A DNA stretch of 64,000 bases from Psychroserpens sp. Hel_I_66 (GTDB lineage: Bacteria > Bacteroidota > Bacteroidia > Flavobacteriales > Flavobacteriaceae), in assembly GCF_000799465.1 (NCBI RefSeq), contig NZ_JUGU01000001.1:1736001-1800000 (forward strand), in the 5' to 3' direction. A model generated the notes under the pieces. The model had not been told where the DNA came from, did no database searches, and saw nothing but the letters and a program-made list of their open reading frames with translations. Position numbers and translations under genes: made by a program. Positions 1-64,000 of this stretch are shown piece by piece. Position 1 is the stretch's first letter. Each line of letters begins with the position of its first letter.

Positions 1-1399
1 CTTCTATGGCACGTTTAAAGTCATATACCGACACATATTCACCAAAGATATTTTTGGTTAGCTCTTCCTCTTCCTTTATAATTGGTGTTCCTGTAAACCC
101 TAAATAAGATGCATTTGGCAAACCATGAAAACGCATATTTCTTGCATAAGTACCAGATTGGGTTCGGTGTGCTTCGTCACTAATGACGATGACGTTTTTA
201 CGTTCTGTGATTAAGGGATATTCACTTTCTAGTTTTGGATCTATTGAAAATTTATGAATGAGTGTAAACACATATCTGTGATTTTCAGAGAGCAGTTCTC
301 GTAAATGCTCCCGACCAGTCATGCCTTTCTTTTTACCTGCTATTACATTTTTATCGTTTACGACGCCAACTCCAGAAAACGTATCGTACAATTGGTTTTC
401 TAATTCGGTTCTGTCAACAGCAATTAAAAAGGTGTACGAACCCCCTAATTTTCTATGAATTTTCTCGCATAAAAACACCATAGAATATGATTTACCAGAA
501 CCTTGTGTATGCCAAAACACTCCTAATTTCCCCTCTAAATCCTCAATATTATCGACATTCTCTATGACTTTATTTACACCAATATATTGGTGGTTTTTAG
601 CCATAAGTTTTACAACGTCACCTTCCGAATCATCAAATAATAAAAAGTTTTCAAAAATATCCATTAAACGATGCTTGTCGCAAGTCCCACGAAGCATGGT
701 ATCTAAACTTACTTCACCTTCTTCGTGTTCTTCAATACGTTTCCAGTCTAAAAAGTATTTATATTTACTTGTTATGGTTCCTACTTTGGCATCTAAGCCA
801 TTACTTAAAATGACGAATCCATTATTATGGAACACATGCGGAATTGCGTCTTTATAATCTTTTAAATTGTCATTATAGGCATGACGCAAATCTTGATGAT
901 GCGCTTTCAACTCAAAAAACACTAACGGAATCCCATTTACAAAACCAACCACATCTGGTCTTCTGGAATATAACTCTCCTATAACTTCTAATTGTCTTAC
1001 AGCTAAAAAGTGATTGTCTTGGTAGTTATTAAAATTAAAAACTTTGAGTTTAGTTTTTACCAACTCGCCTTTATCATTGGTATAACTTACAGGAACACCA
1101 TTTTTAAGCAAGTTGCTTTTTTCTTTATTTATACTCCCTAAGGTTTGGTCTGCTACATTTTGAGTGATTCTATCTACAGCTTGCTGATAGGCTAATTCTG
1201 GATGATGTGGATTTAGTTTTTTAAGCGCTTGTAATACATAGCGTGATAAGATGACTTCACTTTTATATTCTCTACCTAATAAACCATCTGCTCCAAAAGA
1301 TTCTTTTTTCCAAGCAGAAAGGACTGTCCAACCCAATTCCTCGAGAACCTCTTGCGTTGCGTTTTCTATTAAACCGTCTTCTGAATATTCGTAACTCAT
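1..1399 (-). CDS. hsdR: Type I restriction enzyme R subunit (HsdR), 3' part beyond window
   Basis: The translocase/nuclease subunit of a type I restriction-modification complex, cutting unmethylated DNA after ATP-driven translocation. The N-terminal 466 residues are visible. They include a PD-(D/E)xK nuclease core (RPDVVGF ... PLVFFELK), a Walker A motif in WHTQGSGKSYS and a DEAH-type helicase box (SDEAHRTQSG) followed by GFTGTP. The start ATG at 1399 overlaps the stop of the upstream DUF262 gene as ATGA, so the two are probably translationally coupled. It is the last visible gene of the hsdM-hsdS-DUF262-DUF262-hsdR operon. The C-terminal helicase and M-subunit-binding part lies left of the window, so intactness cannot be judged. 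Confidence 0.95.
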   Translation of the reverse strand, partial: MSYEYSEDGLIENATQEVLEELGWTVLSAWKKESFGADGLLGREYKSEVILSRYVLQALKKLNPHHPELAYQQAVDRITQNVADQTLGSINKEKSNLLKNGVPVSYTNDKGELVKTKLKVFNFNNYQDNHFLAVRQLEVIGELYSRRPDVVGFVNGIPLVFFELKAHHQDLRHAYNDNLKDYKDAIPHVFHNNGFVILSNGLDAKVGTITSKYKYFLDWKRIEEHEEGEVSLDTMLRGTCDKHRLMDIFENFLLFDDSEGDVVKLMAKNHQYIGVNKVIENVDNIEDLEGKLGVFWHTQGSGKSYSMVFLCEKIHRKLGGSYTFLIAVDRTELENQLYDTFSGVGVVNDKNVIAGKKKGMTGREHLRELLSENHRYVFTLIHKFSIDPKLESEYPLITERKNVIVISDEAHRTQSGTYARNMRFHGLPNASYLGFTGTPIIKEEEELTKNIFGEYVSVYDFKRAIE

Positions 1400-3840
1400 A
1401 GTTTATCTATCTTATAAAAAACACTTTTCTTCCTCGTTTTATTAAATATCTTCTTATCTAATTTAGATATAAATTTATTGACGTCTTTGTCCGTAATAAC
1501 ATTAGAATAATTGTATTTTCCAACGAAAAACATATTAGTTTCCGTATCCATTTCTACAAAATCAAACTTATCAATAAAACCTATTTTTGTTTTTGAAAAA
1601 CCAACATTTAAATATCCAAAATTATCTAATATGATATTCAAAGTGAAGTCTTTATCTTTTTTTTCTAATATAATTCTAAAACCATAATAATAATTAGTTC
1701 CATTACAATCTTGATCTGTTTCAAAATCGTAATCTTTTATTAAACGACTAATTATTTCATTCCTTTTAATATCAATCATTACCCAATCGTACCAACTTCT
1801 AGGTCTGTGCACATAGAAGTGATGATCCCACCATTTAAAATTTACTGCTTTATGCTCTGGGTCTTGCAACCAACTGTGAAAACGACCATTATGGTAAATA
1901 TTTTTATGTGCATTTTTCGCTCTTAAAATAGCTTGCTCTTCTTCATTCCAACTTTCTATTTTAGAATCTGAACTGACTAATTCCTTAAAATATCCTTGAA
2001 GCTTTTCAATTGAATCATAATTACAAAAAGCATTAATTACTTTACCAACCCATTCTTTTTTTCTGAGTAGAAATTGCCAATTAAAATGTGAGTCTTCAAA
2101 ATTAAATGACTCTAAAGTTGACCAATTCTGTATTTTATATAACAAAGAGCGCATTATTAAATGCTCCTTAAAAACATCATTATTCGAACCTTTATCATTA
2201 AAGAGAATCTTTGCTATTTTGAATTTAGATTTGAACTCTGAAATTTGAATATTCTCGTTTAATAAAAAACCAATATTACCCATAAACATTGCATGACTTT
2301 CAGCTTCAATAATTTCCTGTTCCCAATTATCATCAGACAAGATTAGTTTCGACTTTAACCTTTCCTCCTCTAATTGTTCTTTAAGCGTGGAGTCTTCAAT
2401 AATTTTTAAAACTTCATCTTCGATTAAAAATTGGTATATATTATTTGACCCAATTGAAAGCCGATTAATTAGTCTCATGGCATTAATCATGTTAGGAATA
2501 GTTCTAATATCAGGATCTATTATAATATTCCAAACCACACGAATCCAATTTTTGAATTTATCAATTTCAAATTTATTTTTTTCTAGGTATATGGTTATAC
2601 CATAAAATAATATACGTTGTCGTTGATTTATTTCATTACTAAACAAACTCCAATTACTATCTTTATCCCAAGAAGGATATATTAAGCTTTCAATATTGTA
2701 ATAGTTTTTAGAAAGTGAATCTAAAACTACTTCTGAATTTTTAATAACACTTTGTTGATTGAAAATTGATTGATGCAAATCAAAATTTTCATAAGACATT
2801 GAAGACTCGTCTCCATCTTTACCATAAAACTTGGTGAAGAATGGTAATTTCTGAATATTTTCATTTGACTCATTACTACCAACCAATGAAGAATTTAATA
2901 GATATCTATTCCAAAACCTAGTAAAATATGGATCTACAATAGCCTTGCTTTCATCCCTGTTTTCATCTTCTTGATTTTCTATATCTTGTATACATAAATC
3001 CCAGAACATATTTGTCCAATCTGTATCTAATTTAGTTGCATAGACCAAGTAATATGGCATTACTTGCTCAAGATGTTTAACTTTTTCTTGAAAAACAGAA
3101 CTATTAGGGTTTTTTTCATCCTTAAGCCAATTAATTAAATCTGCTTTAAAATTTTCAAAATCTGTTAATTGCTTTCCTCTTGCATTCATTTTTATATATA
3201 ACTCATCTGAAAGTTCAAAACCATCTAATGGAAGTATATAAAAAGTTAAATTAGAAAGGTTAGAATATAAGTTTTTAGCGCTAGATTTATATTTCTCATG
3301 AATATCATCTAGCATGACCAACATCGATTTTACCGTTGGGTCTTTTTCTAGAATTTCAAAAAACCAAGCAGAGTTCTTTATTTCTTTACTAGGTAACTCT
3401 TTAAAACTTAGATTTATTTCACATAATTTATCACAAAAGTCTCTTGCTGATGCTCTTGTAGCATAAGTAAAATTTGCCAGTTTATTTTTAAGTTTTTCTT
3501 TATCTTCTGCAACTAGTTCTTTATTACCAATGTACCAATACAACAAAAACAAAGTAGTTAGGCGTTGTTGTCCATCTAATGGTATAAAATAATCCTTAGC
3601 ATCCAATTGTTTTATAGAGCCATATATAAAATCCAATTCAAGAATCTTATCATTTTTTAAAGCTTCAAAAATTGAATTTAAAAAACGTTTACGTATTACA
3701 CTTGCGCCTTCTCGTCCATGAGCATAGTCGCGTTGAATCATTGGTATTTGAATACCATCAAAAGTATACTCTTTATCTTCTTCTAAAGTTTTTATAACGA
3801 TAGTTTCAGATAATAAGTTTAATAAATTATACTTATTCAT
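1396..3840 (-). CDS. DUF262 (GmrS/ParB-like) protein, 814 aa, inside the type I R-M operon
   Basis: The N-terminal DUF262 domain is recognisable from IPMIQRDYAHGRE near residue 33 and the conserved PLDGQQRLTTLFLLY near residue 87. DUF262 is related to ParB/Srx folds and is the GmrS half of GmrSD-type IV restriction enzymes. The ARGKQLTDFENFKADL segment around residue 220 also fits this family. The long C-terminal half contains WWDHHFYVHRPRSWYDW and has no DUF1524 nuclease motif that I can see. It overlaps its DUF262 neighbour by 8 bp and hsdR by 4 bp, so it is part of the R-M transcription unit. Its role is inferred to be anti-phage restriction or modulation of the type I enzyme. Confidence 0.85.
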   Translation of the reverse strand: MNKYNLLNLLSETIVIKTLEEDKEYTFDGIQIPMIQRDYAHGREGASVIRKRFLNSIFEALKNDKILELDFIYGSIKQLDAKDYFIPLDGQQRLTTLFLLYWYIGNKELVAEDKEKLKNKLANFTYATRASARDFCDKLCEINLSFKELPSKEIKNSAWFFEILEKDPTVKSMLVMLDDIHEKYKSSAKNLYSNLSNLTFYILPLDGFELSDELYIKMNARGKQLTDFENFKADLINWLKDEKNPNSSVFQEKVKHLEQVMPYYLVYATKLDTDWTNMFWDLCIQDIENQEDENRDESKAIVDPYFTRFWNRYLLNSSLVGSNESNENIQKLPFFTKFYGKDGDESSMSYENFDLHQSIFNQQSVIKNSEVVLDSLSKNYYNIESLIYPSWDKDSNWSLFSNEINQRQRILFYGITIYLEKNKFEIDKFKNWIRVVWNIIIDPDIRTIPNMINAMRLINRLSIGSNNIYQFLIEDEVLKIIEDSTLKEQLEEERLKSKLILSDDNWEQEIIEAESHAMFMGNIGFLLNENIQISEFKSKFKIAKILFNDKGSNNDVFKEHLIMRSLLYKIQNWSTLESFNFEDSHFNWQFLLRKKEWVGKVINAFCNYDSIEKLQGYFKELVSSDSKIESWNEEEQAILRAKNAHKNIYHNGRFHSWLQDPEHKAVNFKWWDHHFYVHRPRSWYDWVMIDIKRNEIISRLIKDYDFETDQDCNGTNYYYGFRIILEKKDKDFTLNIILDNFGYLNVGFSKTKIGFIDKFDFVEMDTETNMFFVGKYNYSNVITDKDVNKFISKLDKKIFNKTRKKSVFYKIDKL

Positions 3841-5776
3841 TTGTCTCTTTTTTCTCAGGTTTTAATGGTAAGAATTCTTTTAATGTATCCTCAATTACTT
3901 CTCTATAATTAGTAACATCTTCTGAAGTCCATTTTGTTCTTGAAGTCCCTTTTGTGTCAAAATACTTTAAAAATAAATTCTTTGTACAAATTGGAATAAA
4001 TACACCTAACTTATCCTTTTCTATTATTATTCTTCTTTTTGTAGGAAAGAGTGCATTACCATAACCTCTATTAGTTCCAGCGTCTAACAGCGTAAGATTA
4101 CCAATATTATTTTTTATTTCTTCTCCATTTTCAGACTCACCTGCTAATTCAATTATTTTACTTTGAAGCACATCAAATTCACCACTTGTCTTTGGGTTTT
4201 TAATATATGTATTTACTTGTTTTAATAATTGTTCATCCTCAATTTTAATATCTATAATAGCAGTTTTAAGCCATTCAACTCTTGTTTTGTCATTTTTTAA
4301 ACCGTTGGTATTAAACGAATCTATATGTTCAACATCCCAACTTGTCTTTTTGCCTTTTTCATCTATAATTTCCTTAAATGCTTTAAACGGAAACTTAGTG
4401 AGTACAACCTTAGATTTACTTTGCTGAATGATATATTGTAAATTAAAGAGTAATAATACTTCTCTAATTGATTTTTTGTTTTTAATACTAAACGATAAAT
4501 CTAAAAAGGGTGCTCCGTCTTTAATTGATTTCCATTTAAGATGTTCAAATTGCTTTTTAATTCTCTTTTTTAATGATACTTCAATACCATCTTTTGTTTG
4601 AATAAATGGAATTGCATCAAGTTTTCCTTTATTAATTTCCAATTCTCCAAAATCTTTTTCTGTATATAGTTTAATATTCGCAATAGCCTCACCAGATGCT
4701 ATTAAAAACCCAATGTAATGATACAATACAGGATTATTATACCATTCTTGAAACGTTAAAAAATAATCCTTTACAATTTTCCATGTGTCACTTAAAATCT
4801 CAAAACTCTTAACGTTATCTAATTTTAAATAAAAAAGTCTAAAAGTAGCATATCTATCTGTACCTATTTCTTTTATTATTTCTGGATTTTGTTTTTTTTC
4901 TAGTTCACAAACAAGATCAAAAATAAACTCTATTCTAGCTGGTATTTTGTTTTCATCCTTATTTAAAAACCACCAAAAATCATCATCTTGAAGCGTGTTT
5001 TCTATTCTATCCCAATCGTTAGCAATTTCTAATTGTTTTAATTTTGCTATTTCATTTTCACTATTCTCTTTGTTTTTACCATAAAAACGTTCTTGCAAAA
5101 ACAAAGCTTTAATAAGTTCTGAATTTGTTAATGAAATTTTACCAAGATTAATACGAATAAAAGTGTCGATGGCATTTTCATTTTCATTAATTTGATACCA
5201 TATAACTTGTACTACTCCATTAGAGTTTGTTTCGTCTTTATAGTTATGCACTAAAGTTTTAATAATAGCTTCTCTTACTGAACGCGGTTGATCTTTTCGC
5301 TCAAACCATTTTCTTAAATACTCATATGCTTTTGAAATATGGTAATAATCAATATTTTCTTTATTTCCTTCTGGAATTTCATCTAAAAAACTTGCTATTT
5401 TTTCTCTTGTTTGATACTCTATAGTGTACAAACCTTTTCCGTAATTTTCTTTTAAATCTTTACCGTTTAAAAGCTCTCTTATTAAATACAAGAATAAAAT
5501 ACGAATTGTTGTTAAACGCTGTTGTCCATCTACAACTTCCCATTTTTCATTTGTTTCATTATCAGTCGCACTACCAACTACTTGTTTTACAACAATCGGT
5601 TGTAAACAATAGAACTCTCCATCAGCTTTATTTCTTTTTACTGAAAAAGAATATATATCATCTAACAAATCTTCTACTTGTTGTTTATTCCAACGATAAC
5701 CTCTTTGATATGATGGAATTAAGAAGTTTCGCTCTAATATATCGCTTATTGAAAGTAAAGATATCTCGTTATTCAT
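3833..5776 (-). CDS. DUF262/DUF1524 GmrSD-like protein, 647 aa
   Basis: The N-terminal DUF262 domain shows IPSYQRGYRWNKQQVEDLL near residue 18 and VVDGQQRLTTIRILFLY near residue 82. The C-terminal DUF1524 domain is an HNH-like nuclease, seen as WDVEHIDSFN near residue 480 and NNIGNLTLLD with RGYGNALFPTKR near residue 570. This layout matches single-chain GmrSD-type (type IV) restriction endonucleases, which act on modified DNA. It starts 13 bp after hsdS and overlaps the second DUF262 gene by 8 bp. A type IV-like nuclease placed between specificity and restriction genes suggests a composite defence operon. Biochemical activity is inferred from the family. Confidence 0.9.
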   Translation of the reverse strand: MNNEISLLSISDILERNFLIPSYQRGYRWNKQQVEDLLDDIYSFSVKRNKADGEFYCLQPIVVKQVVGSATDNETNEKWEVVDGQQRLTTIRILFLYLIRELLNGKDLKENYGKGLYTIEYQTREKIASFLDEIPEGNKENIDYYHISKAYEYLRKWFERKDQPRSVREAIIKTLVHNYKDETNSNGVVQVIWYQINENENAIDTFIRINLGKISLTNSELIKALFLQERFYGKNKENSENEIAKLKQLEIANDWDRIENTLQDDDFWWFLNKDENKIPARIEFIFDLVCELEKKQNPEIIKEIGTDRYATFRLFYLKLDNVKSFEILSDTWKIVKDYFLTFQEWYNNPVLYHYIGFLIASGEAIANIKLYTEKDFGELEINKGKLDAIPFIQTKDGIEVSLKKRIKKQFEHLKWKSIKDGAPFLDLSFSIKNKKSIREVLLLFNLQYIIQQSKSKVVLTKFPFKAFKEIIDEKGKKTSWDVEHIDSFNTNGLKNDKTRVEWLKTAIIDIKIEDEQLLKQVNTYIKNPKTSGEFDVLQSKIIELAGESENGEEIKNNIGNLTLLDAGTNRGYGNALFPTKRRIIIEKDKLGVFIPICTKNLFLKYFDTKGTSRTKWTSEDVTNYREVIEDTLKEFLPLKPEKKETNE

Positions 5777-5789
5777 TTTTTAAACTTTA

Positions 5790-7055
5790 TTAATATTTCT
5801 CATTCTCCTCCGCAACCATCCCCAAAGCCTCACCAGAATCCAAACCATCAACATCTATCATCCCAGACATTAAACGTGGTAACAAAATATCGCGTGCTTC
5901 TTTTAAGTGTTGGTTTTGGTTTTGAAGGTTTAGAATCAATTCAAAAATTGAATCAACATATTTATGAAATTTTTGTTGCAAATCTTTTTCAGGTAAATTC
6001 ATTTTTATTTGCCCAAAACTTTTAAATGATATTGCTGGCATAGTTGCAGAAACAGAAACACCCATTAAATAATCTCTAATTTCTTTTCTATTTAGAAATG
6101 AGTAAACATATTTTGCAAAAACTTGATTCGTATTAATAATATTTATTTTAAAAAAATTATTAGCAATTGCTCCTTCAAAATTAGTTACAACTTGTGGCGC
6201 ACCATATCTGACCATAAATAGGTCTTTTCTATTAACTATCTGGCTTTCTCGCGGGCGTTGTATAAATCTCTTTTCCTGACCACTTTGCGTAACATCAACT
6301 ATTCTAATAAATCTAACTCTTTCGTTATTGTTATCTGGTAGTTGATCATCAATAGCTACTTGAACTCCTTGATTGAATTTCAAGACTTCATTTAACTTTA
6401 CCTTCTCCCAATCAACAGGCAACCCACTAACCTCATCAAACGCCACAGTTTCATAACCAGGAAATTTAAAACGTACAAACCACTCTTCATAGGTTTGTTG
6501 TGCTTTTTCTTCTAATAATTTTATGCGCTTGAGGTTGTTTTCTATTAAATCATCATAAGCCGATAAAATGGATGCTATTTTGCGTTGGGTTTCTTTCGAT
6601 TTTGGAACACTAATCTTTATATTAGAAAAAGACGATTTTGACACATTCTCTCTACCAGAAGCTGTTCCTGAATCAAATGTTTTTAATTGAAAAAGATTTA
6701 ATTTTAAAAGATAAAATATGAAATCTTCATCATAATTTTCATTTGGAATTATAGCATTCATTGCCTGATTAATAAATAAATCAGTATGTGATTTAATCAT
6801 TTTTTTTCCAATACTACCAATGGTTACAACGCATGTTGCATTTTTGGGAATAAGACTTTTTTTGTATTTATGAAATCCTTTTTCAGAATAACATTCTTCT
6901 GGTTCACGACAGTATTTCTCTCCAATATTTATATCTGTAGGTTTAATAAAAAGCGTGTGTTTTCCATATAATTCTGGTTGTTTTCTTGGTGGTGTATTAC
7001 CAGTAACAACTTGTCCTAAGTCTTTTATTTTAACCTCTTTCCAACCTTCCATCAT
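5790..7055 (-). CDS. hsdS: Type I restriction specificity subunit (HsdS), 421 aa
   Basis: The DNA-recognition subunit of the type I complex, which directs HsdM and HsdR to a bipartite target. Two target-recognition domains are visible. The first (about residues 1-150) begins GWKEVKIKDLGQVVTGNTPP and the second (about 215-370) begins DWEKVKLNEVLKFNQGVQV. Each is followed by a conserved helix (ETQRKIASILSAYDDLIENN near 155, and KEARDILLPRLMSGMIDV near 385). The ATGA overlap with hsdM couples the two genes. The first Met at 7055 gives this overlap and is preferred over the next Met. I see no frameshift or inverted half-gene in the window that would suggest phase-variable shuffling. Confidence 0.95.
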   Translation of the reverse strand: MMEGWKEVKIKDLGQVVTGNTPPRKQPELYGKHTLFIKPTDINIGEKYCREPEECYSEKGFHKYKKSLIPKNATCVVTIGSIGKKMIKSHTDLFINQAMNAIIPNENYDEDFIFYLLKLNLFQLKTFDSGTASGRENVSKSSFSNIKISVPKSKETQRKIASILSAYDDLIENNLKRIKLLEEKAQQTYEEWFVRFKFPGYETVAFDEVSGLPVDWEKVKLNEVLKFNQGVQVAIDDQLPDNNNERVRFIRIVDVTQSGQEKRFIQRPRESQIVNRKDLFMVRYGAPQVVTNFEGAIANNFFKINIINTNQVFAKYVYSFLNRKEIRDYLMGVSVSATMPAISFKSFGQIKMNLPEKDLQQKFHKYVDSIFELILNLQNQNQHLKEARDILLPRLMSGMIDVDGLDSGEALGMVAEENEKY

Positions 7056-8668
7056 AATTTAACCGATTGAATTTGCTCCATTAAACTATTGGCTTCGGTA
7101 TTGAGTTGTGCTAATTCGGTATGTATTTCGGTCATTCTACCTTTGTAGTCAAAATCCATGTCTATATCAATCTTCACACCAACGTAACGTCCTGGTGTAA
7201 GGCTGTAGTCTTGTTCTTCAATTTCTTCTAGTGTGGCTATTTTGCATAAGCCTTCTATGTCTTGGTAGTTGTTTTCTGGGAAGTGTTGGTTTAGCCAAGA
7301 ATTCCCTTTTGGCAAGCTGGCACTTCGACTTCGCTCAGTGTCCACATTTAGGTTGACATTGTTACTCCTAAACGAATTCATTATTGCTGTTAAACCTTCT
7401 AGATGTTCATCACTAAAGTCGTTAATGGTTGTGCTTACTTTTCTATATACATTACGAGCATCAATCATTAAGACTTTGTCTTTGTTTACTGCTTTTTTTC
7501 CTTTGTTAAAAAACCAAACGTGACATGGTAAACTACGTGTGTAAAAAAAGTTGTTGCTTATGGCTACAATACATTCTACGTCGCCAGTTTCTATGAGTTT
7601 TTGTCTTATTAGTTTTTCGGCATTTCCTGCATCTGTTGCAGAACTTGCCATAACAAAACCTGCGCGTCCTGTTTTGTTTAAATAACTATGAAAATACTGC
7701 ATCCATAAATAGTTACCATTGCTTATGGTGCCTTTTCCTGTTAATGGTGGACCAAAGGGTAATCTGTCGTCATCTGCTAGAAACTTATTCTTGGCATCAA
7801 TTTTATCCACATTAAATGGTGGATTTGCCATGACGAAATTGCACTTGCCTGCTAAGTTATGAGGATTGGTGTAAAAACTATTGCTTTCTATAATTTTACC
7901 TTCTATACCATGAATGGCAAGGTTCATTTTTGCCAAACGTGTGTTGTTGCTTTTTAGCTCTGTACCATAAACGGTTATGGCTTCGTTAACGCTTTTGTTT
8001 TCGTGGTCTTTTATAAAATGTGCTGTTTGCACAAACATACCACCAGAACCACAAGCTGGATCGTGTACGATACCATGATTGGGTTGTATAAAATTCACAA
8101 TTAGGTTTACTAAAGATGGAGGTGTAAAGAACTCGCCTCCTTCTTGTGCACCTGCCCCTTGCATTGAGAATTTCATTAAGAAAAACTCGTAAATACGTCC
8201 AAACACATCACCTTTGGCGTTTTTTACAGCGTCTTTGTTAAAGACACGCACGAGATCTCGAAGTAGTTTATCATCAAACTCTTGGTAGCTTTTTGGTAGA
8301 ATACCTTCTAAGTCTGGATACTCGGCTTCAATAAGCTTCATTGCATTGTTTATGGCTTCGGCTATGTTTTCGCCTTCTGGTAAATTAGCTAAGTAATCGT
8401 ATTTTGCTTTTTCAGGAAGCATTATGGCTCCTGCTGCTGTGTAATCTTCTTTTCGTGCTTCGCGTTTTTCTTTGGTGCGTGGATTTATAGGTAGGTTATT
8501 TTGCACTTCAATTTTAGCATCTTCGTATCTATTTTGGGCAAAACGCAGTAATACTAAACCTAAAAGTGGATCTTTGTATTCGGCAGCTGTTAATTTTGAA
8601 TTAGCTCTAAGATCGTCTGCTGCATCCCAAAGTTCGGTTTCTAATTGTTTTATGTTTTGTTGGGTCAT
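7052..8668 (-). CDS. hsdM: Type I restriction DNA adenine methyltransferase subunit (HsdM), 538 aa
   Basis: The N6-adenine methyltransferase subunit of the type I system. An N-terminal HsdM helical domain is followed by the SAM-binding motif DPACGSGGMFVQ near residue 200 and the catalytic motif IV as NPPFNVD near residue 278. It is the first gene of the operon on the minus strand and is followed without a gap by hsdS. Residues about 442-452 (DTERSRSASLPK) read through a palindromic repeat found as an insertion in many flavobacterial genes. It lies in the variable C-terminal part, so the enzyme may still work. About 110 bp of AT-rich non-coding DNA precedes it and should hold the operon promoter. 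Confidence 0.95.
   Translation of the reverse strand: MTQQNIKQLETELWDAADDLRANSKLTAAEYKDPLLGLVLLRFAQNRYEDAKIEVQNNLPINPRTKEKREARKEDYTAAGAIMLPEKAKYDYLANLPEGENIAEAINNAMKLIEAEYPDLEGILPKSYQEFDDKLLRDLVRVFNKDAVKNAKGDVFGRIYEFFLMKFSMQGAGAQEGGEFFTPPSLVNLIVNFIQPNHGIVHDPACGSGGMFVQTAHFIKDHENKSVNEAITVYGTELKSNNTRLAKMNLAIHGIEGKIIESNSFYTNPHNLAGKCNFVMANPPFNVDKIDAKNKFLADDDRLPFGPPLTGKGTISNGNYLWMQYFHSYLNKTGRAGFVMASSATDAGNAEKLIRQKLIETGDVECIVAISNNFFYTRSLPCHVWFFNKGKKAVNKDKVLMIDARNVYRKVSTTINDFSDEHLEGLTAIMNSFRSNNVNLNVDTERSRSASLPKGNSWLNQHFPENNYQDIEGLCKIATLEEIEEQDYSLTPGRYVGVKIDIDMDFDYKGRMTEIHTELAQLNTEANSLMEQIQSVKL
7311..7343 (-). repeat. REP-like palindromic repeat translated in frame within hsdM
   Basis: The segment contains CACTTCGACTTCGCTCAGTG, whose ends are inverted (CACT/AGTG) and which is less AT-rich than the surrounding gene. 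In frame it encodes TERSRSASLPK. I recognise this peptide as a recurrent insertion in Flavobacteriia proteins, caused by short palindromic repeats that stay open in a coding frame. Confidence 0.6.
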
Positions 8669-8779
8669 TTATGGCATTTTAAACTAATAAAGGACTCACT
8701 AAAGTCCCTATTTACTTTTTAATTATTTGACTTTAAATATACAAAAAGCCATGACTTGGACTAAATTATATAAGGCTAT

Positions 8780-9199
8780 CTAGTCAAATATATTATCGTA
8801 CCACTCACTTACATCCTCTCGGATCTCGTTATGGTATTTATATATAGTTAATGCTAACTCAAAATCTGCTCTTTTAGACTTGTAAGCGTTGACCGTGAAA
8901 TACCCATAAAAATTTCCATCTTTATCCACAACTATAGGAGGATCATTAGAATATGAATTCCAAGGAGAGAAGGTATTATATTTACTGCCATATGTACCGT
9001 ATTCATTCCAAATAGACTTTGTATTATAACTACTCCCATAAGTTCCGTATTCGTTCCAAATTGAATTGCTATCATAACTATTACAATTCAAACATCCCAG
9101 ATAGACATCATGATTACTACCACCATAAAGATGCATCGTTTGACCTGATGCTATTATTGATATTAAAAATGTAAAAAGAAAAAAGATATTTTTATTCAT
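8780..9199 (-). CDS. Secreted protein with WNxYGTYGS repeats, 139 aa
   Basis: A signal peptide (about residues 1-19, ending ASGQ) precedes three imperfect repeats of the type SIWNEYGTYGSxYNT at about residues 45-80. A segment PPIVVDKDGNFYGYFTVN follows. Proteins with GCLNC, repeated WNxYGxYGS and DGNFYGY are widespread in bacteria and uncharacterised. Exported location is supported by the signal peptide; function is unknown. It overlaps the upstream secreted gene by 8 bp, so the two form an operon. Confidence 0.75.
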   Translation of the reverse strand: MNKNIFFLFTFLISIIASGQTMHLYGGSNHDVYLGCLNCNSYDSNSIWNEYGTYGSSYNTKSIWNEYGTYGSKYNTFSPWNSYSNDPPIVVDKDGNFYGYFTVNAYKSKRADFELALTIYKYHNEIREDVSEWYDNIFD

Positions 9200-9596
9200 C
9201 TGTCCAAGTGCTTTTAATTTTAAATTTTATCATTGTTGAAAAATCTTCAGGAATAAAACGAATATTGTTATTTTTAATATCATAAATCATAATGTATTTA
9301 TTTCCAACATCACTAACAATTTTAAAGAGATATTGATTATTCCCATCATCTTCATCATGTTCTTGTGATTTAATCAAATATCCTGAAGTAGTTGAAGAAG
9401 TTGTATGCTTTACGAGGGTAAAGTCATTATTAAATTCAAAGAAAGTTAATGATTCAGGGTCTTCGCTTTCAAATTTCCAATCGTCACTTGATTTGTCCCA
9501 ACTAAAATCTAATCTAGAGTTGGTAGAAACATGAAACTGTCCAAACAAAACCGTAGTAAAAAAACAAAATAACGCAAAAAGTATACTTTTTTTCAT
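9192..9596 (-). CDS. Small secreted protein, 134 aa, unknown function
   Basis: A clear signal peptide (KKSILFALFCFFTTVLFGQ) is followed by about 115 polar residues with no motif I recognise. It overlaps the following repeat protein by 8 bp and is the first gene of that two-gene unit. An imperfect copy of the TACGG-N4-CCGTA inverted repeat lies about 125 bp upstream (9721-9734), which may link its expression to the other genes carrying this site. Confidence 0.7.
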   Translation of the reverse strand: MKKSILFALFCFFTTVLFGQFHVSTNSRLDFSWDKSSDDWKFESEDPESLTFFEFNNDFTLVKHTTSSTTSGYLIKSQEHDEDDGNNQYLFKIVSDVGNKYIMIYDIKNNNIRFIPEDFSTMIKFKIKSTWTDE

Positions 9597-9720
9597 CTCA
9601 ATATATTTTGAAAATACTGATTGTTATTTATCAATCAATAGATAACTTAACTAAAACAACAGAAATTATTTAAGTAAATTATTATACTATCAAAATTAAA
9701 GCATTACAAAATATTATTAT

Positions 9721-9734
9721 TGGGGAAAACCGTA
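9721..9734. promoter_or_regulatory. Imperfect TACGG-N4-CCGTA site
   Basis: TGGGG-AAAA-CCGTA matches one half-site of the inverted repeat at 16638-16655 and 19668-19681 exactly and the other imperfectly. It sits upstream of the minus-strand gene starting at 9596. Confidence 0.35.
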
Positions 9735-9746
9735 ATTTCTCAGAAT

Positions 9747-10121
9747 TTAATGCTGGTAACAACGCCCATTCACATTAGTAGTATTACGCTTACAACGTTT
9801 ACCTGATTTGGTTTTGCCAGTACATTGCGTTGCTATCGCTCTCTTTTTAGTTGTTTTATTTTCCGCTTTTGGTGTTATGGCATTAGATGCTGTATTAGAA
9901 CTTGCTTTTGTGTTTTCTTTTGTTGGTTTACAAACACTACATGCGGAATAACCAAGCACTTTTGCTTTGTCAATAGTAGTTTCTTTTTTAGAATATTTGA
10001 GGTATCTACATGTTTCCTTATGATACTTCTCGCCAGTTTTGGATGTATAAACTGTTTGTGACAAAACATTTGAGGAAAAGGCAAACGATAGAATAAATAA
10101 TAAAAGTCTTAACTGTTTCAT
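9747..10121 (-). CDS. Secreted cysteine-rich protein with Ada-like and C-terminal CxxH modules, 124 aa
   Basis: A signal peptide (about residues 1-21, ending LSQ) is followed by YHKETCRYLKYSKK...GYSACSVCKP. This resembles the small zinc-binding fold of Ada-type metal-binding domains, with C/H ligands in the order HxxxC...CxxC. The C-terminus TQCTGKTKSGKRCKR...GRCYQH is a second Cys/His module seen on many Bacteroidota proteins. It overlaps the thermonuclease gene by 4 bp (ATGA), so both are co-translated exported proteins. A nuclease-associated nucleic-acid-binding role is only inferred from this context. Confidence 0.75.
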   Translation of the reverse strand: MKQLRLLLFILSFAFSSNVLSQTVYTSKTGEKYHKETCRYLKYSKKETTIDKAKVLGYSACSVCKPTKENTKASSNTASNAITPKAENKTTKKRAIATQCTGKTKSGKRCKRNTTNVNGRCYQH

Positions 10122-10618
10122 TGTTTTGCTCTTTTCTTTTTATTACTTCTCCATTCCCATGGCGCTATTGAATTTGGATCTTGCCAAAGTCCTACTTTAT
10201 CTTTTCTTGCTTTGTCTTCCAATATCTGTAAAGTAGAATCATTTGAATATTTAACAAAGTGCCATGCAAAACCATTTTTCAATAACTCTTTACTTAGATT
10301 TTTTTTATCATCATAAATAACGTTTGCAATAAATCGTCCGTAACGATCTTTATTTAATACTAAAATCTCAACATTTTTACCAAAAATAGCATCTGACGTA
10401 AATTGTTTGGCGCGCTTAGAAAAAGGTTGCTTACGCTCTGGACAATCTATATTGGCTAAGCGAACTCTAATTAATGTTGAATCTTTTTTTAAAAGTTTGA
10501 ATGTGTCTCCATCTGTAATAGCTGTAATTTTGCCTGTTATAACTTCTTTTTGTAAATTAACTATACCTATAAATAGTACAGTAGATATAATCAAAAATAG
10601 TCCTAAGATTGTTTTCAT
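10118..10618 (-). CDS. Exported thermonuclease (SNase-like), 166 aa
   Basis: A staphylococcal-nuclease-like enzyme that would cleave DNA or RNA with calcium outside the cytoplasm. An N-terminal hydrophobic segment (about residues 3-20) precedes the OB-fold core. Expected elements are visible: GKITAITDGDTFKL (calcium Asp), IRVRLANIDCPE (catalytic Arg and Glu), NKDRYGRFIANV (second Arg) and LLKNGFAWHFVKY. The length is normal for the family. It is 8 bp from the next upstream gene and overlaps the Cys-rich gene by 4 bp. The membrane-anchor or signal sequence points to periplasmic or surface action, perhaps on environmental DNA. Confidence 0.92.
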   Translation of the reverse strand: MKTILGLFLIISTVLFIGIVNLQKEVITGKITAITDGDTFKLLKKDSTLIRVRLANIDCPERKQPFSKRAKQFTSDAIFGKNVEILVLNKDRYGRFIANVIYDDKKNLSKELLKNGFAWHFVKYSNDSTLQILEDKARKDKVGLWQDPNSIAPWEWRSNKKKRAKQ

Positions 10619-10626
10619 TTTTTTGG

Positions 10627-11544
10627 TTAGTAATTAGATATATAATAAGAACTTGAATATTCACCAAATAAACTTTCTGTACCAGCAAAATTTCTAACAT
10701 TTGAAGCATTAACAGAAGCGGCTATCTTATAAATACCACTTTTTAATTTAATAGTTGCCTTTCCATAAGGTTGAATACTTATTTTTTTTACGTCAGTACC
10801 ACTATAACGCAAAGTCAATGTGTATTTGGTATCATTTTTTATACCAACAACTGATTGATTATTATTTCTCTCACCAGACAATTGAGAAGCAGGGATTTCA
10901 CCATATTCACCACTAAAAATTTCTGCAACCTCGAGCATAATTATTGTTTCCTCAATTTCATTTCGTTTAGGGTGATTAGGATAATCTTCTAAAAACGTTT
11001 TCCATTGACTAGAGGATTCACTTTCTATTGCAGAAGCATAGGATTCTTGTTTTTTCTTCTCTTTTAACTCTGCAATTTTATTTGTTGCTAACGCTGAATG
11101 TTCTCTTAGTTTATTTTGATTTATATAATCTTCTAATTGACCAATATTATCTGCATTTTTAATTAATTCATTTACCTTATTACTTGCTGCAATAGTTATT
11201 TCTGCGTTTGTGTTATTCTCTAACAAAATTAAGACTTCTTGAATACTTTTGGCTTCTATTATTTTTATAAAAATGAGATTTACTCTAGCATTTTCCAGAA
11301 GGTTTTGAGCCTCCAAAACCTCAGAATAGGTTGCGTAACTATCAATCAAATTTTCAAGATTTATTATCGCGTTTTCATAATCTTTTTTTTCATAAAAAAA
11401 TCTTGAAAGACTTAACAATTGCTTTACGGAATCGTGCTCTCTTTTCTGAAGTTCTTCAATACTAAATTCAGATAATTTACTGTCATTTTTACAACTAGTA
11501 AGAAAACACAGTACGACTATTATACTAATAAATATTAAACGCAT
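10627..11544 (-). CDS. Lipoprotein with TPR-like helical domain, 305 aa
   Basis: An N-terminal signal ends in a lipobox-like FLTSCKN, so a lipidated periplasmic protein is predicted. Residues about 25-200 are helical with ENAIINLENLIDSY-like repeats, resembling TPR or outer-membrane-assembly helices. The C-terminal 80 residues look like a beta domain (TLTLRYSGTDVKKISIQPYG). It overlaps the next gene by 20 bp. No specific family could be named; a scaffolding or envelope role is a guess. Confidence 0.7.
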   Translation of the reverse strand: MRLIFISIIVVLCFLTSCKNDSKLSEFSIEELQKREHDSVKQLLSLSRFFYEKKDYENAIINLENLIDSYATYSEVLEAQNLLENARVNLIFIKIIEAKSIQEVLILLENNTNAEITIAASNKVNELIKNADNIGQLEDYINQNKLREHSALATNKIAELKEKKKQESYASAIESESSSQWKTFLEDYPNHPKRNEIEETIIMLEVAEIFSGEYGEIPASQLSGERNNNQSVVGIKNDTKYTLTLRYSGTDVKKISIQPYGKATIKLKSGIYKIAASVNASNVRNFAGTESLFGEYSSSYYISNY

Positions 11545-11989
11545 TTGTACTAGTTATTTGGTTATACAATTCGCTTGTAAGCACTATTAAAATAGAACAG
11601 ATTACCAACCATATAATTGATTGTATTAAAATGCTATCCTGTTTTATTGAAAAATTTAAAATTAGTTTACTTAAACTGTAGGATGTAATAAGTAATAAGA
11701 TATTTAAAATAAAAACAATTGAGGATATACTAAATATCAAAAAGAACGCATCATCATTACTCACTTGATAAGTGATGAAGTTAACAAATGGTTTTATTAA
11801 AAAAAATATGGATATAAAAATCGAAATATTTCCTGCGATTAATAGTGGCATTTTCGCAGTTATCGCACCTTCTTCTAAGCTAAAAGTTTTAAAACTTTTA
11901 TAGATTATAGCTCTATTTAGAACAATCAATGTTAATACATAGAATAGCAACATAAATAGCAACATTATTAAATATTTTGATGATTCCAT
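11525..11989 (-). CDS. Four-helix integral membrane protein, 154 aa, unknown
   Basis: Four hydrophobic segments (about residues 5-25, 48-68, 82-105 and 123-143) separated by short polar loops predict a small inner-membrane protein. No catalytic motif is visible. It sits between the lipoprotein gene (20-bp overlap) and the transglutaminase-like gene, in the same minus-strand run as the DUF4407 genes, so it probably belongs to that membrane system. Confidence 0.65.
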   Translation of the reverse strand: MESSKYLIMLLFMLLFYVLTLIVLNRAIIYKSFKTFSLEEGAITAKMPLLIAGNISIFISIFFLIKPFVNFITYQVSNDDAFFLIFSISSIVFILNILLLITSYSLSKLILNFSIKQDSILIQSIIWLVICSILIVLTSELYNQITSTNAFNIY

Positions 11990-11996
11990 AGTTTAC

Positions 11997-13844
11997 TTAT
12001 TTTAGATTTAAGTTCCAGTAATTTGTGTTTTTAATTTCATTTGAAATTTCTCCAATTCCAAAATTTTTCGTTGTGGTTTCCCATAAATAATAGCGTTTGT
12101 CATTATACTCTTTATATGTTAATTCATTTAACTTTTGACCAGTATTAATTCCTAACAAAGAATGTTTATAGTACTCACTTCCAAAAATAGCAACATCATA
12201 TTTATAATGTTTCAATATTGTAAATAACAAAAGTGTCCTAGAATCACAGTCAGCTTTAAGATCTTTTAAAAATTCTGCAGGCGATTTAATTCCATGTTTT
12301 ATGTAGCCTTGACAGGGATTATTTTGAAGTAACTGCCTCAATGATTTATCTTGATAATCAAAAGGGTTACACGAATCATCTAAGATGGCATAATAAGGAA
12401 TACTTTGAATCATAGACACTACAACATCTGGGAATTTAAGGTATGAAATATCATTGCTTGATTTAATGGAATCTAAGGATCTAAAGACAAAATATAAAGA
12501 CTCTTTAGATTCAATAGAAAGTTTACCTAGTAAACTATTATAGTCTAGCTCTGTATATAGATTTGGAAAAGTTTGTTTAATATTACTTTCATACAAAACA
12601 TAATCACTGTTTACTTTTAAATTGGTACTATATTTATTTTTATCGGAATCTTCCCATTCAACAAAATGGATAAAATCTATTGAGGTATTTTCCTTTACGT
12701 TTTCAATGGTTTTCGGGACTCTTTTTGGTTTGGTTGGTATAGAGCTACTACCAGTATTAATAACATTAAATAAATTATAAAAAGATAAAAGTACAATACC
12801 TATAAAAAGTAAGTTAAATAAGTAACCTAATATATTAAATCGTCCTAAAAACTGAAACAGTTTTGGAATGAGCCACATTGCAGCAATAAAAACCGCTATC
12901 CATAAACTATACCATCCGAATATTGAAATTAAAACCGTAAGAAAGCCAATAAAGAATAATGCAGAAATCAGATAACCTATAACTTGAAATAATATACCTA
13001 CTCCTTCAAAAAAAGCCCCAAAGCAACCCACATTTATATTACTTGGTTTTGTGTTATTATAAGCTGTATTTGAATTAAATGAAGCTTTGGATTTACCTAT
13101 AATAGAGTTTAGCCTTTTATTCGATTTATACGCTATTTTGAAATCATCTAAGAAAGTACTTGATTTTGAACTATCAATTATTTCGGATTCAACAAATACT
13201 GCTTTAAAATAAACATCCTTTTCTATTCCTAAATCAATTTCATCTGAGTCGAAATGACTAAAATCTTTTCGCCATTCAATAAATTTAGAATTATTCTTTG
13301 GAATAGCTTTGATTTTTACTTTTTCTCCAAAAGCATAATATTCTTTTTTAGGCTCTATCTCTATTTCACCTTCACCAACAACACTAGGGAAAAGTTCATA
13401 AAAACTTACTTTTTCAATTTCTTCTCTATTATTCTTTTTAAGCCCAAATACTTTAACATTTATGGTTGAAAATATTTTTCCTTCATCTTTAACCGTGTTA
13501 TATCTATCAATTTTTAGTTCGCCCTTTTCTGTAACAAAAGCATCATCACAGATTATTTTATCAAAATTGGCGTTAAAAGCTAGTTCTTTATCTCCATCAT
13601 TAACATATGTAGAAATGTTATACGGTAATTGAAGAGCAAAAACACGATCTTTATTTATTCCTGTTGGTACATTTGGTGCAATGTACTTTTTATAAACATA
13701 TAATTTAGTGGAAAGTATATTTTCTATTGAAAATTCATCACCATTAATAAATTGATTTAATTTAACACCTGAAAACTTAAGTTTTAAATTACCCTCCACA
13801 TAATTGTAGTCCTCATAAACGATTACTGTTTCAATTATTTTCAT
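11997..13844 (-). CDS. Membrane protein with C-terminal transglutaminase-like domain, 615 aa
   Basis: An N-terminal beta-rich domain (about residues 1-230) is followed by a low-complexity linker and a hydrophobic block of about four helices (270-370). The C-terminal domain has a transglutaminase-like Cys/His/polar arrangement: DCDSRTLLLFTILKHY, then YKHSLLGIN, then YLWETTTKNFGIGE. This suggests a papain-fold peptidase or amidase facing the periplasm. The Met at 13844 (KIIETVIVYEDYNY) is preferred because it reduces the overlap with the upstream gene to 14 bp; a Met ten codons earlier is possible. Genes on both sides are membrane proteins. The enzymatic assignment rests on motif spacing only. 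Confidence 0.7.
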   Translation of the reverse strand: MKIIETVIVYEDYNYVEGNLKLKFSGVKLNQFINGDEFSIENILSTKLYVYKKYIAPNVPTGINKDRVFALQLPYNISTYVNDGDKELAFNANFDKIICDDAFVTEKGELKIDRYNTVKDEGKIFSTINVKVFGLKKNNREEIEKVSFYELFPSVVGEGEIEIEPKKEYYAFGEKVKIKAIPKNNSKFIEWRKDFSHFDSDEIDLGIEKDVYFKAVFVESEIIDSSKSSTFLDDFKIAYKSNKRLNSIIGKSKASFNSNTAYNNTKPSNINVGCFGAFFEGVGILFQVIGYLISALFFIGFLTVLISIFGWYSLWIAVFIAAMWLIPKLFQFLGRFNILGYLFNLLFIGIVLLSFYNLFNVINTGSSSIPTKPKRVPKTIENVKENTSIDFIHFVEWEDSDKNKYSTNLKVNSDYVLYESNIKQTFPNLYTELDYNSLLGKLSIESKESLYFVFRSLDSIKSSNDISYLKFPDVVVSMIQSIPYYAILDDSCNPFDYQDKSLRQLLQNNPCQGYIKHGIKSPAEFLKDLKADCDSRTLLLFTILKHYKYDVAIFGSEYYKHSLLGINTGQKLNELTYKEYNDKRYYLWETTTKNFGIGEISNEIKNTNYWNLNLK

Positions 13845-14784
13845 TGAGTAACCATTTAGAAAATTCAGAATCACTTTGTAATTCTAAATCATTAATTTTT
13901 ATTGTATTAAAAGGAGGGTCTTGATACGTTGTTTGCCAAGTTAAATTTAGTGCCTCATAATTTCTTTTAAGTATACTATTATATTGTTCGACGAATGTAT
14001 AATGATTTTCTAAAACCAATTTACTTTGAATTCTTTTTTTATTTCTGTAATAACCAGAATCAATGGATATACGAGATTTAATTAAAATTGGTGATATAAA
14101 AATGAAAACAAATAATCCCGAAAAAATCCATATATACCAAGTCTCAGAACTGGTATCCATCAATATCATTTTTCTAATAAAAAAGTTTCTTGAATATTGA
14201 TAGTTAATAAAATTTTCTAATCGACTTGTTTTATCCCATTGAAAGTTTGCAACTTCTTCTGCTAATAGATCTTGTGATAAATTTAAATTTTGGCTTTCTT
14301 TTAATTTATAGACATATTCTTTATTTAATATTTGATTTCTTATTTCTATTTCCTTAATAATATTATCATTTAGTAGTGTATCTACTTTATTAGAAAACAA
14401 GCTATACTCTATGGGTTGAGAAACAATTACTCCTAAAAATACTAGAAACCCAATCCGTATTACATACGAAGCAATTCTTCCAATTTTACTGACGCTTTTC
14501 TTAGGTAATACATTTTTAGTAAGCGTATATAAGATGAATAAATAAAGAAACAATATTACGAAAGCAAAATAAACACCAATAGCAAAACCAAAATAATAGG
14601 ATTCTAATAATTCATAAACACCATAAGTAAAACTAATTCCAGTAATTAATAAAATAGTAATTACAATTAAACCCATAACACTAAACTTAACCCTTATTTT
14701 TTTAGGGCATTCAGATAGTATGTAAGGGTCTTCACCTGCAAACCACCAAAGAAATTTACTATGTTCTAGAAATTTAAATTTCAT
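13831..14784 (-). CDS. DUF4407-like membrane protein, 317 aa
   Basis: The start LEHSKFLWWFAGEDPYILSECP parallels the start of the next upstream gene (FWKAAGGDQYILSQSTYSD), so the two are paralogues. Predicted helices lie at about residues 35-58, 65-90, 110-130 and 215-235, the same layout as DUF4407. The central soluble segment is shorter than in the 422-aa partner. It starts directly at the stop of that gene. DUF4407 proteins are uncharacterised inner-membrane proteins; a paired heteromer is plausible. Confidence 0.75.
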   Translation of the reverse strand: MKFKFLEHSKFLWWFAGEDPYILSECPKKIRVKFSVMGLIVITILLITGISFTYGVYELLESYYFGFAIGVYFAFVILFLYLFILYTLTKNVLPKKSVSKIGRIASYVIRIGFLVFLGVIVSQPIEYSLFSNKVDTLLNDNIIKEIEIRNQILNKEYVYKLKESQNLNLSQDLLAEEVANFQWDKTSRLENFINYQYSRNFFIRKMILMDTSSETWYIWIFSGLFVFIFISPILIKSRISIDSGYYRNKKRIQSKLVLENHYTFVEQYNSILKRNYEALNLTWQTTYQDPPFNTIKINDLELQSDSEFSKWLLNENN

Positions 14785-16053
14785 TTAAGAATACTTAATA
14801 AAATCCTCTGGATTACTGTCTATTTTTTTCTTTTCAGATTCTTCAAATTTCTCAATAGCATATTTAGTGATCCTTATTTGAGCATCATGAAATTCTTTTT
14901 TTTCTTGAATTTCTTTTTCTGCATTAAGAAAACGGACTAACTCTCTCTGTACTCCTTGTTTATCTTCATAATAATCTTCTTCAATGTAAATTCCACTTTG
15001 AGCTAATTCTAATGCCTTATAATTACTAGACATGTAATCGTATGGTGATTTTATAAGCATTAGTTTAAAGAAAATAGGTGTCAACTCTATGGCTAAAAAC
15101 AAGAGCATTAAGAAAATTGAAACCATAGGATACTCTTCCTCTGCTATTGTAATTCTCTCAGCCAAACCATCTAGACCAGATAACCCTACGCTTATATTAT
15201 CAATTTCTTTATTTTTTTCTTCAACATAACCTTTAATTTCTTTATTTAAATCTGTTATAAGAGGATCTAACCTTCCTCTTAAAACATTTCGGTCATTTAA
15301 TCTATCTTTCTTTATAATTTCCAACCTCCTTGCAATTTCTCCAACACCTCGTCTTCCCGGTCTTGTTATTTCTTCTTGATAGTTTTGTTCTGATAATGTA
15401 TATGCATCTTCGGCTTTATCAATTTCTCTTTGATATTTAGCAATAGTTGCATTTTTTTCAGCAATTCTAGACACATATTTATCTTCAATAGTTTTAACAG
15501 CGTCTTCTTTTAATCGTTCTTGTTTTACTTGTAACTTGGCATCAATCTCCCCTTTCAAAATTCTTATTTCTAAAGGTTTTGATATAGAAATAGCAATTAT
15601 ACAGCCCATAATAATTCTTGGTAAAGCACTTTTTAATTCACCCCAAGTAATAGCTTCACTTCCATCACCTGTACCAGTGCTAGTAACAATAAAGCGATCT
15701 ATATTGTAAATAATTAAGCCCCAAACTAAACCAAAAATTAATGCTATGATTGTAGTGCCTACATCCGTACTTTCTGTAAATCCGGCAACAGTATTAATTG
15801 CATCAGAACCACCAGTCTTCTCCCATAACTCAGATACATCTGAAGCTTTAGGTTTAAATATGGTATAAAAAGCGTAACCACCAGATAATCCAGCCATTAT
15901 CGCCGTTGCGACAACAATACCTCCTAAACAAAAATATTTAATTTGGTCACTGTAAGTAGATTGACTTAAGATGTATTGATCCCCTCCAGCTGCTTTCCAA
16001 AACAACTTCATTATTTTAGAAGGTTTAGGTGTTTGATAAGTTTGCTTGCTCAT
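14785..16053 (-). CDS. DUF4407 domain protein, 422 aa
   Basis: Typical DUF4407 features are the N-terminal LFWKAAGGDQYILSQ, two early helices (about 38-60 and 100-120), a helix with ISISKPLEIRILKGEID near residue 155, a long coiled coil (about 170-290) and a final helix (VSIFLMLLFLAIELTPIFF, about 310-330). The function of the family is unknown. It is the first gene of the membrane cluster 14785 to 11525 and abuts its shorter paralogue. The coiled coil suggests oligomerisation or a partner on the cytoplasmic or periplasmic side. Confidence 0.85.
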   Translation of the reverse strand: MSKQTYQTPKPSKIMKLFWKAAGGDQYILSQSTYSDQIKYFCLGGIVVATAIMAGLSGGYAFYTIFKPKASDVSELWEKTGGSDAINTVAGFTESTDVGTTIIALIFGLVWGLIIYNIDRFIVTSTGTGDGSEAITWGELKSALPRIIMGCIIAISISKPLEIRILKGEIDAKLQVKQERLKEDAVKTIEDKYVSRIAEKNATIAKYQREIDKAEDAYTLSEQNYQEEITRPGRRGVGEIARRLEIIKKDRLNDRNVLRGRLDPLITDLNKEIKGYVEEKNKEIDNISVGLSGLDGLAERITIAEEEYPMVSIFLMLLFLAIELTPIFFKLMLIKSPYDYMSSNYKALELAQSGIYIEEDYYEDKQGVQRELVRFLNAEKEIQEKKEFHDAQIRITKYAIEKFEESEKKKIDSNPEDFIKYS

Positions 16054-16168
16054 ACTTGTTGGTTATATTGGTTAGACTATAATTTTGTTTTCTTATTTCT
16101 GATTCTAGCTTTACAGTTTTTGAAACATTAACTGTTTGTGTTCTTTCCAATCTTTTATAAATCTTCAT
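16025..16168 (-). CDS. Possible small ORF, 47 aa, overlapping the DUF4407 start
   Basis: An open frame begins KIYKRLERTQTVNVSK and ends 29 bp inside the DUF4407 gene. It is lysine-rich and without a motif. It could be a leader or coupling peptide, but coding potential is weak, and the 200-bp gap may simply be untranslated leader. Confidence 0.2.
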   Translation of the reverse strand: MKIYKRLERTQTVNVSKTVKLESEIRKQNYSLTNITNKYEQANLSNT

Positions 16169-16255
16169 ATGCTTTTGCCTTATTAATGAAGAAAGATGAA
16201 ATTTTTTGTGAGATATTATTTTTGTGGATTTAATTGTAGTTATATCGCTTCTCTT

Positions 16256-16540
16256 CTAAAATAGTGAAAAATTGACTTCAATGGAGGCTGCTTTTACCTG
16301 AAGAAAGATAGTTTGATTACTAAATAATCCTTGAAGTTTAACTTTTATCGAATCTGTATTTTTATGCGTCGAAACTAGATAAACACTCTGTTTAGGGACT
16401 AAAACATCGTTTATATAAACTTTTGTACAATTTTTAAAATAAAGCGATACTCGAAAGAGTTGTTTGTCATTACCATCATAACTACATACATGAGAGCTTA
16501 TTAAATTACATTTAAATGTATTTAGAATAGTTTTTAGCAT
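16256..16540 (-). CDS. Small protein of unknown function, 94 aa
   Basis: A 94-residue beta-looking protein (KQLFRVSLYFKNCTKVYINDVLV) without signal peptide, helix or recognised domain. It lies upstream of the DUF4407 cluster in the same direction. A perfect hairpin with TACGG-N4-CCGTA at its core lies about 90 bp upstream of its start and could be its operator. Confidence 0.5.
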   Translation of the reverse strand: MLKTILNTFKCNLISSHVCSYDGNDKQLFRVSLYFKNCTKVYINDVLVPKQSVYLVSTHKNTDSIKVKLQGLFSNQTIFLQVKAASIEVNFSLF

Positions 16541-16630
16541 AAAATTGGTTAGTTAATTAAATATAGAAAATTAAAATAATTAAAATGTCCTATTCTTTCT
16601 AAATTCATTCTCAAACATAGATTATTCAAT

Positions 16631-16662
16631 AAAAGTCCTTACGGAAAACCGTAAGGACTTTT
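16631..16662. promoter_or_regulatory. Perfect 14-bp inverted repeat containing TACGGAAAACCGTA; operator or terminator
   Basis: AAAAGTCCTTACGG and CCGTAAGGACTTTT are exact reverse complements around an AAAA loop. The T-rich end could make it a bidirectional terminator. However, the core TACGG-N4-CCGTA recurs at 16957, 19668 and (imperfect) 9721, which favours a protein-binding site. Confidence 0.6.
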
Positions 16663-16956
16663 ATTTCATTAATATAAATTCATGCCCATATATTTAATGC
16701 CAGAAAATTTTATCGACTCAATTACTTTCTACTTTTCCCTATTTAATTACAAACTTAAAGTCTATTACAATGACTACATAAGGGTTTTCCTCCCGTGCCG
16801 GACTTTCTGTTTTGTTTTTCAATATTATTTCCTTCAGTACACCTATTGTTATTATGGTGTACATGTGAGTTGATACTGTAAAATGGTGATACTTTTGCCA
16901 TTATTTTATAATTTAAAGTTCTACATCAAATATAAAACCATTAAAAAACGAATCCT
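16663..16956. other. Non-coding AT-rich stretch
   Basis: I see no convincing gene here. A 63-codon plus-strand frame starting at 16682 is phenylalanine/tyrosine-rich, hydrophobic and patternless, and was not accepted. The stretch separates the response-regulator operon from the 94-aa gene. Confidence 0.5.
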
Positions 16957-16970
16957 TACGGGAAACCGCA
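16957..16970. promoter_or_regulatory. TACGG-N4-CCGCA inverted repeat
   Basis: TACGG-GAAA-CCGCA lies just past the stop of the response-regulator gene. It differs from the perfect repeat by one base in the second half-site. Confidence 0.4.
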
Positions 16971-17012
16971 GAGATCAAGAAAAAATCTTTAAATTAAGTT
17001 GTTTTAAAGGAA

Positions 17013-17681
17013 TTAAATCAATCCTAAGTCTTTAACAATACTGATCAAATGAGTAGCATTATTAGCCTTAAATTGAATGAGGAGTTTGTTTTGACGTTTT
17101 TCAACAGAGCTTAAACTACTAGGTCTGATTAATTTCTCTTTAAACAAAAGACTAATTTGTTCTTTAGAATAACCAAAAGACAATTGTTTTAGAAGCTCAA
17201 GATCATAATCGTCTATTTCTAAATTAGTTTTTGGGCTTAGAGCTTGCTGAACTTGAGGGGATAAAAATTGCTCTTTATTATTTATTGCTGTAATTGCTTT
17301 TTCCAATTCTGCTGTCCCATTTCTATCTTTACAAACGTATGCATTAACATTAAAATTATTAATAAGCAACCTCACTTTTTGAAGTTGATCTTTCATTGAA
17401 TAAACAATTATAGGTAAGTCTTTATAGTCTTTTCTCAAAGCATCAATTAGATCTTCTCCAGAACAAAATTTGCACTCGCGATGATCTCCTTTAAATGATA
17501 AATCTGAAATAATTAGATCAAACGGTTCTTTATCAAATTCTGCTTTTTTGATTTTTAGAAAAGCATCATCACAATATTGAGCTTTTTGAATATTGCCAAT
17601 ATCAAGTGATTGTAAAACATCCAATACACTTTTATTAACATCGTCATGATCATCTACTATTAAAACTTTTTTAAACATCAT
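17013..17681 (-). CDS. Response regulator, receiver plus HTH-like C-terminus, 222 aa
   Basis: The N-terminal receiver has the acidic pair in VLIVDDHDD (residues about 5-13), the phospho-acceptor Asp in LIISDLSF near residue 59 and the conserved Lys in AYVCKDRNG near residue 114. The C-terminal part (about 150-222) resembles a LuxR/NarL helix-turn-helix in layout (DLELLKQLSFGYSKEQISLLF ... VEKRQNKLL). The receiver has an unusual insert with HRECKFCSGED after the Asp. The start overlaps the kinase stop by one base (TAATG), so both are one two-component unit. It probably binds DNA upstream of nearby genes. Confidence 0.88.
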   Translation of the reverse strand: MMFKKVLIVDDHDDVNKSVLDVLQSLDIGNIQKAQYCDDAFLKIKKAEFDKEPFDLIISDLSFKGDHRECKFCSGEDLIDALRKDYKDLPIIVYSMKDQLQKVRLLINNFNVNAYVCKDRNGTAELEKAITAINNKEQFLSPQVQQALSPKTNLEIDDYDLELLKQLSFGYSKEQISLLFKEKLIRPSSLSSVEKRQNKLLIQFKANNATHLISIVKDLGLI

Positions 17682-19321
17682 TAAATCTTAAATTTTGCCT
17701 TAAACCCTTTGTTCATTTCTGTTTCAAAAGTAGTCGTTCCATTTAATGATGCAATACGGTTTTCCACATTCCGCAAACCCGTACCTTTTTTCAATAGGCC
17801 ACCAATACCATTATCACTGTAGTTTACATACATAGTTTTCCGATTGGTTTCAAAAGTCAGTACAACAATTGAAGCCTTACTATGCTTTTTCATATTTATT
17901 AATAACTCTTGCACCACTTTATATATAGTGATTCTCTTAATTTCTGAAAAATTAGCCCAATTTAATTTTATGTTCCCTTTTACTATAACATTTGTATTAG
18001 AATCATTGTAACTTAAAATTAAATCATTTAAAATATCTTGAAAATCACCCTTCAAATCTATTAGACTATGTTCTTTTGAAATATCTCTGGTTTTATGATA
18101 AATATGCTCCATGTCATCAATTAGTTCATCATCTGGATTGATACTTTGTAACTTCATCATAATATGAAAAACTTCATTTGCTATTTCATCATGAACTTTT
18201 TTTGATATTTGTGATTCGGTACTAAAAGCTTGTTGAAGTTTATCTCTCCTGTGTTTAGATCTAAGTAAAAAATAAAAAACAAAACCTAATATTATTAGGA
18301 AACTTGCTATTACAAAAAGAAGTCGACTTTTTGCATTTGCCTCCTGCGTTTTTAATTCACTCTTGCTTAAATCGTATTTCATCAATGCGAACTTTTCCGA
18401 GGTGTCTTTTTCAGCTTTATATAAACTATCATTTAACTTTTTATAAGCTTTTGCAAATTCATCTTCGCTTAAATCTGTTAATAAACCAAGTGCATCATTT
18501 CTATATGAAGCTGAGTTAATCTTATTGGCTAATTCATTCGCTTTTAAAGCATACTTTCTTGCTTCATTTGCATTTCCAATACCGTTAAAATATTTCGCTA
18601 AATGTGAATAACTAGTATAGATACTTGACGTGTCATTTGCTTGCTCTCTAAGCTCCAAAGCTTGCTTCATAAACACTAAACCATCAGGGTTATTTTGCAG
18701 CGAATTAATCACTCCTAAATTATCTAAAACAAGAGCTTTGGATAATTTACTATCAACTCTTGGAAAAATCTTTAATGCCTTTAATAGCTGATCTTGGGCT
18801 ATTGTTGTCTCATTATATTTTTTATGTAAAATTGAAATATTATTAAATACAATCAAACTGTCTTTTGCTGTATCGGAAATTGATAAAACCTTATTATATA
18901 ATTTTAATGTTTTATCCTTATTTCCATTTTCATTATAAATATTCCCTAAGAGATTATAGAAGCTGGTTTCAAAATTTGACAAATCAATTAAGCTTTTTGA
19001 ATTATCTATAATTTTTAAACCTTTTACCGCAGTTTTTTCGGCAGTAGTGTAATCACCGTTTTTATAATCTATACTTGATAAAAAATAAAGACACCTTAAA
19101 GTAGTATCTATGTTATCATTTTTAATTGCACTATCATAACACTTACTAAAGTATTTGTAAGCTTTAGACAAGTCATTTCCATTTTTAGGATTAAGTACTC
19201 GTAAGGAATAATATTTTAAGCTATCAATTGATTCTTGAGCTAAAACATTCTCAATTCCAATAAAAAAAAAGAGACAATAGATTATATAAAAAAAGAGGAA
19301 TGAAGTTTTGGTTGATTTCAT
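17681..19321 (-). CDS. TPR-containing sensor histidine kinase, 546 aa
   Basis: A signal peptide (residues about 1-28) precedes about six TPR-like repeats (30-320) predicted to be periplasmic, for example NLLGNIYNENGNKDKTLKLYNKV. One membrane helix follows (LLFVIASFLIILGFVFYFLL, about 335-355). The cytoplasmic part has a HisKA_3-like helix with KKVHDEIANEVFHI and a HATPase_c domain with ELLINMKKHSKAS and DNGIGG...GTGLRNVENR. This is the common flavobacterial TPR-kinase architecture. It should sense an envelope signal and phosphorylate the co-translated response regulator. Confidence 0.9.
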   Translation of the reverse strand: MKSTKTSFLFFYIIYCLFFFIGIENVLAQESIDSLKYYSLRVLNPKNGNDLSKAYKYFSKCYDSAIKNDNIDTTLRCLYFLSSIDYKNGDYTTAEKTAVKGLKIIDNSKSLIDLSNFETSFYNLLGNIYNENGNKDKTLKLYNKVLSISDTAKDSLIVFNNISILHKKYNETTIAQDQLLKALKIFPRVDSKLSKALVLDNLGVINSLQNNPDGLVFMKQALELREQANDTSSIYTSYSHLAKYFNGIGNANEARKYALKANELANKINSASYRNDALGLLTDLSEDEFAKAYKKLNDSLYKAEKDTSEKFALMKYDLSKSELKTQEANAKSRLLFVIASFLIILGFVFYFLLRSKHRRDKLQQAFSTESQISKKVHDEIANEVFHIMMKLQSINPDDELIDDMEHIYHKTRDISKEHSLIDLKGDFQDILNDLILSYNDSNTNVIVKGNIKLNWANFSEIKRITIYKVVQELLINMKKHSKASIVVLTFETNRKTMYVNYSDNGIGGLLKKGTGLRNVENRIASLNGTTTFETEMNKGFKAKFKI

Positions 19322-19350
19322 TCCTCTAATGTACTAACAAATTTTCATTT

Positions 19351-19521
19351 TCAACCACCTACTTCATCTCCAGGCGGCGGTGGAGGTGGCGGAGGTATTT
19401 CACCTGTTTCACCACAACAAGATTGAGGCTCCATAATTTCATCTACAATATTTTCTGGTGTACAGGATGTAAAATTTGCTCCAATAAATAATAACAAAAA
19501 CATATAAGTTATTTTCTTCAT
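19351..19521 (-). CDS. Small proline-rich lipoprotein, 56 aa
   Basis: The Met at 19521 (KKITYMFLLLFIGANFTSC) gives a standard lipoprotein signal with the lipobox Cys near residue 20. The mature part is short, with ESCC-like cysteines (QSCCGE) followed by eight prolines. Small lipoproteins of this type sit next to TPR-kinases in other Flavobacteriia and may be their ligands or accessory factors. It is 29 bp upstream of the kinase start in the same direction, so the three genes probably form one operon. Confidence 0.7.
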   Translation of the reverse strand: MKKITYMFLLLFIGANFTSCTPENIVDEIMEPQSCCGETGEIPPPPPPPPGDEVGG

Positions 19522-19667
19522 AATTTTAAAATTTTGCAAAAGTGTGGCTGATTGAGAAATCTCAAATTGTTTTAAAGCCAAGCTTTATGATTACTATTTC
19601 GGGAATTTGGAATTGCAAAATAAAAGTCAAGTATCGCTTCCCTTTCTCGATAGCAGATATCTTATTT

Positions 19668-19681
19668 TACGGGTTTCCGTA
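19668..19681. promoter_or_regulatory. TACGG-N4-CCGTA operator candidate
   Basis: TACGG-GTTT-CCGTA is an exact inverted repeat about 147 bp upstream of the lipoprotein-kinase-regulator operon and in the divergent region before the gene at 19870. The same half-sites and 4-bp spacer occur at 16638-16655, which suggests autoregulation by the response regulator. Confidence 0.5.
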
Positions 19682-19869
19682 TCAATCAATTTTGCACTTT
19701 AGTTATGTTAGCAATGCATAGCTATTCTTGATTGTGAAGCAAATAAAAAGAGAATAACAAACTATTAATGGAAAGTAGCTGGTAAGTATTTGGTAATTTG
19801 TAGGAAAAAAAATTCCAACATTTTTCCAACAGGAAACTTTACATTAACCAAAATTTAAACCAACCCAAA

Positions 19870-20655
19870 ATGCATAAAAAAATAACACTTGGAGCTTTTC
19901 AAAAAGCGAAAGAAAACGAACAAAAAAAGGGAGCTAGAATACCCTCAAAAAATCGTTTATCTAAAGTTTTATCTGATTATATTTTTAGTGAGATGAATTT
20001 CTCTATAGGTGAAAGAAGTTTGAAGAACTACTTTGACAAATCATTGGAAATTAAAGAGACAAATGAAGACATCAATATTGCTCAACTTGATGTAGTCAAT
20101 GGGCTATGTAGATATTTAGGTTATAAAAATTATGAAGATTACATTTTAAATTCAAAAAAAAATAATGATAATGATGTAAATGACATTGTACATATTGATC
20201 AAGATGGAGAATCCACGAATATAGATAAACTTAAAAACAAAACATTGTTTGCACGGTTTCGTAGTTCTTCGGCTCTCAATAAATTGTTAATTATAGTTTT
20301 TTCTATTATTGTTTTGGTAATAATAACTATTCCCCTAAGTAATACGATAGGTAATCAAACAAGATGGATGGTTTGGCAAGAAGATCATTATGTAGAAGTA
20401 GAATTTGACGCTGAGAAATATAATGTCAATCAACTTAAATTGTTCAAAGAAGAGCGTATTAGACTATTTAAAAAAATCTCTCCAGACTGCTTGGAAACAA
20501 TTTTTTTTAATGGTGATGGTAGCGTTAATATTTGGTATGGAAAAAACAAGGATAAAAAGTTAGAATATTTTACAGCTCTTGGCCTACATCCACAAACAGG
20601 AAAATCTCTTAAACCAATTACTCATTATATGATTGATAAGTACATCTGTAATTAA
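19870..20655 (+). CDS. Membrane-anchored putative regulator, 261 aa
   Basis: The N-terminal 100 residues are basic and helical (SKNRLSKVLSDYIF, RSLKNYFDKSLEI, GLCRYLGYKNYEDYIL) and look like a small nucleic-acid- or partner-binding domain seen in Flavobacteriia. One membrane helix follows (LNKLLIIVFSIIVLVIITIP, about 138-158). The C-terminal 100 residues would be extracytoplasmic. It is divergent from the kinase operon and shares its intergenic region. A role in signalling or transmembrane regulation is inferred only from architecture. Confidence 0.65.
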   Translation: MHKKITLGAFQKAKENEQKKGARIPSKNRLSKVLSDYIFSEMNFSIGERSLKNYFDKSLEIKETNEDINIAQLDVVNGLCRYLGYKNYEDYILNSKKNNDNDVNDIVHIDQDGESTNIDKLKNKTLFARFRSSSALNKLLIIVFSIIVLVIITIPLSNTIGNQTRWMVWQEDHYVEVEFDAEKYNVNQLKLFKEERIRLFKKISPDCLETIFFNGDGSVNIWYGKNKDKKLEYFTALGLHPQTGKSLKPITHYMIDKYICN

Positions 20656-20753
20656 TCTAAATTATAATTTTATCTAGAAATATATTTTTAAAAAAGTATT
20701 ATTAAATCAATATTTATATTATGTTTGATATCAAACATTTACAAACAAAAAGT

Positions 20754-20796
20754 GAACACAAAACTGAACACGTTTTGGAACACGATTAAGAACACG
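20754..20796 (+). repeat. Four 12-bp-spaced GAACACG repeats (integrase arm sites at the end of a preceding element)
   Basis: GAACACR occurs at 20754, 20766, 20778 and 20790, exactly 12 bp apart, ending 59 bp before the tRNA-derived att. The same motif at the same spacing lies in the start of the integrase gene at 61343. It therefore marks the right end of an element of that type lying to the left. Confidence 0.7.
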
Positions 20797-20855
20797 GTAA
20801 TTTTCAAGTAATTGAAAACCAATATTTTAAAAATCCTTAAAATGGCTTTTTGAAA

Positions 20856-20899
20856 TTCATAACCCGGAGGTCACGAGTTCAATTCTCGTTCTCGCTACA
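20856..20899 (+). other. att site: 44-bp tRNA 3' end (CAU anticodon, probably tRNA-fMet)
   Basis: TTCATAACCC followed by GGAGGTCACGAGTTC and ending TCTCGCTACA reads as the anticodon loop (CAU), the CCC side of the anticodon stem, the variable loop, the T-arm and the acceptor 3' strand of a tRNA. The CCC stem fits initiator tRNA. The 5' half is absent, so this is an integration remnant and not a gene. An identical 44-bp copy lies at 61248-61291. Confidence 0.85.
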
Positions 20900-20922
20900 A
20901 AACGTAAACAAATGAAATTAAG

Positions 20923-20951
20923 CGGTTTAGATTCTCACTAAACCGTTTTTT
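20923..20951 (+). terminator. Intrinsic terminator abutting the integrase start
   Basis: CGGTTTAG and CTAAACCG form an 8-bp stem followed by seven T, immediately before the integrase ATG at 20953. Element 2 has the equivalent hairpin at 61314-61342. It would terminate transcripts entering from the tRNA promoter once the element is integrated. Confidence 0.7.
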
Positions 20952-20952
20952 T

Positions 20953-22275
20953 ATGTTTACAATTAAAGATTTTATTACTTTTGCATACGAATGTGAATAC
21001 GATAATGCATACGATTTGTCAAAACAACGATCTTTTTCTAATCCAAAAATATATACCGCTAGAGGTAACTTGAAAAAGCGCTGGTACGTTTATTTTTCAT
21101 TTAGGAATCCCGATAATGGAAAATTAAAGCGGCTTACACCATTTTATGGAACAGCCAATCAATACAATACGAAAGAAGAACGATTGGAAGTTCTAACCGT
21201 TTACAGGAAAACCCTACTCAAATTACTAAATCTTGGATACAATCCCTTTGAGGATAATTCAGCTTTACACAGTAAGCTTACACAAACCAGGAAAACCGAG
21301 AGTGAACAGAATCTACCTTCGGAGAAAAGCGGTGAAGCAACCCAGGTTGAAGAACCCAAAATGCGAATCGATCAAGCTTTTCAGTTTGGATTGAAACAAA
21401 AGGAAAGAGTTGTAAGTAAGCGCACCTTGAAGGATTATGAGAATAAAACAAATTCTTTTTTGAACTGGCTCAAAAGCAATCATCCAGATGCACCAACGGT
21501 AGACAAATTGAACAAGAGCATATTTCAGAATTTCCTAAACGATATTCTTGCCAATTCCTCCCCTCGCAACAGAAATAATTACAGAACTGATCTGAGCAGT
21601 GTCCTACAAGTTTTAGTAGACAATGAAATCGTCCAATTAAATTATCTCAGGGGAATAATAAAACTTAATTCAAAACCTGAGCGCCATAAGACATATTCCA
21701 GTGAGACCGAAACTAAAATCTTTGATTACCTAAAGGATAACGATCCAATTTTATTACTCTTCATTAAATTCTACTCATATACTTTTATGAGACCCATTGA
21801 AGTATGCAGGATCAAGGTCAAGAATATCAATGTAAAAGATAGAACGGTTCAATTTAAAGCTAAGAACAGCAAATTAAAAACGAAAATACTTCCACAGATA
21901 TTACTGGATGACCTTCCCGATCTATCTAAACTCAAGCCAAACACACTGCTTTTTACCCCTGAAGGAATTGGTGGCGATTGGGAAGCTAGTGAGAACAGCA
22001 GAAGGGATCACTTTACTAAAAGATTCAAAAAAGTTGTCAAGGACCACTTCAGGCTTGGAATAGATTATGGCCTCTACAGTTTCAGGCATACATTTGTCAC
22101 AAAACTTTACAAGGAGCTTTCAAAGAAGTACTCTCCAAATGAGGCGAAAAGTAGATTGATGCAAATTACCGGCCATTCCACAATGTCAGCCCTTGAAAAA
22201 TATTTAAGGGATATCGATGCCGAATTGCCAAAAGATTTTTCCGACATGCTAAAAAGAAACGATGGCCAAGACTAA
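20953..22275 (+). CDS. Tyrosine integrase of the tRNA-targeted element, 440 aa
   Basis: A tyrosine recombinase that should integrate and excise the 40-kb element at the tRNA 3' end. A phage-type SAM-like core-binding domain (about residues 140-230) precedes the catalytic domain. Its motifs are FMRPIEVCRI (Arg), KAKNSKLKTK (Lys), YSFRHTFVTKLY (His-x-x-Arg) and ITGHSTMSALEKYL (His and Tyr). The N-terminus (AYECEYDNAYDL) is encoded by three 12-bp-spaced CATACGA-type repeats that are probably its own arm-binding sites. It overlaps orf2 by 14 bp. A paralogue with the same gene order is at 61343. Confidence 0.92.
   Translation: MFTIKDFITFAYECEYDNAYDLSKQRSFSNPKIYTARGNLKKRWYVYFSFRNPDNGKLKRLTPFYGTANQYNTKEERLEVLTVYRKTLLKLLNLGYNPFEDNSALHSKLTQTRKTESEQNLPSEKSGEATQVEEPKMRIDQAFQFGLKQKERVVSKRTLKDYENKTNSFLNWLKSNHPDAPTVDKLNKSIFQNFLNDILANSSPRNRNNYRTDLSSVLQVLVDNEIVQLNYLRGIIKLNSKPERHKTYSSETETKIFDYLKDNDPILLLFIKFYSYTFMRPIEVCRIKVKNINVKDRTVQFKAKNSKLKTKILPQILLDDLPDLSKLKPNTLLFTPEGIGGDWEASENSRRDHFTKRFKKVVKDHFRLGIDYGLYSFRHTFVTKLYKELSKKYSPNEAKSRLMQITGHSTMSALEKYLRDIDAELPKDFSDMLKRNDGQD
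20983..21014 (+). repeat. Three 12-bp-spaced CATACGA/AATACGA repeats inside the integrase start
   Basis: GCATACGA, GAATACGA and GCATACGA occur at 20983, 20995 and 21007. Matching repeats at 61170 and 61182 near the other end of the element support a role as arm-type integrase-binding sites. Confidence 0.65.
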
Positions 22276-22996
22276 ACTCCACGATTATTACATAAGCCTA
22301 ATCCCCAACCTGGTCACGGGATTGCTTTTTTACATACCCAAGACCGAGTTACCTCTTGAGGTCATTGATGAACTGATGAAATTAGCCAACCATGACTTTT
22401 TCAATCAGGTTTTTGCATTTGATGAATATAGGGGACCAGTGGAATACAATTCAAAAAGTAGTAAGAAAGGATTGTTCTCAATATCCGCAAATCTTGAAAA
22501 GAAAATTTTTGGTCTACTTGAGAAAAAAGGAGAAGTTTCCGAAACTGAATTTAAATATCTTTTGGAGAAATACAGATTTCTTGTAGAAACACTTTTTTCA
22601 TACAGTCAATGGATGAACGATAACTTGGGCAAACTTCATCAAGATAATGAAAACTTAGAAAATTTGTTTCGCTATCAGTTTTCTGTCTACAGAAAGCATC
22701 TTGAAACGGTCTTCAGCACATTCTACGATTCCAGATCCGTTCCATCATCTCAATATTTTGATTCTAAAAAAATCATAGATGAATTCTTTCCCGATCTGGC
22801 AAAAAGTTTTTCCAAGGACACAGTTTCCGGTTTGCTCAACACGCAAAAGTTGACAGTTGCTAAAATGGACAGTCCAAAACAATCTTCTACTGTTCATCAA
22901 AGCATGCCACCACAAGAACCAAAACAGAAAAAATCAATTTTATCGGAGGAAGAAGCTAAAAAAGTTTTATTGAAAACTTACTTCGGTATAGATTAA
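22262..22996 (+). CDS. Element orf2, 244 aa, unknown
   Basis: A largely helical, soluble protein. It overlaps the integrase by 14 bp and is the second gene of a module (integrase-orf2-orf3) repeated at 61343-63910. The equivalent there is 224 aa and only distantly similar, sharing the start (LIPNLVTGLLFYIPKTE compared with IQKYLFYIPSSV) and a C-terminal EEAKKVLLKTYFGID-like end (DKEIDEFLLETVFSVKL). Conserved position implies a role in recombination directionality or replication of the element, but nothing in the sequence proves it. Confidence 0.7.
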   Translation: MAKTKLHDYYISLIPNLVTGLLFYIPKTELPLEVIDELMKLANHDFFNQVFAFDEYRGPVEYNSKSSKKGLFSISANLEKKIFGLLEKKGEVSETEFKYLLEKYRFLVETLFSYSQWMNDNLGKLHQDNENLENLFRYQFSVYRKHLETVFSTFYDSRSVPSSQYFDSKKIIDEFFPDLAKSFSKDTVSGLLNTQKLTVAKMDSPKQSSTVHQSMPPQEPKQKKSILSEEEAKKVLLKTYFGID

Positions 22997-23010
22997 AATT
23001 TTTAATTTAC

Positions 23011-23034
23011 CGTAAATTAAACGTTTAATTTACG
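23011..23034. promoter_or_regulatory. Perfect 24-bp palindrome upstream of orf3
   Basis: CGTAAATTAAAC and GTTTAATTTACG are exact reverse complements, ending 7 bp before the orf3 ATG. Element 2 has a palindrome with the same AAACGTTT-type centre ending at its orf3 start (63446-63479). It is an operator or a replication/transfer origin candidate. Confidence 0.6.
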
Positions 23035-23041
23035 CTTATCT

Positions 23042-23470
23042 ATGAAAAATATCGATTTTTGTGCACATTGCGGAAAGGAATATGAACCTAATCGAAGAGG
23101 TGCCCAAAAGTTTTGCAGTAACTCCTGCAGAAGTAGAAGTTGGCAAGTTAAACAAAAACGCAATGGATTATTGACGTCTGGCAAAAAAGAAGAACTACCA
23201 AAAAAAAATGAGCCAACAGCAAGCAATAAAATAACCGCTGCTGGAATAGGAAATGCCGCTATTGGAACTGCCGCTGTAGACATCACCAAACATATATTTA
23301 CACCAGAACCAAAAAAGAACGCCACCAAGGAAGATGTCAGAAAACTTTCTTCAATTATAAAGGGGCAGCGCTATTTTCCAGTGAAAAATATGGCTTTAGA
23401 TAGTTTTGGCAGGAAAGCCTTTTACGATATTGAAACGGAGAATGTTATATATACATTTAGTAAATATTGA
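23042..23470 (+). CDS. Element orf3, zinc-finger protein, 142 aa
   Basis: The N-terminal FCAHCGKEYEPNRRGAQKFC...NSC motif is a short zinc-binding finger of the kind found in small bacterial nucleic-acid-binding proteins. A middle hydrophobic, glycine/alanine-rich segment (AAGIGNAAIGTAAVD) is conserved in the paralogue at 63479 (MAGVGNAATGTLAAQ). The C-terminal 40 residues are polar. It starts just after a 24-bp palindrome and is the third gene of the conserved integrase module. A DNA-binding control protein is a reasonable guess. Confidence 0.75.
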   Translation: MKNIDFCAHCGKEYEPNRRGAQKFCSNSCRSRSWQVKQKRNGLLTSGKKEELPKKNEPTASNKITAAGIGNAAIGTAAVDITKHIFTPEPKKNATKEDVRKLSSIIKGQRYFPVKNMALDSFGRKAFYDIETENVIYTFSKY

Positions 23471-23478
23471 TTGTTAGA

Positions 23479-23859
23479 TCACTCCATATAATCCTGCCAT
23501 GTTATAAGTACAAATTTCCGTGAGCTATTTTCATACTTGCTCAAGAATCCATATTCATAGACAAACAGATAGACCTCACCTTTTTTGTTCTTCCAATAAT
23601 GGGTAAAGAACTTTGGATTAAAGCCCTGTTCCATTAAAATATTTTGCCTTACAATGGCCTTGCCCGCTCTGTTATGCGCTTTGAGCAGCTTTCTGTTTAA
23701 CCTTAATTGATTGTCGACCCTATTATAAAATCTTTCAGGTTGTTCCTTCTCTCTTTTATACTGATCGGCACTCTTGCATTGTGGATCGCAGTACTTTTTG
23801 TCGATTCTTCCCTCAAGTCGCCTCCCACAGTGAAGGCATTTCTCCTGTAATCTCATCAT
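23479..23859 (-). CDS. Zinc-ribbon protein, 126 aa, unknown
   Basis: The N-terminus has EKCLHCGRRLEGRIDKKYCDPQC, a CxxC...CxxxC metal site, followed by a basic helical region (ADQYKREKEQPERFYNRVDN). The C-terminal half is a beta-looking domain (GEVYLFVYEYGF). It is convergent with orf3 (8-bp gap) and divergent from the second tyrosine recombinase, sharing an 87-bp promoter region with it. It might regulate or assist that recombinase; this is only positional inference. Confidence 0.7.
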   Translation of the reverse strand: MMRLQEKCLHCGRRLEGRIDKKYCDPQCKSADQYKREKEQPERFYNRVDNQLRLNRKLLKAHNRAGKAIVRQNILMEQGFNPKFFTHYWKNKKGEVYLFVYEYGFLSKYENSSRKFVLITWQDYME

Positions 23860-23946
23860 TTATTAACTTAGCGGTATATTATGCGAAAGATATTCGAATA
23901 AGGTACGCCTTTTATTTTTCCAAATCTTATTTTTGGTATCCTCAGT

Positions 23947-25080
23947 ATGAAACCTAGAGTACAAATAACGCTTACACCCCTTCAGCACAACAACCTTAGG
24001 TTAGTTGCGATTCACTTTGGCGCCAACGACAATGTGAAAAATCACGTTATGGCCTTCGATGACGTGCGCTATAGCAAAACCTATAGTACCTTCTATACGG
24101 TTTATCACGAAAATGTAATTAATGAGCTTTTCGACCATTTCAGGGATAAGGGCTGGTACGTAGATTATTCGGGTTTTAAGTCAAATACTTCTAAAAGCAA
24201 TAAAAAAATAGAATTTAAGGACAACTATAAGCTACCGTCCTTAAATATGGAAAAACTAAAAGAACTTGAGGGATTCAAGAAATGGCTCCAGCAAAAGCGG
24301 TTCAGTCAAAACACGGTACATACTTATGTCGAGGTAACAGGTCTTTTCCTGCGTTATCTCGAATCCAAAGACATCGCCTCATTATCAACAAGAAGTATCG
24401 AACAGTTCAACTACGACTTTATTTTCAAGACGAAAAAATCGGTCTCCTATCAAAACCAATGCATCAGTGGCATTAAACACTACTTCGGTTTTAAGGGCTT
24501 AACGACTGAGGGTATTGAGATAGAGAGACCGAAAAAGGATAAAAAACTGCCAACCGTGCTGAGCAAGGGTGAGGTCAGGGCAATTTTGGATGTTACCACA
24601 AACCTAAAGCACAGAACATTACTGAGCTTGGTATATTCCGCGGGTCTTAGAATTGGTGAGGCACTGAAGCTGAGACCGAATGACATTGATACCGCACGAG
24701 GGCTTATAAAGGTAAAGTCCGCAAAGGGTCGAAAAGACAGATATACACTCCTAGCCCCTAGCCTGGTTCCTTTACTGGAATCCTATATAGCACATTATAG
24801 ACCGAACAGTTTCCTTTTCGAGGGGCGAAGCGAAGAGGCCTATACTCAGGTGAGCGCAAGACAGGTATTCAAAAAGGCTCTGAGTATGGCGGAAATTACG
24901 AAATATGCTACCTTGCACACTCTAAGGCACAGCTTTGCTACGCATTTATTGGAGAGCGGGACGGATATAAGATATATTCAGGAACTCTTGGGGCACAATA
25001 GTCCCAAAACAACTATGATCTATACCCATGTATCGTCTACAAACCTAAGTGAAATAAAAAATCCTTTCGAAAATCTATAA
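23947..25080 (+). CDS. Tyrosine recombinase, candidate cassette-array integrase, 377 aa
   Basis: The enzyme most likely to act on the attC-like sites downstream. An extra N-terminal domain of about 85 residues (DKGWYVDYSG near 67-76) precedes a XerC/D-like core-binding domain (about 105-190) and catalytic domain. Catalytic residues are Arg235 (YSAGLRIGEAL), Lys260, His324 and Arg327 (LHTLRHSFATHL), His350 (LLGHNSPKTT) and Tyr359. The C-terminus (TTMIYTHV ... IKNPFENL) resembles IntI ends (MIYTHV ... RSPLD). However, the IntI-specific extra helix between the Lys and His motifs is not visible, so it is not a textbook IntI. It reads towards the array, with an attI-like site 120 bp downstream. 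Confidence 0.85.
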   Translation: MKPRVQITLTPLQHNNLRLVAIHFGANDNVKNHVMAFDDVRYSKTYSTFYTVYHENVINELFDHFRDKGWYVDYSGFKSNTSKSNKKIEFKDNYKLPSLNMEKLKELEGFKKWLQQKRFSQNTVHTYVEVTGLFLRYLESKDIASLSTRSIEQFNYDFIFKTKKSVSYQNQCISGIKHYFGFKGLTTEGIEIERPKKDKKLPTVLSKGEVRAILDVTTNLKHRTLLSLVYSAGLRIGEALKLRPNDIDTARGLIKVKSAKGRKDRYTLLAPSLVPLLESYIAHYRPNSFLFEGRSEEAYTQVSARQVFKKALSMAEITKYATLHTLRHSFATHLLESGTDIRYIQELLGHNSPKTTMIYTHVSSTNLSEIKNPFENL

Positions 25081-25096
25081 AATATATTTATGTTGG

Positions 25097-25210
25097 ATAA
25101 CGAAATATTGATGTGAACTATATGGATGTGAAAAATTGGCAAAAACCATCGTTATACCTCCAATTTGGTTTATTATGGAACATTCAATAACGCATATAAA
25201 CAAGTTGTGC
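25097..25210 (+). other. attI-like site between recombinase and first cassette
   Basis: The 124 bp after the recombinase gene end in CAATAACGCATATAAACAAGTT, which resembles the right arm of the array sites (CAACTAACCATATACAAAACGTT) up to the GTT at 25204. ATAACG occurs at 25097 and 25187 and inverted at 25150. There is no matching left arm, as expected for a primary attI site and unlike attC. Confidence 0.55.
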
Positions 25211-25431
25211 ATAATGCGAAAATCGAGCTGAAATTCAACATTTGAACTAAAAATGCCAACCGCACAGTCAAGCACATTTCATTTTTTTTCGTGCCTCAAA
25301 AAATAAAAAGAGCTTGCCTTTTCCCAACGCTGAATAATTGGATTTGAGACGATAGTTATCTATTGAGGTACAAAAATTGGTTAAATCGTAACTATTGTTT
25401 ACTTTTGAGAAACCAACTCAATGCAAATATT

Positions 25432-25647
25432 ATGACTTTTCTTGGTAAGTATCTTACTAACAAATCGATAAACAAAGCTGAAGTTTCTAGAAAAACTGGA
25501 ATTAGCAAGTCGAGACTTAGTAATCTCAGCAATAAAGAAAACGCTAATCTCAAAGCGGAGGAATTATATCTTATATCTAAAGCAATTGATGCTGACTCAA
25601 ATGAAATTCTCGAAAAAGTTTATGGGCATTTAAAACTGAATAAATAA
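25432..25647 (+). CDS. Xre-family helix-turn-helix regulator, 71 aa (cassette 1)
   Basis: A small Xre-type DNA-binding protein (NKAEVSRKTGISKSRLSNLSN, then ELYLISKAIDADSNEILEKVYG). The Met at 25432 starts the domain cleanly; an in-frame upstream extension looks non-coding. It ends 2 bp before the cytosine methyltransferase and resembles the controller proteins of restriction-modification systems. It probably represses or times expression of this four-gene unit. Confidence 0.8.
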   Translation: MTFLGKYLTNKSINKAEVSRKTGISKSRLSNLSNKENANLKAEELYLISKAIDADSNEILEKVYGHLKLNK

Positions 25648-25649
25648 TT

Positions 25650-26882
25650 ATGGGAAATTTCAATTTCATAGATTTATTTTCAGGTGCAGGTGGCTTATCT
25701 GAAGGTTTTATAAAGGCTGGTTTCAAACCTATTGCTCACGTAGAAATAGACAAAAAAGCTTGTGACACTTTAGAAACTCGTTTGATATATCATAAATTAA
25801 ATTCTGAAAATAAAACAGAAAAATATTACGATTATATTTCCGAAAAAATGACCAGAGAAGAGTTTATAAAAAACTTTGGCAATTCTGAACTTTCCGATTC
25901 TGTTATAAATATTCCAATTGGCGGAGATAACAACAAAATCATTTTTAAAAAAATAGATGAACTAGCCAATGGAAAACAAATTGACTTAATTGTCGGTGGA
26001 CCACCTTGTCAAGCCTACTCTCTTGTCGGAAGGTCAAGAGACAAAGATGGTATGAAGAACGACCCTCGAAATTTTCTCTATAAAGAATACGCAAAATTCC
26101 TTAAAAAGTACGAACCAAAAGTATTTGTCTTTGAGAATGTTATGGGATTAATAACTGCCGAAAAAGGAAGTTATTTTAAAAATATGCAAGCATATTTTAA
26201 ACGTATTGGTTATGAATTAGATTATACAATTCAAAAATCGGAGCATTTCGGAGTGTTACAAAAAAGAAGAAGAATTATTTTAATAGGTTGGCAAAAAGGC
26301 ACAGATTTTAAATACCCAAAATTTGACAAACTCAACGAGAAATTTACTATAAGTCAAATTCTATCCGATTTAAAAAAACTAAAACCTGGAGACCAAAAAA
26401 ATGTCACAAATTATGCTAAACCTACAACAGTATATCTTGAAAGATTTGAATTAAGAAATGGAGTTGACTTTGTAACTCAACATATAGCTAGACCTCACAA
26501 TGAAAGAGATTTAAACATTTACAAAATTGCAATAAACAAGTGGTTGAAAAAATCAGAACGATTAAAGTATCCTGATTTACCGACTGAACTCAAAACTCAT
26601 AAAAACGAAAAATCATTTATTGACAGATACAAAGTTGTCGACATTAATGGGCTTTCTCACACAATGGTTGCTCATATAGCAAAAGATGGTCATCATTATA
26701 TCTACCCAGACAATAGGCAAATAAGGTCAATTTCAGTCAGAGAAGCTGCAAGGATTCAATCATTTCCAGACGACTTCTTTTTTGAAGGTGGCAGAAGTGC
26801 TGCTTTTAGACAAATAGGAAATGCAGTCCCACCTTTGATGGCAAAAGAAATTGCAAAACAAATTAAAGCACAGCTACAATGA
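25650..26882 (+). CDS. DNA cytosine-5 methyltransferase, 410 aa (cassette 1)
   Basis: A C5-cytosine DNA methyltransferase of the Dcm/HhaI type. Motif I is FIDLFSGAGGLSEGF (residues about 6-20). Motif IV with the catalytic Cys is GGPPCQAYS near residue 113. Motif VI is FENVMG near 160. Motif VIII is QKRRRIILIGW near 206. Motifs IX and X are RIQSFPDDF and IGNAVPP near the end. An insert of about 50 residues after motif I is typical of some R-M enzymes. It overlaps the GHKL gene by 4 bp. No separate endonuclease is recognisable next to it. Confidence 0.95.
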   Translation: MGNFNFIDLFSGAGGLSEGFIKAGFKPIAHVEIDKKACDTLETRLIYHKLNSENKTEKYYDYISEKMTREEFIKNFGNSELSDSVINIPIGGDNNKIIFKKIDELANGKQIDLIVGGPPCQAYSLVGRSRDKDGMKNDPRNFLYKEYAKFLKKYEPKVFVFENVMGLITAEKGSYFKNMQAYFKRIGYELDYTIQKSEHFGVLQKRRRIILIGWQKGTDFKYPKFDKLNEKFTISQILSDLKKLKPGDQKNVTNYAKPTTVYLERFELRNGVDFVTQHIARPHNERDLNIYKIAINKWLKKSERLKYPDLPTELKTHKNEKSFIDRYKVVDINGLSHTMVAHIAKDGHHYIYPDNRQIRSISVREAARIQSFPDDFFFEGGRSAAFRQIGNAVPPLMAKEIAKQIKAQLQ

Positions 26883-29104
26883 GTGATACAACTTACAAAA
26901 TAAGACCAGCAGCTAGATTAATTCACACCATTGGAAGTGATTTAATTGGCGATTCCTATGCTGCATTGGTTGAACTCGTTAAAAACTCTTATGACGCAGA
27001 TGCAACTAACGTTGACATAGTATTTAAATATGCAGAAATAGAAAAAGAAAACGCCTTGTTTATATCCATAAGAGATAATGGTCACGGAATGGATTTTGAC
27101 ACAGTTATAAATAAATGGCTTGTTCCAGCAACTAATGACAAACTCAATAGAAAAATTAGTAAAAATGGAACAAGAATTCTTCAAGGAAGAAAAGGTATTG
27201 GTCGATTTGCTGCTTCAATTCTAGGACAAGAAATGACACTTTCGACTGTTGATGAAAATGGAGAAAAATCAGAGACTGTTATCGATTGGAGAATTTTCAA
27301 AACAGATGATTATTTAGAAAATATAGAAATTCTTGTTGATAAGAACAAAACAAACGAGCCATCTGGCACAGAAATACTAATTATCGCCAAAGATGAGAAG
27401 TATGAAGAAATAATTTTAAATGATGAAGGATTAGAGGAAACTGTTGAAAAAATTGATTCTAAATTATCCTATTGGAATAGAGACACTTTAGAACAGTTAA
27501 TTAATGAATTACGAAAACTCATTTCACCTTTTGAAGAATCAATTGATGATGAATTTAAAATTAATTTATCGTTTGAAAACTCACCATTTCCAGAAATAGA
27601 TGAGAACATAAAAATTGATACTTACCCAATTATTCAATTTTACGATTACCGTATTTCAGGAACCATTTCAGAGCAAGGAAAGGCAAATCTTTTATTTGAA
27701 AACAATGTAAATCCAGAAGTTCTACAAAAAGAAAAAATTTCTACAACTTTCGAAGTAACCGGCAATAACAAGTATTGTGGTGCAATGAAAGTCGACTTCA
27801 GGGTTTTTGATAGAGAGCCAGAAGCAATTGACAATTTGATAAATAAAGGTCTAATAAACCCTGTATCAAAAAATCTAATGGGAAAAAGGCAAGCAAAAAG
27901 GTTGCTTGATGAAGTTTATGGTGTTAATGTTTATAAAAACTTTTTCCGAATTAGACCTTATGGAAATGGTGGAATAGATTGGTTGGATTTAGATAAAGAT
28001 AGAATCCAAAACTTTACTTTAAAAATCAGTAATAATCAAATTGTTGGTTTTGTTACAATACAATCCGAAGAAAAATCTGGACTTGAAGAGAAAAGTGCAA
28101 GAGATGGATTAAAAGAAAACGAATATTACTTTGGTTTAAAGGAGCTTGCTCAGAAAGCCTTATTCGAACTAGAAACTAGAAGATTAGCTTATAGAATTAA
28201 AAGCGAAAAAAGCAGAGGTAAACAAACCAAAGTACAAGACACCATAAATTCTTTATTCAGTTTAGCAGAAGTTAAGACAACGATAGGAAAAAAGCTTTCA
28301 GAATTCAAAATTGATAAAAAAGCGATTGATGAAATTGAAACAATATTAACAAAAGAAGAAGAGAAAAAATTAGAGTTAAAAGAAGAAATTGAAAAAACAA
28401 TAGCAATTTACCAAGGTCAAGCTACTTTAGGAAAGATTGTTAATTTCATTCTTCACGAGGGTCGTAAACCATTACAGTTTTTTAATTCCGAAACTAAAGT
28501 GATGGAACGTTATTTAAAGTTTTATAGAGCAACAAAAGATGAAGAAAACCTAGATGAATTAACACAAAGCATCAATGGTTTTAAAGTAAATAGCAAATTC
28601 ATTTCAAATCTTTTTAAGAGAATTTCACCTCTTGCAAAGCAAAAACGAGACAAGAAAAGAAACTTCCCTGTAGTTCAAGTTATTAATGAAAGTAAAGATG
28701 TTTTTAAATCCCATTTAGAAGATAAGAATATAAAATTCACGGTTATGGGAAACAAGAATATAGAAATATATGGCTGGTCTGAAGACTTATATATCGCTTT
28801 GACTAATCTAATTGAAAATAGTGTTTATTGGCTTTCTATCTCTAAGTCCAAAACTAAAGAAATAAAAATTGATGTATTGGAAAATAACAATTCTGTAATT
28901 ATTGATTATAAGGACTCTGGACCAGGACTATCAAATTTAGAAATAGAATCAAGTGCAATATTTGAGCCTGGTTATTCGAAAAAAATTAATGGGACAGGCT
29001 TAGGTTTGGCAATTGCTGGAGAATCTATCGATAGATTAAATGGCGAACTTTCTGCAAGAAAGAGTACAGAAGGAGCCTATTTTCAGATTGAAATCAACAA
29101 ATAA
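26879..29104 (+). CDS. Double-GHKL ATPase/histidine-kinase-like protein, 741 aa (cassette 1)
   Basis: The N-terminal domain is an HSP90/MORC-like GHKL ATPase: ALVELVKNSYDADAT (N box, about 25-39), RDNGHGMD (G1 box) and GRKGIGRFAASILG. The C-terminal domain is histidine-kinase-like. It has a HisKA-type helix with LHEGRKPLQFF near 520 and a second HATPase with LIENSVYW, DSGPGL and NGTGLGLAIAGESIDRL. Such proteins occur with methyltransferases and receiver proteins in predicted conflict systems. It overlaps the methyltransferase gene by 4 bp and is 1 bp from the receiver gene. It probably senses an invader signal and passes it to the receiver protein. Confidence 0.85.
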   Translation: MSDTTYKIRPAARLIHTIGSDLIGDSYAALVELVKNSYDADATNVDIVFKYAEIEKENALFISIRDNGHGMDFDTVINKWLVPATNDKLNRKISKNGTRILQGRKGIGRFAASILGQEMTLSTVDENGEKSETVIDWRIFKTDDYLENIEILVDKNKTNEPSGTEILIIAKDEKYEEIILNDEGLEETVEKIDSKLSYWNRDTLEQLINELRKLISPFEESIDDEFKINLSFENSPFPEIDENIKIDTYPIIQFYDYRISGTISEQGKANLLFENNVNPEVLQKEKISTTFEVTGNNKYCGAMKVDFRVFDREPEAIDNLINKGLINPVSKNLMGKRQAKRLLDEVYGVNVYKNFFRIRPYGNGGIDWLDLDKDRIQNFTLKISNNQIVGFVTIQSEEKSGLEEKSARDGLKENEYYFGLKELAQKALFELETRRLAYRIKSEKSRGKQTKVQDTINSLFSLAEVKTTIGKKLSEFKIDKKAIDEIETILTKEEEKKLELKEEIEKTIAIYQGQATLGKIVNFILHEGRKPLQFFNSETKVMERYLKFYRATKDEENLDELTQSINGFKVNSKFISNLFKRISPLAKQKRDKKRNFPVVQVINESKDVFKSHLEDKNIKFTVMGNKNIEIYGWSEDLYIALTNLIENSVYWLSISKSKTKEIKIDVLENNNSVIIDYKDSGPGLSNLEIESSAIFEPGYSKKINGTGLGLAIAGESIDRLNGELSARKSTEGAYFQIEINK

Positions 29105-29105
29105 T

Positions 29106-30218
29106 ATGAAGGAACTAAATTTACTAATTGTCGAAGACGATTCAAACGTTATTGCAATATATACTAGAGATATAGACTCTTACAACAAAACAAATTCTGA
29201 CATTAAAATTGAGTTAACAATTCTTTCGGATAAAGACCAAGCTATTGATATGCTTAAAAATTCCGATAATGTTTTTGACGGAGCTGTTATTGATTTAGAT
29301 TTAAAACAATCAGGAGGTAGTGACAGTTCAGGAAATGAAGTGATTAGAGAAGTAAAGAACAATTTGAGGTTTCCTGTTTTTGTTATTTCTGGTACATCAC
29401 ACAATATTGACCCATCTCTTAGTGAAGAAACCTCTTTCTTCAAAGTACGCAATAGAGATGATGATTTCGATTTTATTGAAGAAATTGTCGCTATTTACAA
29501 TACTGGTATTACGGAAATATTAAATCGTAAAGGAACAATAGAAAGCTATATTAATGATATATTTTGGAACCATTTATCCAGTTCATTAGACTTATGGACT
29601 GATGACAAAAAAAGGAGTCCTGAAGAAAAACAAAAATCTTTACTTAGATATACTCTATTACACTTGCAAGAATATTTAGAGATTACGGAAGATTCTGAAT
29701 TTGAAAATTACCATCCCTCTGAAATTTATATTACACCAGTAATAAAACCACACGTATTTACTGGAGATATTGTTCAAAATACTAATGACTCTTTGAATTA
29801 TGTTGTACTAACACCTTCTTGTGATTTAGCTCAAGGAAAAGCAAAGGATATTTTACTCGTAGCAATTGAACCAATAAAGAATACAATTGCAGGAGAAAAA
29901 ATTGGGATTCTAAAAAAGGGAAAAGCGGAAAAAGAACAATTGGAAGATGCCGAACAAATTTTACGGAAGCTAATTCACAACGCATATTCGAATAAATATC
30001 ACTTTTTGCCTAAGTATAAAAATATTGATGGAGGATTAATAAATTTTCAAAAGCTACATTCATTAAGAGTTAAAGATTTTAATGATAATTATGCTAGGGT
30101 TGCTTCAATTAACGGCAGTTTTACTAAAGATGTTGTAGCACGATTTTCTTATTATTATTCCAGACAAGGTTCGCCTGATTTTGATTCCAATGAAGTATTT
30201 GAATCATTATTTGAATAG
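29106..30218 (+). CDS. Receiver-domain protein with uncharacterised C-terminal domain, 370 aa (cassette 1)
   Basis: The N-terminal receiver shows IVEDDSN (about 7-13), a candidate phospho-acceptor Asp in GAVIDLDL near 61 and FVISGTSH near 92. The C-terminal 230 residues have no HTH; the conspicuous motif is VVLTPSCDLAQGKAKDILL near 230, where a Cys and Asp could be functional. The Met at 29106, 1 bp after the GHKL stop, is chosen because an upstream in-frame extension only overlaps that gene. With the GHKL kinase it forms a two-component pair whose output is probably enzymatic or protein-binding. Confidence 0.8.
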   Translation: MKELNLLIVEDDSNVIAIYTRDIDSYNKTNSDIKIELTILSDKDQAIDMLKNSDNVFDGAVIDLDLKQSGGSDSSGNEVIREVKNNLRFPVFVISGTSHNIDPSLSEETSFFKVRNRDDDFDFIEEIVAIYNTGITEILNRKGTIESYINDIFWNHLSSSLDLWTDDKKRSPEEKQKSLLRYTLLHLQEYLEITEDSEFENYHPSEIYITPVIKPHVFTGDIVQNTNDSLNYVVLTPSCDLAQGKAKDILLVAIEPIKNTIAGEKIGILKKGKAEKEQLEDAEQILRKLIHNAYSNKYHFLPKYKNIDGGLINFQKLHSLRVKDFNDNYARVASINGSFTKDVVARFSYYYSRQGSPDFDSNEVFESLFE

Positions 30219-30367
30219 CAAAAAGCCAACGCTCAAAGCCATACACATTCGCAATTCGCTACAGCCAACGCTACGCCCAAAATTGCAAAAGAGTATGTCT
30301 CGCCAACGCTCACTTCCGAACTAAATAACAAACATCGGAAAACTAAGCTGAACGTGAAAAGCACTAT
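30219..30367 (+). other. Non-coding 3' tail of cassette 1
   Basis: No gene is visible. CCAACGCT occurs three times (near 30229, 30270 and 30303) and once at 25328 before the regulator. This may mark edges of an older insertion that brought the methyltransferase module into the cassette. Confidence 0.4.
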
Positions 30368-30564
30368 GCACAACAACGTGTATAAAACATAGCTATTACA
30401 GGCTTTCCGAGAGGTTTTTGTATATTTACAAAGTACGCCAAATTTTTTATTTGGTTATATTTAGAAAAGAAAATTAAACATAAAAATAAAAAATTCGGCT
30501 CGTGCTAAATCCGATAAGTTAGCGACTATTTATACGCTACGTTTCATACACAAGACCGTTGTGT
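30368..30564 (+). repeat. attC-like site 1 (long type)
   Basis: It opens GCACAAC and closes GTTGTGT. The arms are GTGTATAAAACATAGC and GCTACGTTTCATACAC, with two A.C mismatches only. The centre has the CCAAATTT...AAATTTGG-type hairpin of the roughly 195-bp subfamily. Confidence 0.8.
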
Positions 30565-30597
30565 GCAATTTGAAAAACCAAACCAAATGGGAATTAA

Positions 30598-31353
30598 ATG
30601 TTTAGACATCAAGGCAAAAGCAGAACTTTAAAACACAATCTGCGAATTGCTACGATATTGTCCTTTGTTGCTGGAATTGTCAATGTGACGGGATTTTTGG
30701 CATTTACACAATTGACAACAAATGTAACTGGACATTTTGCTCTTTTTATAAGTGATGTCGCTAATTTTGAGGTTTGGAAAGGAACAATTTATTTTATTTA
30801 TATTTTTTCTTTTCTCTTTGGTTCTTTTTTTTCAAGTTTCCTAATCGAAAAATTCAAGAAAAATAGAAAACTAAATGTTTTTGTTTTACCAACAATAATT
30901 GAATGTGTGATTTTATTATCAATTGCAATCATAAGTAATACAGGAGAAATAAAATATCCTGACTTAATTGTTTGCTCGCTTCTCTTTGCTATGGGACTTC
31001 AAAACTCTTTTGTAACTAAAATTTCAAATGCTATCGTAAGGACAACACATCTGACTGGACTGTTTACAGATTTAGGAATTGAACTATCGCAACTCTTTTT
31101 CCCTGAATCTCATCCACATAGAGAAAAAATTAAAGCAACTATAAAACTGCGAATTTATATAATATGCTTCTTCTTTTTTGGTGGAATAATTGGCGGATTT
31201 CTTTACTCAAGACTTGACTTGAAGTTGAACTCTCTGATTTTTGGAGCGATAATATTATTAATAAGCCTATTTTATGACGATTTGAGATATAGATTAATTA
31301 GAACTAAAAGAAAATATAAACAAAGAAAAAAAACTGCACACAACACCGTATAA
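30598..31353 (+). CDS. YoaK/DUF1275-like membrane protein, 251 aa (cassette 2)
   Basis: Six predicted helices and the family signature at the start (ILSFVAGIVNVTGFLAF...TNVTGHFALF) and middle (LLFAMGLQNSFVTK, TTHLTGLFTDLGIELS) identify a DUF1275/YoaK-family inner-membrane protein. Function of the family is not established. The last codons (TAHNTV) and the stop lie inside the following attC-like site. Cassette ends GTTGTGTGCA and TGCACACAAC are exact complements. Confidence 0.88.
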   Translation: MFRHQGKSRTLKHNLRIATILSFVAGIVNVTGFLAFTQLTTNVTGHFALFISDVANFEVWKGTIYFIYIFSFLFGSFFSSFLIEKFKKNRKLNVFVLPTIIECVILLSIAIISNTGEIKYPDLIVCSLLFAMGLQNSFVTKISNAIVRTTHLTGLFTDLGIELSQLFFPESHPHREKIKATIKLRIYIICFFFFGGIIGGFLYSRLDLKLNSLIFGAIILLISLFYDDLRYRLIRTKRKYKQRKKTAHNTV

Positions 31354-31470
31354 AAATAATTGCTAAATTAGTGCTTAACCAAAGGTCGTTGCGCTTTTGC
31401 TACGTCTGATTTTCCTGCGGAAAATCCTCGCACACAAAACCGCAACTATTCTTATACATAAACGTTGCCC
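31338..31470 (+). repeat. attC-like site 2
   Basis: It opens ACACAAC and closes GTTGCCC. The arms are GTATAAAAATAATTGC and GCAACTATTCTTATAC, with two A.C mismatches. The central hairpin is GATTTTCC/GGAAAATC. Confidence 0.8.
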
Positions 31471-31495
31471 ACAATTTGAGAAAAATCGTAAATCA

Positions 31496-32140
31496 ATGAA
31501 AATAAGTCTATTAATTGGAATTCTTTTTGGCTCAACTTTATTTGCGTGCGGAAACAAAAATGATGACAGATTTGTTTTCTTCCTTCACAATCGATTTTTA
31601 GAAGAACACGAACTGAATGAGTTGCATCCCGAATTTGGGCGGACTGAATATAACGAAATTATTGCTGAATTTAAAAAAGGAGGACTTAAAGTAATATCCG
31701 AAAAACGGAATGGAAATGTTAACGCAAGAGAATACGCAATCGGAATCGTAACCCAAATTGACAGTTTAATAAAGAACGAAATAGAACCGAGAAAAATAAC
31801 TGTGGTTGGAACTTCAAAAGGCGGATATATTGCTCAATACGTTTCGACTTTAGCAAATAATCAAGATTTGAATTTTGTATTTATTGCAAGTTTTAGGAAT
31901 AGTGATATTCAAAATATACCTGAAATCAATTTTTGCGGAAATATTTTAACGATTTACGAAAAGTCCGACCCATTTGGAGTTTCTTCATTGGAACGAAAGA
32001 AAATCTCGAATTGCGAAATAAAACACTTTAAAGAAATCGAACTGAATACAGGAATGGGACACGGATTTTTATTTAAACCATTAAATGAATGGATTGAACC
32101 GACAATAAAGTGGGCGAATGGAAATTACAACGTGGAATAA
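31496..32140 (+). CDS. Alpha/beta-hydrolase-like lipoprotein, 214 aa (cassette 3, copy A1)
   Basis: A lipoprotein signal (FGSTLFAC, Cys near residue 16) is followed by a small alpha/beta-hydrolase core. The nucleophile elbow is VGTSKGGYIAQY near residue 106, the acidic residue is in YEKSDPFG near 160 and the His is in TGMGHGFLF near 195. An outer-membrane or periplasmic esterase or peptidase is likely. The Met at 31496 is used because the second copy (53080) has different upstream DNA, so the longer in-frame extension is attC sequence. The whole 812-bp cassette is repeated at 53049-53860. Confidence 0.82.
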   Translation: MKISLLIGILFGSTLFACGNKNDDRFVFFLHNRFLEEHELNELHPEFGRTEYNEIIAEFKKGGLKVISEKRNGNVNAREYAIGIVTQIDSLIKNEIEPRKITVVGTSKGGYIAQYVSTLANNQDLNFVFIASFRNSDIQNIPEINFCGNILTIYEKSDPFGVSSLERKKISNCEIKHFKEIELNTGMGHGFLFKPLNEWIEPTIKWANGNYNVE

Positions 32141-32147
32141 AAACTGT

Positions 32148-32282
32148 GGGCAACACCGTGTATAATTAATTGCTTGGTTCTAGCCTACTTGCGAAAATTC
32201 CTGCGGAATATTCACGGGTTCGTAAATGTTTACTAACTTAGTTGCTTAACCACGCAACTAACCATACACAATCACGTTGTGC
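32148..32282 (+). repeat. attC-like site 3
   Basis: It opens GGGCAAC and closes GTTGTGC. The arms are GTGTATAATTAATTGC and GCAACTAACCATACAC, with three A.C mismatches that become G.T on the bottom strand. It is identical to site 28 up to the closing GTT. Confidence 0.85.
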
Positions 32283-32297
32283 AACATTTGACCAAAA

Positions 32298-32729
32298 ATG
32301 TTCAATAATAGAACAAATTCTAAAAAAACGACCTCAATTATGATAGTTGAAATTGCAAAATGGGTTGTGATACTTTTCGGAATTTTTATAATTTTCATTG
32401 GGTTTGTAATGCTTATTAATCCAATAAAAGCGAGAAATACATTGAGAAAAGCTGGTAGTACAAATTTCATCAATTACGCAGAAATAACACTTCGATTGAT
32501 TCCAGCAATAGCTTTGATATTATGTTCGGAATTTTCTAAATTCCCTATTGCGTTTAAAGTTTTTGGATGGATAATGCTCATAACATCTCTCATACTTTAT
32601 ATTGTCCCGAGAAAAATACATCACAAATTTTCAATGAAAAGTGCAGATATTCTTAAACCAATTTATTTCCAATTTATCTCGCCTTTTGCATTTTTATTTG
32701 GCGGATTATTAATTTATAACGTAACTTGA
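32298..32729 (+). CDS. Membrane protein, 143 aa, unknown (cassette 4, copy B1)
   Basis: Four hydrophobic segments (about residues 20-42, 65-82, 88-106 and 125-141) and basic loops predict a small inner-membrane protein. No family is recognised. A Met at codon 15 (IVEIAKWVVILF) is an alternative start. The 613-bp cassette is duplicated exactly at 51815-52427. Cassette ends are complementary (GTTGTGCAAC and its partner GTTGCACAAC). Confidence 0.7.
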   Translation: MFNNRTNSKKTTSIMIVEIAKWVVILFGIFIIFIGFVMLINPIKARNTLRKAGSTNFINYAEITLRLIPAIALILCSEFSKFPIAFKVFGWIMLITSLILYIVPRKIHHKFSMKSADILKPIYFQFISPFAFLFGGLLIYNVT

Positions 32730-32764
32730 ATTTGAATTCTGAAAAACTGAACGTAAAAAACGTT

Positions 32765-32895
32765 GCACAACACCGTATATAAACTATGGCTTGGTCAGTC
32801 CTCACTTGGAAAATCCTGCGGATTTTCCAAAGCCAGTTTTTATTAGGAAAGATCTGTGCCGAAACACGCCACAGCTCATATACCAAACGTTGTAG
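32765..32895 (+). repeat. attC-like site 4 (TATGGC type)
   Basis: It opens GCACAAC and closes GTTGTAG. The arms are GTATATAAACTATGGC and GCCACAGCTCATATAC, with three A.C mismatches. The central hairpin is GGAAAATCC/GGATTTTCC. Confidence 0.82.
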
Positions 32896-32913
32896 CCAAT
32901 TTAAGAAAACCCT

Positions 32914-33474
32914 ATGGCAATTAACCAATTTATAACTTACATACTACCAAAAAAGGCAATTGAAGCAAAATTTGGAGAGATACCAAGTCAGTTGGAAATT
33001 AAACATTCCGAATGGGAAAAGTTTTGGGAAAAATATACTTCATCTGACAAAGAAGATTTGGAACCTGATTTTGAAGATGCGAGAACCATTAATTGGTGGA
33101 AAGAAACAAAGATTAATATAACGGAATTAGAAACGGAAATTGACAAAATAATCACTCGTGCAAGTTGGACTGACGACAGAATTTGGAAAAGTGAAAAAGC
33201 CGAATTTGACCACGACGTGAGTATTGGATTAAACAATACAAATGAGTTTATAGATGAATTTATGTTTCGCACTGACTTAACCGATATTAATCTGAATTTC
33301 CTAAACTCAATGCTAAAAATCTGTAAAGAAAATGACTGGATTTTAATGGACAGAAACGGAAATTTATGCAACCCAAATATTTCGGATTTAAGACAAATAA
33401 TAAAAGGTTCAGATGCCGACCGATTTTTAAAAAATCCAACTAATTTTTTTGACGAACTGAATAATAATAAATAA
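32914..33474 (+). CDS. Soluble protein, 186 aa, unknown (cassette 5, copy C1)
   Basis: An acidic, tryptophan-rich protein (SEWEKFWEKYTSS, TINWWKETKIN, RASWTDDRIW) without signal peptide or membrane helix. No family is recognised. The spread of aromatic and acidic residues resembles small immunity-type proteins, but this is weak. The 720-bp cassette occurs again, identical in protein, at 45702-46421. Confidence 0.7.
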   Translation: MAINQFITYILPKKAIEAKFGEIPSQLEIKHSEWEKFWEKYTSSDKEDLEPDFEDARTINWWKETKINITELETEIDKIITRASWTDDRIWKSEKAEFDHDVSIGLNNTNEFIDEFMFRTDLTDINLNFLNSMLKICKENDWILMDRNGNLCNPNISDLRQIIKGSDADRFLKNPTNFFDELNNNK

Positions 33475-33481
33475 AAACTGG

Positions 33482-33615
33482 CTACAACACAGTGTATAAT
33501 TAATTGCTTTGGCTAGTGCTTATCTGGAAAATTCCTTCGGAATTTTCTCTGGCAAGCTTTTGTTTACTAAATTAGTTGCTAAACCACGCAACTAACCATA
33601 CACAAAACGTTGTGC
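33482..33615 (+). repeat. attC-like site 5
   Basis: It opens CTACAAC and closes GTTGTGC. The arms are GTGTATAATTAATTGC and GCAACTAACCATACAC. The centre is GAAAATTCC/GGAATTTTC. It is the same as site 18 until the closing GTT. Confidence 0.85.
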
Positions 33616-33632
33616 AACATATAAAAAAAACT

Positions 33633-34280
33633 GTGAATTTCATTAAAAACATTTTCGGAATTAAAAAAAACAAGACTTCAAACGGAGCTTTTTTTAGTGC
33701 GACTGAATATGAAATGAAAAACTTTTTCTGCGGAATTGGAAAATCCGATATTCAAGAAAATAAGATATCAATAACCGAATATCCATTTGAACCTTCAATT
33801 GCTTATCCTGAAAAAATAATAAGTGCAAGCGAAATCAAATTAATAACTGCGGATTTCGGACTTTGTAGAATATATGTAGATAAAGACATTATTTTCATTT
33901 CAGCGGAACAAAAAACGAAGTTGCTAAAGTTTGCGGAAATGAACAAAATAAGACTTACAAAACATAGTTGGAATTGGGATTGGATTTTAGAACCATATCT
34001 TGATACTGAATTTACGTCTGACAATGAAAAACGAATTGAAAAGTGTCTAACCGAAGTTGGAATAGACAAAATCGAAACCGAAAAAATTCGTAGCGAAGTT
34101 GGAAAACAAATGTATAAATACAACTTCGACACAATGCTTTGGGACTGGTGCAGTTTAGGTTTATATGATGTTTTATCTGCTATGCGAGTAAAATATAATG
34201 AAAACGAATTTAGAGAATTTTATAAAAGAGCGATAGAAATAGATAAACGAAATAAAAATACGTTGCACAACACCGTATAA
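33633..34280 (+). CDS. Soluble protein, 215 aa, unknown (cassette 6)
   Basis: The GTG at 33633 (NFIKNIFGIKKNK) is taken as start because the longer frame reads back through attC site 5. The protein has a lysine-rich N-terminus and a mixed alpha/beta body (SWNWDWILEPYLDTEF, WDWCSLGLYDVLSA) with no recognised family. The last residues (TLHNTV) and the stop lie within attC site 6. Cassette ends GTTGTGCAAC and GTTGCACAAC are complementary. Confidence 0.65.
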   Translation: MNFIKNIFGIKKNKTSNGAFFSATEYEMKNFFCGIGKSDIQENKISITEYPFEPSIAYPEKIISASEIKLITADFGLCRIYVDKDIIFISAEQKTKLLKFAEMNKIRLTKHSWNWDWILEPYLDTEFTSDNEKRIEKCLTEVGIDKIETEKIRSEVGKQMYKYNFDTMLWDWCSLGLYDVLSAMRVKYNENEFREFYKRAIEIDKRNKNTLHNTV

Positions 34281-34395
34281 AATTAATTGCTAGTACAAGC
34301 CTACTTACGAAAATCCTCGCGGATTTTCTATTCGGTTTGTATTTGCTAAATTCGTTGCTAAATCACGCAACTAATCTTATACAAAACCGTTGTGC
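34265..34395 (+). repeat. attC-like site 6
   Basis: It opens GCACAAC and closes GTTGTGC. The outer arms are GTATAAAATTAATTGC and GCAACTAATCTTATAC, and the central hairpin is GAAAATCC/GGATTTTC. Confidence 0.8.
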
Positions 34396-34468
34396 ATAAT
34401 GTAAAAAAACATCGTGCAGAGAAAGTAACTTATGAATACCAAAACGAATTAAAGCTGACTAATAGGAA

Positions 34469-34915
34469 TTGAAGAGTAAAGACGGAAAAGCCGAATTTTT
34501 AAAAAATGACAAAACCCAACGTTTAATATATGGCGGAATTACTTTGTTATGGATTTTTGGCGGACTGAATATGGTTAAATATAAATATGACTTTAGCCCT
34601 TTCTATTTTGATATTCTTTACGCAATAATAATTCCGACAATAATTCTGATTTTGCCAATTCTAATAAATAGACGAATATTTTGGATTGGTGCTTTAGGGT
34701 TTTCAATAATGCACACAATTTGGACAATTTATAAAATAGTTTTCGCTGGATTATCAAATTTTCATCGTGACTATGCACCTAATTCAATGTGGAAAATAAA
34801 GGATATTTTAGTATCTGTATTTATGATTTTTATATCTTGTTTTATATGTTGGATAATATGGAAAATAAAACCAGAACGCGAAAACACTATGCACAACAAT
34901 GTATATAAAACATAG
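34469..34915 (+). CDS. Four-helix membrane protein, 148 aa (cassette 7)
   Basis: The TTG at 34469 follows AATAGGAA, a better ribosome-binding context than most cassettes have. Four helices are predicted (about residues 20-35, 45-65, 70-92 and 115-140). The frame runs into attC site 7, adding HNNVYKT before the stop. No family is recognised. Cassette ends GTTGTGCATA and TATGCACAAC pair exactly. Confidence 0.65.
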   Translation: MKSKDGKAEFLKNDKTQRLIYGGITLLWIFGGLNMVKYKYDFSPFYFDILYAIIIPTIILILPILINRRIFWIGALGFSIMHTIWTIYKIVFAGLSNFHRDYAPNSMWKIKDILVSVFMIFISCFICWIIWKIKPERENTMHNNVYKT

Positions 34916-35087
34916 CTATTATAGGCTTTCCGAGAGGTTTTCGTGTATTTGTGGAGACCGCCAAATTTTTAAATTTGGCTTTTAGTAAAATAAAGATAAA
35001 AAGAAAAATTTAAAAATTCGGCTCGTGTATAATCCGAAACGATAGCGTCTTTTTTAACGCTACGTTTCATATACGGAGACGTTGGCA
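34891..35087 (+). repeat. attC-like site 7 (long type)
   Basis: It opens GCACAAC and closes GTTGGCA. It is of the 195-bp subfamily with central CCAAATTTTTAAATTTGG and a ...AAAATTCGGCTCGTG right half. The outer arms are GTATATAAAACATAGC and GCTACGTTTCATATAC. Confidence 0.8.
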
Positions 35088-35094
35088 AACATTT

Positions 35095-35655
35095 ATGAAA
35101 CGCATATTAAAAATCATCGGAATACTTTTAATTGTATATTTCTTTTTAGCTTATGCTTTTCCGAAATTTATTGCAGTACCATTTGCAGCGTGGAATTCTC
35201 AACAAGTATGGAAAGAAGTTGAAAAAGAGCATCTGGAAACTCAACTGGCCGATAATGAAATAATTGGAGTTTACGAATATCAAGCCGAAAATAAAGAAGA
35301 AAATCATTCCATTTTTATTGACATAGTTGACAACAAATTAGTTGGATTCTATTTTGGAACTGAAGATGGAAGTGGACACGGTATTTTTCATTACGGAAAT
35401 CCGCTCTTGAATTTTAAACTGACCGATAAAGAAATTGCGTTTGAAATTGGACAAAGAGAATTATTTGAAACTACACGAAATAAAGTTTACAAAGCGGATG
35501 AAAAGCCGAAAAAAGAAATCGCAATCGGAATTTCGAAAAGCCCTTTAAAATATTCTGGACAATTGACTGAATTAGGGTTTGAATTAAATTGCGAATCTGA
35601 ATTTAACGATTGTTGGGAAAATAAAATGGAATTTAAAAAAGTTTACGATTTATAA
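35095..35655 (+). CDS. Single-pass membrane or exported protein, 186 aa (cassette 8)
   Basis: A hydrophobic N-terminus (ILKIIGILLIVYFFLAYAF) anchors or exports a beta-rich domain (ENHSIFIDIVDNKLVGFYFGTEDGSGHGIFHYG). No family is named. Start ATG lies 8 bp after the closing attC core, leaving almost no leader, which is common in this array. Cassette ends GTTGGCAAA and TTTGCCAAC pair. Confidence 0.7.
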   Translation: MKRILKIIGILLIVYFFLAYAFPKFIAVPFAAWNSQQVWKEVEKEHLETQLADNEIIGVYEYQAENKEENHSIFIDIVDNKLVGFYFGTEDGSGHGIFHYGNPLLNFKLTDKEIAFEIGQRELFETTRNKVYKADEKPKKEIAIGISKSPLKYSGQLTELGFELNCESEFNDCWENKMEFKKVYDL

Positions 35656-35664
35656 AAAACGATT

Positions 35665-35795
35665 TGCCAACACCGTATATAATTTATTGCTAGTTTTAGC
35701 CTACTTACGAAAATCCTCGCGGATTTTCTATTCGGTTTTTATTTGCTAACTTTAGTGCTTAAACCACGCAACAAACCATATACAAAAACGTTGTG
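35665..35795 (+). repeat. attC-like site 8
   Basis: It opens TGCCAAC and closes GTTGTGA. The arms are GTATATAATTTATTGC and GCAACAAACCATATAC, with three A.C mismatches at the usual positions. Confidence 0.82.
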
Positions 35796-35815
35796 AGCAA
35801 TTAAAAAAAAAGCCT

Positions 35816-36190
35816 GTGAGAATCAAATATTTTGGGATTTTAATAATATTAGTCGTTGTCACAAGTTGTAATTACATTGACTGTAATTATGAAAAATTGA
35901 CCAAGAAAGAATACGAGAAAATAGCGGAACTCAATCGGAATGCAAAACGGATTGACTCAATGTATAACGATAAGTGTTTGAAAGGATTTTTTCACGTTTA
36001 TCTAAAATCAAAATCAACGGATTTAGAAACTGAAAATGAAATTGGCGGAATAATTACGGAATTGAAGAATGAAAATATGAAAAGGGATGTTTGGGTTTTT
36101 AATAATCAAGAGATTTTTCTTTATCGATTATTTTATTCCGATTCGAATGATGAAATAATTAAAACGGACTTACAATATCCGAATCAATAA
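35816..36190 (+). CDS. Small lipoprotein, 124 aa (cassette 9)
   Basis: Start is GTG; the signal (FGILIILVVVTSC) ends at a lipobox Cys near residue 16. The mature protein is acidic and lysine-rich with no recognised fold. The cassette starts GTTGTGAGCA and ends TGCTCACAAC, exact complements. The attC that follows is interrupted by an IS110-family element right after its opening core. Confidence 0.7.
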   Translation: MRIKYFGILIILVVVTSCNYIDCNYEKLTKKEYEKIAELNRNAKRIDSMYNDKCLKGFFHVYLKSKSTDLETENEIGGIITELKNENMKRDVWVFNNQEIFLYRLFYSDSNDEIIKTDLQYPNQ

Positions 36191-36263
36191 ACAAACGGAA
36201 TAAATTGAGCGGAAAATAACTGCTCACAACAAAGTACTGTGTTAAAAAACAAGTAAAACCCCA

Positions 36264-37235
36264 TTAATTTTTCACCAACACACTTTTATATTCCCTATCA
36301 TATTTCAACCCTGATTTAGCAACTGCAAAAGCTTGTTTCAACAGCTTGTTACACACCGCTATCAATGCCAGTTTTTTGCTCTTTCCCTTTGCCACTATAC
36401 GATCATAGATCGCCTTGCATGCCCTGTTATATTTAACCGCACTGAAACTGCACATGAACAATAGGCTCCGCAGCTTCTGGTTGCCCATCTTACTGATCCT
36501 GCTGCGCCCGCTCACGCTGCTCCCACTGTTCCTTATTATTGGTGTCAGGCCTGCATAGCTGCAGAGTTCGCTTGCACTTGAAAAACGCTCGAACCCACCA
36601 GTGAGGACTATCAGCATGACACCTGTCTTGGTACCGATGCCAGGTATGCTCCTCACGCAGGTCAGTACCTCTTGGTGCGCCCGTTTTACGGCCATGAGCA
36701 GTCTTTTCTCCAGTTCCGCCATCTCTTTCTCAATATGTTTTTTGGAGCGGTTCAGGGATGATACCACTGCCCTGCTCGGGTTTCCCAGAACCTCCTCTCC
36801 ATGCAGTTTGTTCTTTATCATGGTGCACTGCTTTGTGTACACGTCAAGGAGCCTTGCCATCTGCAGGCATTCTGTCTGCTCCCTGGAATTGCCCTTCCAG
36901 AGTTTCAGTTCCACCTGTTTTGCATACTCGCAGATGAGTCTGGAATCGCTCTTGTCGGTCTTGACCTTCGAGAGCTTCATCTGTATGAAGCGCTTTACCG
37001 CCAATGGGTTCTCCACGGATACTTTAATGCCGGACTCTAGCAGGTGGTAGGCAAGCTGGTAATGGTAGTAGCCCGTGGCCTCCATCACACAGTGGCTGTC
37101 ACCGTCCAATAGTTTTGCAAACTTTCTGAAGCCAGAGGGATTGTTCTTGAACTGATAGTGGGTCCCTTCAGGATCCGTGACATCGAAGACCAGATGGCTG
37201 ATGTCAATCCCAAAATATTTGATATCTTTATCCAT
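36264..37235 (-). CDS. IS110-family transposase, 323 aa
   Basis: An RNA-guided DEDD recombinase of the IS110 type. The N-terminal RuvC-like domain has GIDISHLVFDV (first Asp), MEATGYYHYQLAYHL (Glu) and KTDKSDSRLICEY (Asp pair). The C-terminal Tnp20 domain has SIPGIGTKTGVML and SGSSVSGRSRISKMGNQKLR, with the serine-rich stretch holding the likely nucleophile. Length is near the family norm of 320-400. It is opposite to the cassette genes and uses GC-richer codons. Confidence 0.95.
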   Translation of the reverse strand: MDKDIKYFGIDISHLVFDVTDPEGTHYQFKNNPSGFRKFAKLLDGDSHCVMEATGYYHYQLAYHLLESGIKVSVENPLAVKRFIQMKLSKVKTDKSDSRLICEYAKQVELKLWKGNSREQTECLQMARLLDVYTKQCTMIKNKLHGEEVLGNPSRAVVSSLNRSKKHIEKEMAELEKRLLMAVKRAHQEVLTCVRSIPGIGTKTGVMLIVLTGGFERFSSASELCSYAGLTPIIRNSGSSVSGRSRISKMGNQKLRSLLFMCSFSAVKYNRACKAIYDRIVAKGKSKKLALIAVCNKLLKQAFAVAKSGLKYDREYKSVLVKN

Positions 37236-37448
37236 AAGAAAATGTTTTGTGAAAGGACAATCTACGCGAGTTCCAACGACTTAAAACCGAGGTCCGAAAG
37301 GCCTCATAGAACTGTACGGAATCTGTGTAGAAAAGAGAGGGGGTTTTCAATGTTGACGAAGTCCAAAGCTTCTGCGTGTATATTAACCTTATTCCTCTCT
37401 TTTGTTCTTTCTGATTTATACTCTAATTTAATGAATTGTAAACTTAAG
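37236..37448 (-). ncRNA. Candidate IS110 bridge RNA region
   Basis: The non-coding end upstream of the transposase, where IS110 elements encode the bridge RNA. A hairpin GAGGTCC-GAAA-GGCCTC lies at 37289-37305. CGTGTATA at 37375-37382 equals the attC base run just right of the insertion (37450-37457). TGTTG at about 37351 is the complement of the CAACA left of it. This fits two target guides. Transcription and exact limits are unknown. Confidence 0.45.
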
Positions 37449-37603
37449 CCGTGTATAATTAATTGCTTGGTTTTAGCTAATTTACGAAAGTCCTCGCGGA
37501 CTTTCTATCTGTGTTTTATTTGCTAACTTTAGTGCTTAAAACACGCAACTAATCATACACATCAACGTTGGCAGTAATTACTCAGACCCAACAAACTAGA
37601 TTA

Positions 37604-38071
37604 TTAACGTTTATCTTTTTTCAGCCTGTCATCAATTGGTAATTCAATAAACTCGACTACTTCAACTCTTCCAAAATCTTTAAATAAAGGATTTAGAATA
37701 ATATTTGATTCAAGACCGACAATAGTAGATGGCACTCTTAAAGCAAATCTATTTCGATCTTTTGCTAAATCAGTAAAAACCTCTGTTGTTTTAGAAGAAT
37801 ACGGATATTGATTCCATCTTTCGGGAAGTTCTTTTAATTCTTCTATTAAAAACTCGTCTGGAAATTGAATTTTTGCAATTAAAATTTCTTTAGGTAAATA
37901 TGCTATGTTTTCGGAATGAACATAATATTCTAATAACGCTAATGAAATATTTTCTGAACAATAAACAGCCCTCGTACCAACTGAATTCCATCTTCCGCCA
38001 ACTTTTTCAGCACCAATTCCTGATAATGTTTTGTCTTTGTATTTTACATTAGCTACTCTATAGACAATCAT
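37604..38071 (-). CDS. RES-domain toxin, 155 aa (cassette 10)
   Basis: A RES-family toxin; characterised members degrade or modify NAD+. The domain signature is visible as YRVANVKY near the start (Arg) and GGRWNSVGTRAVYCSENISLALLEYY (residues about 25-50, with the conserved Glu and Ser), and the length is typical. Its ATG overlaps the antitoxin stop by one base. The pair is read opposite to all other cassettes, so it must use its own promoter. Confidence 0.9.
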   Translation of the reverse strand: MIVYRVANVKYKDKTLSGIGAEKVGGRWNSVGTRAVYCSENISLALLEYYVHSENIAYLPKEILIAKIQFPDEFLIEELKELPERWNQYPYSSKTTEVFTDLAKDRNRFALRVPSTIVGLESNIILNPLFKDFGRVEVVEFIELPIDDRLKKDKR

Positions 38072-38580
38072 TAGCTATAAACGTTATATTGAACCCTAAT
38101 GATTTCGTTTTCTACCATTTCAAAACCAAAACTACTATCAAGTAGCTCAAATGGAACTTTATTGCCGAGAGTTTTCGACGGAGTCATTAACCATTTCTTA
38201 AAATCTTCCTTTGAATCAAAGACCTCATAACCTAATCCAAATAATCTAGCTAATTCATAAATACGCTCAGACGTCTCTTTTCCATAAACAGCTTTCTTTT
38301 GCATACTACTTATAGATGCAGGAAGTATATGTTCAAACTCTTTTTCAGTAGAATCTGTATATTGAATCAATTGTTTCCAATCTGACTTTTTCACACCTTC
38401 TCTAATACGTCCTATTAATTCCATTTTGAACCCAGGAGCATCTTTAGAATGAACAACAACCCAAGATGGTGAAAACTTACTATGTCTTGACCTTACTGGA
38501 TTTTTTCCTTTTCTAGCAACACTCAATTTTACTGAACCTTGTTTTTTATTTGAGTTCTCTGTTCTTGTCTTACCTTCCAT
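38071..38580 (-). CDS. Xre/ParS-type (DUF2384) antitoxin, 169 aa (cassette 10)
   Basis: The partner of the RES toxin. The central part looks like the Xre-derived HTH of this antitoxin family. The C-terminal DUF2384-like toxin-binding region is ERIYELARLFGLGYEVFDSKEDFKKWL followed by TPSKTLGNKVPFELLDSSFGFEMVENEI. It is the promoter-proximal gene. An imperfect palindrome ATTGTAAATATACAAT lies 24 bp upstream (38604-38619) and is probably its operator. Such pairs stabilise long cassette arrays in chromosomal integrons. Confidence 0.9.
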   Translation of the reverse strand: MEGKTRTENSNKKQGSVKLSVARKGKNPVRSRHSKFSPSWVVVHSKDAPGFKMELIGRIREGVKKSDWKQLIQYTDSTEKEFEHILPASISSMQKKAVYGKETSERIYELARLFGLGYEVFDSKEDFKKWLMTPSKTLGNKVPFELLDSSFGFEMVENEIIRVQYNVYS

Positions 38581-38603
38581 TATTGTATTTTTACGCCTTA
38601 TCT

Positions 38604-38619
38604 ATTGTAAATATACAAT
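38604..38619. promoter_or_regulatory. Operator candidate of the RES/Xre pair
   Basis: ATTGTAAATATACAAT has ATTGTA/TACAAT half-sites and sits 24 bp upstream of the antitoxin start, the usual place for autorepression by an Xre antitoxin. Confidence 0.5.
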
Positions 38620-38688
38620 ATAATTTAGAACTATTAGAGACTTTAACTAAAATTCATATAGAAAAAGTTGAAAAGGAATAAAAACTAC

Positions 38689-38820
38689 TGCCAACAATGT
38701 GTATAATTCATTGCTAGTTATAGCCTCTTACGAAAGTCCTCGCGGACCTTCTATCTGTGATTTATTTGCTAACTTTAGTGCTTAATCACGCAACGAAATC
38801 ATACACTAGACCGTTAGGCA
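38689..38820 (+). repeat. attC-like site 10
   Basis: It opens TGCCAAC and closes GTTAGGC, which fits the classical GTTRRRY core. The arms are GTGTATAATTCATTGC and GCAACGAAATCATACAC, with one extra unpaired base in the right arm. Confidence 0.82.
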
Positions 38821-38824
38821 ACAT

Positions 38825-39541
38825 ATGACAAAACTCATAGAGAACAATTCAATTCTGAAAAATTTACCTCGTGAATTCAGTAGTTCTGAACTTTTGATTT
38901 TTGATTCAATGCGGTTTGCTTTTGAACTTATTGACCACTCATATTCTCAATTGACAAGTGCCTTACTAAAAATATCAAACGATAACCCGAATAGAAATAC
39001 GCCTGCAATATTTGGATATGCTTGGTCTATAATTGACAATGCTGTCCGTCTAGCAAATATCTGTAAACAACTACCTTGGGAAAATGAATCTGAAATAGTA
39101 GGACATTTACACTATTTAAAAGAATTTCGACATACTCATCAACATCTTGACGAAAGAATTAATGAATCTCTTTTAAAAACAGAAACACCCTTTTTCGGAG
39201 TTATATCTTGGGTTTATAAATATCCGAATTCAGAGGATTTTGATTTATTTCAGTTGGTAAGTGGAAACGTGATTTTTGGCCCAAACGCAAAACAAACTGT
39301 GCCAGATTTGACTAATAGTAATAAAGAACTAAATACTATAAGAATTCATTCTGTTAACCGTAAAGCTGAACTTATTGAAACAGATTTAGATGAAATTATT
39401 GATAATCTGAAAAATTTAGCAAATGAATTGGAGCGAAGACTTAAATTATTCTGTGAGGAAAAAAATATATCACCAATCAATTGGAAATCGAGACAAGACA
39501 TTGTGTTAAGAATTAAACCAGAACGCAAAAAAAAAGAATAA
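38825..39541 (+). CDS. Soluble protein, 238 aa, unknown (cassette 11)
   Basis: A mostly helical cytoplasmic protein. The stretch LHYLKEFRHTHQHLDERI near residue 100 has a Arg/His cluster reminiscent of HEPN-like or histidine-rich active sites, but I cannot place it in a family. The C-terminus is very basic (RIKPERKKKE). The ATG is 4 bp after the closing attC core. Cassette ends GTTAGGCAAC and GTTGCCTAAC are exact complements, and GCCTAAC fits the RYYYAAC integron core. Confidence 0.7.
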   Translation: MTKLIENNSILKNLPREFSSSELLIFDSMRFAFELIDHSYSQLTSALLKISNDNPNRNTPAIFGYAWSIIDNAVRLANICKQLPWENESEIVGHLHYLKEFRHTHQHLDERINESLLKTETPFFGVISWVYKYPNSEDFDLFQLVSGNVIFGPNAKQTVPDLTNSNKELNTIRIHSVNRKAELIETDLDEIIDNLKNLANELERRLKLFCEEKNISPINWKSRQDIVLRIKPERKKKE

Positions 39542-39549
39542 AATACGTT

Positions 39550-39682
39550 GCCTAACACCGTATAAAAATAATTGCTAAATTAGTGCTTAAACAAAGGTTG
39601 TTGCGCTTTTGCTACGTCTGATTTTCCTTCGGAAAATCCTCGCACACAAAACCGCAACTATTCTTATACATAAACGTTACCC
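39550..39682 (+). repeat. attC-like site 11
   Basis: It opens GCCTAAC (RYYYAAC) and closes GTTACCC. The arms are GTATAAAAATAATTGC and GCAACTATTCTTATAC, the same subfamily as site 2, with nearly identical interior. Confidence 0.82.
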
Positions 39683-39698
39683 GCAAGCTAAAGAAACA

Positions 39699-41189
39699 TT
39701 GGAAATACAATTAGAACCATACAAAACGATTAAGAATAAGGATTTTGGAACAGCGGAAATAAAAATAACGCAGGAAGTTTTTGACGACGTTATATTTATA
39801 GATAATAAAACAGTTCTGAACTTTAACAATTGTCGATTTCAAAAGCTAATTATTATCAACGAAAATGCAATTGACTTCAAAAATATATCTTTAAACTTTT
39901 CATCCTGCCAAATTCAAGATATTCAAATAGGCAAAATAAACACCGAACAAATTTCATTTCATTTCGGCGGTTCTATAATTAGCGGGAATATTAATAACAA
40001 TTTAATTAAAAATATTTCAATTAATAATTGCATTACGCCTTCTCTATTTTTACAATATCAAAAACGAATCGATATATCTTACACGGAAGAAAATATATTT
40101 TTAAGTAAATGGAAAACTTTACTTAAAGGCTCTGATGTAAAGTCAATAGATACTTTGTTAAGTCTGAAACAGTCAATTTACGTTAATCACTCAAAAAAAA
40201 TAAATTTCCGCTTTAACCACAGCAAAGAAGAAGAATCAGGAGTTTACTGTACACTAAACGAACAAATAACGGAATATAAGACTCGATATTTTTTAACAAA
40301 CGGGGAAAAGAAAAAACTAAATATAAATTTGAGCATAGATTTTTCCAAGGTAATTGATGAACAGCTAAAGATTGAAAATTGCATTTTAAATTCTCTATCA
40401 TTAAGAGGTTCTGCCAATGAAAAAATTTCCATTGAAAATACTGAAATAAGCAATCTTTACATTAGAGATTTTAGCTCTGAATCTGAAATGTTACTTTATA
40501 ATATTTCGCCTTACTCAATTGATTCTAAAGTTGAAGTCCATAAATCTAATATGGACAACAGTTGGTTCGATAACATTGATTTCAATGGCTATAAAACATT
40601 ATCATTTTATAGAACACGTTTTGCTAAAGCAACTTTTACAAGCTGTAATTTTCCAAAGGATAGTTTAAGTTTTGAAAAGTTTATGACGTTAGAAAACATA
40701 CATTACCCTGAAAAAAAACCACAAAACTATTATAAAGACCAATATGAAACGTTTCTTCAATTGAGGAAATCTTTAGAAGGTTCTGGGAATTATTTTGAGG
40801 CACAAAAACTTGGTGCTATTTCAAAAGATTCTTTGAAAAGGATTTCAAGTTTACCGAAATCTGATAATTTTATCCTTGGTTTGAACAGTATTTCAAACAA
40901 TCACGGATTATCAATTAAAAGACCTCTTTTTGGACTTTTTATCTTCTCAATACTCTTCTACGTTTTATATCTTTTAAGTATTGGTAGAATTTTTAAGTCC
41001 ACAGAAGTTGACTGGAATTTAGTCGGACATTATTTTTCATTCTTGGATTTAACTCACAGAAAGGATTTTTTAATATCTAAATCGGAATATACATTTTGGA
41101 CTTTGTTTCTCGATTTTGGAAATAAAATAATTGTAGGCTTTTTTGTATTTCAATTTATTTCAGCATTTAGAAAGTATGTGAGGAAATAA
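39699..41189 (+). CDS. Beta-helix-like protein with C-terminal membrane helices, 496 aa (cassette 12)
   Basis: The TTG at 39699 is taken as start; upstream in-frame codons belong to attC site 11. Residues about 20-330 show short strand repeats such as VLNFNNCRFQKLIIIN and IENCILNSLSLRG, suggesting a right-handed beta-helix related to pentapeptide-repeat folds. Residues about 410-430 and 470-490 are hydrophobic helices near the C-terminus (FGLFIFSILFYVLYLLSIG; FGNKIIVGFFVFQFISAF). This is the largest single cassette protein. Membrane-anchored beta-helix proteins of this kind are uncharacterised. Confidence 0.7.
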   Translation: MEIQLEPYKTIKNKDFGTAEIKITQEVFDDVIFIDNKTVLNFNNCRFQKLIIINENAIDFKNISLNFSSCQIQDIQIGKINTEQISFHFGGSIISGNINNNLIKNISINNCITPSLFLQYQKRIDISYTEENIFLSKWKTLLKGSDVKSIDTLLSLKQSIYVNHSKKINFRFNHSKEEESGVYCTLNEQITEYKTRYFLTNGEKKKLNINLSIDFSKVIDEQLKIENCILNSLSLRGSANEKISIENTEISNLYIRDFSSESEMLLYNISPYSIDSKVEVHKSNMDNSWFDNIDFNGYKTLSFYRTRFAKATFTSCNFPKDSLSFEKFMTLENIHYPEKKPQNYYKDQYETFLQLRKSLEGSGNYFEAQKLGAISKDSLKRISSLPKSDNFILGLNSISNNHGLSIKRPLFGLFIFSILFYVLYLLSIGRIFKSTEVDWNLVGHYFSFLDLTHRKDFLISKSEYTFWTLFLDFGNKIIVGFFVFQFISAFRKYVRK

Positions 41190-41196
41190 AGCCAGC

Positions 41197-41394
41197 GGGT
41201 AACAACGTATATAAAAAATAGCGCGAGTCTTTGCTAACACAAAGGTTCGGGCATTTTTAGGAGGTCGCCAAATTTTTAAATTTGACAAATCCCAAAAATA
41301 AAATAATTAGTAAAATTTAAAAATTCGGCTTGTGTTTAATCTGAAAAGTTATCGCTTATTTTCAGCGCTACTTTTCATATACAAACCGTTAGCA
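41197..41394 (+). repeat. attC-like site 12 (long type)
   Basis: It opens GGGTAAC and closes GTTAGCA. It is of the 195-bp subfamily with the CCAAATTTTTAAATTTG centre. Confidence 0.8.
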
Positions 41395-41410
41395 GTAATA
41401 TAAAAAACAT

Positions 41411-42208
41411 ATGACCAACAATCTTATAAACCTTTCAGAAAAAGATTTAAATAAAAATATTTATAGAATTTATCCTTTATTTCGAATTTTAGAATTACTT
41501 GAAACCAAACAAAATGTACTTGTAAAAACAGAGGAATGGGAAGACCCATTTGAAAACTTTATTTTGAAATCTACAGGAAAGTTGCCAAGTGGAGAACTTT
41601 TCACGGTTAATTCTAGAAATAAATATTACGGACAATGTTGGAGTTTAAAAAAAGAAAGCGATGCTATGTGGAGAATATACTCTCAACACATTAAAGATTC
41701 TAAAACTAAAGAATTAATAATAGATAATATAGGCATCAAAGTTAAGTCAACTATAGGGAAAATTTTTGAGGACTTGTTTGAAACACAAGAAAATCATATA
41801 AATCCATACAACAGAAAACCTTATAACCTATTTACTTTCGCAGGAAAAGTTCAATATAAAAAGAAACAAAAGTTAGTAGAACTTTTAAATAATGCTTCTG
41901 AATACTTACTAGATGGCACTGGAAAAGGACAAGCAGAAACACTAATGTTAAAAAGATTAGCTTTTACTCACGAAAAAGAAGTTCGTTTTGTTTTTCATAA
42001 TACAAATGGTAAAACGACAGACAAAGTTTTTAAATATAAGATTAACCCAAATGAATCGTTTGAAGAAATTGTTGTTGACCCGAGAATCCCAAAGGAAACC
42101 TATTTGAAAATTAAAGAACAATTAAAAGAAAAAGGGTTTGAAAATAAGATAATTCAATCTGGATTATATAAAATAGAAAATTTTGTATTTGAAACAGATT
42201 TGAAATAA
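41411..42208 (+). CDS. DUF2971-like protein, 265 aa (cassette 13)
   Basis: Family traits are an early WEDPFEN motif (here EEWEDPFENFIL near residue 42), YYGQCWSLKKESDAMWRIYS near residue 75 and the late LAFTHEKEVRFVF plus VVDPRIPKETY. DUF2971 proteins are common in prophage and defence contexts with unknown function. Cassette ends GTTAGCAGTA and TACTGCTAAC are exact complements. Confidence 0.8.
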   Translation: MTNNLINLSEKDLNKNIYRIYPLFRILELLETKQNVLVKTEEWEDPFENFILKSTGKLPSGELFTVNSRNKYYGQCWSLKKESDAMWRIYSQHIKDSKTKELIIDNIGIKVKSTIGKIFEDLFETQENHINPYNRKPYNLFTFAGKVQYKKKQKLVELLNNASEYLLDGTGKGQAETLMLKRLAFTHEKEVRFVFHNTNGKTTDKVFKYKINPNESFEEIVVDPRIPKETYLKIKEQLKEKGFENKIIQSGLYKIENFVFETDLK

Positions 42209-42216
42209 AATACTAC

Positions 42217-42347
42217 TGCTAACACCGTATATAATTTATTGCTAGTTCTAGCCTACTTACGAAAGTCCTCGCGGACTTTCTATTCGGTTTTTATTTGCTA
42301 AATTACGTGTTTAACCACGCAACAAACCATATACAAACACGTTGTAC
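42217..42347 (+). repeat. attC-like site 13
   Basis: It opens TGCTAAC and closes GTTGTAC. The arms are GTATATAATTTATTGC and GCAACAAACCATATAC, as in site 8. Confidence 0.82.
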
Positions 42348-42368
42348 ACCATTTAAGAAAAACCGAAA

Positions 42369-42980
42369 TTGAACCAAGAAATCAAAATATCACGCTCAAA
42401 TTTAATTGCGAAATGCGACCAATATCTGAATGGAGAACTTAAAAAATCGGATTTGGAAAATTACGCATCGGATTTGATTGGAAAAGATTTTTTCGATTGG
42501 GATGATGAAATTATTTCTGACATCATTTTTCAATGGGATAGTCCAGAAATTAATTTTCCGATAAATAAGAAAAATATTGAATTGTGGAAACACCAATTAG
42601 AAACGGAAGAAAACCTTTTAGCGGATTATAATTTGTGGAATGTACATATTGATAGACAAAAAGAAATTTGCGAAAAATATCATTCCAAGTGGAATCCGAT
42701 AAATAAAAAATTAAAGATTGGATTTGGTTCTAACTTAAATACTGACCCAATTCACGGAATAAGACATCCGCAAGAAAAAGGAACAACTGGTTGGTATATT
42801 TGGACAGGAGAATATTCGGAATCCGATAATTTTTTTAAACCAATTTGTGCTGAACATTTACTTCAAATACGACCGGATTTAATTAAATATTTCGGACTTG
42901 ATATTGGATATCGTTTCTTAATTGACAAAAAAGGATACGAAGATGTTTGGTACGATGAAAAATTAATATTAACCGAATAA
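42369..42980 (+). CDS. Possible immunity-type protein, 203 aa (cassette 14)
   Basis: Start is TTG. The C-terminal 80 residues (TTGWYIWTGEYSESDNFF, IKYFGLDIGYRFLID, YEDVWYDEKL) resemble short immunity-protein domains found next to polymorphic toxins (Imm33/DUF2185-like). This is from memory of motif style and is uncertain. No toxin partner is in the cassette, so an orphan immunity gene protecting against neighbours is one reading. Cassette ends GTTGTACACC and GGTGTACAAC pair exactly. Confidence 0.65.
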   Translation: MNQEIKISRSNLIAKCDQYLNGELKKSDLENYASDLIGKDFFDWDDEIISDIIFQWDSPEINFPINKKNIELWKHQLETEENLLADYNLWNVHIDRQKEICEKYHSKWNPINKKLKIGFGSNLNTDPIHGIRHPQEKGTTGWYIWTGEYSESDNFFKPICAEHLLQIRPDLIKYFGLDIGYRFLIDKKGYEDVWYDEKLILTE

Positions 42981-42988
42981 AAAACGGT

Positions 42989-43120
42989 GTACAACACAGT
43001 ATATAAGCTATGGCTTGGTCAGTCCACACTTGGAAAATCCTGCGGATTTTCCAAAGCCAGTTTTTATCAGGAAAGGTCTGTGCCGAGACACGCCACAGCT
43101 CATATACATAAACGTTGTAA
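42989..43120 (+). repeat. attC-like site 14 (TATGGC type)
   Basis: It opens GTACAAC and closes GTTGTAA. The arms are GTATATAAGCTATGGC and GCCACAGCTCATATAC, with two A.C mismatches. Confidence 0.82.
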
Positions 43121-43132
43121 ACAATACGAAAA

Positions 43133-43651
43133 ATGACATTTCGGAACATAATAATAATTTTAATTTTGACTTTCTTCTCTTGTAAAACTGCAAAAGTTGA
43201 AACCAAAATTGAACAACCAAAAACGGAAATAAATGCGTCTGAATTTCCTCAACAAATAGGTTTTATAAATGACTTTGAAAAAATATTCACGGAAGATGAT
43301 ATTAAATTTTTAGAAAATGCTCTTTTGTATTACAAAGAAAACTCTAATAGAGAAATCGCAATAATTACAATCGAATCTGTACCAGAAAATACGGAATTTT
43401 ACCAATACGCTATCAGAATGTCGGACAATTGGAATGTCGGAAAAAATAATGACGGAAACGGACTAACTGTTGTGTTGAGTAAAAAATTAAGAAAAGTAAG
43501 AATATCAACAACCGAAAAAACTCGAAACTATTTGACAGATGAATTTTGCCAAAAAGTAATCGATGAAAATATGATTCCTGAATTTAAAAAAGGAAATTAT
43601 AACGATGGAATTTTACTCGGAATAAATGAATTAATAAGAAAATGGATATAA
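43133..43651 (+). CDS. TPM-domain lipoprotein, 172 aa (cassette 15)
   Basis: A lipoprotein signal (IIIILILTFFSC, Cys near 17) precedes a TPM domain (TLP18.3/Psb32/MOLO-1 family): GFINDFEKIFTEDDIKFLE, then REIAIITIESV, then DNWNVGKNNDGNGLTVVLS and RKVRISTTEKTRNYLTDE. Some family members are acid phosphatases or assist membrane complexes. It is likely periplasmic and lipid-anchored. Cassette ends GTTGTAAACA and TGTTTACAAC pair. Confidence 0.85.
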   Translation: MTFRNIIIILILTFFSCKTAKVETKIEQPKTEINASEFPQQIGFINDFEKIFTEDDIKFLENALLYYKENSNREIAIITIESVPENTEFYQYAIRMSDNWNVGKNNDGNGLTVVLSKKLRKVRISTTEKTRNYLTDEFCQKVIDENMIPEFKKGNYNDGILLGINELIRKWI

Positions 43652-43659
43652 AGTACTGT

Positions 43660-43791
43660 TTACAACACCGTATAAAAATAATTGCGGTTTAGTGCTTAAT
43701 CAAAGGTCGTTGCGTGTTTGTAACGTCTGATTTTCCTTCGGAAAATCCTCGCATACAAATCCGCAACTATTCTTATACATCAACGTTGTAA
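43660..43791 (+). repeat. attC-like site 15
   Basis: It opens TTACAAC and closes GTTGTAA. The arms are GTATAAAAATAATTGC and GCAACTATTCTTATAC, as in sites 2 and 11. Confidence 0.8.
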
Positions 43792-43813
43792 TTAATTTAC
43801 GAAAAAAACCAAG

Positions 43814-44218
43814 ATGGAGAAAAATCACAATAATTTGAATCTTTTTAAAATTGAAATAGATTCAAGGAATATGATTGGAATTTTGGAAAAAACTCTTTAT
43901 TATGAGAAAGAAGACTTTCTTGGAGAATTGGAAGAATTTGAAATTCCTCTGGAAAATATTAAGAAAATAAAATACGCTGAAAAGAAAGTTGACAAAGGAA
44001 AAACTAAAAGTAATTTAATTGGAGACTTTTTACTTACTATTTTGGATTCTGGAGCTCATCCAACCACGATTGAATACAAAAAACCGACAATAACGATTGA
44101 ATATTTGTCAAAAGATAAGAGAGGAACTAAATATCTAAAAATTGAAAACAAACACTTGACAAAAGATATTTATGAAAACCTAAAAAAGAAAGTTGAATCT
44201 GAAAAAGAAAAAAACTAA
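43814..44218 (+). CDS. Soluble protein, 134 aa, unknown (cassette 16)
   Basis: A lysine-rich, beta-strand-rich protein (FKIEIDSRNMIGILEKTLYY, TIEYKKPTITIEYLSKDKR) without signal or helix. It could be a PH-like or lipocalin-sized beta domain. Function is unknown. Cassette ends GTTGTAATTA and TAATTACAAC are complementary, and the stop codon falls within the terminal complement. Confidence 0.65.
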   Translation: MEKNHNNLNLFKIEIDSRNMIGILEKTLYYEKEDFLGELEEFEIPLENIKKIKYAEKKVDKGKTKSNLIGDFLLTILDSGAHPTTIEYKKPTITIEYLSKDKRGTKYLKIENKHLTKDIYENLKKKVESEKEKN

Positions 44219-44352
44219 TTACAACACCGTGTAAAAAAAATTGCTGGTAAAAGCCTATTTACGAAAATCCTCGCGGATATTCTTGGTTCGTGTTTTATTT
44301 ACAAACTCTATTGCTTAAACCACGCAACTTTTCTTACACAACAACGTTGTAG
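44219..44352 (+). repeat. attC-like site 16
   Basis: It opens TTACAAC and closes GTTGTAG. The arms start GTGTAAAAAAAATTGC and end GCAACTTTTCTTACAC, showing matched base changes in both arms. Confidence 0.8.
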
Positions 44353-44377
44353 GTAATTTGCCAACCCAAGAAACTGA

Positions 44378-45592
44378 ATGGAAAAAATTCAAAATCAGAA
44401 ACACACAAAAGAAACTTTTTACTACTCTTTATCAAGAATGTTCGAAAGAGCATCTTATTATGGTTTCAGAGCTTTAGTGATTCTGTATATGACAGGAGAA
44501 ATCCTGAAAATGGACAGAACTGAAGCGTTAAGTATCTATGGCTGGTTTGCAGGTTCAATGGTTTTTTCTCAAATTATCGGAGGACTTTTTGGAGACTTAC
44601 TTATTGGAAATAAAAAAGCCATAATAATTGGTGGAATTATTCAAGCAATCGGAGCTTTTAGTTTGTGTATACCTTCGACAACTGGTCTTTATTTAGGGTT
44701 ATTTCTTGTCGTTTTAGGTAGCGGATTTTTCACACCAAATATCCTTTCAAATTTTGGGAAATCATATTTGAACAAAACTAAATTGTTGGATTCAGGATTT
44801 ACAATCTTTTATCTCGCAATAAATTTAGGCTCATTTCTTGGAATTTCATTAATTGGTTATTCTGGAGAAAAATTTGGCTACAATATTGGGTTTATATTAT
44901 CTGGTATACTTATGTTATTGTCAATTGTTCCGATCATTATTTCAAAAGAAATTAATTTAGAAGAATTTGAAAAAAGCGATATATCAATAAGCAAAAGAAT
45001 TTTAAACATTCTAATTGCTTTTATTGTGGTTGGACTATTTTGGGGTATTTACGAAATATCAAATATTCGGATTTTTGACTTACAAATGCAATTCAGCGAA
45101 ATTTCAGCGTGGAATATCTCTAAAAGTATGTGGCAAACTATTGGTTCCATTTTCACTCTTCCTATTTCATTAGTTGCAATTGTTCTTTGGACTTTTTTCT
45201 ACAGTTCTCAATTTTTTAAATTAATGGTTGGTTTTATTTTTGGAGCAATATCACTTGGAATATTATTTCTAATTCCAGAAATCCCAACAGAAAATCATAC
45301 AATTACATATTTAATTTCATTGGTTTTTCTCGGAATTTCGGAAATTCATATTGCACCAATAATTCATTCGATTTTGACAAAATATGCAAATCCAAAATAC
45401 TTGGCAATTCTAATGAGTTTAGCATTTTTACCGACAAGATTAATTTCTTTAATTTTTGGTCTGTTTAACGACAAATTATATGACAATCCACTGTTAGGAC
45501 TGAAAATTGGAATAGCAGGAATGACAGTTGTTGGAATTGGACTGATTGGATATGTATGGTGGAATAAAAAAACTACCTACAACACAGTATAA
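44378..45592 (+). CDS. POT/PTR-like MFS transporter, 404 aa (cassette 17)
   Basis: A major-facilitator protein of the proton-dependent oligopeptide type. The N-terminal signature is YYSLSRMFERASYYGFRALVILYM, and FYLAINLGSFLGISLIGYSGEKFGYNIGF is the PTR2-like segment near residue 140. About eleven helices are predicted, slightly fewer than the usual 12-14. The start ATG is 26 bp after the core. The last residues (TTYNTV) and the stop lie inside attC site 17. A transporter this size is unusual for a cassette. Confidence 0.85.
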   Translation: MEKIQNQKHTKETFYYSLSRMFERASYYGFRALVILYMTGEILKMDRTEALSIYGWFAGSMVFSQIIGGLFGDLLIGNKKAIIIGGIIQAIGAFSLCIPSTTGLYLGLFLVVLGSGFFTPNILSNFGKSYLNKTKLLDSGFTIFYLAINLGSFLGISLIGYSGEKFGYNIGFILSGILMLLSIVPIIISKEINLEEFEKSDISISKRILNILIAFIVVGLFWGIYEISNIRIFDLQMQFSEISAWNISKSMWQTIGSIFTLPISLVAIVLWTFFYSSQFFKLMVGFIFGAISLGILFLIPEIPTENHTITYLISLVFLGISEIHIAPIIHSILTKYANPKYLAILMSLAFLPTRLISLIFGLFNDKLYDNPLLGLKIGIAGMTVVGIGLIGYVWWNKKTTYNTV

Positions 45593-45707
45593 AATTAATT
45601 GCTAGTACAAGCTTACTTACGAAAATCCTCGCGGATTTTCTATTCGGTTTGTATTTGCTAAATTAGGTGCTTAAACACGCAACTAATCTTATACATAAAC
45701 GTTGTAG
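45577..45707 (+). repeat. attC-like site 17
   Basis: It opens CTACAAC and closes GTTGTAG. The arms are GTATAAAATTAATTGC and GCAACTAATCTTATAC, as in site 6. Confidence 0.8.
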
Positions 45708-45725
45708 CCAATTTAAGAAAACCCT

Positions 45726-46286
45726 ATGGCAATTAACCAATTTATAACTTACATACTACCAAAAAAGGCAATTGAAGCAAAATTTGGAGAGATACCAAGT
45801 CAGTTGGAAATTAAACATTCCGAATGGGAAAAGTTTTGGGAAAAATATACTTCATCTGACAAAGAAGATTTGGAACCTGATTTTGAAGATGCGAGAACCA
45901 TTAATTGGTGGAAAGAAACAAAGATTAATATAACGGAATTAGAAACGGAAATTGACAAAATAATCACTCGTGCAAGTTGGACTGACGACAGAATTTGGAA
46001 AAGTGAAAAAGCCGAATTTGACCACGACGTGAGTATTGGATTAAACAATACAAATGAGTTTATAGATGAATTTATGTTTCGCACTGACTTAACCGATATT
46101 AATCTGAATTTCCTAAACTCAATGCTAAAAATCTGTAAAGAAAATGACTGGATTTTAATGGACAGAAACGGAAATTTATGCAACCCAAATATTTCGGATT
46201 TAAGACAAATAATAAAAGGTTCAGATGCCGACCGATTTTTAAAAAATCCAACTAATTTTTTTGACGAACTGAATAATAATAAATAA
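45726..46286 (+). CDS. Soluble protein, 186 aa, unknown (cassette 18, copy C2)
   Basis: Identical protein to the gene at 32914. The surrounding 720 bp (45702-46421) match that copy, including the attC site. Sequence on either side differs beyond the G/TT boundary: the left neighbour is a transporter cassette and the right neighbour a lipoprotein cassette. This marks the copy as a transposed or duplicated cassette. Confidence 0.75.
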   Translation: MAINQFITYILPKKAIEAKFGEIPSQLEIKHSEWEKFWEKYTSSDKEDLEPDFEDARTINWWKETKINITELETEIDKIITRASWTDDRIWKSEKAEFDHDVSIGLNNTNEFIDEFMFRTDLTDINLNFLNSMLKICKENDWILMDRNGNLCNPNISDLRQIIKGSDADRFLKNPTNFFDELNNNK

Positions 46287-46293
46287 AAACTGG

Positions 46294-46427
46294 CTACAAC
46301 ACAGTGTATAATTAATTGCTTTGGCTAGTGCTTATCTGGAAAATTCCTTCGGAATTTTCTCTGGCAAGCTTTTGTTTACTAAATTAGTTGCTAAACCACG
46401 CAACTAACCATACACAAAACGTTACCT
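46294..46427 (+). repeat. attC-like site 18 (same as site 5)
   Basis: It opens CTACAAC and closes GTTACCT. It is identical to site 5 until the closing GTT, after which the sequences diverge. Confidence 0.85.
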
Positions 46428-46449
46428 GCAAGCTGAAAAAACATTGAGA

Positions 46450-47127
46450 ATGCCAAAAAACATTATACTTCTGATTTTAATTTTTATAATTTCAAGCTGC
46501 TCTGCACAAGAAAATTTAAAAGACTTTTATTATCCGTTTTCCAATAAAACAGAAACCAAAGTTTACAAATATGTAGATAAAAACGACTCGACAAAAATTG
46601 AGTATTGGAAAGTGATATCAATTCCAGAAACGAATGAATTGAAAACAATTTCTTATGATTCTGATTTCAATATTTATAACACTTTCGACGAAGTTATAAC
46701 AGAAACCGGAGCTGAATTAACTGCTTATTCTGACTTTGAATTGAATGACAATGGAGACAGAAAAGAAATCAAAGCCAAAGTAATAGATAAAGATGTTTAC
46801 AAGTGGAATGGAAATAATGAATACACTTATTCTGTTAAGTATGTAAATAAATATGGTCGCTTTGATTTTAAAAAGAAAAGAGCTAAATCTGGACTTGAAA
46901 ATATTACTGTAAACGGAAAGAAATACCGAGCAGTAAAGTTTAGAGATGACTATTTAATCAATGCAATTGACCAAAACGATGAATATGGATTTTACCAAAA
47001 TACGTTTTATGCTGAAAATATTGGTATGGTAAAATATGAACGACATATTCCTAATAAAGTAATCGAATTGGAATTAGTCGAAATCCTAACTGAAGTGAAA
47101 TTTAAAGAAATAAAAGCCAGCAGGTAA
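46450..47127 (+). CDS. Lipoprotein, 225 aa (cassette 19)
   Basis: The signal (ILLILIFIISSCSAQ) ends in a lipobox Cys near residue 15. A TTG two codons earlier is an alternative start. The mature part is beta-rich (TKIEYWKVISIPETNELKTIS) with no known domain. The stop codon lies inside the opening core of attC site 19. Cassette ends GTTACCTGC and GCAGGTAAC are exact complements. Confidence 0.72.
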   Translation: MPKNIILLILIFIISSCSAQENLKDFYYPFSNKTETKVYKYVDKNDSTKIEYWKVISIPETNELKTISYDSDFNIYNTFDEVITETGAELTAYSDFELNDNGDRKEIKAKVIDKDVYKWNGNNEYTYSVKYVNKYGRFDFKKKRAKSGLENITVNGKKYRAVKFRDDYLINAIDQNDEYGFYQNTFYAENIGMVKYERHIPNKVIELELVEILTEVKFKEIKASR

Positions 47128-47254
47128 CACCGTGTATAATTAATTGCTAGGTCACTGCCGACTTACGAACATTCCTTTGGAATATTCTATCTGTGATTTA
47201 TTTGCTAAATTAGTGGCTTAACCACGCAACTAACCATACACCGAACCGTTACCA
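47122..47254 (+). repeat. attC-like site 19
   Basis: It opens AGGTAAC and closes GTTACCA. The arms are GTGTATAATTAATTGC and GCAACTAACCATACAC. Confidence 0.82.
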
Positions 47255-47272
47255 CCAATTAAAACCACTCAA

Positions 47273-47899
47273 GTGAAATTCTACTGCAAAAAGTGCAAAA
47301 ACGAAATAAATGAGCTGAATTTATCTGAAGAACAGAAATTTGAGGTTATTGGAATGGTTAAGCAAGACCTAAATCTGTTTGCTATTAAAAAACTAATTGA
47401 CGATTTCGGATTTAGTCATAAAGAAGCCAAAATAATAGTAACACATCTGAATGCGGAAAACGGAAAATGTCAGCGATGTGATTTTGACGAGCTGGAAAGC
47501 CAAAACACTGAATGCCCGAAATGCGGAGCCTTTAACTATAATCTTGATGAACCGATTTATAACAATGATTTTTGCACGCATTTGGAATGGAAACTTCATT
47601 TTGAAAATTTAGGAATCGAAAGTGTAAAAAGGTTTTGGTGCGACGGAGTTGACCCAATTCCGTTTGACTTAAAATCACTATCAAAAGATAACATAAAGAA
47701 AAACAAATCGATATTGACTCGTGCTTGGATTGGAGAAGATGGACAAGGAGTTTATGAAATCGAAATAAAACTTGGAAAAAAAGCAGTTGAGAATTATTTA
47801 AACGGATTGAGTTTAATAGACTGCATTCCTGAAAAAGAAAATACAGATTGGATTAAAATTCAGCCTGAACTTAATAAAATTCAGGTTGAACTTAAATAA
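47273..47899 (+). CDS. Zinc-ribbon protein, 208 aa (cassette 20)
   Basis: Start is GTG. Three CxxC pairs are visible: YCKKCKNE near residue 4, KCQRCDFDE near 63 and ECPKCGAF near 79. The last two are likely to form a zinc ribbon. Between them lies a helical segment with KKLIDDFGFSHKEAKIIVTHL. The C-terminal 110 residues are mixed alpha/beta with LTRAWIGEDGQGVYEIEI. No family is recognised. Cassette ends GTTACCACCA and TGGTGGTAAC pair exactly. Confidence 0.7.
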   Translation: MKFYCKKCKNEINELNLSEEQKFEVIGMVKQDLNLFAIKKLIDDFGFSHKEAKIIVTHLNAENGKCQRCDFDELESQNTECPKCGAFNYNLDEPIYNNDFCTHLEWKLHFENLGIESVKRFWCDGVDPIPFDLKSLSKDNIKKNKSILTRAWIGEDGQGVYEIEIKLGKKAVENYLNGLSLIDCIPEKENTDWIKIQPELNKIQVELK

Positions 47900-47908
47900 A
47901 AATAACTG

Positions 47909-48042
47909 GTGGTAACACCGTGTATAATTAATTGCTTGGCCACTGCCGACTTAAGAACATTCCTGCGGAATATTCTATCTGTGATTTATTTGCTAAATTA
48001 GTTGCTTAACCACGCAACTAACCATACACAAGCACGTTGTGC
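47909..48042 (+). repeat. attC-like site 20
   Basis: It opens TGGTAAC and closes GTTGTGC. The arms are GTGTATAATTAATTGC and GCAACTAACCATACAC. Confidence 0.82.
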
Positions 48043-48067
48043 AACATTTGAAAAACATATAGACAAT

Positions 48068-48301
48068 ATGAAAATATACCTTTCAAAATCTCATTCTGAT
48101 GATGACGATTTTTTTCCTGACCAAGGAAAATCAGGAATTATCTTTTCATCAAAAGATGATATTTTAAAATTATGTGATTTTTTTGAGACGGTCAAAAATC
48201 ATATCGAAAATAATGATAATTGTCATATGCATTTTAGAGATAGTTTTCCTGAATGGCAAAAAGAAAAACATATTGATTTAGAAATTAACTTGGCTGAATA
48301 A
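48068..48301 (+). CDS. Small acidic protein, 77 aa (cassette 21, first gene)
   Basis: The ATG at 48068 is preferred; the longer frame only reads back through attC site 20. The protein is acidic (SDDDDFF) with CHMHF near residue 53. No family is recognised. It is followed 12 bp later by a second gene with no attC between them, so this cassette carries two genes and may be a functional pair. Confidence 0.6.
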   Translation: MKIYLSKSHSDDDDFFPDQGKSGIIFSSKDDILKLCDFFETVKNHIENNDNCHMHFRDSFPEWQKEKHIDLEINLAE

Positions 48302-48313
48302 TTCTGAAAAAAT

Positions 48314-48841
48314 ATGTTTACACCAATTATAAGAATCGTTCTTGTTATATTTAGCCTAATAGCAGCTGCATACTTTTACTCAAAAGAGGATTTTACCAAT
48401 ATGTCAATGATGCTAATTGCGGGCGGACTTTTCATTTATGGATATTTTAAATACGGAACTGTGTATGCTGCTTTCCAGCAAATGAAAAAGGAAAACATAA
48501 ATAAAGCCGAAGAACTAATTTCAAAAATTAAGAATCCAGAAAAACTGACTAAAGGACACAAAAGCTATTATTATTTTACAACTGGAATTATTGCTTTAGA
48601 GAAAAAGGAATATAAAAAAAGTCATTCTGACTTGACTCAAGCTCTGAATATAGGTTTAAGAACTGAAAATGATAAATCTATTGTATTGTTGAATTTAGCG
48701 AATATTGAACTTTTAAGAAAAGATTTTAATAAGGCGACTGAATATATTAAAAAAGTTAGAGAACTTAATTTAAAACCATTAGTTGAGTCAGAAACTAACC
48801 GAATTGAAAAAGAAATAAACGTTGCACAACACAGTATATAA
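48314..48841 (+). CDS. TPR membrane protein, 175 aa (cassette 21, second gene)
   Basis: Two N-terminal helices (about residues 5-22 and 30-47) are followed by TPR-like repeats (GHKSYYYFTTGIIALEKKEYKKS, VLLNLANIELLRKDFNKATEYIKKV). The C-terminal residues NVAQHSI and the stop are encoded by the attC opening. Probably an inner-membrane scaffold protein. Cassette ends GTTGTGCAAC and GTTGCACAAC are complementary. Confidence 0.7.
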   Translation: MFTPIIRIVLVIFSLIAAAYFYSKEDFTNMSMMLIAGGLFIYGYFKYGTVYAAFQQMKKENINKAEELISKIKNPEKLTKGHKSYYYFTTGIIALEKKEYKKSHSDLTQALNIGLRTENDKSIVLLNLANIELLRKDFNKATEYIKKVRELNLKPLVESETNRIEKEINVAQHSI

Positions 48842-48955
48842 GCTATGGCTTGGTCAGTCCACACTTGGAAAATCCTGCGGATTTTCCAAAGCCAGTTTTT
48901 ATTTGGCGAGGTTCGTGCTTTAACACGCCACAGCTCATATACATAAACGTTGTGC
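48824..48955 (+). repeat. attC-like site 21 (TATGGC type)
   Basis: It opens GCACAAC and closes GTTGTGC. The arms are GTATATAAGCTATGGC and GCCACAGCTCATATAC. Here both closing cores match, so this junction is also self-complementary. Confidence 0.82.
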
Positions 48956-48971
48956 AACATTTGACCAAAAA

Positions 48972-49736
48972 ATGAGAAATCGAATTTTAACAATATTATT
49001 TTTAGCTATAAATCTGACTTTATTTGGACAAGATTCAAAAGACTGTTATGAAATAAAGTATCTTGACTTTTTTGGTTTAGACGAAATGGAAATTATAAAA
49101 TGGCCAGAATCTGAACTTGACGGACTATCGAAAATGGATTTTGACAAAGACAGAGGTCAATCTGAAATTAAAACTAACTTCATTATTCCAATGATTGTAT
49201 ATCAATTAAAGGAATATCATCCGAATTGTAATAAAGAAATTGATACGAGTTATTTTAATAAAATTTCAGAAATCTATCTGAAAATTAGAGAAATTGACTC
49301 GACCGAATTTCAACAAAAATCAATCTCTGAAAAAATTGACTTCATAAGAACTGACTTCTATTCTCAAGTAGAAAGCGTAGATTATTTGCCGAAAATGACA
49401 GCAACTTTCGATGATGGACCTTTTTATGGAGTCGACTATAATGTGGAATCGGAATTAAAGCCAACTAAAATGCAGGAAACTGAATTTGGAACTTTAACTG
49501 TTTCAAAAGCTGATGATAAAACAATACTTGCGAGTAAAGACAAAAACGGAAATATAATTTGGCAAAAGTCAATTACAGGATTGTCGGACAGAAATTTAAC
49601 CGAATTACATTTCACCGAAAATCCAATGGAATATAATTCTGTTGCAACTGTTGCTCATATGTATTCTGAAGGAGAAAGATTTACACTATATTTAAAAAAC
49701 GATGGAAGTTTTATGTATTACTTTCATTCGTGGTAA
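48972..49736 (+). CDS. Exported protein, 254 aa (cassette 22)
   Basis: A signal peptide (ILTILFLAINLTLFGQD) predicts export. The mature protein contains SYFNKISEIYLKIREIDSTEF and a C-terminal beta region (AHMYSEGERFTLYLKNDGSFMYYFHSW). No family is recognised. The leader (17 bp between core and ATG) is almost identical to that of cassette B, which shows that cassette ends recur among unrelated genes. Confidence 0.7.
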   Translation: MRNRILTILFLAINLTLFGQDSKDCYEIKYLDFFGLDEMEIIKWPESELDGLSKMDFDKDRGQSEIKTNFIIPMIVYQLKEYHPNCNKEIDTSYFNKISEIYLKIREIDSTEFQQKSISEKIDFIRTDFYSQVESVDYLPKMTATFDDGPFYGVDYNVESELKPTKMQETEFGTLTVSKADDKTILASKDKNGNIIWQKSITGLSDRNLTELHFTENPMEYNSVATVAHMYSEGERFTLYLKNDGSFMYYFHSW

Positions 49737-49753
49737 AGAAAATAAAAAACGTT

Positions 49754-49883
49754 GCACAACAATGGCTATAAGTAATTGCTTGTTCTCGCCACTTCTGAAA
49801 ATCCTCACGGATTTTCAGTTTGGTGTGTACTTGCAAAGTTTTGTGCTAAACCACGCAACTACTCATAGCCGAGACCGTTACCA
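49754..49883 (+). repeat. attC-like site 22
   Basis: It opens GCACAAC and closes GTTACCA. The arms are GGCTATAAGTAATTGC and GCAACTACTCATAGCC. GGC/GCC replaces the usual GTG/CAC on both sides, a compensatory change. Confidence 0.82.
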
Positions 49884-49915
49884 TACATTTAAGTAAACCC
49901 ATAAAGCAAACAAAC

Positions 49916-50356
49916 TTGCATTCTAAAATTAAAACTAAACCTAATACAATTCTACGATTTATTGCTGGCTTAATTGATTATGGAATAATATTCTTCGGAA
50001 CCTTATTTTTAATTTATTTTCTTGGAGATCGAACAGACGATGGCGGATTGGCATTAAGTGGAACATTTAGTTATTTGCCAATTTTACTATGGTTGTTTAT
50101 GACTGTTGCGCTTGAAATTGGATTCGGAGCAACACTCGGAAATTCATTAGTTGGACTAAAACCGATTCCTAAAAACGGAATAAAAAGAAAACTGACTTTT
50201 GGCGAATCTTTTAAAAGACATTTGCTTGACCCTATTGATATGTTCTTTTTTGGGTTGGTTGGAATTATAACAATTAAGAATACTGATTTAAATCAAAGAG
50301 TTGGTGATTTATGGGCAAAAACTATTGTTGTACCAATTAAATCCCTGAAGAATTAA
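49916..50356 (+). CDS. RDD-family membrane protein, 146 aa (cassette 23)
   Basis: Start is TTG. The RDD pattern is visible: FIAGLIDYGIIFFGTLFLIYFL near residue 15 (Arg-less variant with Asp), then LEIGFGATLGNSLVGLKPI and the closing KNTDLNQRVGDLWAKTIVV. Three helices are predicted. RDD proteins are transport-related membrane proteins of mostly unknown role. Cassette ends GTTACCATAC and GTATGGTAAC pair exactly. Confidence 0.85.
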   Translation: MHSKIKTKPNTILRFIAGLIDYGIIFFGTLFLIYFLGDRTDDGGLALSGTFSYLPILLWLFMTVALEIGFGATLGNSLVGLKPIPKNGIKRKLTFGESFKRHLLDPIDMFFFGLVGIITIKNTDLNQRVGDLWAKTIVVPIKSLKN

Positions 50357-50389
50357 TATCTGGATAATAAAAAGCAGAATAAAAACGTA

Positions 50390-50524
50390 TGGTAACACCG
50401 TGTATAATTAATTGCTTTGGCAAGTGCTTATTTGGAAAATTCCTTCGGAATTTTCTCGCGTTCGTTTTTGTTTACTAAATTAGTTGCTTAACCACGCAAC
50501 TAACCATACACAAAACCGTTGTGT
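50390..50524 (+). repeat. attC-like site 23
   Basis: It opens TGGTAAC and closes GTTGTGT. The arms are GTGTATAATTAATTGC and GCAACTAACCATACAC. The centre is GAAAATTCC/GGAATTTTC. Confidence 0.82.
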
Positions 50525-50529
50525 GCAAT

Positions 50530-50934
50530 ATGAAAACAAAACTTATGAAAAGAATAATCTCACTATCGATTTTAATTCTGGTTTACGGACTTTCTTACTC
50601 GCAAGAAAATTGTGATAAATTTAAAATAGGTGAATTTCAGAATATTGAAAACGGAATTTTAAAAGCTAAAATTCAAAGGAATGACTCTATCCAAACTGAA
50701 GAATATGGAGAAAAGAAAATAACGCTGAAAATAATCTGGATTGATGGTTGTAGTTATCGACTGAAATTTTTGGACGGAAATGAAGCGTTTTGGAAATCGA
50801 GACCAAAAGACAAACCGACACCTGATTTGATTGTAAAAATCACAAATGTTAATGGAAACAAGTATACGCAAGAATCAAAATTTGACATTGATAATGACTT
50901 TGCCTATAAAAGTGAAATAACGAAAATTGAATAA
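50530..50934 (+). CDS. Exported protein, 134 aa (cassette 24)
   Basis: The ATG at 50530 gives KTKLMKRIISLSILILVYGLS, a signal peptide ending near SYSQ. An upstream GTG sits inside the attC core and is less likely. The mature protein has CDKFKIGEFQN and IKITNVNGNKYTQE-like segments seen in small flavobacterial secreted proteins of unknown role. Cassette ends GTTGTGTGCA and TGCACACAAC pair exactly. Confidence 0.72.
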   Translation: MKTKLMKRIISLSILILVYGLSYSQENCDKFKIGEFQNIENGILKAKIQRNDSIQTEEYGEKKITLKIIWIDGCSYRLKFLDGNEAFWKSRPKDKPTPDLIVKITNVNGNKYTQESKFDIDNDFAYKSEITKIE

Positions 50935-50942
50935 AATACTGC

Positions 50943-51076
50943 ACACAACAATGTATAACCGCAATTACGGCGGATTCGACTACGTCCGAATCCACTCGGA
51001 ATTGCTAAAGCCAGTGTTCAACCGAAAAAACAGCAACTTTAAACCCGTAACTGACGGTTATACGAGACCGTTAGCA
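50943..51076 (+). repeat. attC-like site 24 (CCG/CGG type)
   Basis: It opens ACACAAC and closes GTTAGCA. The arms are GTATAACCGCAATTACGG and CCGTAACTGACGGTTATAC, almost fully paired, with one A.C mismatch and one extra A in the right arm. Confidence 0.82.
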
Positions 51077-51102
51077 ACAAGCTGAAAAAACAACTCTGAA
51101 AT

Positions 51103-51678
51103 TTGAAATTATTAATCGCATTATCAATCATTCTGACCTTTTTCTCTTGTAATGACAAACGGAATGAATTGGAATCTGGATACCAAAAATGCATAAATGA
51201 CAAAACTTTTGATAGAGGAATCCTTTACCCAGTGGAAACGTCGGAATCTGACATAGCGAGTTCAGTAAGTGTATTTGATTCAATTAAAAAATTTGAACAT
51301 CATTTAAATAAAACAGGACACTTATCTGAATTAAATAAAAATGGATATTTAGCATTAATCACTGAAATTGACCAAGCTGAATTTCTTGAAAAAGAGTTTG
51401 AGGAATTTAAATCAAGTCATTATTTCATAGAGAATAATCTGATGACCGCATTGTTTTTTGAAGAATTATTTTATGATTGTGTTATGAGTTCCTTCAAGAA
51501 CCAAATACATTATGACTTTATTTTAGAAACAAAGGACAAGGTTCAACTAAATTCCTATCCGAACAAAAAAATATTGACCGAATTAATAGGTAAAGTAGAT
51601 TTTAAAAGTGAAACGCAAAGATTAATTGTTACTTATCTAATTTATTCTAACTTATATTGGAAATATGAAATGGAATAA
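51103..51678 (+). CDS. Lipoprotein, 191 aa (cassette 25)
   Basis: Start is TTG. The signal (LLIALSIILTFFSCND) has a lipobox Cys near residue 14. The mature protein is helical (SLFDSIKKFEHHLNKTG-like) with no recognised family. Cassette ends GTTAGCAAC and GTTGCTAAC are exact complements. Confidence 0.7.
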   Translation: MKLLIALSIILTFFSCNDKRNELESGYQKCINDKTFDRGILYPVETSESDIASSVSVFDSIKKFEHHLNKTGHLSELNKNGYLALITEIDQAEFLEKEFEEFKSSHYFIENNLMTALFFEELFYDCVMSSFKNQIHYDFILETKDKVQLNSYPNKKILTELIGKVDFKSETQRLIVTYLIYSNLYWKYEME

Positions 51679-51686
51679 AAGCCAGT

Positions 51687-51820
51687 TGCTAACACCGTGT
51701 ATAATTAATTGCTTTGGCTAGTGCTCATCTGGAAAATTCCTTCGGAATTTTCTCTGGCAAGTTTTTGTTTACTAAATTAGTTGCTTAACCACGCAACTAA
51801 CCATACACCAAACGTTGTGC
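51687..51820 (+). repeat. attC-like site 25
   Basis: It opens TGCTAAC and closes GTTGTGC. The arms are GTGTATAATTAATTGC and GCAACTAACCATACAC. Confidence 0.82.
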
Positions 51821-51835
51821 AACATTTGACCAAAA

Positions 51836-52267
51836 ATGTTCAATAATAGAACAAATTCTAAAAAAACGACCTCAATTATGATAGTTGAAATTGCAAAATG
51901 GGTTGTGATACTTTTCGGAATTTTTATAATTTTCATTGGGTTTGTAATGCTTATTAATCCAATAAAAGCGAGAAATACATTGAGAAAAGCTGGTAGTACA
52001 AATTTCATCAATTACGCAGAAATAACACTTCGATTGATTCCAGCAATAGCTTTGATATTATGTTCGGAATTTTCTAAATTCCCTATTGCGTTTAAAGTTT
52101 TTGGATGGATAATGCTCATAACATCTCTCATACTTTATATTGTCCCGAGAAAAATACATCACAAATTTTCAATGAAAAGTGCAGATATTCTTAAACCAAT
52201 TTATTTCCAATTTATCTCGCCTTTTGCATTTTTATTTGGCGGATTATTAATTTATAACGTAACTTGA
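51836..52267 (+). CDS. Membrane protein, 143 aa (cassette 26, copy B2)
   Basis: Identical protein to the gene at 32298, within a 613-bp cassette (51815-52427) of exactly the same length as the first copy. Neighbours differ on both sides. It is followed here by a lipoprotein cassette and not by copy C. Confidence 0.72.
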   Translation: MFNNRTNSKKTTSIMIVEIAKWVVILFGIFIIFIGFVMLINPIKARNTLRKAGSTNFINYAEITLRLIPAIALILCSEFSKFPIAFKVFGWIMLITSLILYIVPRKIHHKFSMKSADILKPIYFQFISPFAFLFGGLLIYNVT

Positions 52268-52302
52268 ATTTGAATTCTGAAAAACTGAACGTAAAAAACG
52301 TT

Positions 52303-52433
52303 GCACAACACCGTATATAAACTATGGCTTGGTCAGTCCTCACTTGGAAAATCCTGCGGATTTTCCAAAGCCAGTTTTTATTAGGAAAGATCTGTGCCGA
52401 AACACGCCACAGCTCATATACCAAACGTTGTAG
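52303..52433 (+). repeat. attC-like site 26 (same as site 4)
   Basis: It opens GCACAAC and closes GTTGTAG. It is identical to site 4; the next cassette diverges only after the closing core. Confidence 0.85.
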
Positions 52434-52451
52434 CACATTAAACAAAATAAA

Positions 52452-52916
52452 ATGTTCAAAACAATTTTTTTATTCTTTTTAGGACTTTTAAGTTCGTGCG
52501 GCACGACTCAGCACAATGGAAAAGCACAATCTACAGGATCAGAAAGTGAAGCAGTTGGTGATTATAAAACAGGAATTTTTGAGGATTGCGGTCCTGGAGG
52601 AATTGAAAAAATTGAATACAAATATCGGATCGGAACTTGGAGTTTCTATTATCCAAATGGAGAATTAAAAGCTAAGGGATCTTTTGTTCCTGTAAAGACG
52701 ACCATTTCCACCAGATGTGATGAAAATGAAGAAATAGACTTTAGCATTCCTCGTAACGATTGGGAGTTTTTTGATTCTACTGGTGGAAAATTAGAATCTT
52801 TATTCGGCTTTGAGGACAATCTTAATTGCGTTAAACAGGAAAGAGACGAACATTTAGGACTTTGGTATTGTTATAACCAAGAAGAAAATTTTGTCAGCCA
52901 GAGAGTAACATATTAA
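52452..52916 (+). CDS. YwqK/MORN-like lipoprotein, 154 aa (cassette 27)
   Basis: The signal (FLFFLGLLSSCGTT) ends at a lipobox Cys. A MORN-like strand repeat (RIGTWSFYYPNGELKAKGSF) and a second weaker one (NDWEFFDSTGGKLESLF) resemble YwqK-type proteins. The role is unknown. Cassette ends GTTGTAGCAC and GTGCTACAAC pair exactly. Confidence 0.75.
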   Translation: MFKTIFLFFLGLLSSCGTTQHNGKAQSTGSESEAVGDYKTGIFEDCGPGGIEKIEYKYRIGTWSFYYPNGELKAKGSFVPVKTTISTRCDENEEIDFSIPRNDWEFFDSTGGKLESLFGFEDNLNCVKQERDEHLGLWYCYNQEENFVSQRVTY

Positions 52917-52921
52917 ACGTG

Positions 52922-53054
52922 CTACAACATTGTATAACCGCAATTACGGCGGATTCGGATACGTCCGAATCCACTCGGAATTGCTAAAGTCTGTGCCAAA
53001 CCGAAAATTAACGCATACCAACCCGTAACTGACGGTTATACGTTACCGTTGCCC
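52922..53054 (+). repeat. attC-like site 27 (CCG/CGG type)
   Basis: It opens CTACAAC and closes GTTGCCC. It is the same subfamily as site 24, with TATAACCGCAATTACGG on the left and ACGGTTATA on the right. Confidence 0.82.
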
Positions 53055-53079
53055 ACAATTTGAGAAAAATCGTAAATCA

Positions 53080-53724
53080 ATGAAAATAAGTCTATTAATT
53101 GGAATTCTTTTTGGCTCAACTTTATTTGCGTGCGGAAACAAAAATGATGACAGATTTGTTTTCTTCCTTCACAATCGATTTTTAGAAGAACACGAACTGA
53201 ATGAGTTGCATCCCGAATTTGGGCGGACTGAATATAACGAAATTATTGCTGAATTTAAAAAAGGAGGACTTAAAGTAATATCCGAAAAACGGAATGGAAA
53301 TGTTAACGCAAGAGAATACGCAATCGGAATCGTAACCCAAATTGACAGTTTAATAAAGAACGAAATAGAACCGAGAAAAATAACTGTGGTTGGAACTTCA
53401 AAAGGCGGATATATTGCTCAATACGTTTCGACTTTAGCAAATAATCAAGATTTGAATTTTGTATTTATTGCAAGTTTTAGGAATAGTGATATTCAAAATA
53501 TACCTGAAATCAATTTTTGCGGAAATATTTTAACGATTTACGAAAAGTCCGACCCATTTGGAGTTTCTTCATTGGAACGAAAGAAAATCTCGAATTGCGA
53601 AATAAAACACTTTAAAGAAATCGAACTGAATACAGGAATGGGACACGGATTTTTATTTAAACCATTAAATGAATGGATTGAACCGACAATAAAGTGGGCG
53701 AATGGAAATTACAACGTGGAATAA
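53080..53724 (+). CDS. Alpha/beta-hydrolase-like lipoprotein, 214 aa (cassette 28, copy A2)
   Basis: Identical protein to the gene at 31496, with the same GTSKGG nucleophile elbow. The 812-bp cassette (53049-53860) equals the first copy, while the flanks are unrelated. The order of the three duplicated cassettes here (C, B, A, with others between) is the reverse of the first block (A, B, C adjacent). Confidence 0.82.
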   Translation: MKISLLIGILFGSTLFACGNKNDDRFVFFLHNRFLEEHELNELHPEFGRTEYNEIIAEFKKGGLKVISEKRNGNVNAREYAIGIVTQIDSLIKNEIEPRKITVVGTSKGGYIAQYVSTLANNQDLNFVFIASFRNSDIQNIPEINFCGNILTIYEKSDPFGVSSLERKKISNCEIKHFKEIELNTGMGHGFLFKPLNEWIEPTIKWANGNYNVE

Positions 53725-53731
53725 AAACTGT

Positions 53732-53866
53732 GGGCAACACCGTGTATAATTAATTGCTTGGTTCTAGCCTACTTGCGAAAATTCCTGCGGAATATTCACG
53801 GGTTCGTAAATGTTTACTAACTTAGTTGCTTAACCACGCAACTAACCATACACAATCACGTTACCA
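53732..53866 (+). repeat. attC-like site 28 (same as site 3)
   Basis: It opens GGGCAAC and closes GTTACCA. It matches site 3 up to GTT, then diverges. Confidence 0.85.
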
Positions 53867-53883
53867 CACATTTGGCAAAACCG

Positions 53884-54417
53884 ATGAGAAAAGGAATTTT
53901 AATAACAATAATTGGCATTATAATTATCGGAATTGGATATTTTGGATTTCAAATGTTTGACTTTGCAAAAGGAGTAAAAGAAGATGTTAGACAAAATGCT
54001 AATCAGAATTTGATTCTGGTTGCTAATGACTATGAAATTGACTTAACCGATTTAGATTCTGTACGTGAAAACCTAAACGGATTTTGGATTCCTGAAAACA
54101 ATATTAACGGAGAAAACATATTGTGGTTGGACTTTCATAAAGAGAAGAATTTCGCGACTTGGGAAACAATACCTTATACAGAAAAAATTAAACGAACTGA
54201 AGCACTACCAATGACTTCTTGTGGAACAATTGCTGGATTAATAAAATTAAATAGTAAAATCCAACTGGAATTTGTTGGTTTAGGAGGTTCTGACACGACC
54301 GAAATCGAATCTTTAACTAAAACAAAATTCAAATTGGACGGAATAACATATTTGAGACATAAAGGTTATGATTTTTTAAAAACTTGGAATGTTCACGGAT
54401 ATGAATCTGAAAAATAA
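53884..54417 (+). CDS. Membrane-anchored protein, 177 aa (cassette 29)
   Basis: The ATG at 53884 is preferred to an upstream TTG. The N-terminal helix (ILITIIGIIIIGIGYFGF) is followed by an extracytoplasmic domain (NLNGFWIPENNINGENILWLDF ... MTSCGTIAGLIKLN). This resembles small beta-barrel (lipocalin-like) proteins, but no family is certain. Cassette ends GTTACCACAC and GTGTGGTAAC pair exactly. Confidence 0.68.
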   Translation: MRKGILITIIGIIIIGIGYFGFQMFDFAKGVKEDVRQNANQNLILVANDYEIDLTDLDSVRENLNGFWIPENNINGENILWLDFHKEKNFATWETIPYTEKIKRTEALPMTSCGTIAGLIKLNSKIQLEFVGLGGSDTTEIESLTKTKFKLDGITYLRHKGYDFLKTWNVHGYESEK

Positions 54418-54425
54418 AAAACGTG

Positions 54426-54558
54426 TGGTAACACCGTGTATAAGCTATGGCTTGTCCTCGCCCACTTGGAAAATCCTGCGGATTTTCCTCTGGCAAGTAT
54501 CGGTTTGGAATTGTCCGTAACGAACCCACGCCACAGCTCATACACAAGACCGTTGGCA
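54426..54558 (+). repeat. attC-like site 29 (TATGGC type)
   Basis: It opens TGGTAAC and closes GTTGGCA. The arms are GTGTATAAGCTATGGC and GCCACAGCTCATACAC. GTGTAT/ATACAC replaces GTATAT/ATATAC of its relatives, changed on both sides. Confidence 0.82.
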
Positions 54559-54563
54559 AACAT

Positions 54564-54998
54564 ATGAGAAAAATCAATCTACTAATATTAACATTCGTTC
54601 TTTTCGCTTCTTTACAAAGTTGTTCTCAAGGATATCCTGAAGAATTAAAAGTTGGAGTTTTTAAAACTACGACTGAATTAAATACGGTGAAATATTTATA
54701 TCGGAATTTTGATTATCAATATATCTATTCGGAATCTCATCCTGGTGGAAACAAATTATCGAAAATAACGTGGAAAAAATCTGGTTATGAATTAGAAACT
54801 ATAAATAAAACCAGCAAATTTGATTCCTTGACGCAAACTATAGTTCTTGACAAATATGAGAAGAATAGCTCATTTACAGAAACTACGTTTACAGACGGAA
54901 TTGGATTAAAATTCACAACGAAATGGATAAGGATTGACAAGTCACCTGATAAGAAACTGATTGAAATAATGAAAGAAAACGGAATAAAACCGAAATAA
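54564..54998 (+). CDS. Lipoprotein, 144 aa (cassette 30)
   Basis: The ATG at 54564 gives a signal (LLILTFVLFASLQSCSQ) with a lipobox Cys near residue 20. The longer frame upstream is attC sequence. The mature protein is beta-rich (TTELNTVKYLYRNFDYQY) with no recognised family. Cassette ends GTTGGCAAAC and GTTTGCCAAC pair exactly. Confidence 0.72.
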   Translation: MRKINLLILTFVLFASLQSCSQGYPEELKVGVFKTTTELNTVKYLYRNFDYQYIYSESHPGGNKLSKITWKKSGYELETINKTSKFDSLTQTIVLDKYEKNSSFTETTFTDGIGLKFTTKWIRIDKSPDKKLIEIMKENGIKPK

Positions 54999-55005
54999 AT
55001 ACGTT

Positions 55006-55137
55006 TGCCAACACCGTATATAATTTATTGCTAGTTATAGCCTACTTACGAAAATCCCCGCGGATTTTCTATTCGGTTTTTATTTTCTAAATTATGTGCT
55101 TAAACCACGCAACAAACCATATACAAAACCGTTGTAA
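55006..55137 (+). repeat. attC-like site 30
   Basis: It opens TGCCAAC and closes GTTGTAA. The arms are GTATATAATTTATTGC and GCAACAAACCATATAC. Confidence 0.82.
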
Positions 55138-55143
55138 AACATT

Positions 55144-55617
55144 TTGAAGAAACTCTGGAACATATTATTAATACTGATTGGAATAGGAAGTTTATTGCTT
55201 ATCGCCTTTACGATTTTCGTTGCAACAGCTTTAGGAAAAAGAGGTGGTAATACAGAATATACCTCTACAGAGTATTTAATTTCCGAAAAACAGAATCCTA
55301 AATCCGAATTAATTTTAACGGACACTATTCCTCAAAGAAAAATGGATTATGAATTATATTTTTCGGAATTTGGTGGGCGAATGGACAATTTGCCTGTAGA
55401 AATAAAAATAACTGGAAATAAAATAATTGTATATAATAACGAAAAAAATCCTCTGACAGGTGGAAAAATATTAATTGAGGGAATTTTATTAAAACACAAA
55501 ACTGGAAAGTGGATTATCGGAGAAACTGAAAATGACCAAAATGCGGAGGAAATTGGAGGATGTTCTGGGGGACCGACACCAATCGATTTTGAAACGAAAA
55601 TAATAGAATGGTGTTAG
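55144..55617 (+). CDS. Membrane-anchored protein, 157 aa (cassette 31)
   Basis: Start is TTG, 7 bp after the core. One N-terminal helix (ILLILIGIGSLLLIAFTIFV) precedes an extracytoplasmic beta domain (YELYFSEFGGRMDNLPVEIKI). No family is recognised. Cassette ends GTTGTAAAAC and GTTTTACAAC pair exactly. Confidence 0.66.
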   Translation: MKKLWNILLILIGIGSLLLIAFTIFVATALGKRGGNTEYTSTEYLISEKQNPKSELILTDTIPQRKMDYELYFSEFGGRMDNLPVEIKITGNKIIVYNNEKNPLTGGKILIEGILLKHKTGKWIIGETENDQNAEEIGGCSGGPTPIDFETKIIEWC

Positions 55618-55628
55618 AAAAAAACGTT

Positions 55629-55760
55629 TTACAACACCGTATATAAGCTATGGCTTGGTCAGTCCACACTTGGAAAATCCTCCGGATTTTCCAAAGTCAG
55701 TTTTTATCAGGAAAGGTCTGTGCCGAGACACGCCACAGCCCATATACATCAACGTTACCC
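55629..55760 (+). repeat. attC-like site 31 (TATGGC type)
   Basis: It opens TTACAAC and closes GTTACCC. The arms are GTATATAAGCTATGGC and GCCACAGCCCATATAC. Confidence 0.8.
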
Positions 55761-55777
55761 ATAAGCTGAACCAACCA

Positions 55778-56572
55778 TTGAAAATACTACTTCACATAAT
55801 AATTATTGTTTTTTTGACTGTTGTAACTCAAATTGGTGGAATAATATATTTGATTGCAATTTTGCTGGTTAAGAAAAGTGCGGAAAAGAAACGATTGAAA
55901 CGCATTGGAATTTTCGCAGTTCTATATTTGCTTACAACATTTTTAATCGTTCCAAATGTCGCACCGATTTTCGGGCGTGAAAAAATAAAAGAATCGGAAT
56001 TTTTAAAAGCTCATTCTTTATTTTACAAACTTGCTAATAGAAACTATGTGAGACCAGAATTGAACAAAACTATCGGACAAATTGCAACCGAATTTGAAAT
56101 ACAGAACACAGGAATAAAAATGGTTTATCTCGATGCCAATTTTCCTTTCATAAACAAATTTCCTCTTTTGCCTCATTTGAGCCACAACGATGGAAAAAAA
56201 ATTGACGTTTCTCTGATTTACGAAAATGATAACGGACAATTGACAAATAAAAAGCCATCAATTAGTGGATATGGAGTTTATGAAATGCCAACGGAAAAAG
56301 AATATGACCAAGCCGAAGTTTGTAAGGTTAAAGGAAATTGGCAATATGATTTTCCGAAATATCTGACTTTAGGCACCATCAATAAAGACATTGAGTTTTC
56401 CGAAAAAGGAACTCGACAATTGGCAAAACTGATTTTAAAAGAAGATAATATTGGTAAATTATTCATCGAACCGCATTTAAAAACCCGACTGAATTTGAAC
56501 AACGGAAAAGTACGGTTTCACGGATGTCAAGCAGTAAGACACGATGACCACATACATTTCCAACTGAAATAA
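55778..56572 (+). CDS. LAS-type metallopeptidase-like membrane protein, 264 aa (cassette 32)
   Basis: The TTG at 55778 is taken as start; the longer frame is attC. Two N-terminal helices (about residues 3-30 and 45-62) precede a domain with SHNDGKKIDVSLIY near residue 145 and CQAVRHDDHIHFQLK at the end. The HxxxxxxD and HxH pattern is that of zinc peptidases of the M15/M74 (LAS) type that cut peptidoglycan stems. The protein is probably membrane-anchored and periplasmic. This would be a cell-wall enzyme carried as a cassette. Cassette ends GTTACCCATA and TATGGGTAAC pair exactly. Confidence 0.75.
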   Translation: MKILLHIIIIVFLTVVTQIGGIIYLIAILLVKKSAEKKRLKRIGIFAVLYLLTTFLIVPNVAPIFGREKIKESEFLKAHSLFYKLANRNYVRPELNKTIGQIATEFEIQNTGIKMVYLDANFPFINKFPLLPHLSHNDGKKIDVSLIYENDNGQLTNKKPSISGYGVYEMPTEKEYDQAEVCKVKGNWQYDFPKYLTLGTINKDIEFSEKGTRQLAKLILKEDNIGKLFIEPHLKTRLNLNNGKVRFHGCQAVRHDDHIHFQLK

Positions 56573-56586
56573 AAGAAAAAGCCTAT

Positions 56587-56720
56587 GGGTAACAACGTGT
56601 ATAATTAATTGCTATGGCAAGTGCTTATCTGGAAAATTCCTTCGGAATTTTCTATGGCAAGTATTTGTTTACTAAATTAGTTGCTGAACCACGCAACTAA
56701 CCATACACAAAACGTTGTGC
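56587..56720 (+). repeat. attC-like site 32
   Basis: It opens GGGTAAC and closes GTTGTGC. The arms are GTGTATAATTAATTGC and GCAACTAACCATACAC. Confidence 0.82.
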
Positions 56721-56725
56721 ATAAT

Positions 56726-57160
56726 ATGAAAAACCAAGCTTTGAGAACAATATTACTAATCGGAATTCTACTTTTTACTTACTCTTGCGGAGTAAATAAA
56801 AATGTGAAATCTAACTCAAATTCTGAATTACCAAAAGAACTTTTCCAACGTTGGAAATTGGATTACGGAATGGTAAACGGAGAAAAAATAAGCGGACTTC
56901 CAAAATCACCAAGTAATGACTACGAATTCAAACAGAATGGAGAATATCTTCTTTTCAACGAGGATGAAACTTATATGACTGGAACGTGGGAATATAATAG
57001 CGATGAAAAAATCATTTACACGAAACGTGACAATGGAGAAATAAATGGAAAAATAGCGGATTTAAAAGCGGAAAGCATAACTCTTATTCCAGCTGGAAAA
57101 GCTGTTGAGGGAACGCCTTTTGAAAACTTCCGATTTTATTACACACCGAAAACTGAATAA
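56726..57160 (+). CDS. Lipocalin-like lipoprotein, 144 aa (cassette 33)
   Basis: The ATG at 56726 gives a lipoprotein signal (TILLIGILLFTYSCG). The mature part has the LFQRWKLDYGMVNGEK ... FKQNGEYLLFNEDETYMTGTWEYNSDEKIIYT pattern of small bacterial lipocalin-like domains, in which a W near the start and GxWxxxxDxxI are typical. It would bind a small ligand at the outer membrane. Cassette ends GTTGTGCATA and TATGCACAAC pair. Confidence 0.78.
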   Translation: MKNQALRTILLIGILLFTYSCGVNKNVKSNSNSELPKELFQRWKLDYGMVNGEKISGLPKSPSNDYEFKQNGEYLLFNEDETYMTGTWEYNSDEKIIYTKRDNGEINGKIADLKAESITLIPAGKAVEGTPFENFRFYYTPKTE

Positions 57161-57168
57161 AATACTAT

Positions 57169-57301
57169 GCACAACACCGTATAAAAAAAATTGCTAGTTT
57201 TAGCTAAACCAAAGTTAGTTGCTCGTTTGCTAGCTTCTGATTTTCCTTCGGAAAATCCTCGCACACAAACACGCAACTTTCCTTATACATAAACGTTGTG
57301 C
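57169..57301 (+). repeat. attC-like site 33
   Basis: It opens GCACAAC and closes GTTGTGC. The arms are GTATAAAAAAAATTGC and GCAACTTTCCTTATAC, with the GATTTTCC/GGAAAATC centre. Confidence 0.8.
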
Positions 57302-57314
57302 GTAAGCTGAAAAA

Positions 57315-57914
57315 ATGAATCGACTAACATTCATAATACTGATTTTCGGACTTTTAAGTTGTAATAATGGAAATCAAAAAAAAGATAAAATGGAATCACA
57401 AATTGCGGATTTAGAAACTCTAGCATTTGAGGGAATAAGTATAGATTTTCAATTTAATGCGGACAAACCGACTTTCGGAGATTTGTTTTTAATTGTTGGT
57501 TTTGAAAACCCTAATTTTATTCCGAACAGTAGAGAATTTGAAAAACTTGCTGAATTAGGATTTGAACAAACTGATGACTATTTCGCAATCAAAAACGAAA
57601 CGGAAAATGGAGATGATGTAAAACTTTGGTTATTTCCAATAATAAATGGAGAAGAAGTTTATCACAATGACGGACCTTTTGATGCGATTAGAGTTTCGTA
57701 TGTTATACTTAGAAATGACGAAAAAACGGCTGAACTTTATGAAAACACATTTAATTCAATAAAATCAAACTTAGATGTTACACCAAAGTTTGACGGAAAA
57801 CGAATTGACAATTTTGGAGAAATAAAGAAAATAATAAACAAAACCGTTCAATACTGTAGAGAAGAATTAAAAGTAGAACCTGATTCTGATAAAGCTTTGC
57901 AACTAGATTGGTAA
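57315..57914 (+). CDS. Lipoprotein, 199 aa (cassette 34)
   Basis: The signal (FIILIFGLLSCNN) ends at a lipobox Cys near residue 16. The mature protein is acidic and alpha/beta (ISIDFQFNADKPTFGDLFLIVGF, FDAIRVSYVILRNDEKTAELYE) with no recognised family. Cassette ends GTTGTGCG and CGCACAAC pair. Confidence 0.72.
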   Translation: MNRLTFIILIFGLLSCNNGNQKKDKMESQIADLETLAFEGISIDFQFNADKPTFGDLFLIVGFENPNFIPNSREFEKLAELGFEQTDDYFAIKNETENGDDVKLWLFPIINGEEVYHNDGPFDAIRVSYVILRNDEKTAELYENTFNSIKSNLDVTPKFDGKRIDNFGEIKKIINKTVQYCREELKVEPDSDKALQLDW

Positions 57915-57924
57915 TAAAGCCAGC

Positions 57925-58122
57925 GCACAACAACGTATAAAAACAATAGGGCAATTGTAGCAAAACCGAATGGTTCGGGCGCATTTGCGATGTCGCCAAA
58001 TTTTTAAATTTGGCTTATTGACAAAAAAAAATAATAAGAATAATTTAAAAATTCGGCTTGTGTTCAACCGAATGGTAACAGCATATTTTCCGCCCTACTG
58101 TTCTTATACACAAACGTTGTAC
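57925..58122 (+). repeat. attC-like site 34 (long type)
   Basis: It opens GCACAAC and closes GTTGTAC. It is of the 195-bp subfamily with CCAAATTTTTAAATTTGG and the AAAATTCGGC right half. Confidence 0.8.
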
Positions 58123-58149
58123 ACAATACCCACTCAAACCCGAAACTGA

Positions 58150-59007
58150 ATGTTAGAAGGAGAATATATTAAAAACAATACACGATTTTGCAAACCCCCA
58201 AGGTTTAATGAAAATCATCTTATTGAAAGAAATATAATTTTTATTTATTCTGACACAATAAAAGAAGATGTAATTAATCTATTGAACGAAGATGGAATTA
58301 ATACCATTCGATTAACTACTCATAATTACAAACTTGACAATATTGATTTTTTAAAAAATTATGATTTGAGTTTTATTGAATCTATTGATATATTGAGTGA
58401 TTCAATCAAAAACATAGACGGTATTTATAGTTTGAAAAACTTAAAAGCCATAAGTTCTAAAAACTCTAATATTGATTATACTCAATTTGAAAATCTAAAA
58501 TCTGTTGGAATAAATATAGTTGACAAATATATAATCGACAAATTATCGATGACAACAAATTTAGAAAGATTAAGTCTTATGAATAAATATAGTGAAACGG
58601 ACTTAAACAAAATTTCTGGAAACAAAAAAATGAAACAACTTACAATCAGAGGAAGTAAATTAACATCTCTGAAGGGATTAGAGAGTTTCCCTGAATTAGA
58701 GAGTTTGGAGTTATTTCATAACAGGAGTTTATTAAGTCTTGAAGGAATAACAGAAAACCATATTAAACTTAAAAAAATCTATATCTATATAGCACCAAAA
58801 TTGTTTAAAGTCAACGAGTATTTGATTAAACTAACGAGGTTGAAATACTTACAATTAGAGGCTAAAGAAATCGATTCGTTCAAATTCCTTAATTCACTTA
58901 ACGAGCTTGAACTTGTTGGAATACATAATTTACTGAATAACAGTGAAGATGGAGACAAAGAACCACTTTTGAAAGCTTTAAAGCGAACCAATGGACAAAT
59001 ATGGTAA
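58150..59007 (+). CDS. Leucine-rich-repeat-like protein, 285 aa (cassette 35)
   Basis: Irregular leucine-rich repeats are visible: TTNLERLSLMNKYSETDLNKI, KMKQLTIRGSKLTSLKGLESF, PELESLELFHNRSLLSLEGI and RLKYLQLEAKEIDSFKFL. There is no signal peptide, so it is a cytoplasmic protein-binding candidate. The first 60 residues are not repetitive. Cassette ends GTTGTACACA and TGTGTACAAC pair exactly. Confidence 0.75.
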   Translation: MLEGEYIKNNTRFCKPPRFNENHLIERNIIFIYSDTIKEDVINLLNEDGINTIRLTTHNYKLDNIDFLKNYDLSFIESIDILSDSIKNIDGIYSLKNLKAISSKNSNIDYTQFENLKSVGINIVDKYIIDKLSMTTNLERLSLMNKYSETDLNKISGNKKMKQLTIRGSKLTSLKGLESFPELESLELFHNRSLLSLEGITENHIKLKKIYIYIAPKLFKVNEYLIKLTRLKYLQLEAKEIDSFKFLNSLNELELVGIHNLLNNSEDGDKEPLLKALKRTNGQIW

Positions 59008-59021
59008 CGAAAAAGTACTGT

Positions 59022-59155
59022 GTACAACACCGTGTAAAAAACATTGCTTATTTTAGTTCAATCGTTTGGGCATTGCGTGTTTGCCAGCTTCCGATTTTCC
59101 TGCGGAAAATCCTCGCAAGCAAGCACGCAACGTCCTTTACACATTAACGTTGTAA
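59022..59155 (+). repeat. attC-like site 35
   Basis: It opens GTACAAC and closes GTTGTAA. The arms begin GTGTAAAAAACATTGC and end GCAACGTCCTTTACAC, with the GATTTTCC/GGAAAATC centre. Confidence 0.8.
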
Positions 59156-59172
59156 CACATTTCAAAAAAACT

Positions 59173-59970
59173 ATGGGAATATTTGATAAGCTTTTTGGTT
59201 CTAAAAAAACCGATTCCAAAATTGAGGTTAAAATACCAAATAATGACAAATTAATTAGTCTTTTAGAAAGCTATGGAAAGAACCAAAGTAAAGAAAATTA
59301 TCAAAAAGCTTTTAATGAAATAGTTGACGGGAATTCTTTCTTAATCCTTCCTTCCATTAATGATGGAAATGACAAAAACGAATGGAAAACACTCAAAAAA
59401 GATTCGACATTAAAATTAACTTCTGTTTTTAATCAAGATGGCTTAAAAGTTTTGGGAGCTTTTACAACACCAGAAAAACTTTTGGAATGGTCAAAGAAAG
59501 AAACTGAATACACAGCGATGAACGCAAAAGATGCGATTGATTTTTGCCAAACTCACGGAATTGACCGAATTGTAATCGATTCAGATTCATCAACAATGTT
59601 CATTTTAGAGAGAAATAAGGAAAATGTAAAAACTGAAACAATTCAAGAAGAAACAGAAGTACAAGTTGGAACGCCAATGAAACCGATTTCTGCAAAAAAT
59701 CTGATAAAGTTCCAGCAGAATTTCGCAAAAGTTGATGTGATTAAAGAAGTTTATCAATATGCAATGGTTCGAAATAACGAGAGTATTTTAGTACTTGGAT
59801 ATGTACTTGACACATATACAGATAATTCGAGAACTGCTTGTATTCATACTATACAGAATTCTATGGATGGAGAAACTTTAGAATTACCATTAGAAATGTT
59901 TATGTTGGAAGATGAAAGTTGGCTTCAAACCGTAAAAGGAATTGAGAATTCATTAATATACAGTCGATAA
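59173..59970 (+). CDS. SseB-like protein, 265 aa (cassette 36)
   Basis: The ATG at 59173 (GIFDKLFGSKK) replaces a longer frame that runs back into attC site 35. The SseB-type N-terminal domain is suggested by SFLILPSINDGNDKNEW, LKLTSVFNQDGLKVLGAFTTPEKLLEW and AKDAIDFCQTHGIDRIVIDSDSS. The C-terminal domain (about 170-265) may be SseB-like as well. Cytoplasmic; the function of chromosomal SseB-domain proteins is unclear. Cassette ends GTTGTAACAC and GTGTTACAAC pair. Confidence 0.8.
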   Translation: MGIFDKLFGSKKTDSKIEVKIPNNDKLISLLESYGKNQSKENYQKAFNEIVDGNSFLILPSINDGNDKNEWKTLKKDSTLKLTSVFNQDGLKVLGAFTTPEKLLEWSKKETEYTAMNAKDAIDFCQTHGIDRIVIDSDSSTMFILERNKENVKTETIQEETEVQVGTPMKPISAKNLIKFQQNFAKVDVIKEVYQYAMVRNNESILVLGYVLDTYTDNSRTACIHTIQNSMDGETLELPLEMFMLEDESWLQTVKGIENSLIYSR

Positions 59971-59978
59971 AAAACGTG

Positions 59979-60173
59979 TTACAACAACGTATATATCTCA
60001 TAGCTAGTTAGTTGATTAATCAAAGTTAAGGCTTATTTGCAAGTCCGCCAAATTTTTTAATTTGGCTTATTGAGTAAAAAAGATAATAAGAAAATTAAAA
60101 AATTCGGCTCGTGCTTCATCTGAAAATAATTTCATAATTTGCACGCTACGAGCCATATACAGAGACGTTGCCC
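59979..60173 (+). repeat. attC-like site 36 (long type)
   Basis: It opens TTACAAC and closes GTTGCCC. It is of the 195-bp subfamily with CCAAATTTTTTAATTTGG and AAAATTCGGCTCGTG. Confidence 0.8.
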
Positions 60174-60178
60174 ACAAT

Positions 60179-60601
60179 ATGAAAAAAGCTCTTTTGATAT
60201 TAATAATTGGAATTCTAAATTGGAATTGCAACTCTGATAAAAAAAGTTACGAACCGAATTTAGCAATGATAAATCAAAAATCGGAACAAGACAATTCATT
60301 CGAAAAAGGGAAAACCTTATTCAAAGAGAATTGTGTTGCTTGCCATTATATCGGAATGAACAAAATAGCGACCGCACCAGCATTAGGCGGAATAACAGAA
60401 AGGCGTAATAAAGAATGGCTTTATAACTATACAAGAAACTCAAGTGAAATGTATAAAAATGGCGATAGCATTGCGATTGAATTAAGAAATCAAGGTTGGG
60501 CGTTAATGTTTTCGTTTCCGAATTTGACTGACAAAAACTTGGATGACATATATCACTTTGTGGAAAAGCAATACGAATTGACTAAAAAACGGAATAAATA
60601 A
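60179..60601 (+). CDS. Cytochrome c lipoprotein, 140 aa (cassette 37, last)
   Basis: A signal with a Cys near residue 17 (GILNWNCNSD) precedes a class I cytochrome c domain. The haem motif is CVACH near residue 52 (GKTLFKENCVACHYIG), then a MFSFPNLTDKNLDDIYHFVEKQ end in which Met is a likely axial ligand. It is a periplasmic, probably lipid-anchored electron carrier. Cassette ends GTTGCCCACA and TGTAGGCAAC match with one change, weaker than elsewhere. Confidence 0.88.
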   Translation: MKKALLILIIGILNWNCNSDKKSYEPNLAMINQKSEQDNSFEKGKTLFKENCVACHYIGMNKIATAPALGGITERRNKEWLYNYTRNSSEMYKNGDSIAIELRNQGWALMFSFPNLTDKNLDDIYHFVEKQYELTKKRNK

Positions 60602-60608
60602 ATACTGT

Positions 60609-60735
60609 AGGCAACAACGGCTATAATTCATTGCGGCTGAATTCCTAATCGGAATTCACCACAATTTTGCTATCTTTCGGCTACGGCGGAAAGAATCCTG
60701 CGGATTTTTCCGCAACGAAATCATAGCCAAAACCG
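60609..60735 (+). repeat. Terminal attC-like site 37, closing core degenerate
   Basis: It opens AGGCAAC with arms GGCTATAATTCATTGC and GCAACGAAATCATAGCC. Where GTT should close the site the sequence reads ACCGCTCATAAC, with no GTT core. This is the distal end of the array. Confidence 0.7.
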
Positions 60736-61169
60736 CTCATAACGCTAGCTTCTAACACCTTCTCGCGGAGCGATTTTTTTTTAGAATTTTAACTCAGATA
60801 ATTTTGAAAAATACCAGTTCCCAAAAAAAATTCTTATTGACGACGTTCAGCTTTCAATTCCCACCTACCTATTGTAAAAACTCTCGATTTCAAAAACACT
60901 ATGTCTCCAAATCACCAACAGCCGAAGCTGTCAATCTTTATATGCTATAATTTCGAATATATTTTCGTTAAAAATTATTCTAATTTATAGCAACGGCATT
61001 TTATACCTCTAGTTTCAATTTACAATTTGCAAAAAAAAGTATTAAGAGTTTTAATCAAAACTTCAAAGTATATGATTAACATAATTACTAAGATTAATCA
61101 AATTTTCCAGAATCAATTAATTTATCTATATTCCCAATGAAATTAATTAATAATTGAAAGTTTAAACTA
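60736..61169 (+). other. Non-coding right end of the element
   Basis: About 430 bp of very AT-rich DNA with no open frame I would accept. TTCTCGCGGAGCG followed by a run of T near 60761-60780 may be a terminator after the array. The rest leads to the arm repeats and the right tRNA copy. Confidence 0.5.
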
Positions 61170-61188
61170 CATACGATTCTGCATACGT
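61170..61188 (+). repeat. CATACG repeats, right arm sites of the 40-kb element
   Basis: ACATACGA at 61170 and GCATACG at 61182 are 12 bp apart, 59 bp before the att. They match the repeats in the start of the integrase gene at the other end (20983-21014). Confidence 0.6.
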
Positions 61189-61247
61189 TTTTCTGTATTA
61201 TGAGCTAGAAACCCCAGTAAATACGTTAAGATATTTACACCTATGAG

Positions 61248-61291
61248 TTCATAACCCGGAGGTCACGAGTTCAATTCTCGTTCTCGCTACA
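61248..61291 (+). other. att site: second 44-bp tRNA 3' end copy
   Basis: Identical to 20856-20899. It is the junction between the 40-kb element and the next element, whose integrase starts 52 bp later. Confidence 0.85.
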
Positions 61292-61313
61292 GTCTTAATC
61301 GGTTTCAAACAAA

Positions 61314-61342
61314 AGGTTTAGTTCACTCTAAACCTTTTTTTT
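61314..61342 (+). terminator. Intrinsic terminator abutting the second integrase
   Basis: AGGTTTAG and CTAAACCT form an 8-bp stem followed by a T run that reaches the integrase ATG, the same arrangement as at 20923. Confidence 0.7.
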
Positions 61343-62725
61343 ATGATTACATTAAATGACTTTATTACCTTTGAACACGATTTGGAACACGATTCAGAAC
61401 ACGATTTGGCACACAAAAAAGATTTTTCCGTACCTAAGATATATAGCGCCAATGGCGATCTATCTAAGAGATGGTATGTGCGTTTCTCTTTTAGAAATCC
61501 AGATACTGGCAAACTTGAAAGACAAAACAACATTTATGGCAATGCCAATAACTATACAAATAAGGAAGATAGGTTGGCATTGTTATCACGCTACCGTAGA
61601 AGACTTTTAAAACTACTTAAGGCAGGTTACAACCCGAACATAGATAATACCGAGTTTCATAAATCTCAGTTGCTTAAAACCGATCTAAAAAATTCTTTAG
61701 CTGAAAAAGCCGAAAAGTCATTTGTACCGCAAATTGAATATCCAAAAGCCACAGCTAACCTCAAACCTTCTGAAACTATCTCTAAAACCGAATTAAAAGA
61801 AGATACACCAGAGGATTTAGGAATGCCAATTAGAGAAGCACTTGATTTTAGTTTAAAAATCAAGGAAAAACAAATTGGTGCTCGATCGCATAAAGATTAT
61901 GAATACACGAGTAACGCTTTAGTTAAATGGCTCGAAGAAAACAGACCTAAACTCAAATCTATTGAGCAGATCAACAAAAAAGCTGCACTGGATTTTCTAA
62001 ACTCTGTATTGTTGAGATCTAGTTCTAGAAACAGAAATAATATCAGACTTCACTTGAGTAGCCTTTTTCAAACACTAGAGGATAATGAGATAATTAGTTC
62101 CAATCCCATTAAAAAGATTCCTGCATTGCGAAGTATTCCCAAACGTAATAAATCCTATACCACCGAAGAACATAAAAAGATCTTTGATTATTTAAAAGGT
62201 GAAGACCCTATACTACTACTCTATATTAAATTTATCAGTTATAATTTATTGAGACCAGTGGAAGTTTGCAGATTGAGGGTAAGGGATGTTAATGTAAAGG
62301 ACAAAACACTGCAATTTAAAGCTAAGAATAGTCCGTTAAAGACTAAACTAATTCCGCAGATCATATTAGAAGAATTACCCGATTTAAGTAAATTAAATCC
62401 AGATGCTTTTCTATTCACTCCTATAAAAATTGGCGGTGAATGGGATACTGCGGATGTAAATAAGAGTAATTATTTCTCTAAGCGTTTTAAGAATGTTGTA
62501 AAGGATCATTTTAATCTAGATAAAGATCAAACCCTTTATAGTTTTAGACATACATTCATTACGATTTTATACCAATCTCTTGTCAAAAACTCATCTCCTC
62601 ATGCAGCTAAAAGTGAGTTGATGGGGATTACTGGACATTCTACCATGGATGCTCTAGAAAAGTATTTGAGAGATATTGATGCTGTTTTACCAAAGGACTA
62701 TTCTAAACATTTGAATAATGATTGA
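61343..62725 (+). CDS. Tyrosine integrase of the second element, 460 aa
   Basis: A paralogue of the integrase at 20953 with the same architecture. Catalytic motifs are NLLRPVEVCRLRV (Arg), KAKNSPLKTK (Lys), YSFRHTFITILY (His-x-x-Arg) and ITGHSTMDALEKYL (His and Tyr). The N-terminus (EHDLEHDSEHDLAHK) is encoded by four 12-bp-spaced GAACACG-type repeats (61373-61415), the presumed arm sites. It uses the same 44-bp att but a different arm sequence from the first integrase, so the two can coexist. It overlaps its orf2 by 8 bp. Confidence 0.92.
   Translation: MITLNDFITFEHDLEHDSEHDLAHKKDFSVPKIYSANGDLSKRWYVRFSFRNPDTGKLERQNNIYGNANNYTNKEDRLALLSRYRRRLLKLLKAGYNPNIDNTEFHKSQLLKTDLKNSLAEKAEKSFVPQIEYPKATANLKPSETISKTELKEDTPEDLGMPIREALDFSLKIKEKQIGARSHKDYEYTSNALVKWLEENRPKLKSIEQINKKAALDFLNSVLLRSSSRNRNNIRLHLSSLFQTLEDNEIISSNPIKKIPALRSIPKRNKSYTTEEHKKIFDYLKGEDPILLLYIKFISYNLLRPVEVCRLRVRDVNVKDKTLQFKAKNSPLKTKLIPQIILEELPDLSKLNPDAFLFTPIKIGGEWDTADVNKSNYFSKRFKNVVKDHFNLDKDQTLYSFRHTFITILYQSLVKNSSPHAAKSELMGITGHSTMDALEKYLRDIDAVLPKDYSKHLNND
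61373..61415 (+). repeat. Four 12-bp-spaced GAACACG/GGCACAC repeats in the integrase start
   Basis: Copies are at 61373, 61385, 61397 and 61409. They match the four repeats at 20754-20796 in sequence and spacing. Confidence 0.7.
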
Positions 62726-63392
62726 TACTACGGATATTCTAAACGCCAACATCATCCAGAAATATTTATTTTATATACCTAGTTCTGTACATTCAAAAGT
62801 TGAAAATTCAGTATTAAAAGGTTTTATACCCAAAGAGGGCTATGATGATATTGTATATTACAAGGAAAAAGGAAATGCGATTTCAAATGATCTGGAAAGC
62901 ATAATTATACCTGAAATCCTTACCAAGGAAAGAATTTTAAAAAAGAACTTGGTGCTCTTATTGGATACCAAATCAAAAATTAGTCCTGCTGTATTTGACA
63001 TGATATTGGAAGATTACATAAAATACATCAACGGTCACCAATACATTACCACTTGGATGCATGAAAATATTAGATCTGTTTTCCCAGATGTAAACGACAT
63101 AATTATAAATGCTTTTAAAATTCAGGCAGATTATTTCACTCAACACTGCTTAAAAGTGAAACATCAATTTCGAATTGAGAAACCAGAACCAACAATTACT
63201 GATACTGATATTTTTAAAACGTTAAAATCTCAGTTTTCAAAATCTATAGAAACAACTAATCCTATCGTTTTTGAAAAGCATAAAAAATCAAAAAAGATAA
63301 AAACTATCGCTGAAAGGAAGAGAAAAAAATCTTTTACTGATAAAGAGATTGATGAATTTTTGTTGGAGACTGTATTTAGTGTTAAGCTGTAA
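62718..63392 (+). CDS. Element orf2 homologue, 224 aa
   Basis: Positional equivalent of the gene at 22262, overlapping the integrase by 8 bp. It is soluble, helical and ends in a basic region (RKRKKSFTDKEIDEFLLETVFSVKL) that parallels the end of the other copy. Function unknown. Sequence similarity between the two is low, while gene order is conserved, so this is an old module. Confidence 0.7.
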   Translation: MIDTTDILNANIIQKYLFYIPSSVHSKVENSVLKGFIPKEGYDDIVYYKEKGNAISNDLESIIIPEILTKERILKKNLVLLLDTKSKISPAVFDMILEDYIKYINGHQYITTWMHENIRSVFPDVNDIIINAFKIQADYFTQHCLKVKHQFRIEKPEPTITDTDIFKTLKSQFSKSIETTNPIVFEKHKKSKKIKTIAERKRKKSFTDKEIDEFLLETVFSVKL

Positions 63393-63445
63393 TTTTTGAG
63401 TACAATTGTAGTCAATAATTCGAATAATTTAGAAAAATTTACTAA

Positions 63446-63479
63446 TTTAGCGTCAAACAAACGTTTATTATACGCTAAA
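63446..63479. promoter_or_regulatory. Palindrome ending at the orf3 start of element 2
   Basis: TTTAGCGT and ACGCTAAA are inverted around the central palindrome AAACGTTT, all with one common centre. The position matches the 24-bp palindrome before orf3 of element 1. Confidence 0.55.
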
Positions 63480-63910
63480 TGAAAGATTCTGAATTTTATA
63501 TCTGTAAGTATTGTTATCAAGAATTTACTCCAAAAAGACGACGAGTACAGAAGTTTTGCAGCAATACTTGTCGTTCAAAAGCTCATCATGCGAGGAAGAC
63601 AAAAAAAGTTTCAGGCTTAACCAAATCCGAAAAAATTTCAGTTCCCGATAATATCCCTGCTCCTAAAAAAGAGGGTATGTCTATGGCTGGTGTTGGAAAT
63701 GCTGCTACTGGAACTTTAGCTGCACAAGCCTTAACAAAATTATTCACAAAAGAATCCAATAAACCTGCCACTAAAGGTGATCTAATTCAACTAGTGGAAA
63801 AATTGAATGGTAGATATCATTTAATAACTAATATGAATCCGAACTTTAAAGGTGAATATCCTTATTTTGATTTAGTGGATGGTATTTTGGTTTATATTAA
63901 GACTATGTAG
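63479..63910 (+). CDS. Element orf3 homologue, zinc-finger protein, 143 aa
   Basis: The N-terminal YICKYCYQEFTPKRRRVQKFC...NTC repeats the zinc-finger pattern of the gene at 23042, and MAGVGNAATGTLAAQALTKLF matches its middle segment. It is the third gene of the element 2 module. The ATG coincides with the end of a palindrome, so translation or transcription is probably autoregulated there. Confidence 0.78.
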   Translation: MKDSEFYICKYCYQEFTPKRRRVQKFCSNTCRSKAHHARKTKKVSGLTKSEKISVPDNIPAPKKEGMSMAGVGNAATGTLAAQALTKLFTKESNKPATKGDLIQLVEKLNGRYHLITNMNPNFKGEYPYFDLVDGILVYIKTM

Positions 63911-63937
63911 CCTTTATTCAGGACGGGGCAGCATTAT

Positions 63938-64000
63938 TGGCAACGTTTCTGTGTGTGTTTAGTTGCGTGGCAAAGCATAGAATTTAGCAAATACAAACCG
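63938..64000 (-). repeat. Right half of an attC-like site on the minus strand (cut by window edge)
   Basis: The reverse complement reads CGGTTTGTATTTGCTAAATTC, then CCACGCAACTAAACACACAC and closes GTTGCCA. This is the right half of the common array site. It shows that element 2 also has an array, read in the opposite direction and ending beside orf3. Confidence 0.7.

Follow-up and report, generated by a model that had tools for sequence, protein, structure and literature searches.

What kind of genetic system is formed by palindromic, AAC/GTT-bounded sites that follow a tyrosine recombinase gene in a flavobacterial chromosome, and which enzyme moves the genes between them? We addressed this question for a window of 64,000 nucleotides, i.e. 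the whole stretch of DNA that was analysed. Here, the recombinase gene is followed by an attI-like GTT and then by an array of 37 hairpin sites (30372–60737, counted from AAC to GTT), all in the same orientation. The features are as follows (coordinates, strand, description):

23947..25080, +, 377-aa tyrosine recombinase (PF13495, PF00589), predicted to recombine cassettes
25140..25213 (left limit approximate), +, attI-like site with GTT 25204 as opening of the first cassette, 7/7 end match to site 1
30372..30560, +, attC-like site 1 (long)
31342..31466, +, attC-like site 2
32152..32278, +, attC-like site 3
32769..32891, +, attC-like site 4
33486..33611, +, attC-like site 5
34269..34391, +, attC-like site 6
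34895..35083, +, attC-like site 7 (long)
35669..35792, +, attC-like site 8
36228..37569, +, attC-like site 9, IS110-family element inside
36264..37235, -, IS110-family transposase within site 9 (PF02371, PF01548)
38693..38815, +, attC-like site 10
39554..39678, +, attC-like site 11
41201..41390, +, attC-like site 12 (long)
42221..42343, +, attC-like site 13
42993..43116, +, attC-like site 14
43664..43787, +, attC-like site 15
44223..44348, +, attC-like site 16
45581..45703, +, attC-like site 17
46298..46423, +, attC-like site 18
47126..47250, +, attC-like site 19
47914..48038, +, attC-like site 20
48828..48951, +, attC-like site 21
49758..49879, +, attC-like site 22
50394..50520, +, attC-like site 23
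50947..51072, +, attC-like site 24
51691..51816, +, attC-like site 25
52307..52429, +, attC-like site 26
52926..53050, +, attC-like site 27
53736..53862, +, attC-like site 28
54430..54554, +, attC-like site 29
55010..55133, +, attC-like site 30
55633..55756, +, attC-like site 31
56591..56716, +, attC-like site 32
57173..57297, +, attC-like site 33
57929..58118, +, attC-like site 34 (long)
59026..59151, +, attC-like site 35
59983..60169, +, attC-like site 36 (long)
60613..60737 (125 nt), +, attC-like site 37, terminal in the array, with GCT in place of GTT as right core
31463..32278, +, cassette 3 with its site, 816 nt, identical to cassette 28, both edges exactly CGTT
53047..53862, +, cassette 28, second copy of cassette 3 (100% identity)
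32274..32896, +, cassette 4 block, 623 nt, identical to cassette 26, extending beyond CGTT by 1 base (left) and 5 bases (right)
51812..52434, +, cassette 26, second copy of cassette 4 (100% identity)
32885..33611, +, cassette 5 block, 727 nt, identical to cassette 18, extending beyond CGTT by 3 bases (left) and ending exactly at it (right)
45697..46423, +, cassette 18, second copy of cassette 5 (100% identity)

Thirty sites are short (122–127 nt) and possess both cores, five are long (187–190 nt), and the remaining two are site 9, split by the IS110 element, and site 37 with its deviating right core. The cassettes between them mostly carry one gene each. A symmetric stem detector recovered 35 of the 37 sites on the plus strand of the window without extra matches there and gave 0 matches on the minus strand; in a shuffled control it yielded 1 match in 145,137 bases. 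Likewise, 35 of the 37 were matched in a genome search with a covariance model trained on the 30 short window sites; the long site 7 (34895) and site 37 escaped it. What a first, sequence-only reading had described, namely 37 palindromic AAC/GTT sites in one orientation behind a tyrosine recombinase and an attI-like site, was confirmed; the integrative element to which that reading assigned the array is a supposition. The single orientation applies to all sites, but not to all genes: cassette 10 (37568–38813) contains a RES/Xre-MbcA antitoxin-like pair on the minus strand, which also carries the IS110 transposase. Calling the sites unusually large was too strong, since attC sites of Treponema measure 63–132 bp according to PMC3607928. 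The Rfam gathering search of the window returned 0 matches, and ARAGORN found no tRNA in it.

The ends of the units are informative about their mobility. In 36 of the 37 window units, the bases following GTT pair with the bases preceding AAC of the next site, as opposed to only 5/37 for the flanks of one and the same site; 10,000 re-dealt pairings gave a mean of 4.2 and a maximum of 13. Beyond the window, at least 6 bases match in 163 of 180 consecutive pairs versus 3/180 within one site (300 re-dealt pairings: mean 3.3, maximum 9), and some of the 17 pairs with fewer than 6 matching bases may span undetected sites, like one pair in the window. Moreover, three window cassettes are present twice at 100% identity. 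Together with two blocks in relative G281 and one in relative G163 this amounts to six identical blocks, whose 12 edges lie exactly at CGTT in nine cases and 1, 3 and 5 bases further in the other three. The five bases to the left of CGTT differ between copies (ATAAA versus GTTAC in the first pair) and occur in 65 forms among 314 sites, which disfavors an ordinary staggered double-strand exchange. Each cassette comes with a left arm of its own, a hairpin and, at its end, ~7 bases that are complementary to its start. Judged from their sequences, the units are circularisable cassettes opened at CGTT; as in classical integrons, each is bounded at GTT and has its own site and complementary ends.

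Which strand would be recombined? Better folding is predicted for the bottom strand in 286 of 314 sites, and in 301 of 314 when the outer arms alone are considered; the consensus fold reaches -22.3 kcal/mol for the bottom versus -9.5 kcal/mol for the top strand. The bottom strand owes its better stem to A·C positions of the top strand, which become G·T wobbles below: 231 sites beyond the window contain 506 G·T wobbles on the bottom strand as compared to 13 on the top strand. Among 262 distinct sites, which are related by descent, the wobble pairs have A on the left and C on the right in 545 of 581 cases. The eighth arm base is A opposite C (G·T in the bottom strand) in 162 of 164 cases. As the wobbles mostly have this polarity, they may also represent a fixed protein-contact motif rather than a folding signal. 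AAC and GTT are kept, while GTTRRRY occurs in 9 of the 164 distinct cassettes with 7/7 arms, a count that covers 164 of the 262. The consensus 16-bp bottom stem is continuous, and 3 of the 30 window sites contain an additional base. The outer stems of the 314 sites contain 86 single bulges, a rate that beyond the window is biased low because the detector allowed few bulge positions. A conserved protruding (extrahelical) G of the L box was found neither in the 30 window sites nor in the outer stems of the 314 sites. Folding energies and wobble bias lead us to predict recombination of the folded bottom strand.

In our view, the chromosomal array of 37 cassettes, with its paired ends and CGTT-bounded copies, was likely assembled and reshuffled by the adjacent recombinase, which lacks the I2 segment of IntI and would act on folded bottom strands. 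With the neighboring recombinase as catalyst and the folded bottom strand as substrate, the enzyme would join this strand of a site to double-stranded attI or to another folded site; one strand would be exchanged and the junction resolved by replication. Recombination between two sites would release a circular cassette with an R stem of 10–11 bp (CxxxxxxxAAC/GTTxxxxxxxA), which would then be inserted at attI beside the enzyme gene. The wobbles would replace the protruding bases of classical attC, matching an enzyme without I2 for such bases. The host's own Xer enzymes may participate as catalysts or helpers.

The recombinase comprises an N-terminal domain (residues ~1–75), a core-binding domain (101–182) and a catalytic domain (207–375), whose residues R235, K260, H324, R327, H350 and Y359 are invariant in a 54-row alignment. 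That it is no recognisable IntI, as supposed initially, was borne out: it scores 199.9 bits against the integron-integrase family TIGR02249, below the cut-off of 265, and alignments with TIGR02249, 2a3v and IntI1 agree in the absence of the IntI-specific additional (I2) segment. TIGR02249 matches in two pieces (3–181 and 243–315), 2a3v matches residues 9–182 and 248–318 with 22 query versus 65 chain residues in between, and the comparison with IntI1 shows gaps of 31 and 12 residues. A structure model was obtained with pLDDT 82 and pTM 0.57; the PDB fold rows cover residues 99–363, with the N-terminal domain outside. In a 34-row tree, the 23 rows of the recombinase family, which include some without an array seen (such as L034, L041, L053 and L124), are grouped at 53/69, and IntI1 forms a single long branch, so that the tree is compatible with a sister position to IntI as well as with an independent origin.

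The missing segment would also suit an enzyme that works like XerCD or XerH on double-stranded sites, binding the right half (CATATAC..CGTT) and exchanging both strands, with the hairpin being an old inverted repeat. Indeed, XerA/XerC/XerD/XerH provide, together with IntI, the nearest sequence profiles and folds, the recombinase being as near to archaeal XerA as to IntI (200.7 versus 199.9 bits in NCBIfam; 136 bits for 4a8e, archaeal XerA, versus 125 bits for 2a3v in the PDB). However, the bases beside CGTT that would serve as spacer vary from one recombined site to another and yet the joint is near-point, and both the stem and its strand-biased wobbles were kept over 262 distinct sites, making this mode of action improbable. 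The genome also encodes two further Xer-like proteins, so called by length and tree, which differ from the recombinase in belonging to a separate group (100/100) and in lacking any site within 1.5 kb of their genes. A known system that resembles the folded-strand reading is CTX phage, which host XerCD integrates by way of a folded single strand (PMC4792948): there, too, the stem is devoid of protruding bases and the enzyme of I2. Unlike CTX, the system here has its enzyme gene next to the array and comprises dozens of sites, and it exchanges genes rather than a phage.

Could the locus simply be a divergent classical integron? The layout is the same, i.e. a one-orientation array of mostly one-gene cassettes with AAC/GTT-ended hairpin sites, a joint at GTT, one site per cassette, attI beside the recombinase gene and a bottom strand predicted to fold, and the integron integrase structure 2a3v is the top Foldseek match. 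In addition, the IntI insertion, described as essential for integron function, is not fully conserved in a so-called integron-like subgroup (both from PMC8138268), so that an I2-less enzyme is not unheard of. Yet the recombinase lacks this segment and has an extra N-terminal domain, none of 19 relatives reaches the integron-integrase cut-off, and the sites have arms of ~7 bases plus a closing G·T instead of RYYY/RRRY, with GTTRRRY as rare as given above; no protruding G is conserved and the strand bias comes from G·T wobbles. The recombinase gene runs with the array, whereas that of class 1 integrons runs against it; in the Treponema integron it also runs with the array. A divergent classical integron appears even less probable than double-stranded exchange.

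The assignment of the array to the neighboring, I2-less recombinase gains weight from relatives. A CATATAAACAAGTT motif similar to that of the attI-like site is present downstream of closer relatives' recombinase genes. Of the 34 distinct recombinase loci that are followed by a site (window included), 29 allowed attI to be placed by end match and 5 gave no such match; attI adjoining the recombinase gene is a hallmark shared with classical integrons. Within the order, 71 of 296 genomes contain sites. The sites lie downstream of the recombinase at 17 of 20 named loci, the other three contigs ending within 230 bp, and this set includes 64 downstream sites on the recombinase strand and 0 on the opposite one. 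Same-genus loci carry an array in 8 of 10 cases, and the other two contigs stop ~150 bp after the gene. When 1.5-kb flanks were considered, 13 of 33 loci had no site; two of these are the Xer-like controls, several are at a contig edge, and the rest belong to neither group. The same recombinase family stands in front of site arrays in relatives and, with end pairing, CGTT-bounded duplications and attI beside the gene, the integron architecture proposed at the outset is substantiated.

The relatives also bear on the idea that the cassettes are mobilised by a different enzyme, be it a Xer protein of the host or some other integrase encoded in the genome, with the adjacent recombinase being a bystander. 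This genome does have arrays with no family member close by, at 2.614–2.633 and 1.266–1.279 Mb, and two of its three array-heading recombinases contain an in-frame stop; however, the family keeps a constant position and orientation with respect to the arrays in relatives, and we rate this possibility lowest among those involving recombination. Static repeats, such as terminators or REP-like elements in the intergenic regions of ordinary genes, to which hairpins between genes might point, can practically be dismissed given that cassette ends pair, identical copies sit elsewhere in the array, all sites share one orientation and attI is present. The sequence-only reading had named fixed repeats with constant gene content as the outcome that would speak against it; this is contradicted by the identical copies and by the relatives' arrays, which hold mostly other cassettes. 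Only four window cassettes have a match elsewhere (over at least half of the shorter), at 67–76% identity, in a comparison of related genomes rather than strains of one species. Because same-genus recombinases are only 37–46% identical, the relatives' loci are not one locus followed through strains.

Integrons are described as relying on a single family of enzymes, IntI, which has a special domain for those bases of attC that protrude (PMC4792948 and PMC2727003), and Bacteroidota are listed among the phyla with integrons in PMC8618304 and PMC9668308. For Bacteroidetes proper, one complete integron is named by IntegronFinder 2.0, in Salinibacter ruber (PMC9024848), and the program reported no integron in Tenacibaculum larymnensis (PMC10013915). 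In searches of openly licensed PMC papers we found no description of such a system in flavobacteria. With somewhat better than even chances, the arrays represent a second integron class, with an Xer-like, I2-less recombinase and strand choice by G·T wobbles, that collects cassettes across the flavobacterial order, perhaps the class. If so, this would be a second kind of bacterial gene-collecting machine outside present integron definitions. A cassette system with dozens of sites but neither IntI nor protruding bases would constitute another route to directional single-strand recombination, make the essential features of integrons testable, and reveal a large reservoir of mobile flavobacterial genes.

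A phage origin was considered and rejected, as no relative was present in viral_contigs, a search that detects close relatives only, and one site, compared with a phage collection and with plasmids, had 0 matches in the former and 5 records among the latter. With the Chryseobacterium plasmid relative (50% identity) no array was seen.

The array in the window works like an integron. An integron cassette starts with the TT of one core and finishes with the G of the next core. Pairing is therefore expected between the two ends of a cassette, whereas the two flanks of one site in an array are parts of different cassettes. A stem search for AAC...CGTT located the window sites; three placements were made by hand, for the site interrupted by an insertion sequence, for the last site and, at its right end, for the site at 52926. 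Comparing the start of each unit with the next site beyond the GTT/AAC, at least four bases pair in 36 of the 37 units, and in 35 of these 36 six of six do so. The flanks of one site, which served as control, pair in 5/37 window sites; when the pairings were re-dealt 10,000 times, the mean was 4.2 and the highest count 13. Counted over seven bases, the match is full in 31/37 units. Outside the window, a symmetric stem rule was employed that is blind to the flanks and produced one hit in 145,137 shuffled bases; locus L016, which shares its contig with L073, was left out of the end-pairing count. Here, six or more bases match in 163 of 180 consecutive pairs vs. 3 of 180 within sites (300 re-dealt rounds: mean 3.3, maximum 9). 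Over 262 distinct cassettes, same-genus loci included, at least six bases match in 218 and all seven in 164; these 164 display 83 different 7-mers, and the eighth arm base is A opposite C in 162 of them.

When 269 cassettes from 38 loci were all compared with one another, 19 pairs reached at least 80% identity over 70% of the shorter one. In eighteen, both members belong to the same genome, three pairs are in the window, and the sole between-genome pair joins Algibacter onchidii and genome G163 (89.7%). In seven pairs, representing six identical blocks, the identity was traced outward until a first mismatch appeared. Nine of the 12 block edges fall exactly at CGTT; the remaining three, all in window pairs, extend 1, 3 and 5 bases further, where neighbouring bases happen to coincide. 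Bases past the edges differ between copies, as do those directly left of CGTT; the joint thus comes close to a single point and does not look like a common spacer of 6-8 bp. Together with the pairing of the cassettes' own ends, these edges bear out the integron architecture proposed in the sequence-only reading. At a lower bar, four cassettes of the window have counterparts in other genomes (67-76% identity across half or more of the shorter one), two of them within the same genus.

The neighbouring recombinase (23947-25080) would be the catalyst of cassette movement. A metagenome protein shares 79% identity with it and a Winogradskyella alexanderae protein 74%, which places the host among the flavobacteria. 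As initially noticed, the enzyme is no recognisable IntI: the I2 segment is absent and the family cut-off is not reached. Two further features of the classical family, the GTTRRRY core and the conserved protruding base, failed as well. Structure modelling confidently predicts a conserved N-terminal alpha/beta domain (residues 1-75; window 23947-24171), for which the query returned no Pfam match. Among 20 full-length named loci (partial L021 left out), we counted 64 same-strand downstream sites, none downstream on the opposite strand and 4 upstream in 171,768 bases. A downstream site is present in 17 of the 20; the other three contigs stop 190-226 bp past the matched gene. Within 1.5 kb flanks, 20/33 loci have a site, and neither of two Xer-like control genes does. 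In the same genus (G675-G684), all ten genomes carry a family member, 37-46% identical, with downstream sites in eight and contigs that end first in two. Of 34 distinct recombinase loci having a downstream site, 29 allowed the attI to be set by end match, 26-138 bp past the stop codon in 27 and 368 and 551 bp in two; seven further loci, with no site in the stretch covered, stand outside the 34. In Algibacter marinivivus, the family member (L020, 10001-11109) matches in two pieces and is possibly a broken gene.

The sites may recombine by a single-strand route, for their hairpins are strand-biased. For the 30 short sites of the window, RNAalifold gives an uninterrupted inner stem of 16 bp on the bottom strand (-22.3 kcal/mol, 21 pairs altogether, two-sided changes at 11), whereas that of the top strand is broken (-9.5 kcal/mol, 13 pairs). 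In the 17-bp stem of 231 distinct sites outside the window, there are 3206 Watson-Crick pairs, 506 bottom G.T, 13 top G.T and 202 others. The detector took A.C and G.T alike and therefore did not force this bias, although the sites share common descent and 545 of 581 wobbles involve the same bases. Over 262 sites, wobbles occupy positions 7 (206), 12 (234) and 8 (79). Calculated with DNA energies, folding favours the bottom strand in 286/314 sites, and in 301/314 for the outer arms alone, in which one-by-one mismatches number 412 on the top and 44 on the bottom strand.

The search proposed earlier, using a covariance model built from window sites, found matches in 71/296 order-sample genomes and 47/91 genera (E 1e-4); the recombinase search in this sample gave 78/296 genomes (E 1e-50). 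In the class sample, 76/395 genomes matched (E 1e-6; up to 8 matches counted per genome, 8 meaning at least 8), 65 of them outside the order and mostly with one to three matches each. The majority of genomes in both samples had no match, and these include numerous genomes of genus g2, which is in the same family. In the Hel_I_66 genome itself (3.84 Mb, single contig; window at G000:C1:1736001-1800000), scoring 150 of 3386 candidates gave at least 108 matches with E 0.01 or better. They fall in the window array, in two arrays at 108.8-139.6 and 160.9-179.4 kb, each headed by a recombinase with an in-frame stop, in two arrays without a nearby family member, and scattered. The former two recombinases (L026, G000:C1:140100-141200; L025, 180305-181405) are near-identical, with one stop each at different places, and their arrays persist despite these stops. 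One site used as query matched five plasmid records; on the Tenacibaculum finnmarkense plasmid CP116298.1 (L125), the matching site adjoins a tyrosine recombinase of another group.

Cassettes are 552-1777 bp long, except for the first with 5354 bp:

25205-30558, first cassette: C5 DNA methylase, HATPase protein, unknown protein, short protein

By eye, the short protein looks like an Xre-type regulator. The 5.35 kb unit with its C5 DNA methylase, HATPase and unknown protein has the look of a defence locus that was taken up whole, as a single cassette. Twelve of 37 distinct cassette proteins scanned reach a Pfam family cut-off (DNA methylase, HATPase, DUF1275, RES, Xre-MbcA antitoxin, Imm33-like, TPM, POT/MFS transporter, TPR, RDD, SseB N-terminal and cytochrome c). 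The single orientation ascribed to the units holds for 36/37 cassettes, whose longest ORF lies on the plus strand (IS110 excluded), and does not extend to the RES-domain/Xre-MbcA antitoxin-like pair of cassette 10 (37568-38813), which lies opposite to the array. In toxin-antitoxin cassettes, genes that run against the array are common. An IS110-family element resides within an attC-like site (about 36234-37448); IS1111-type elements that target attC have been described. The region upstream of the array (1396-8668) encodes two proteins of GmrSD type along with a type I restriction specificity/methylase pair. At the window edge (63939-64000) a site of opposite orientation starts, and at least four such sites are present at 1.7999-1.811 Mb of the genome.
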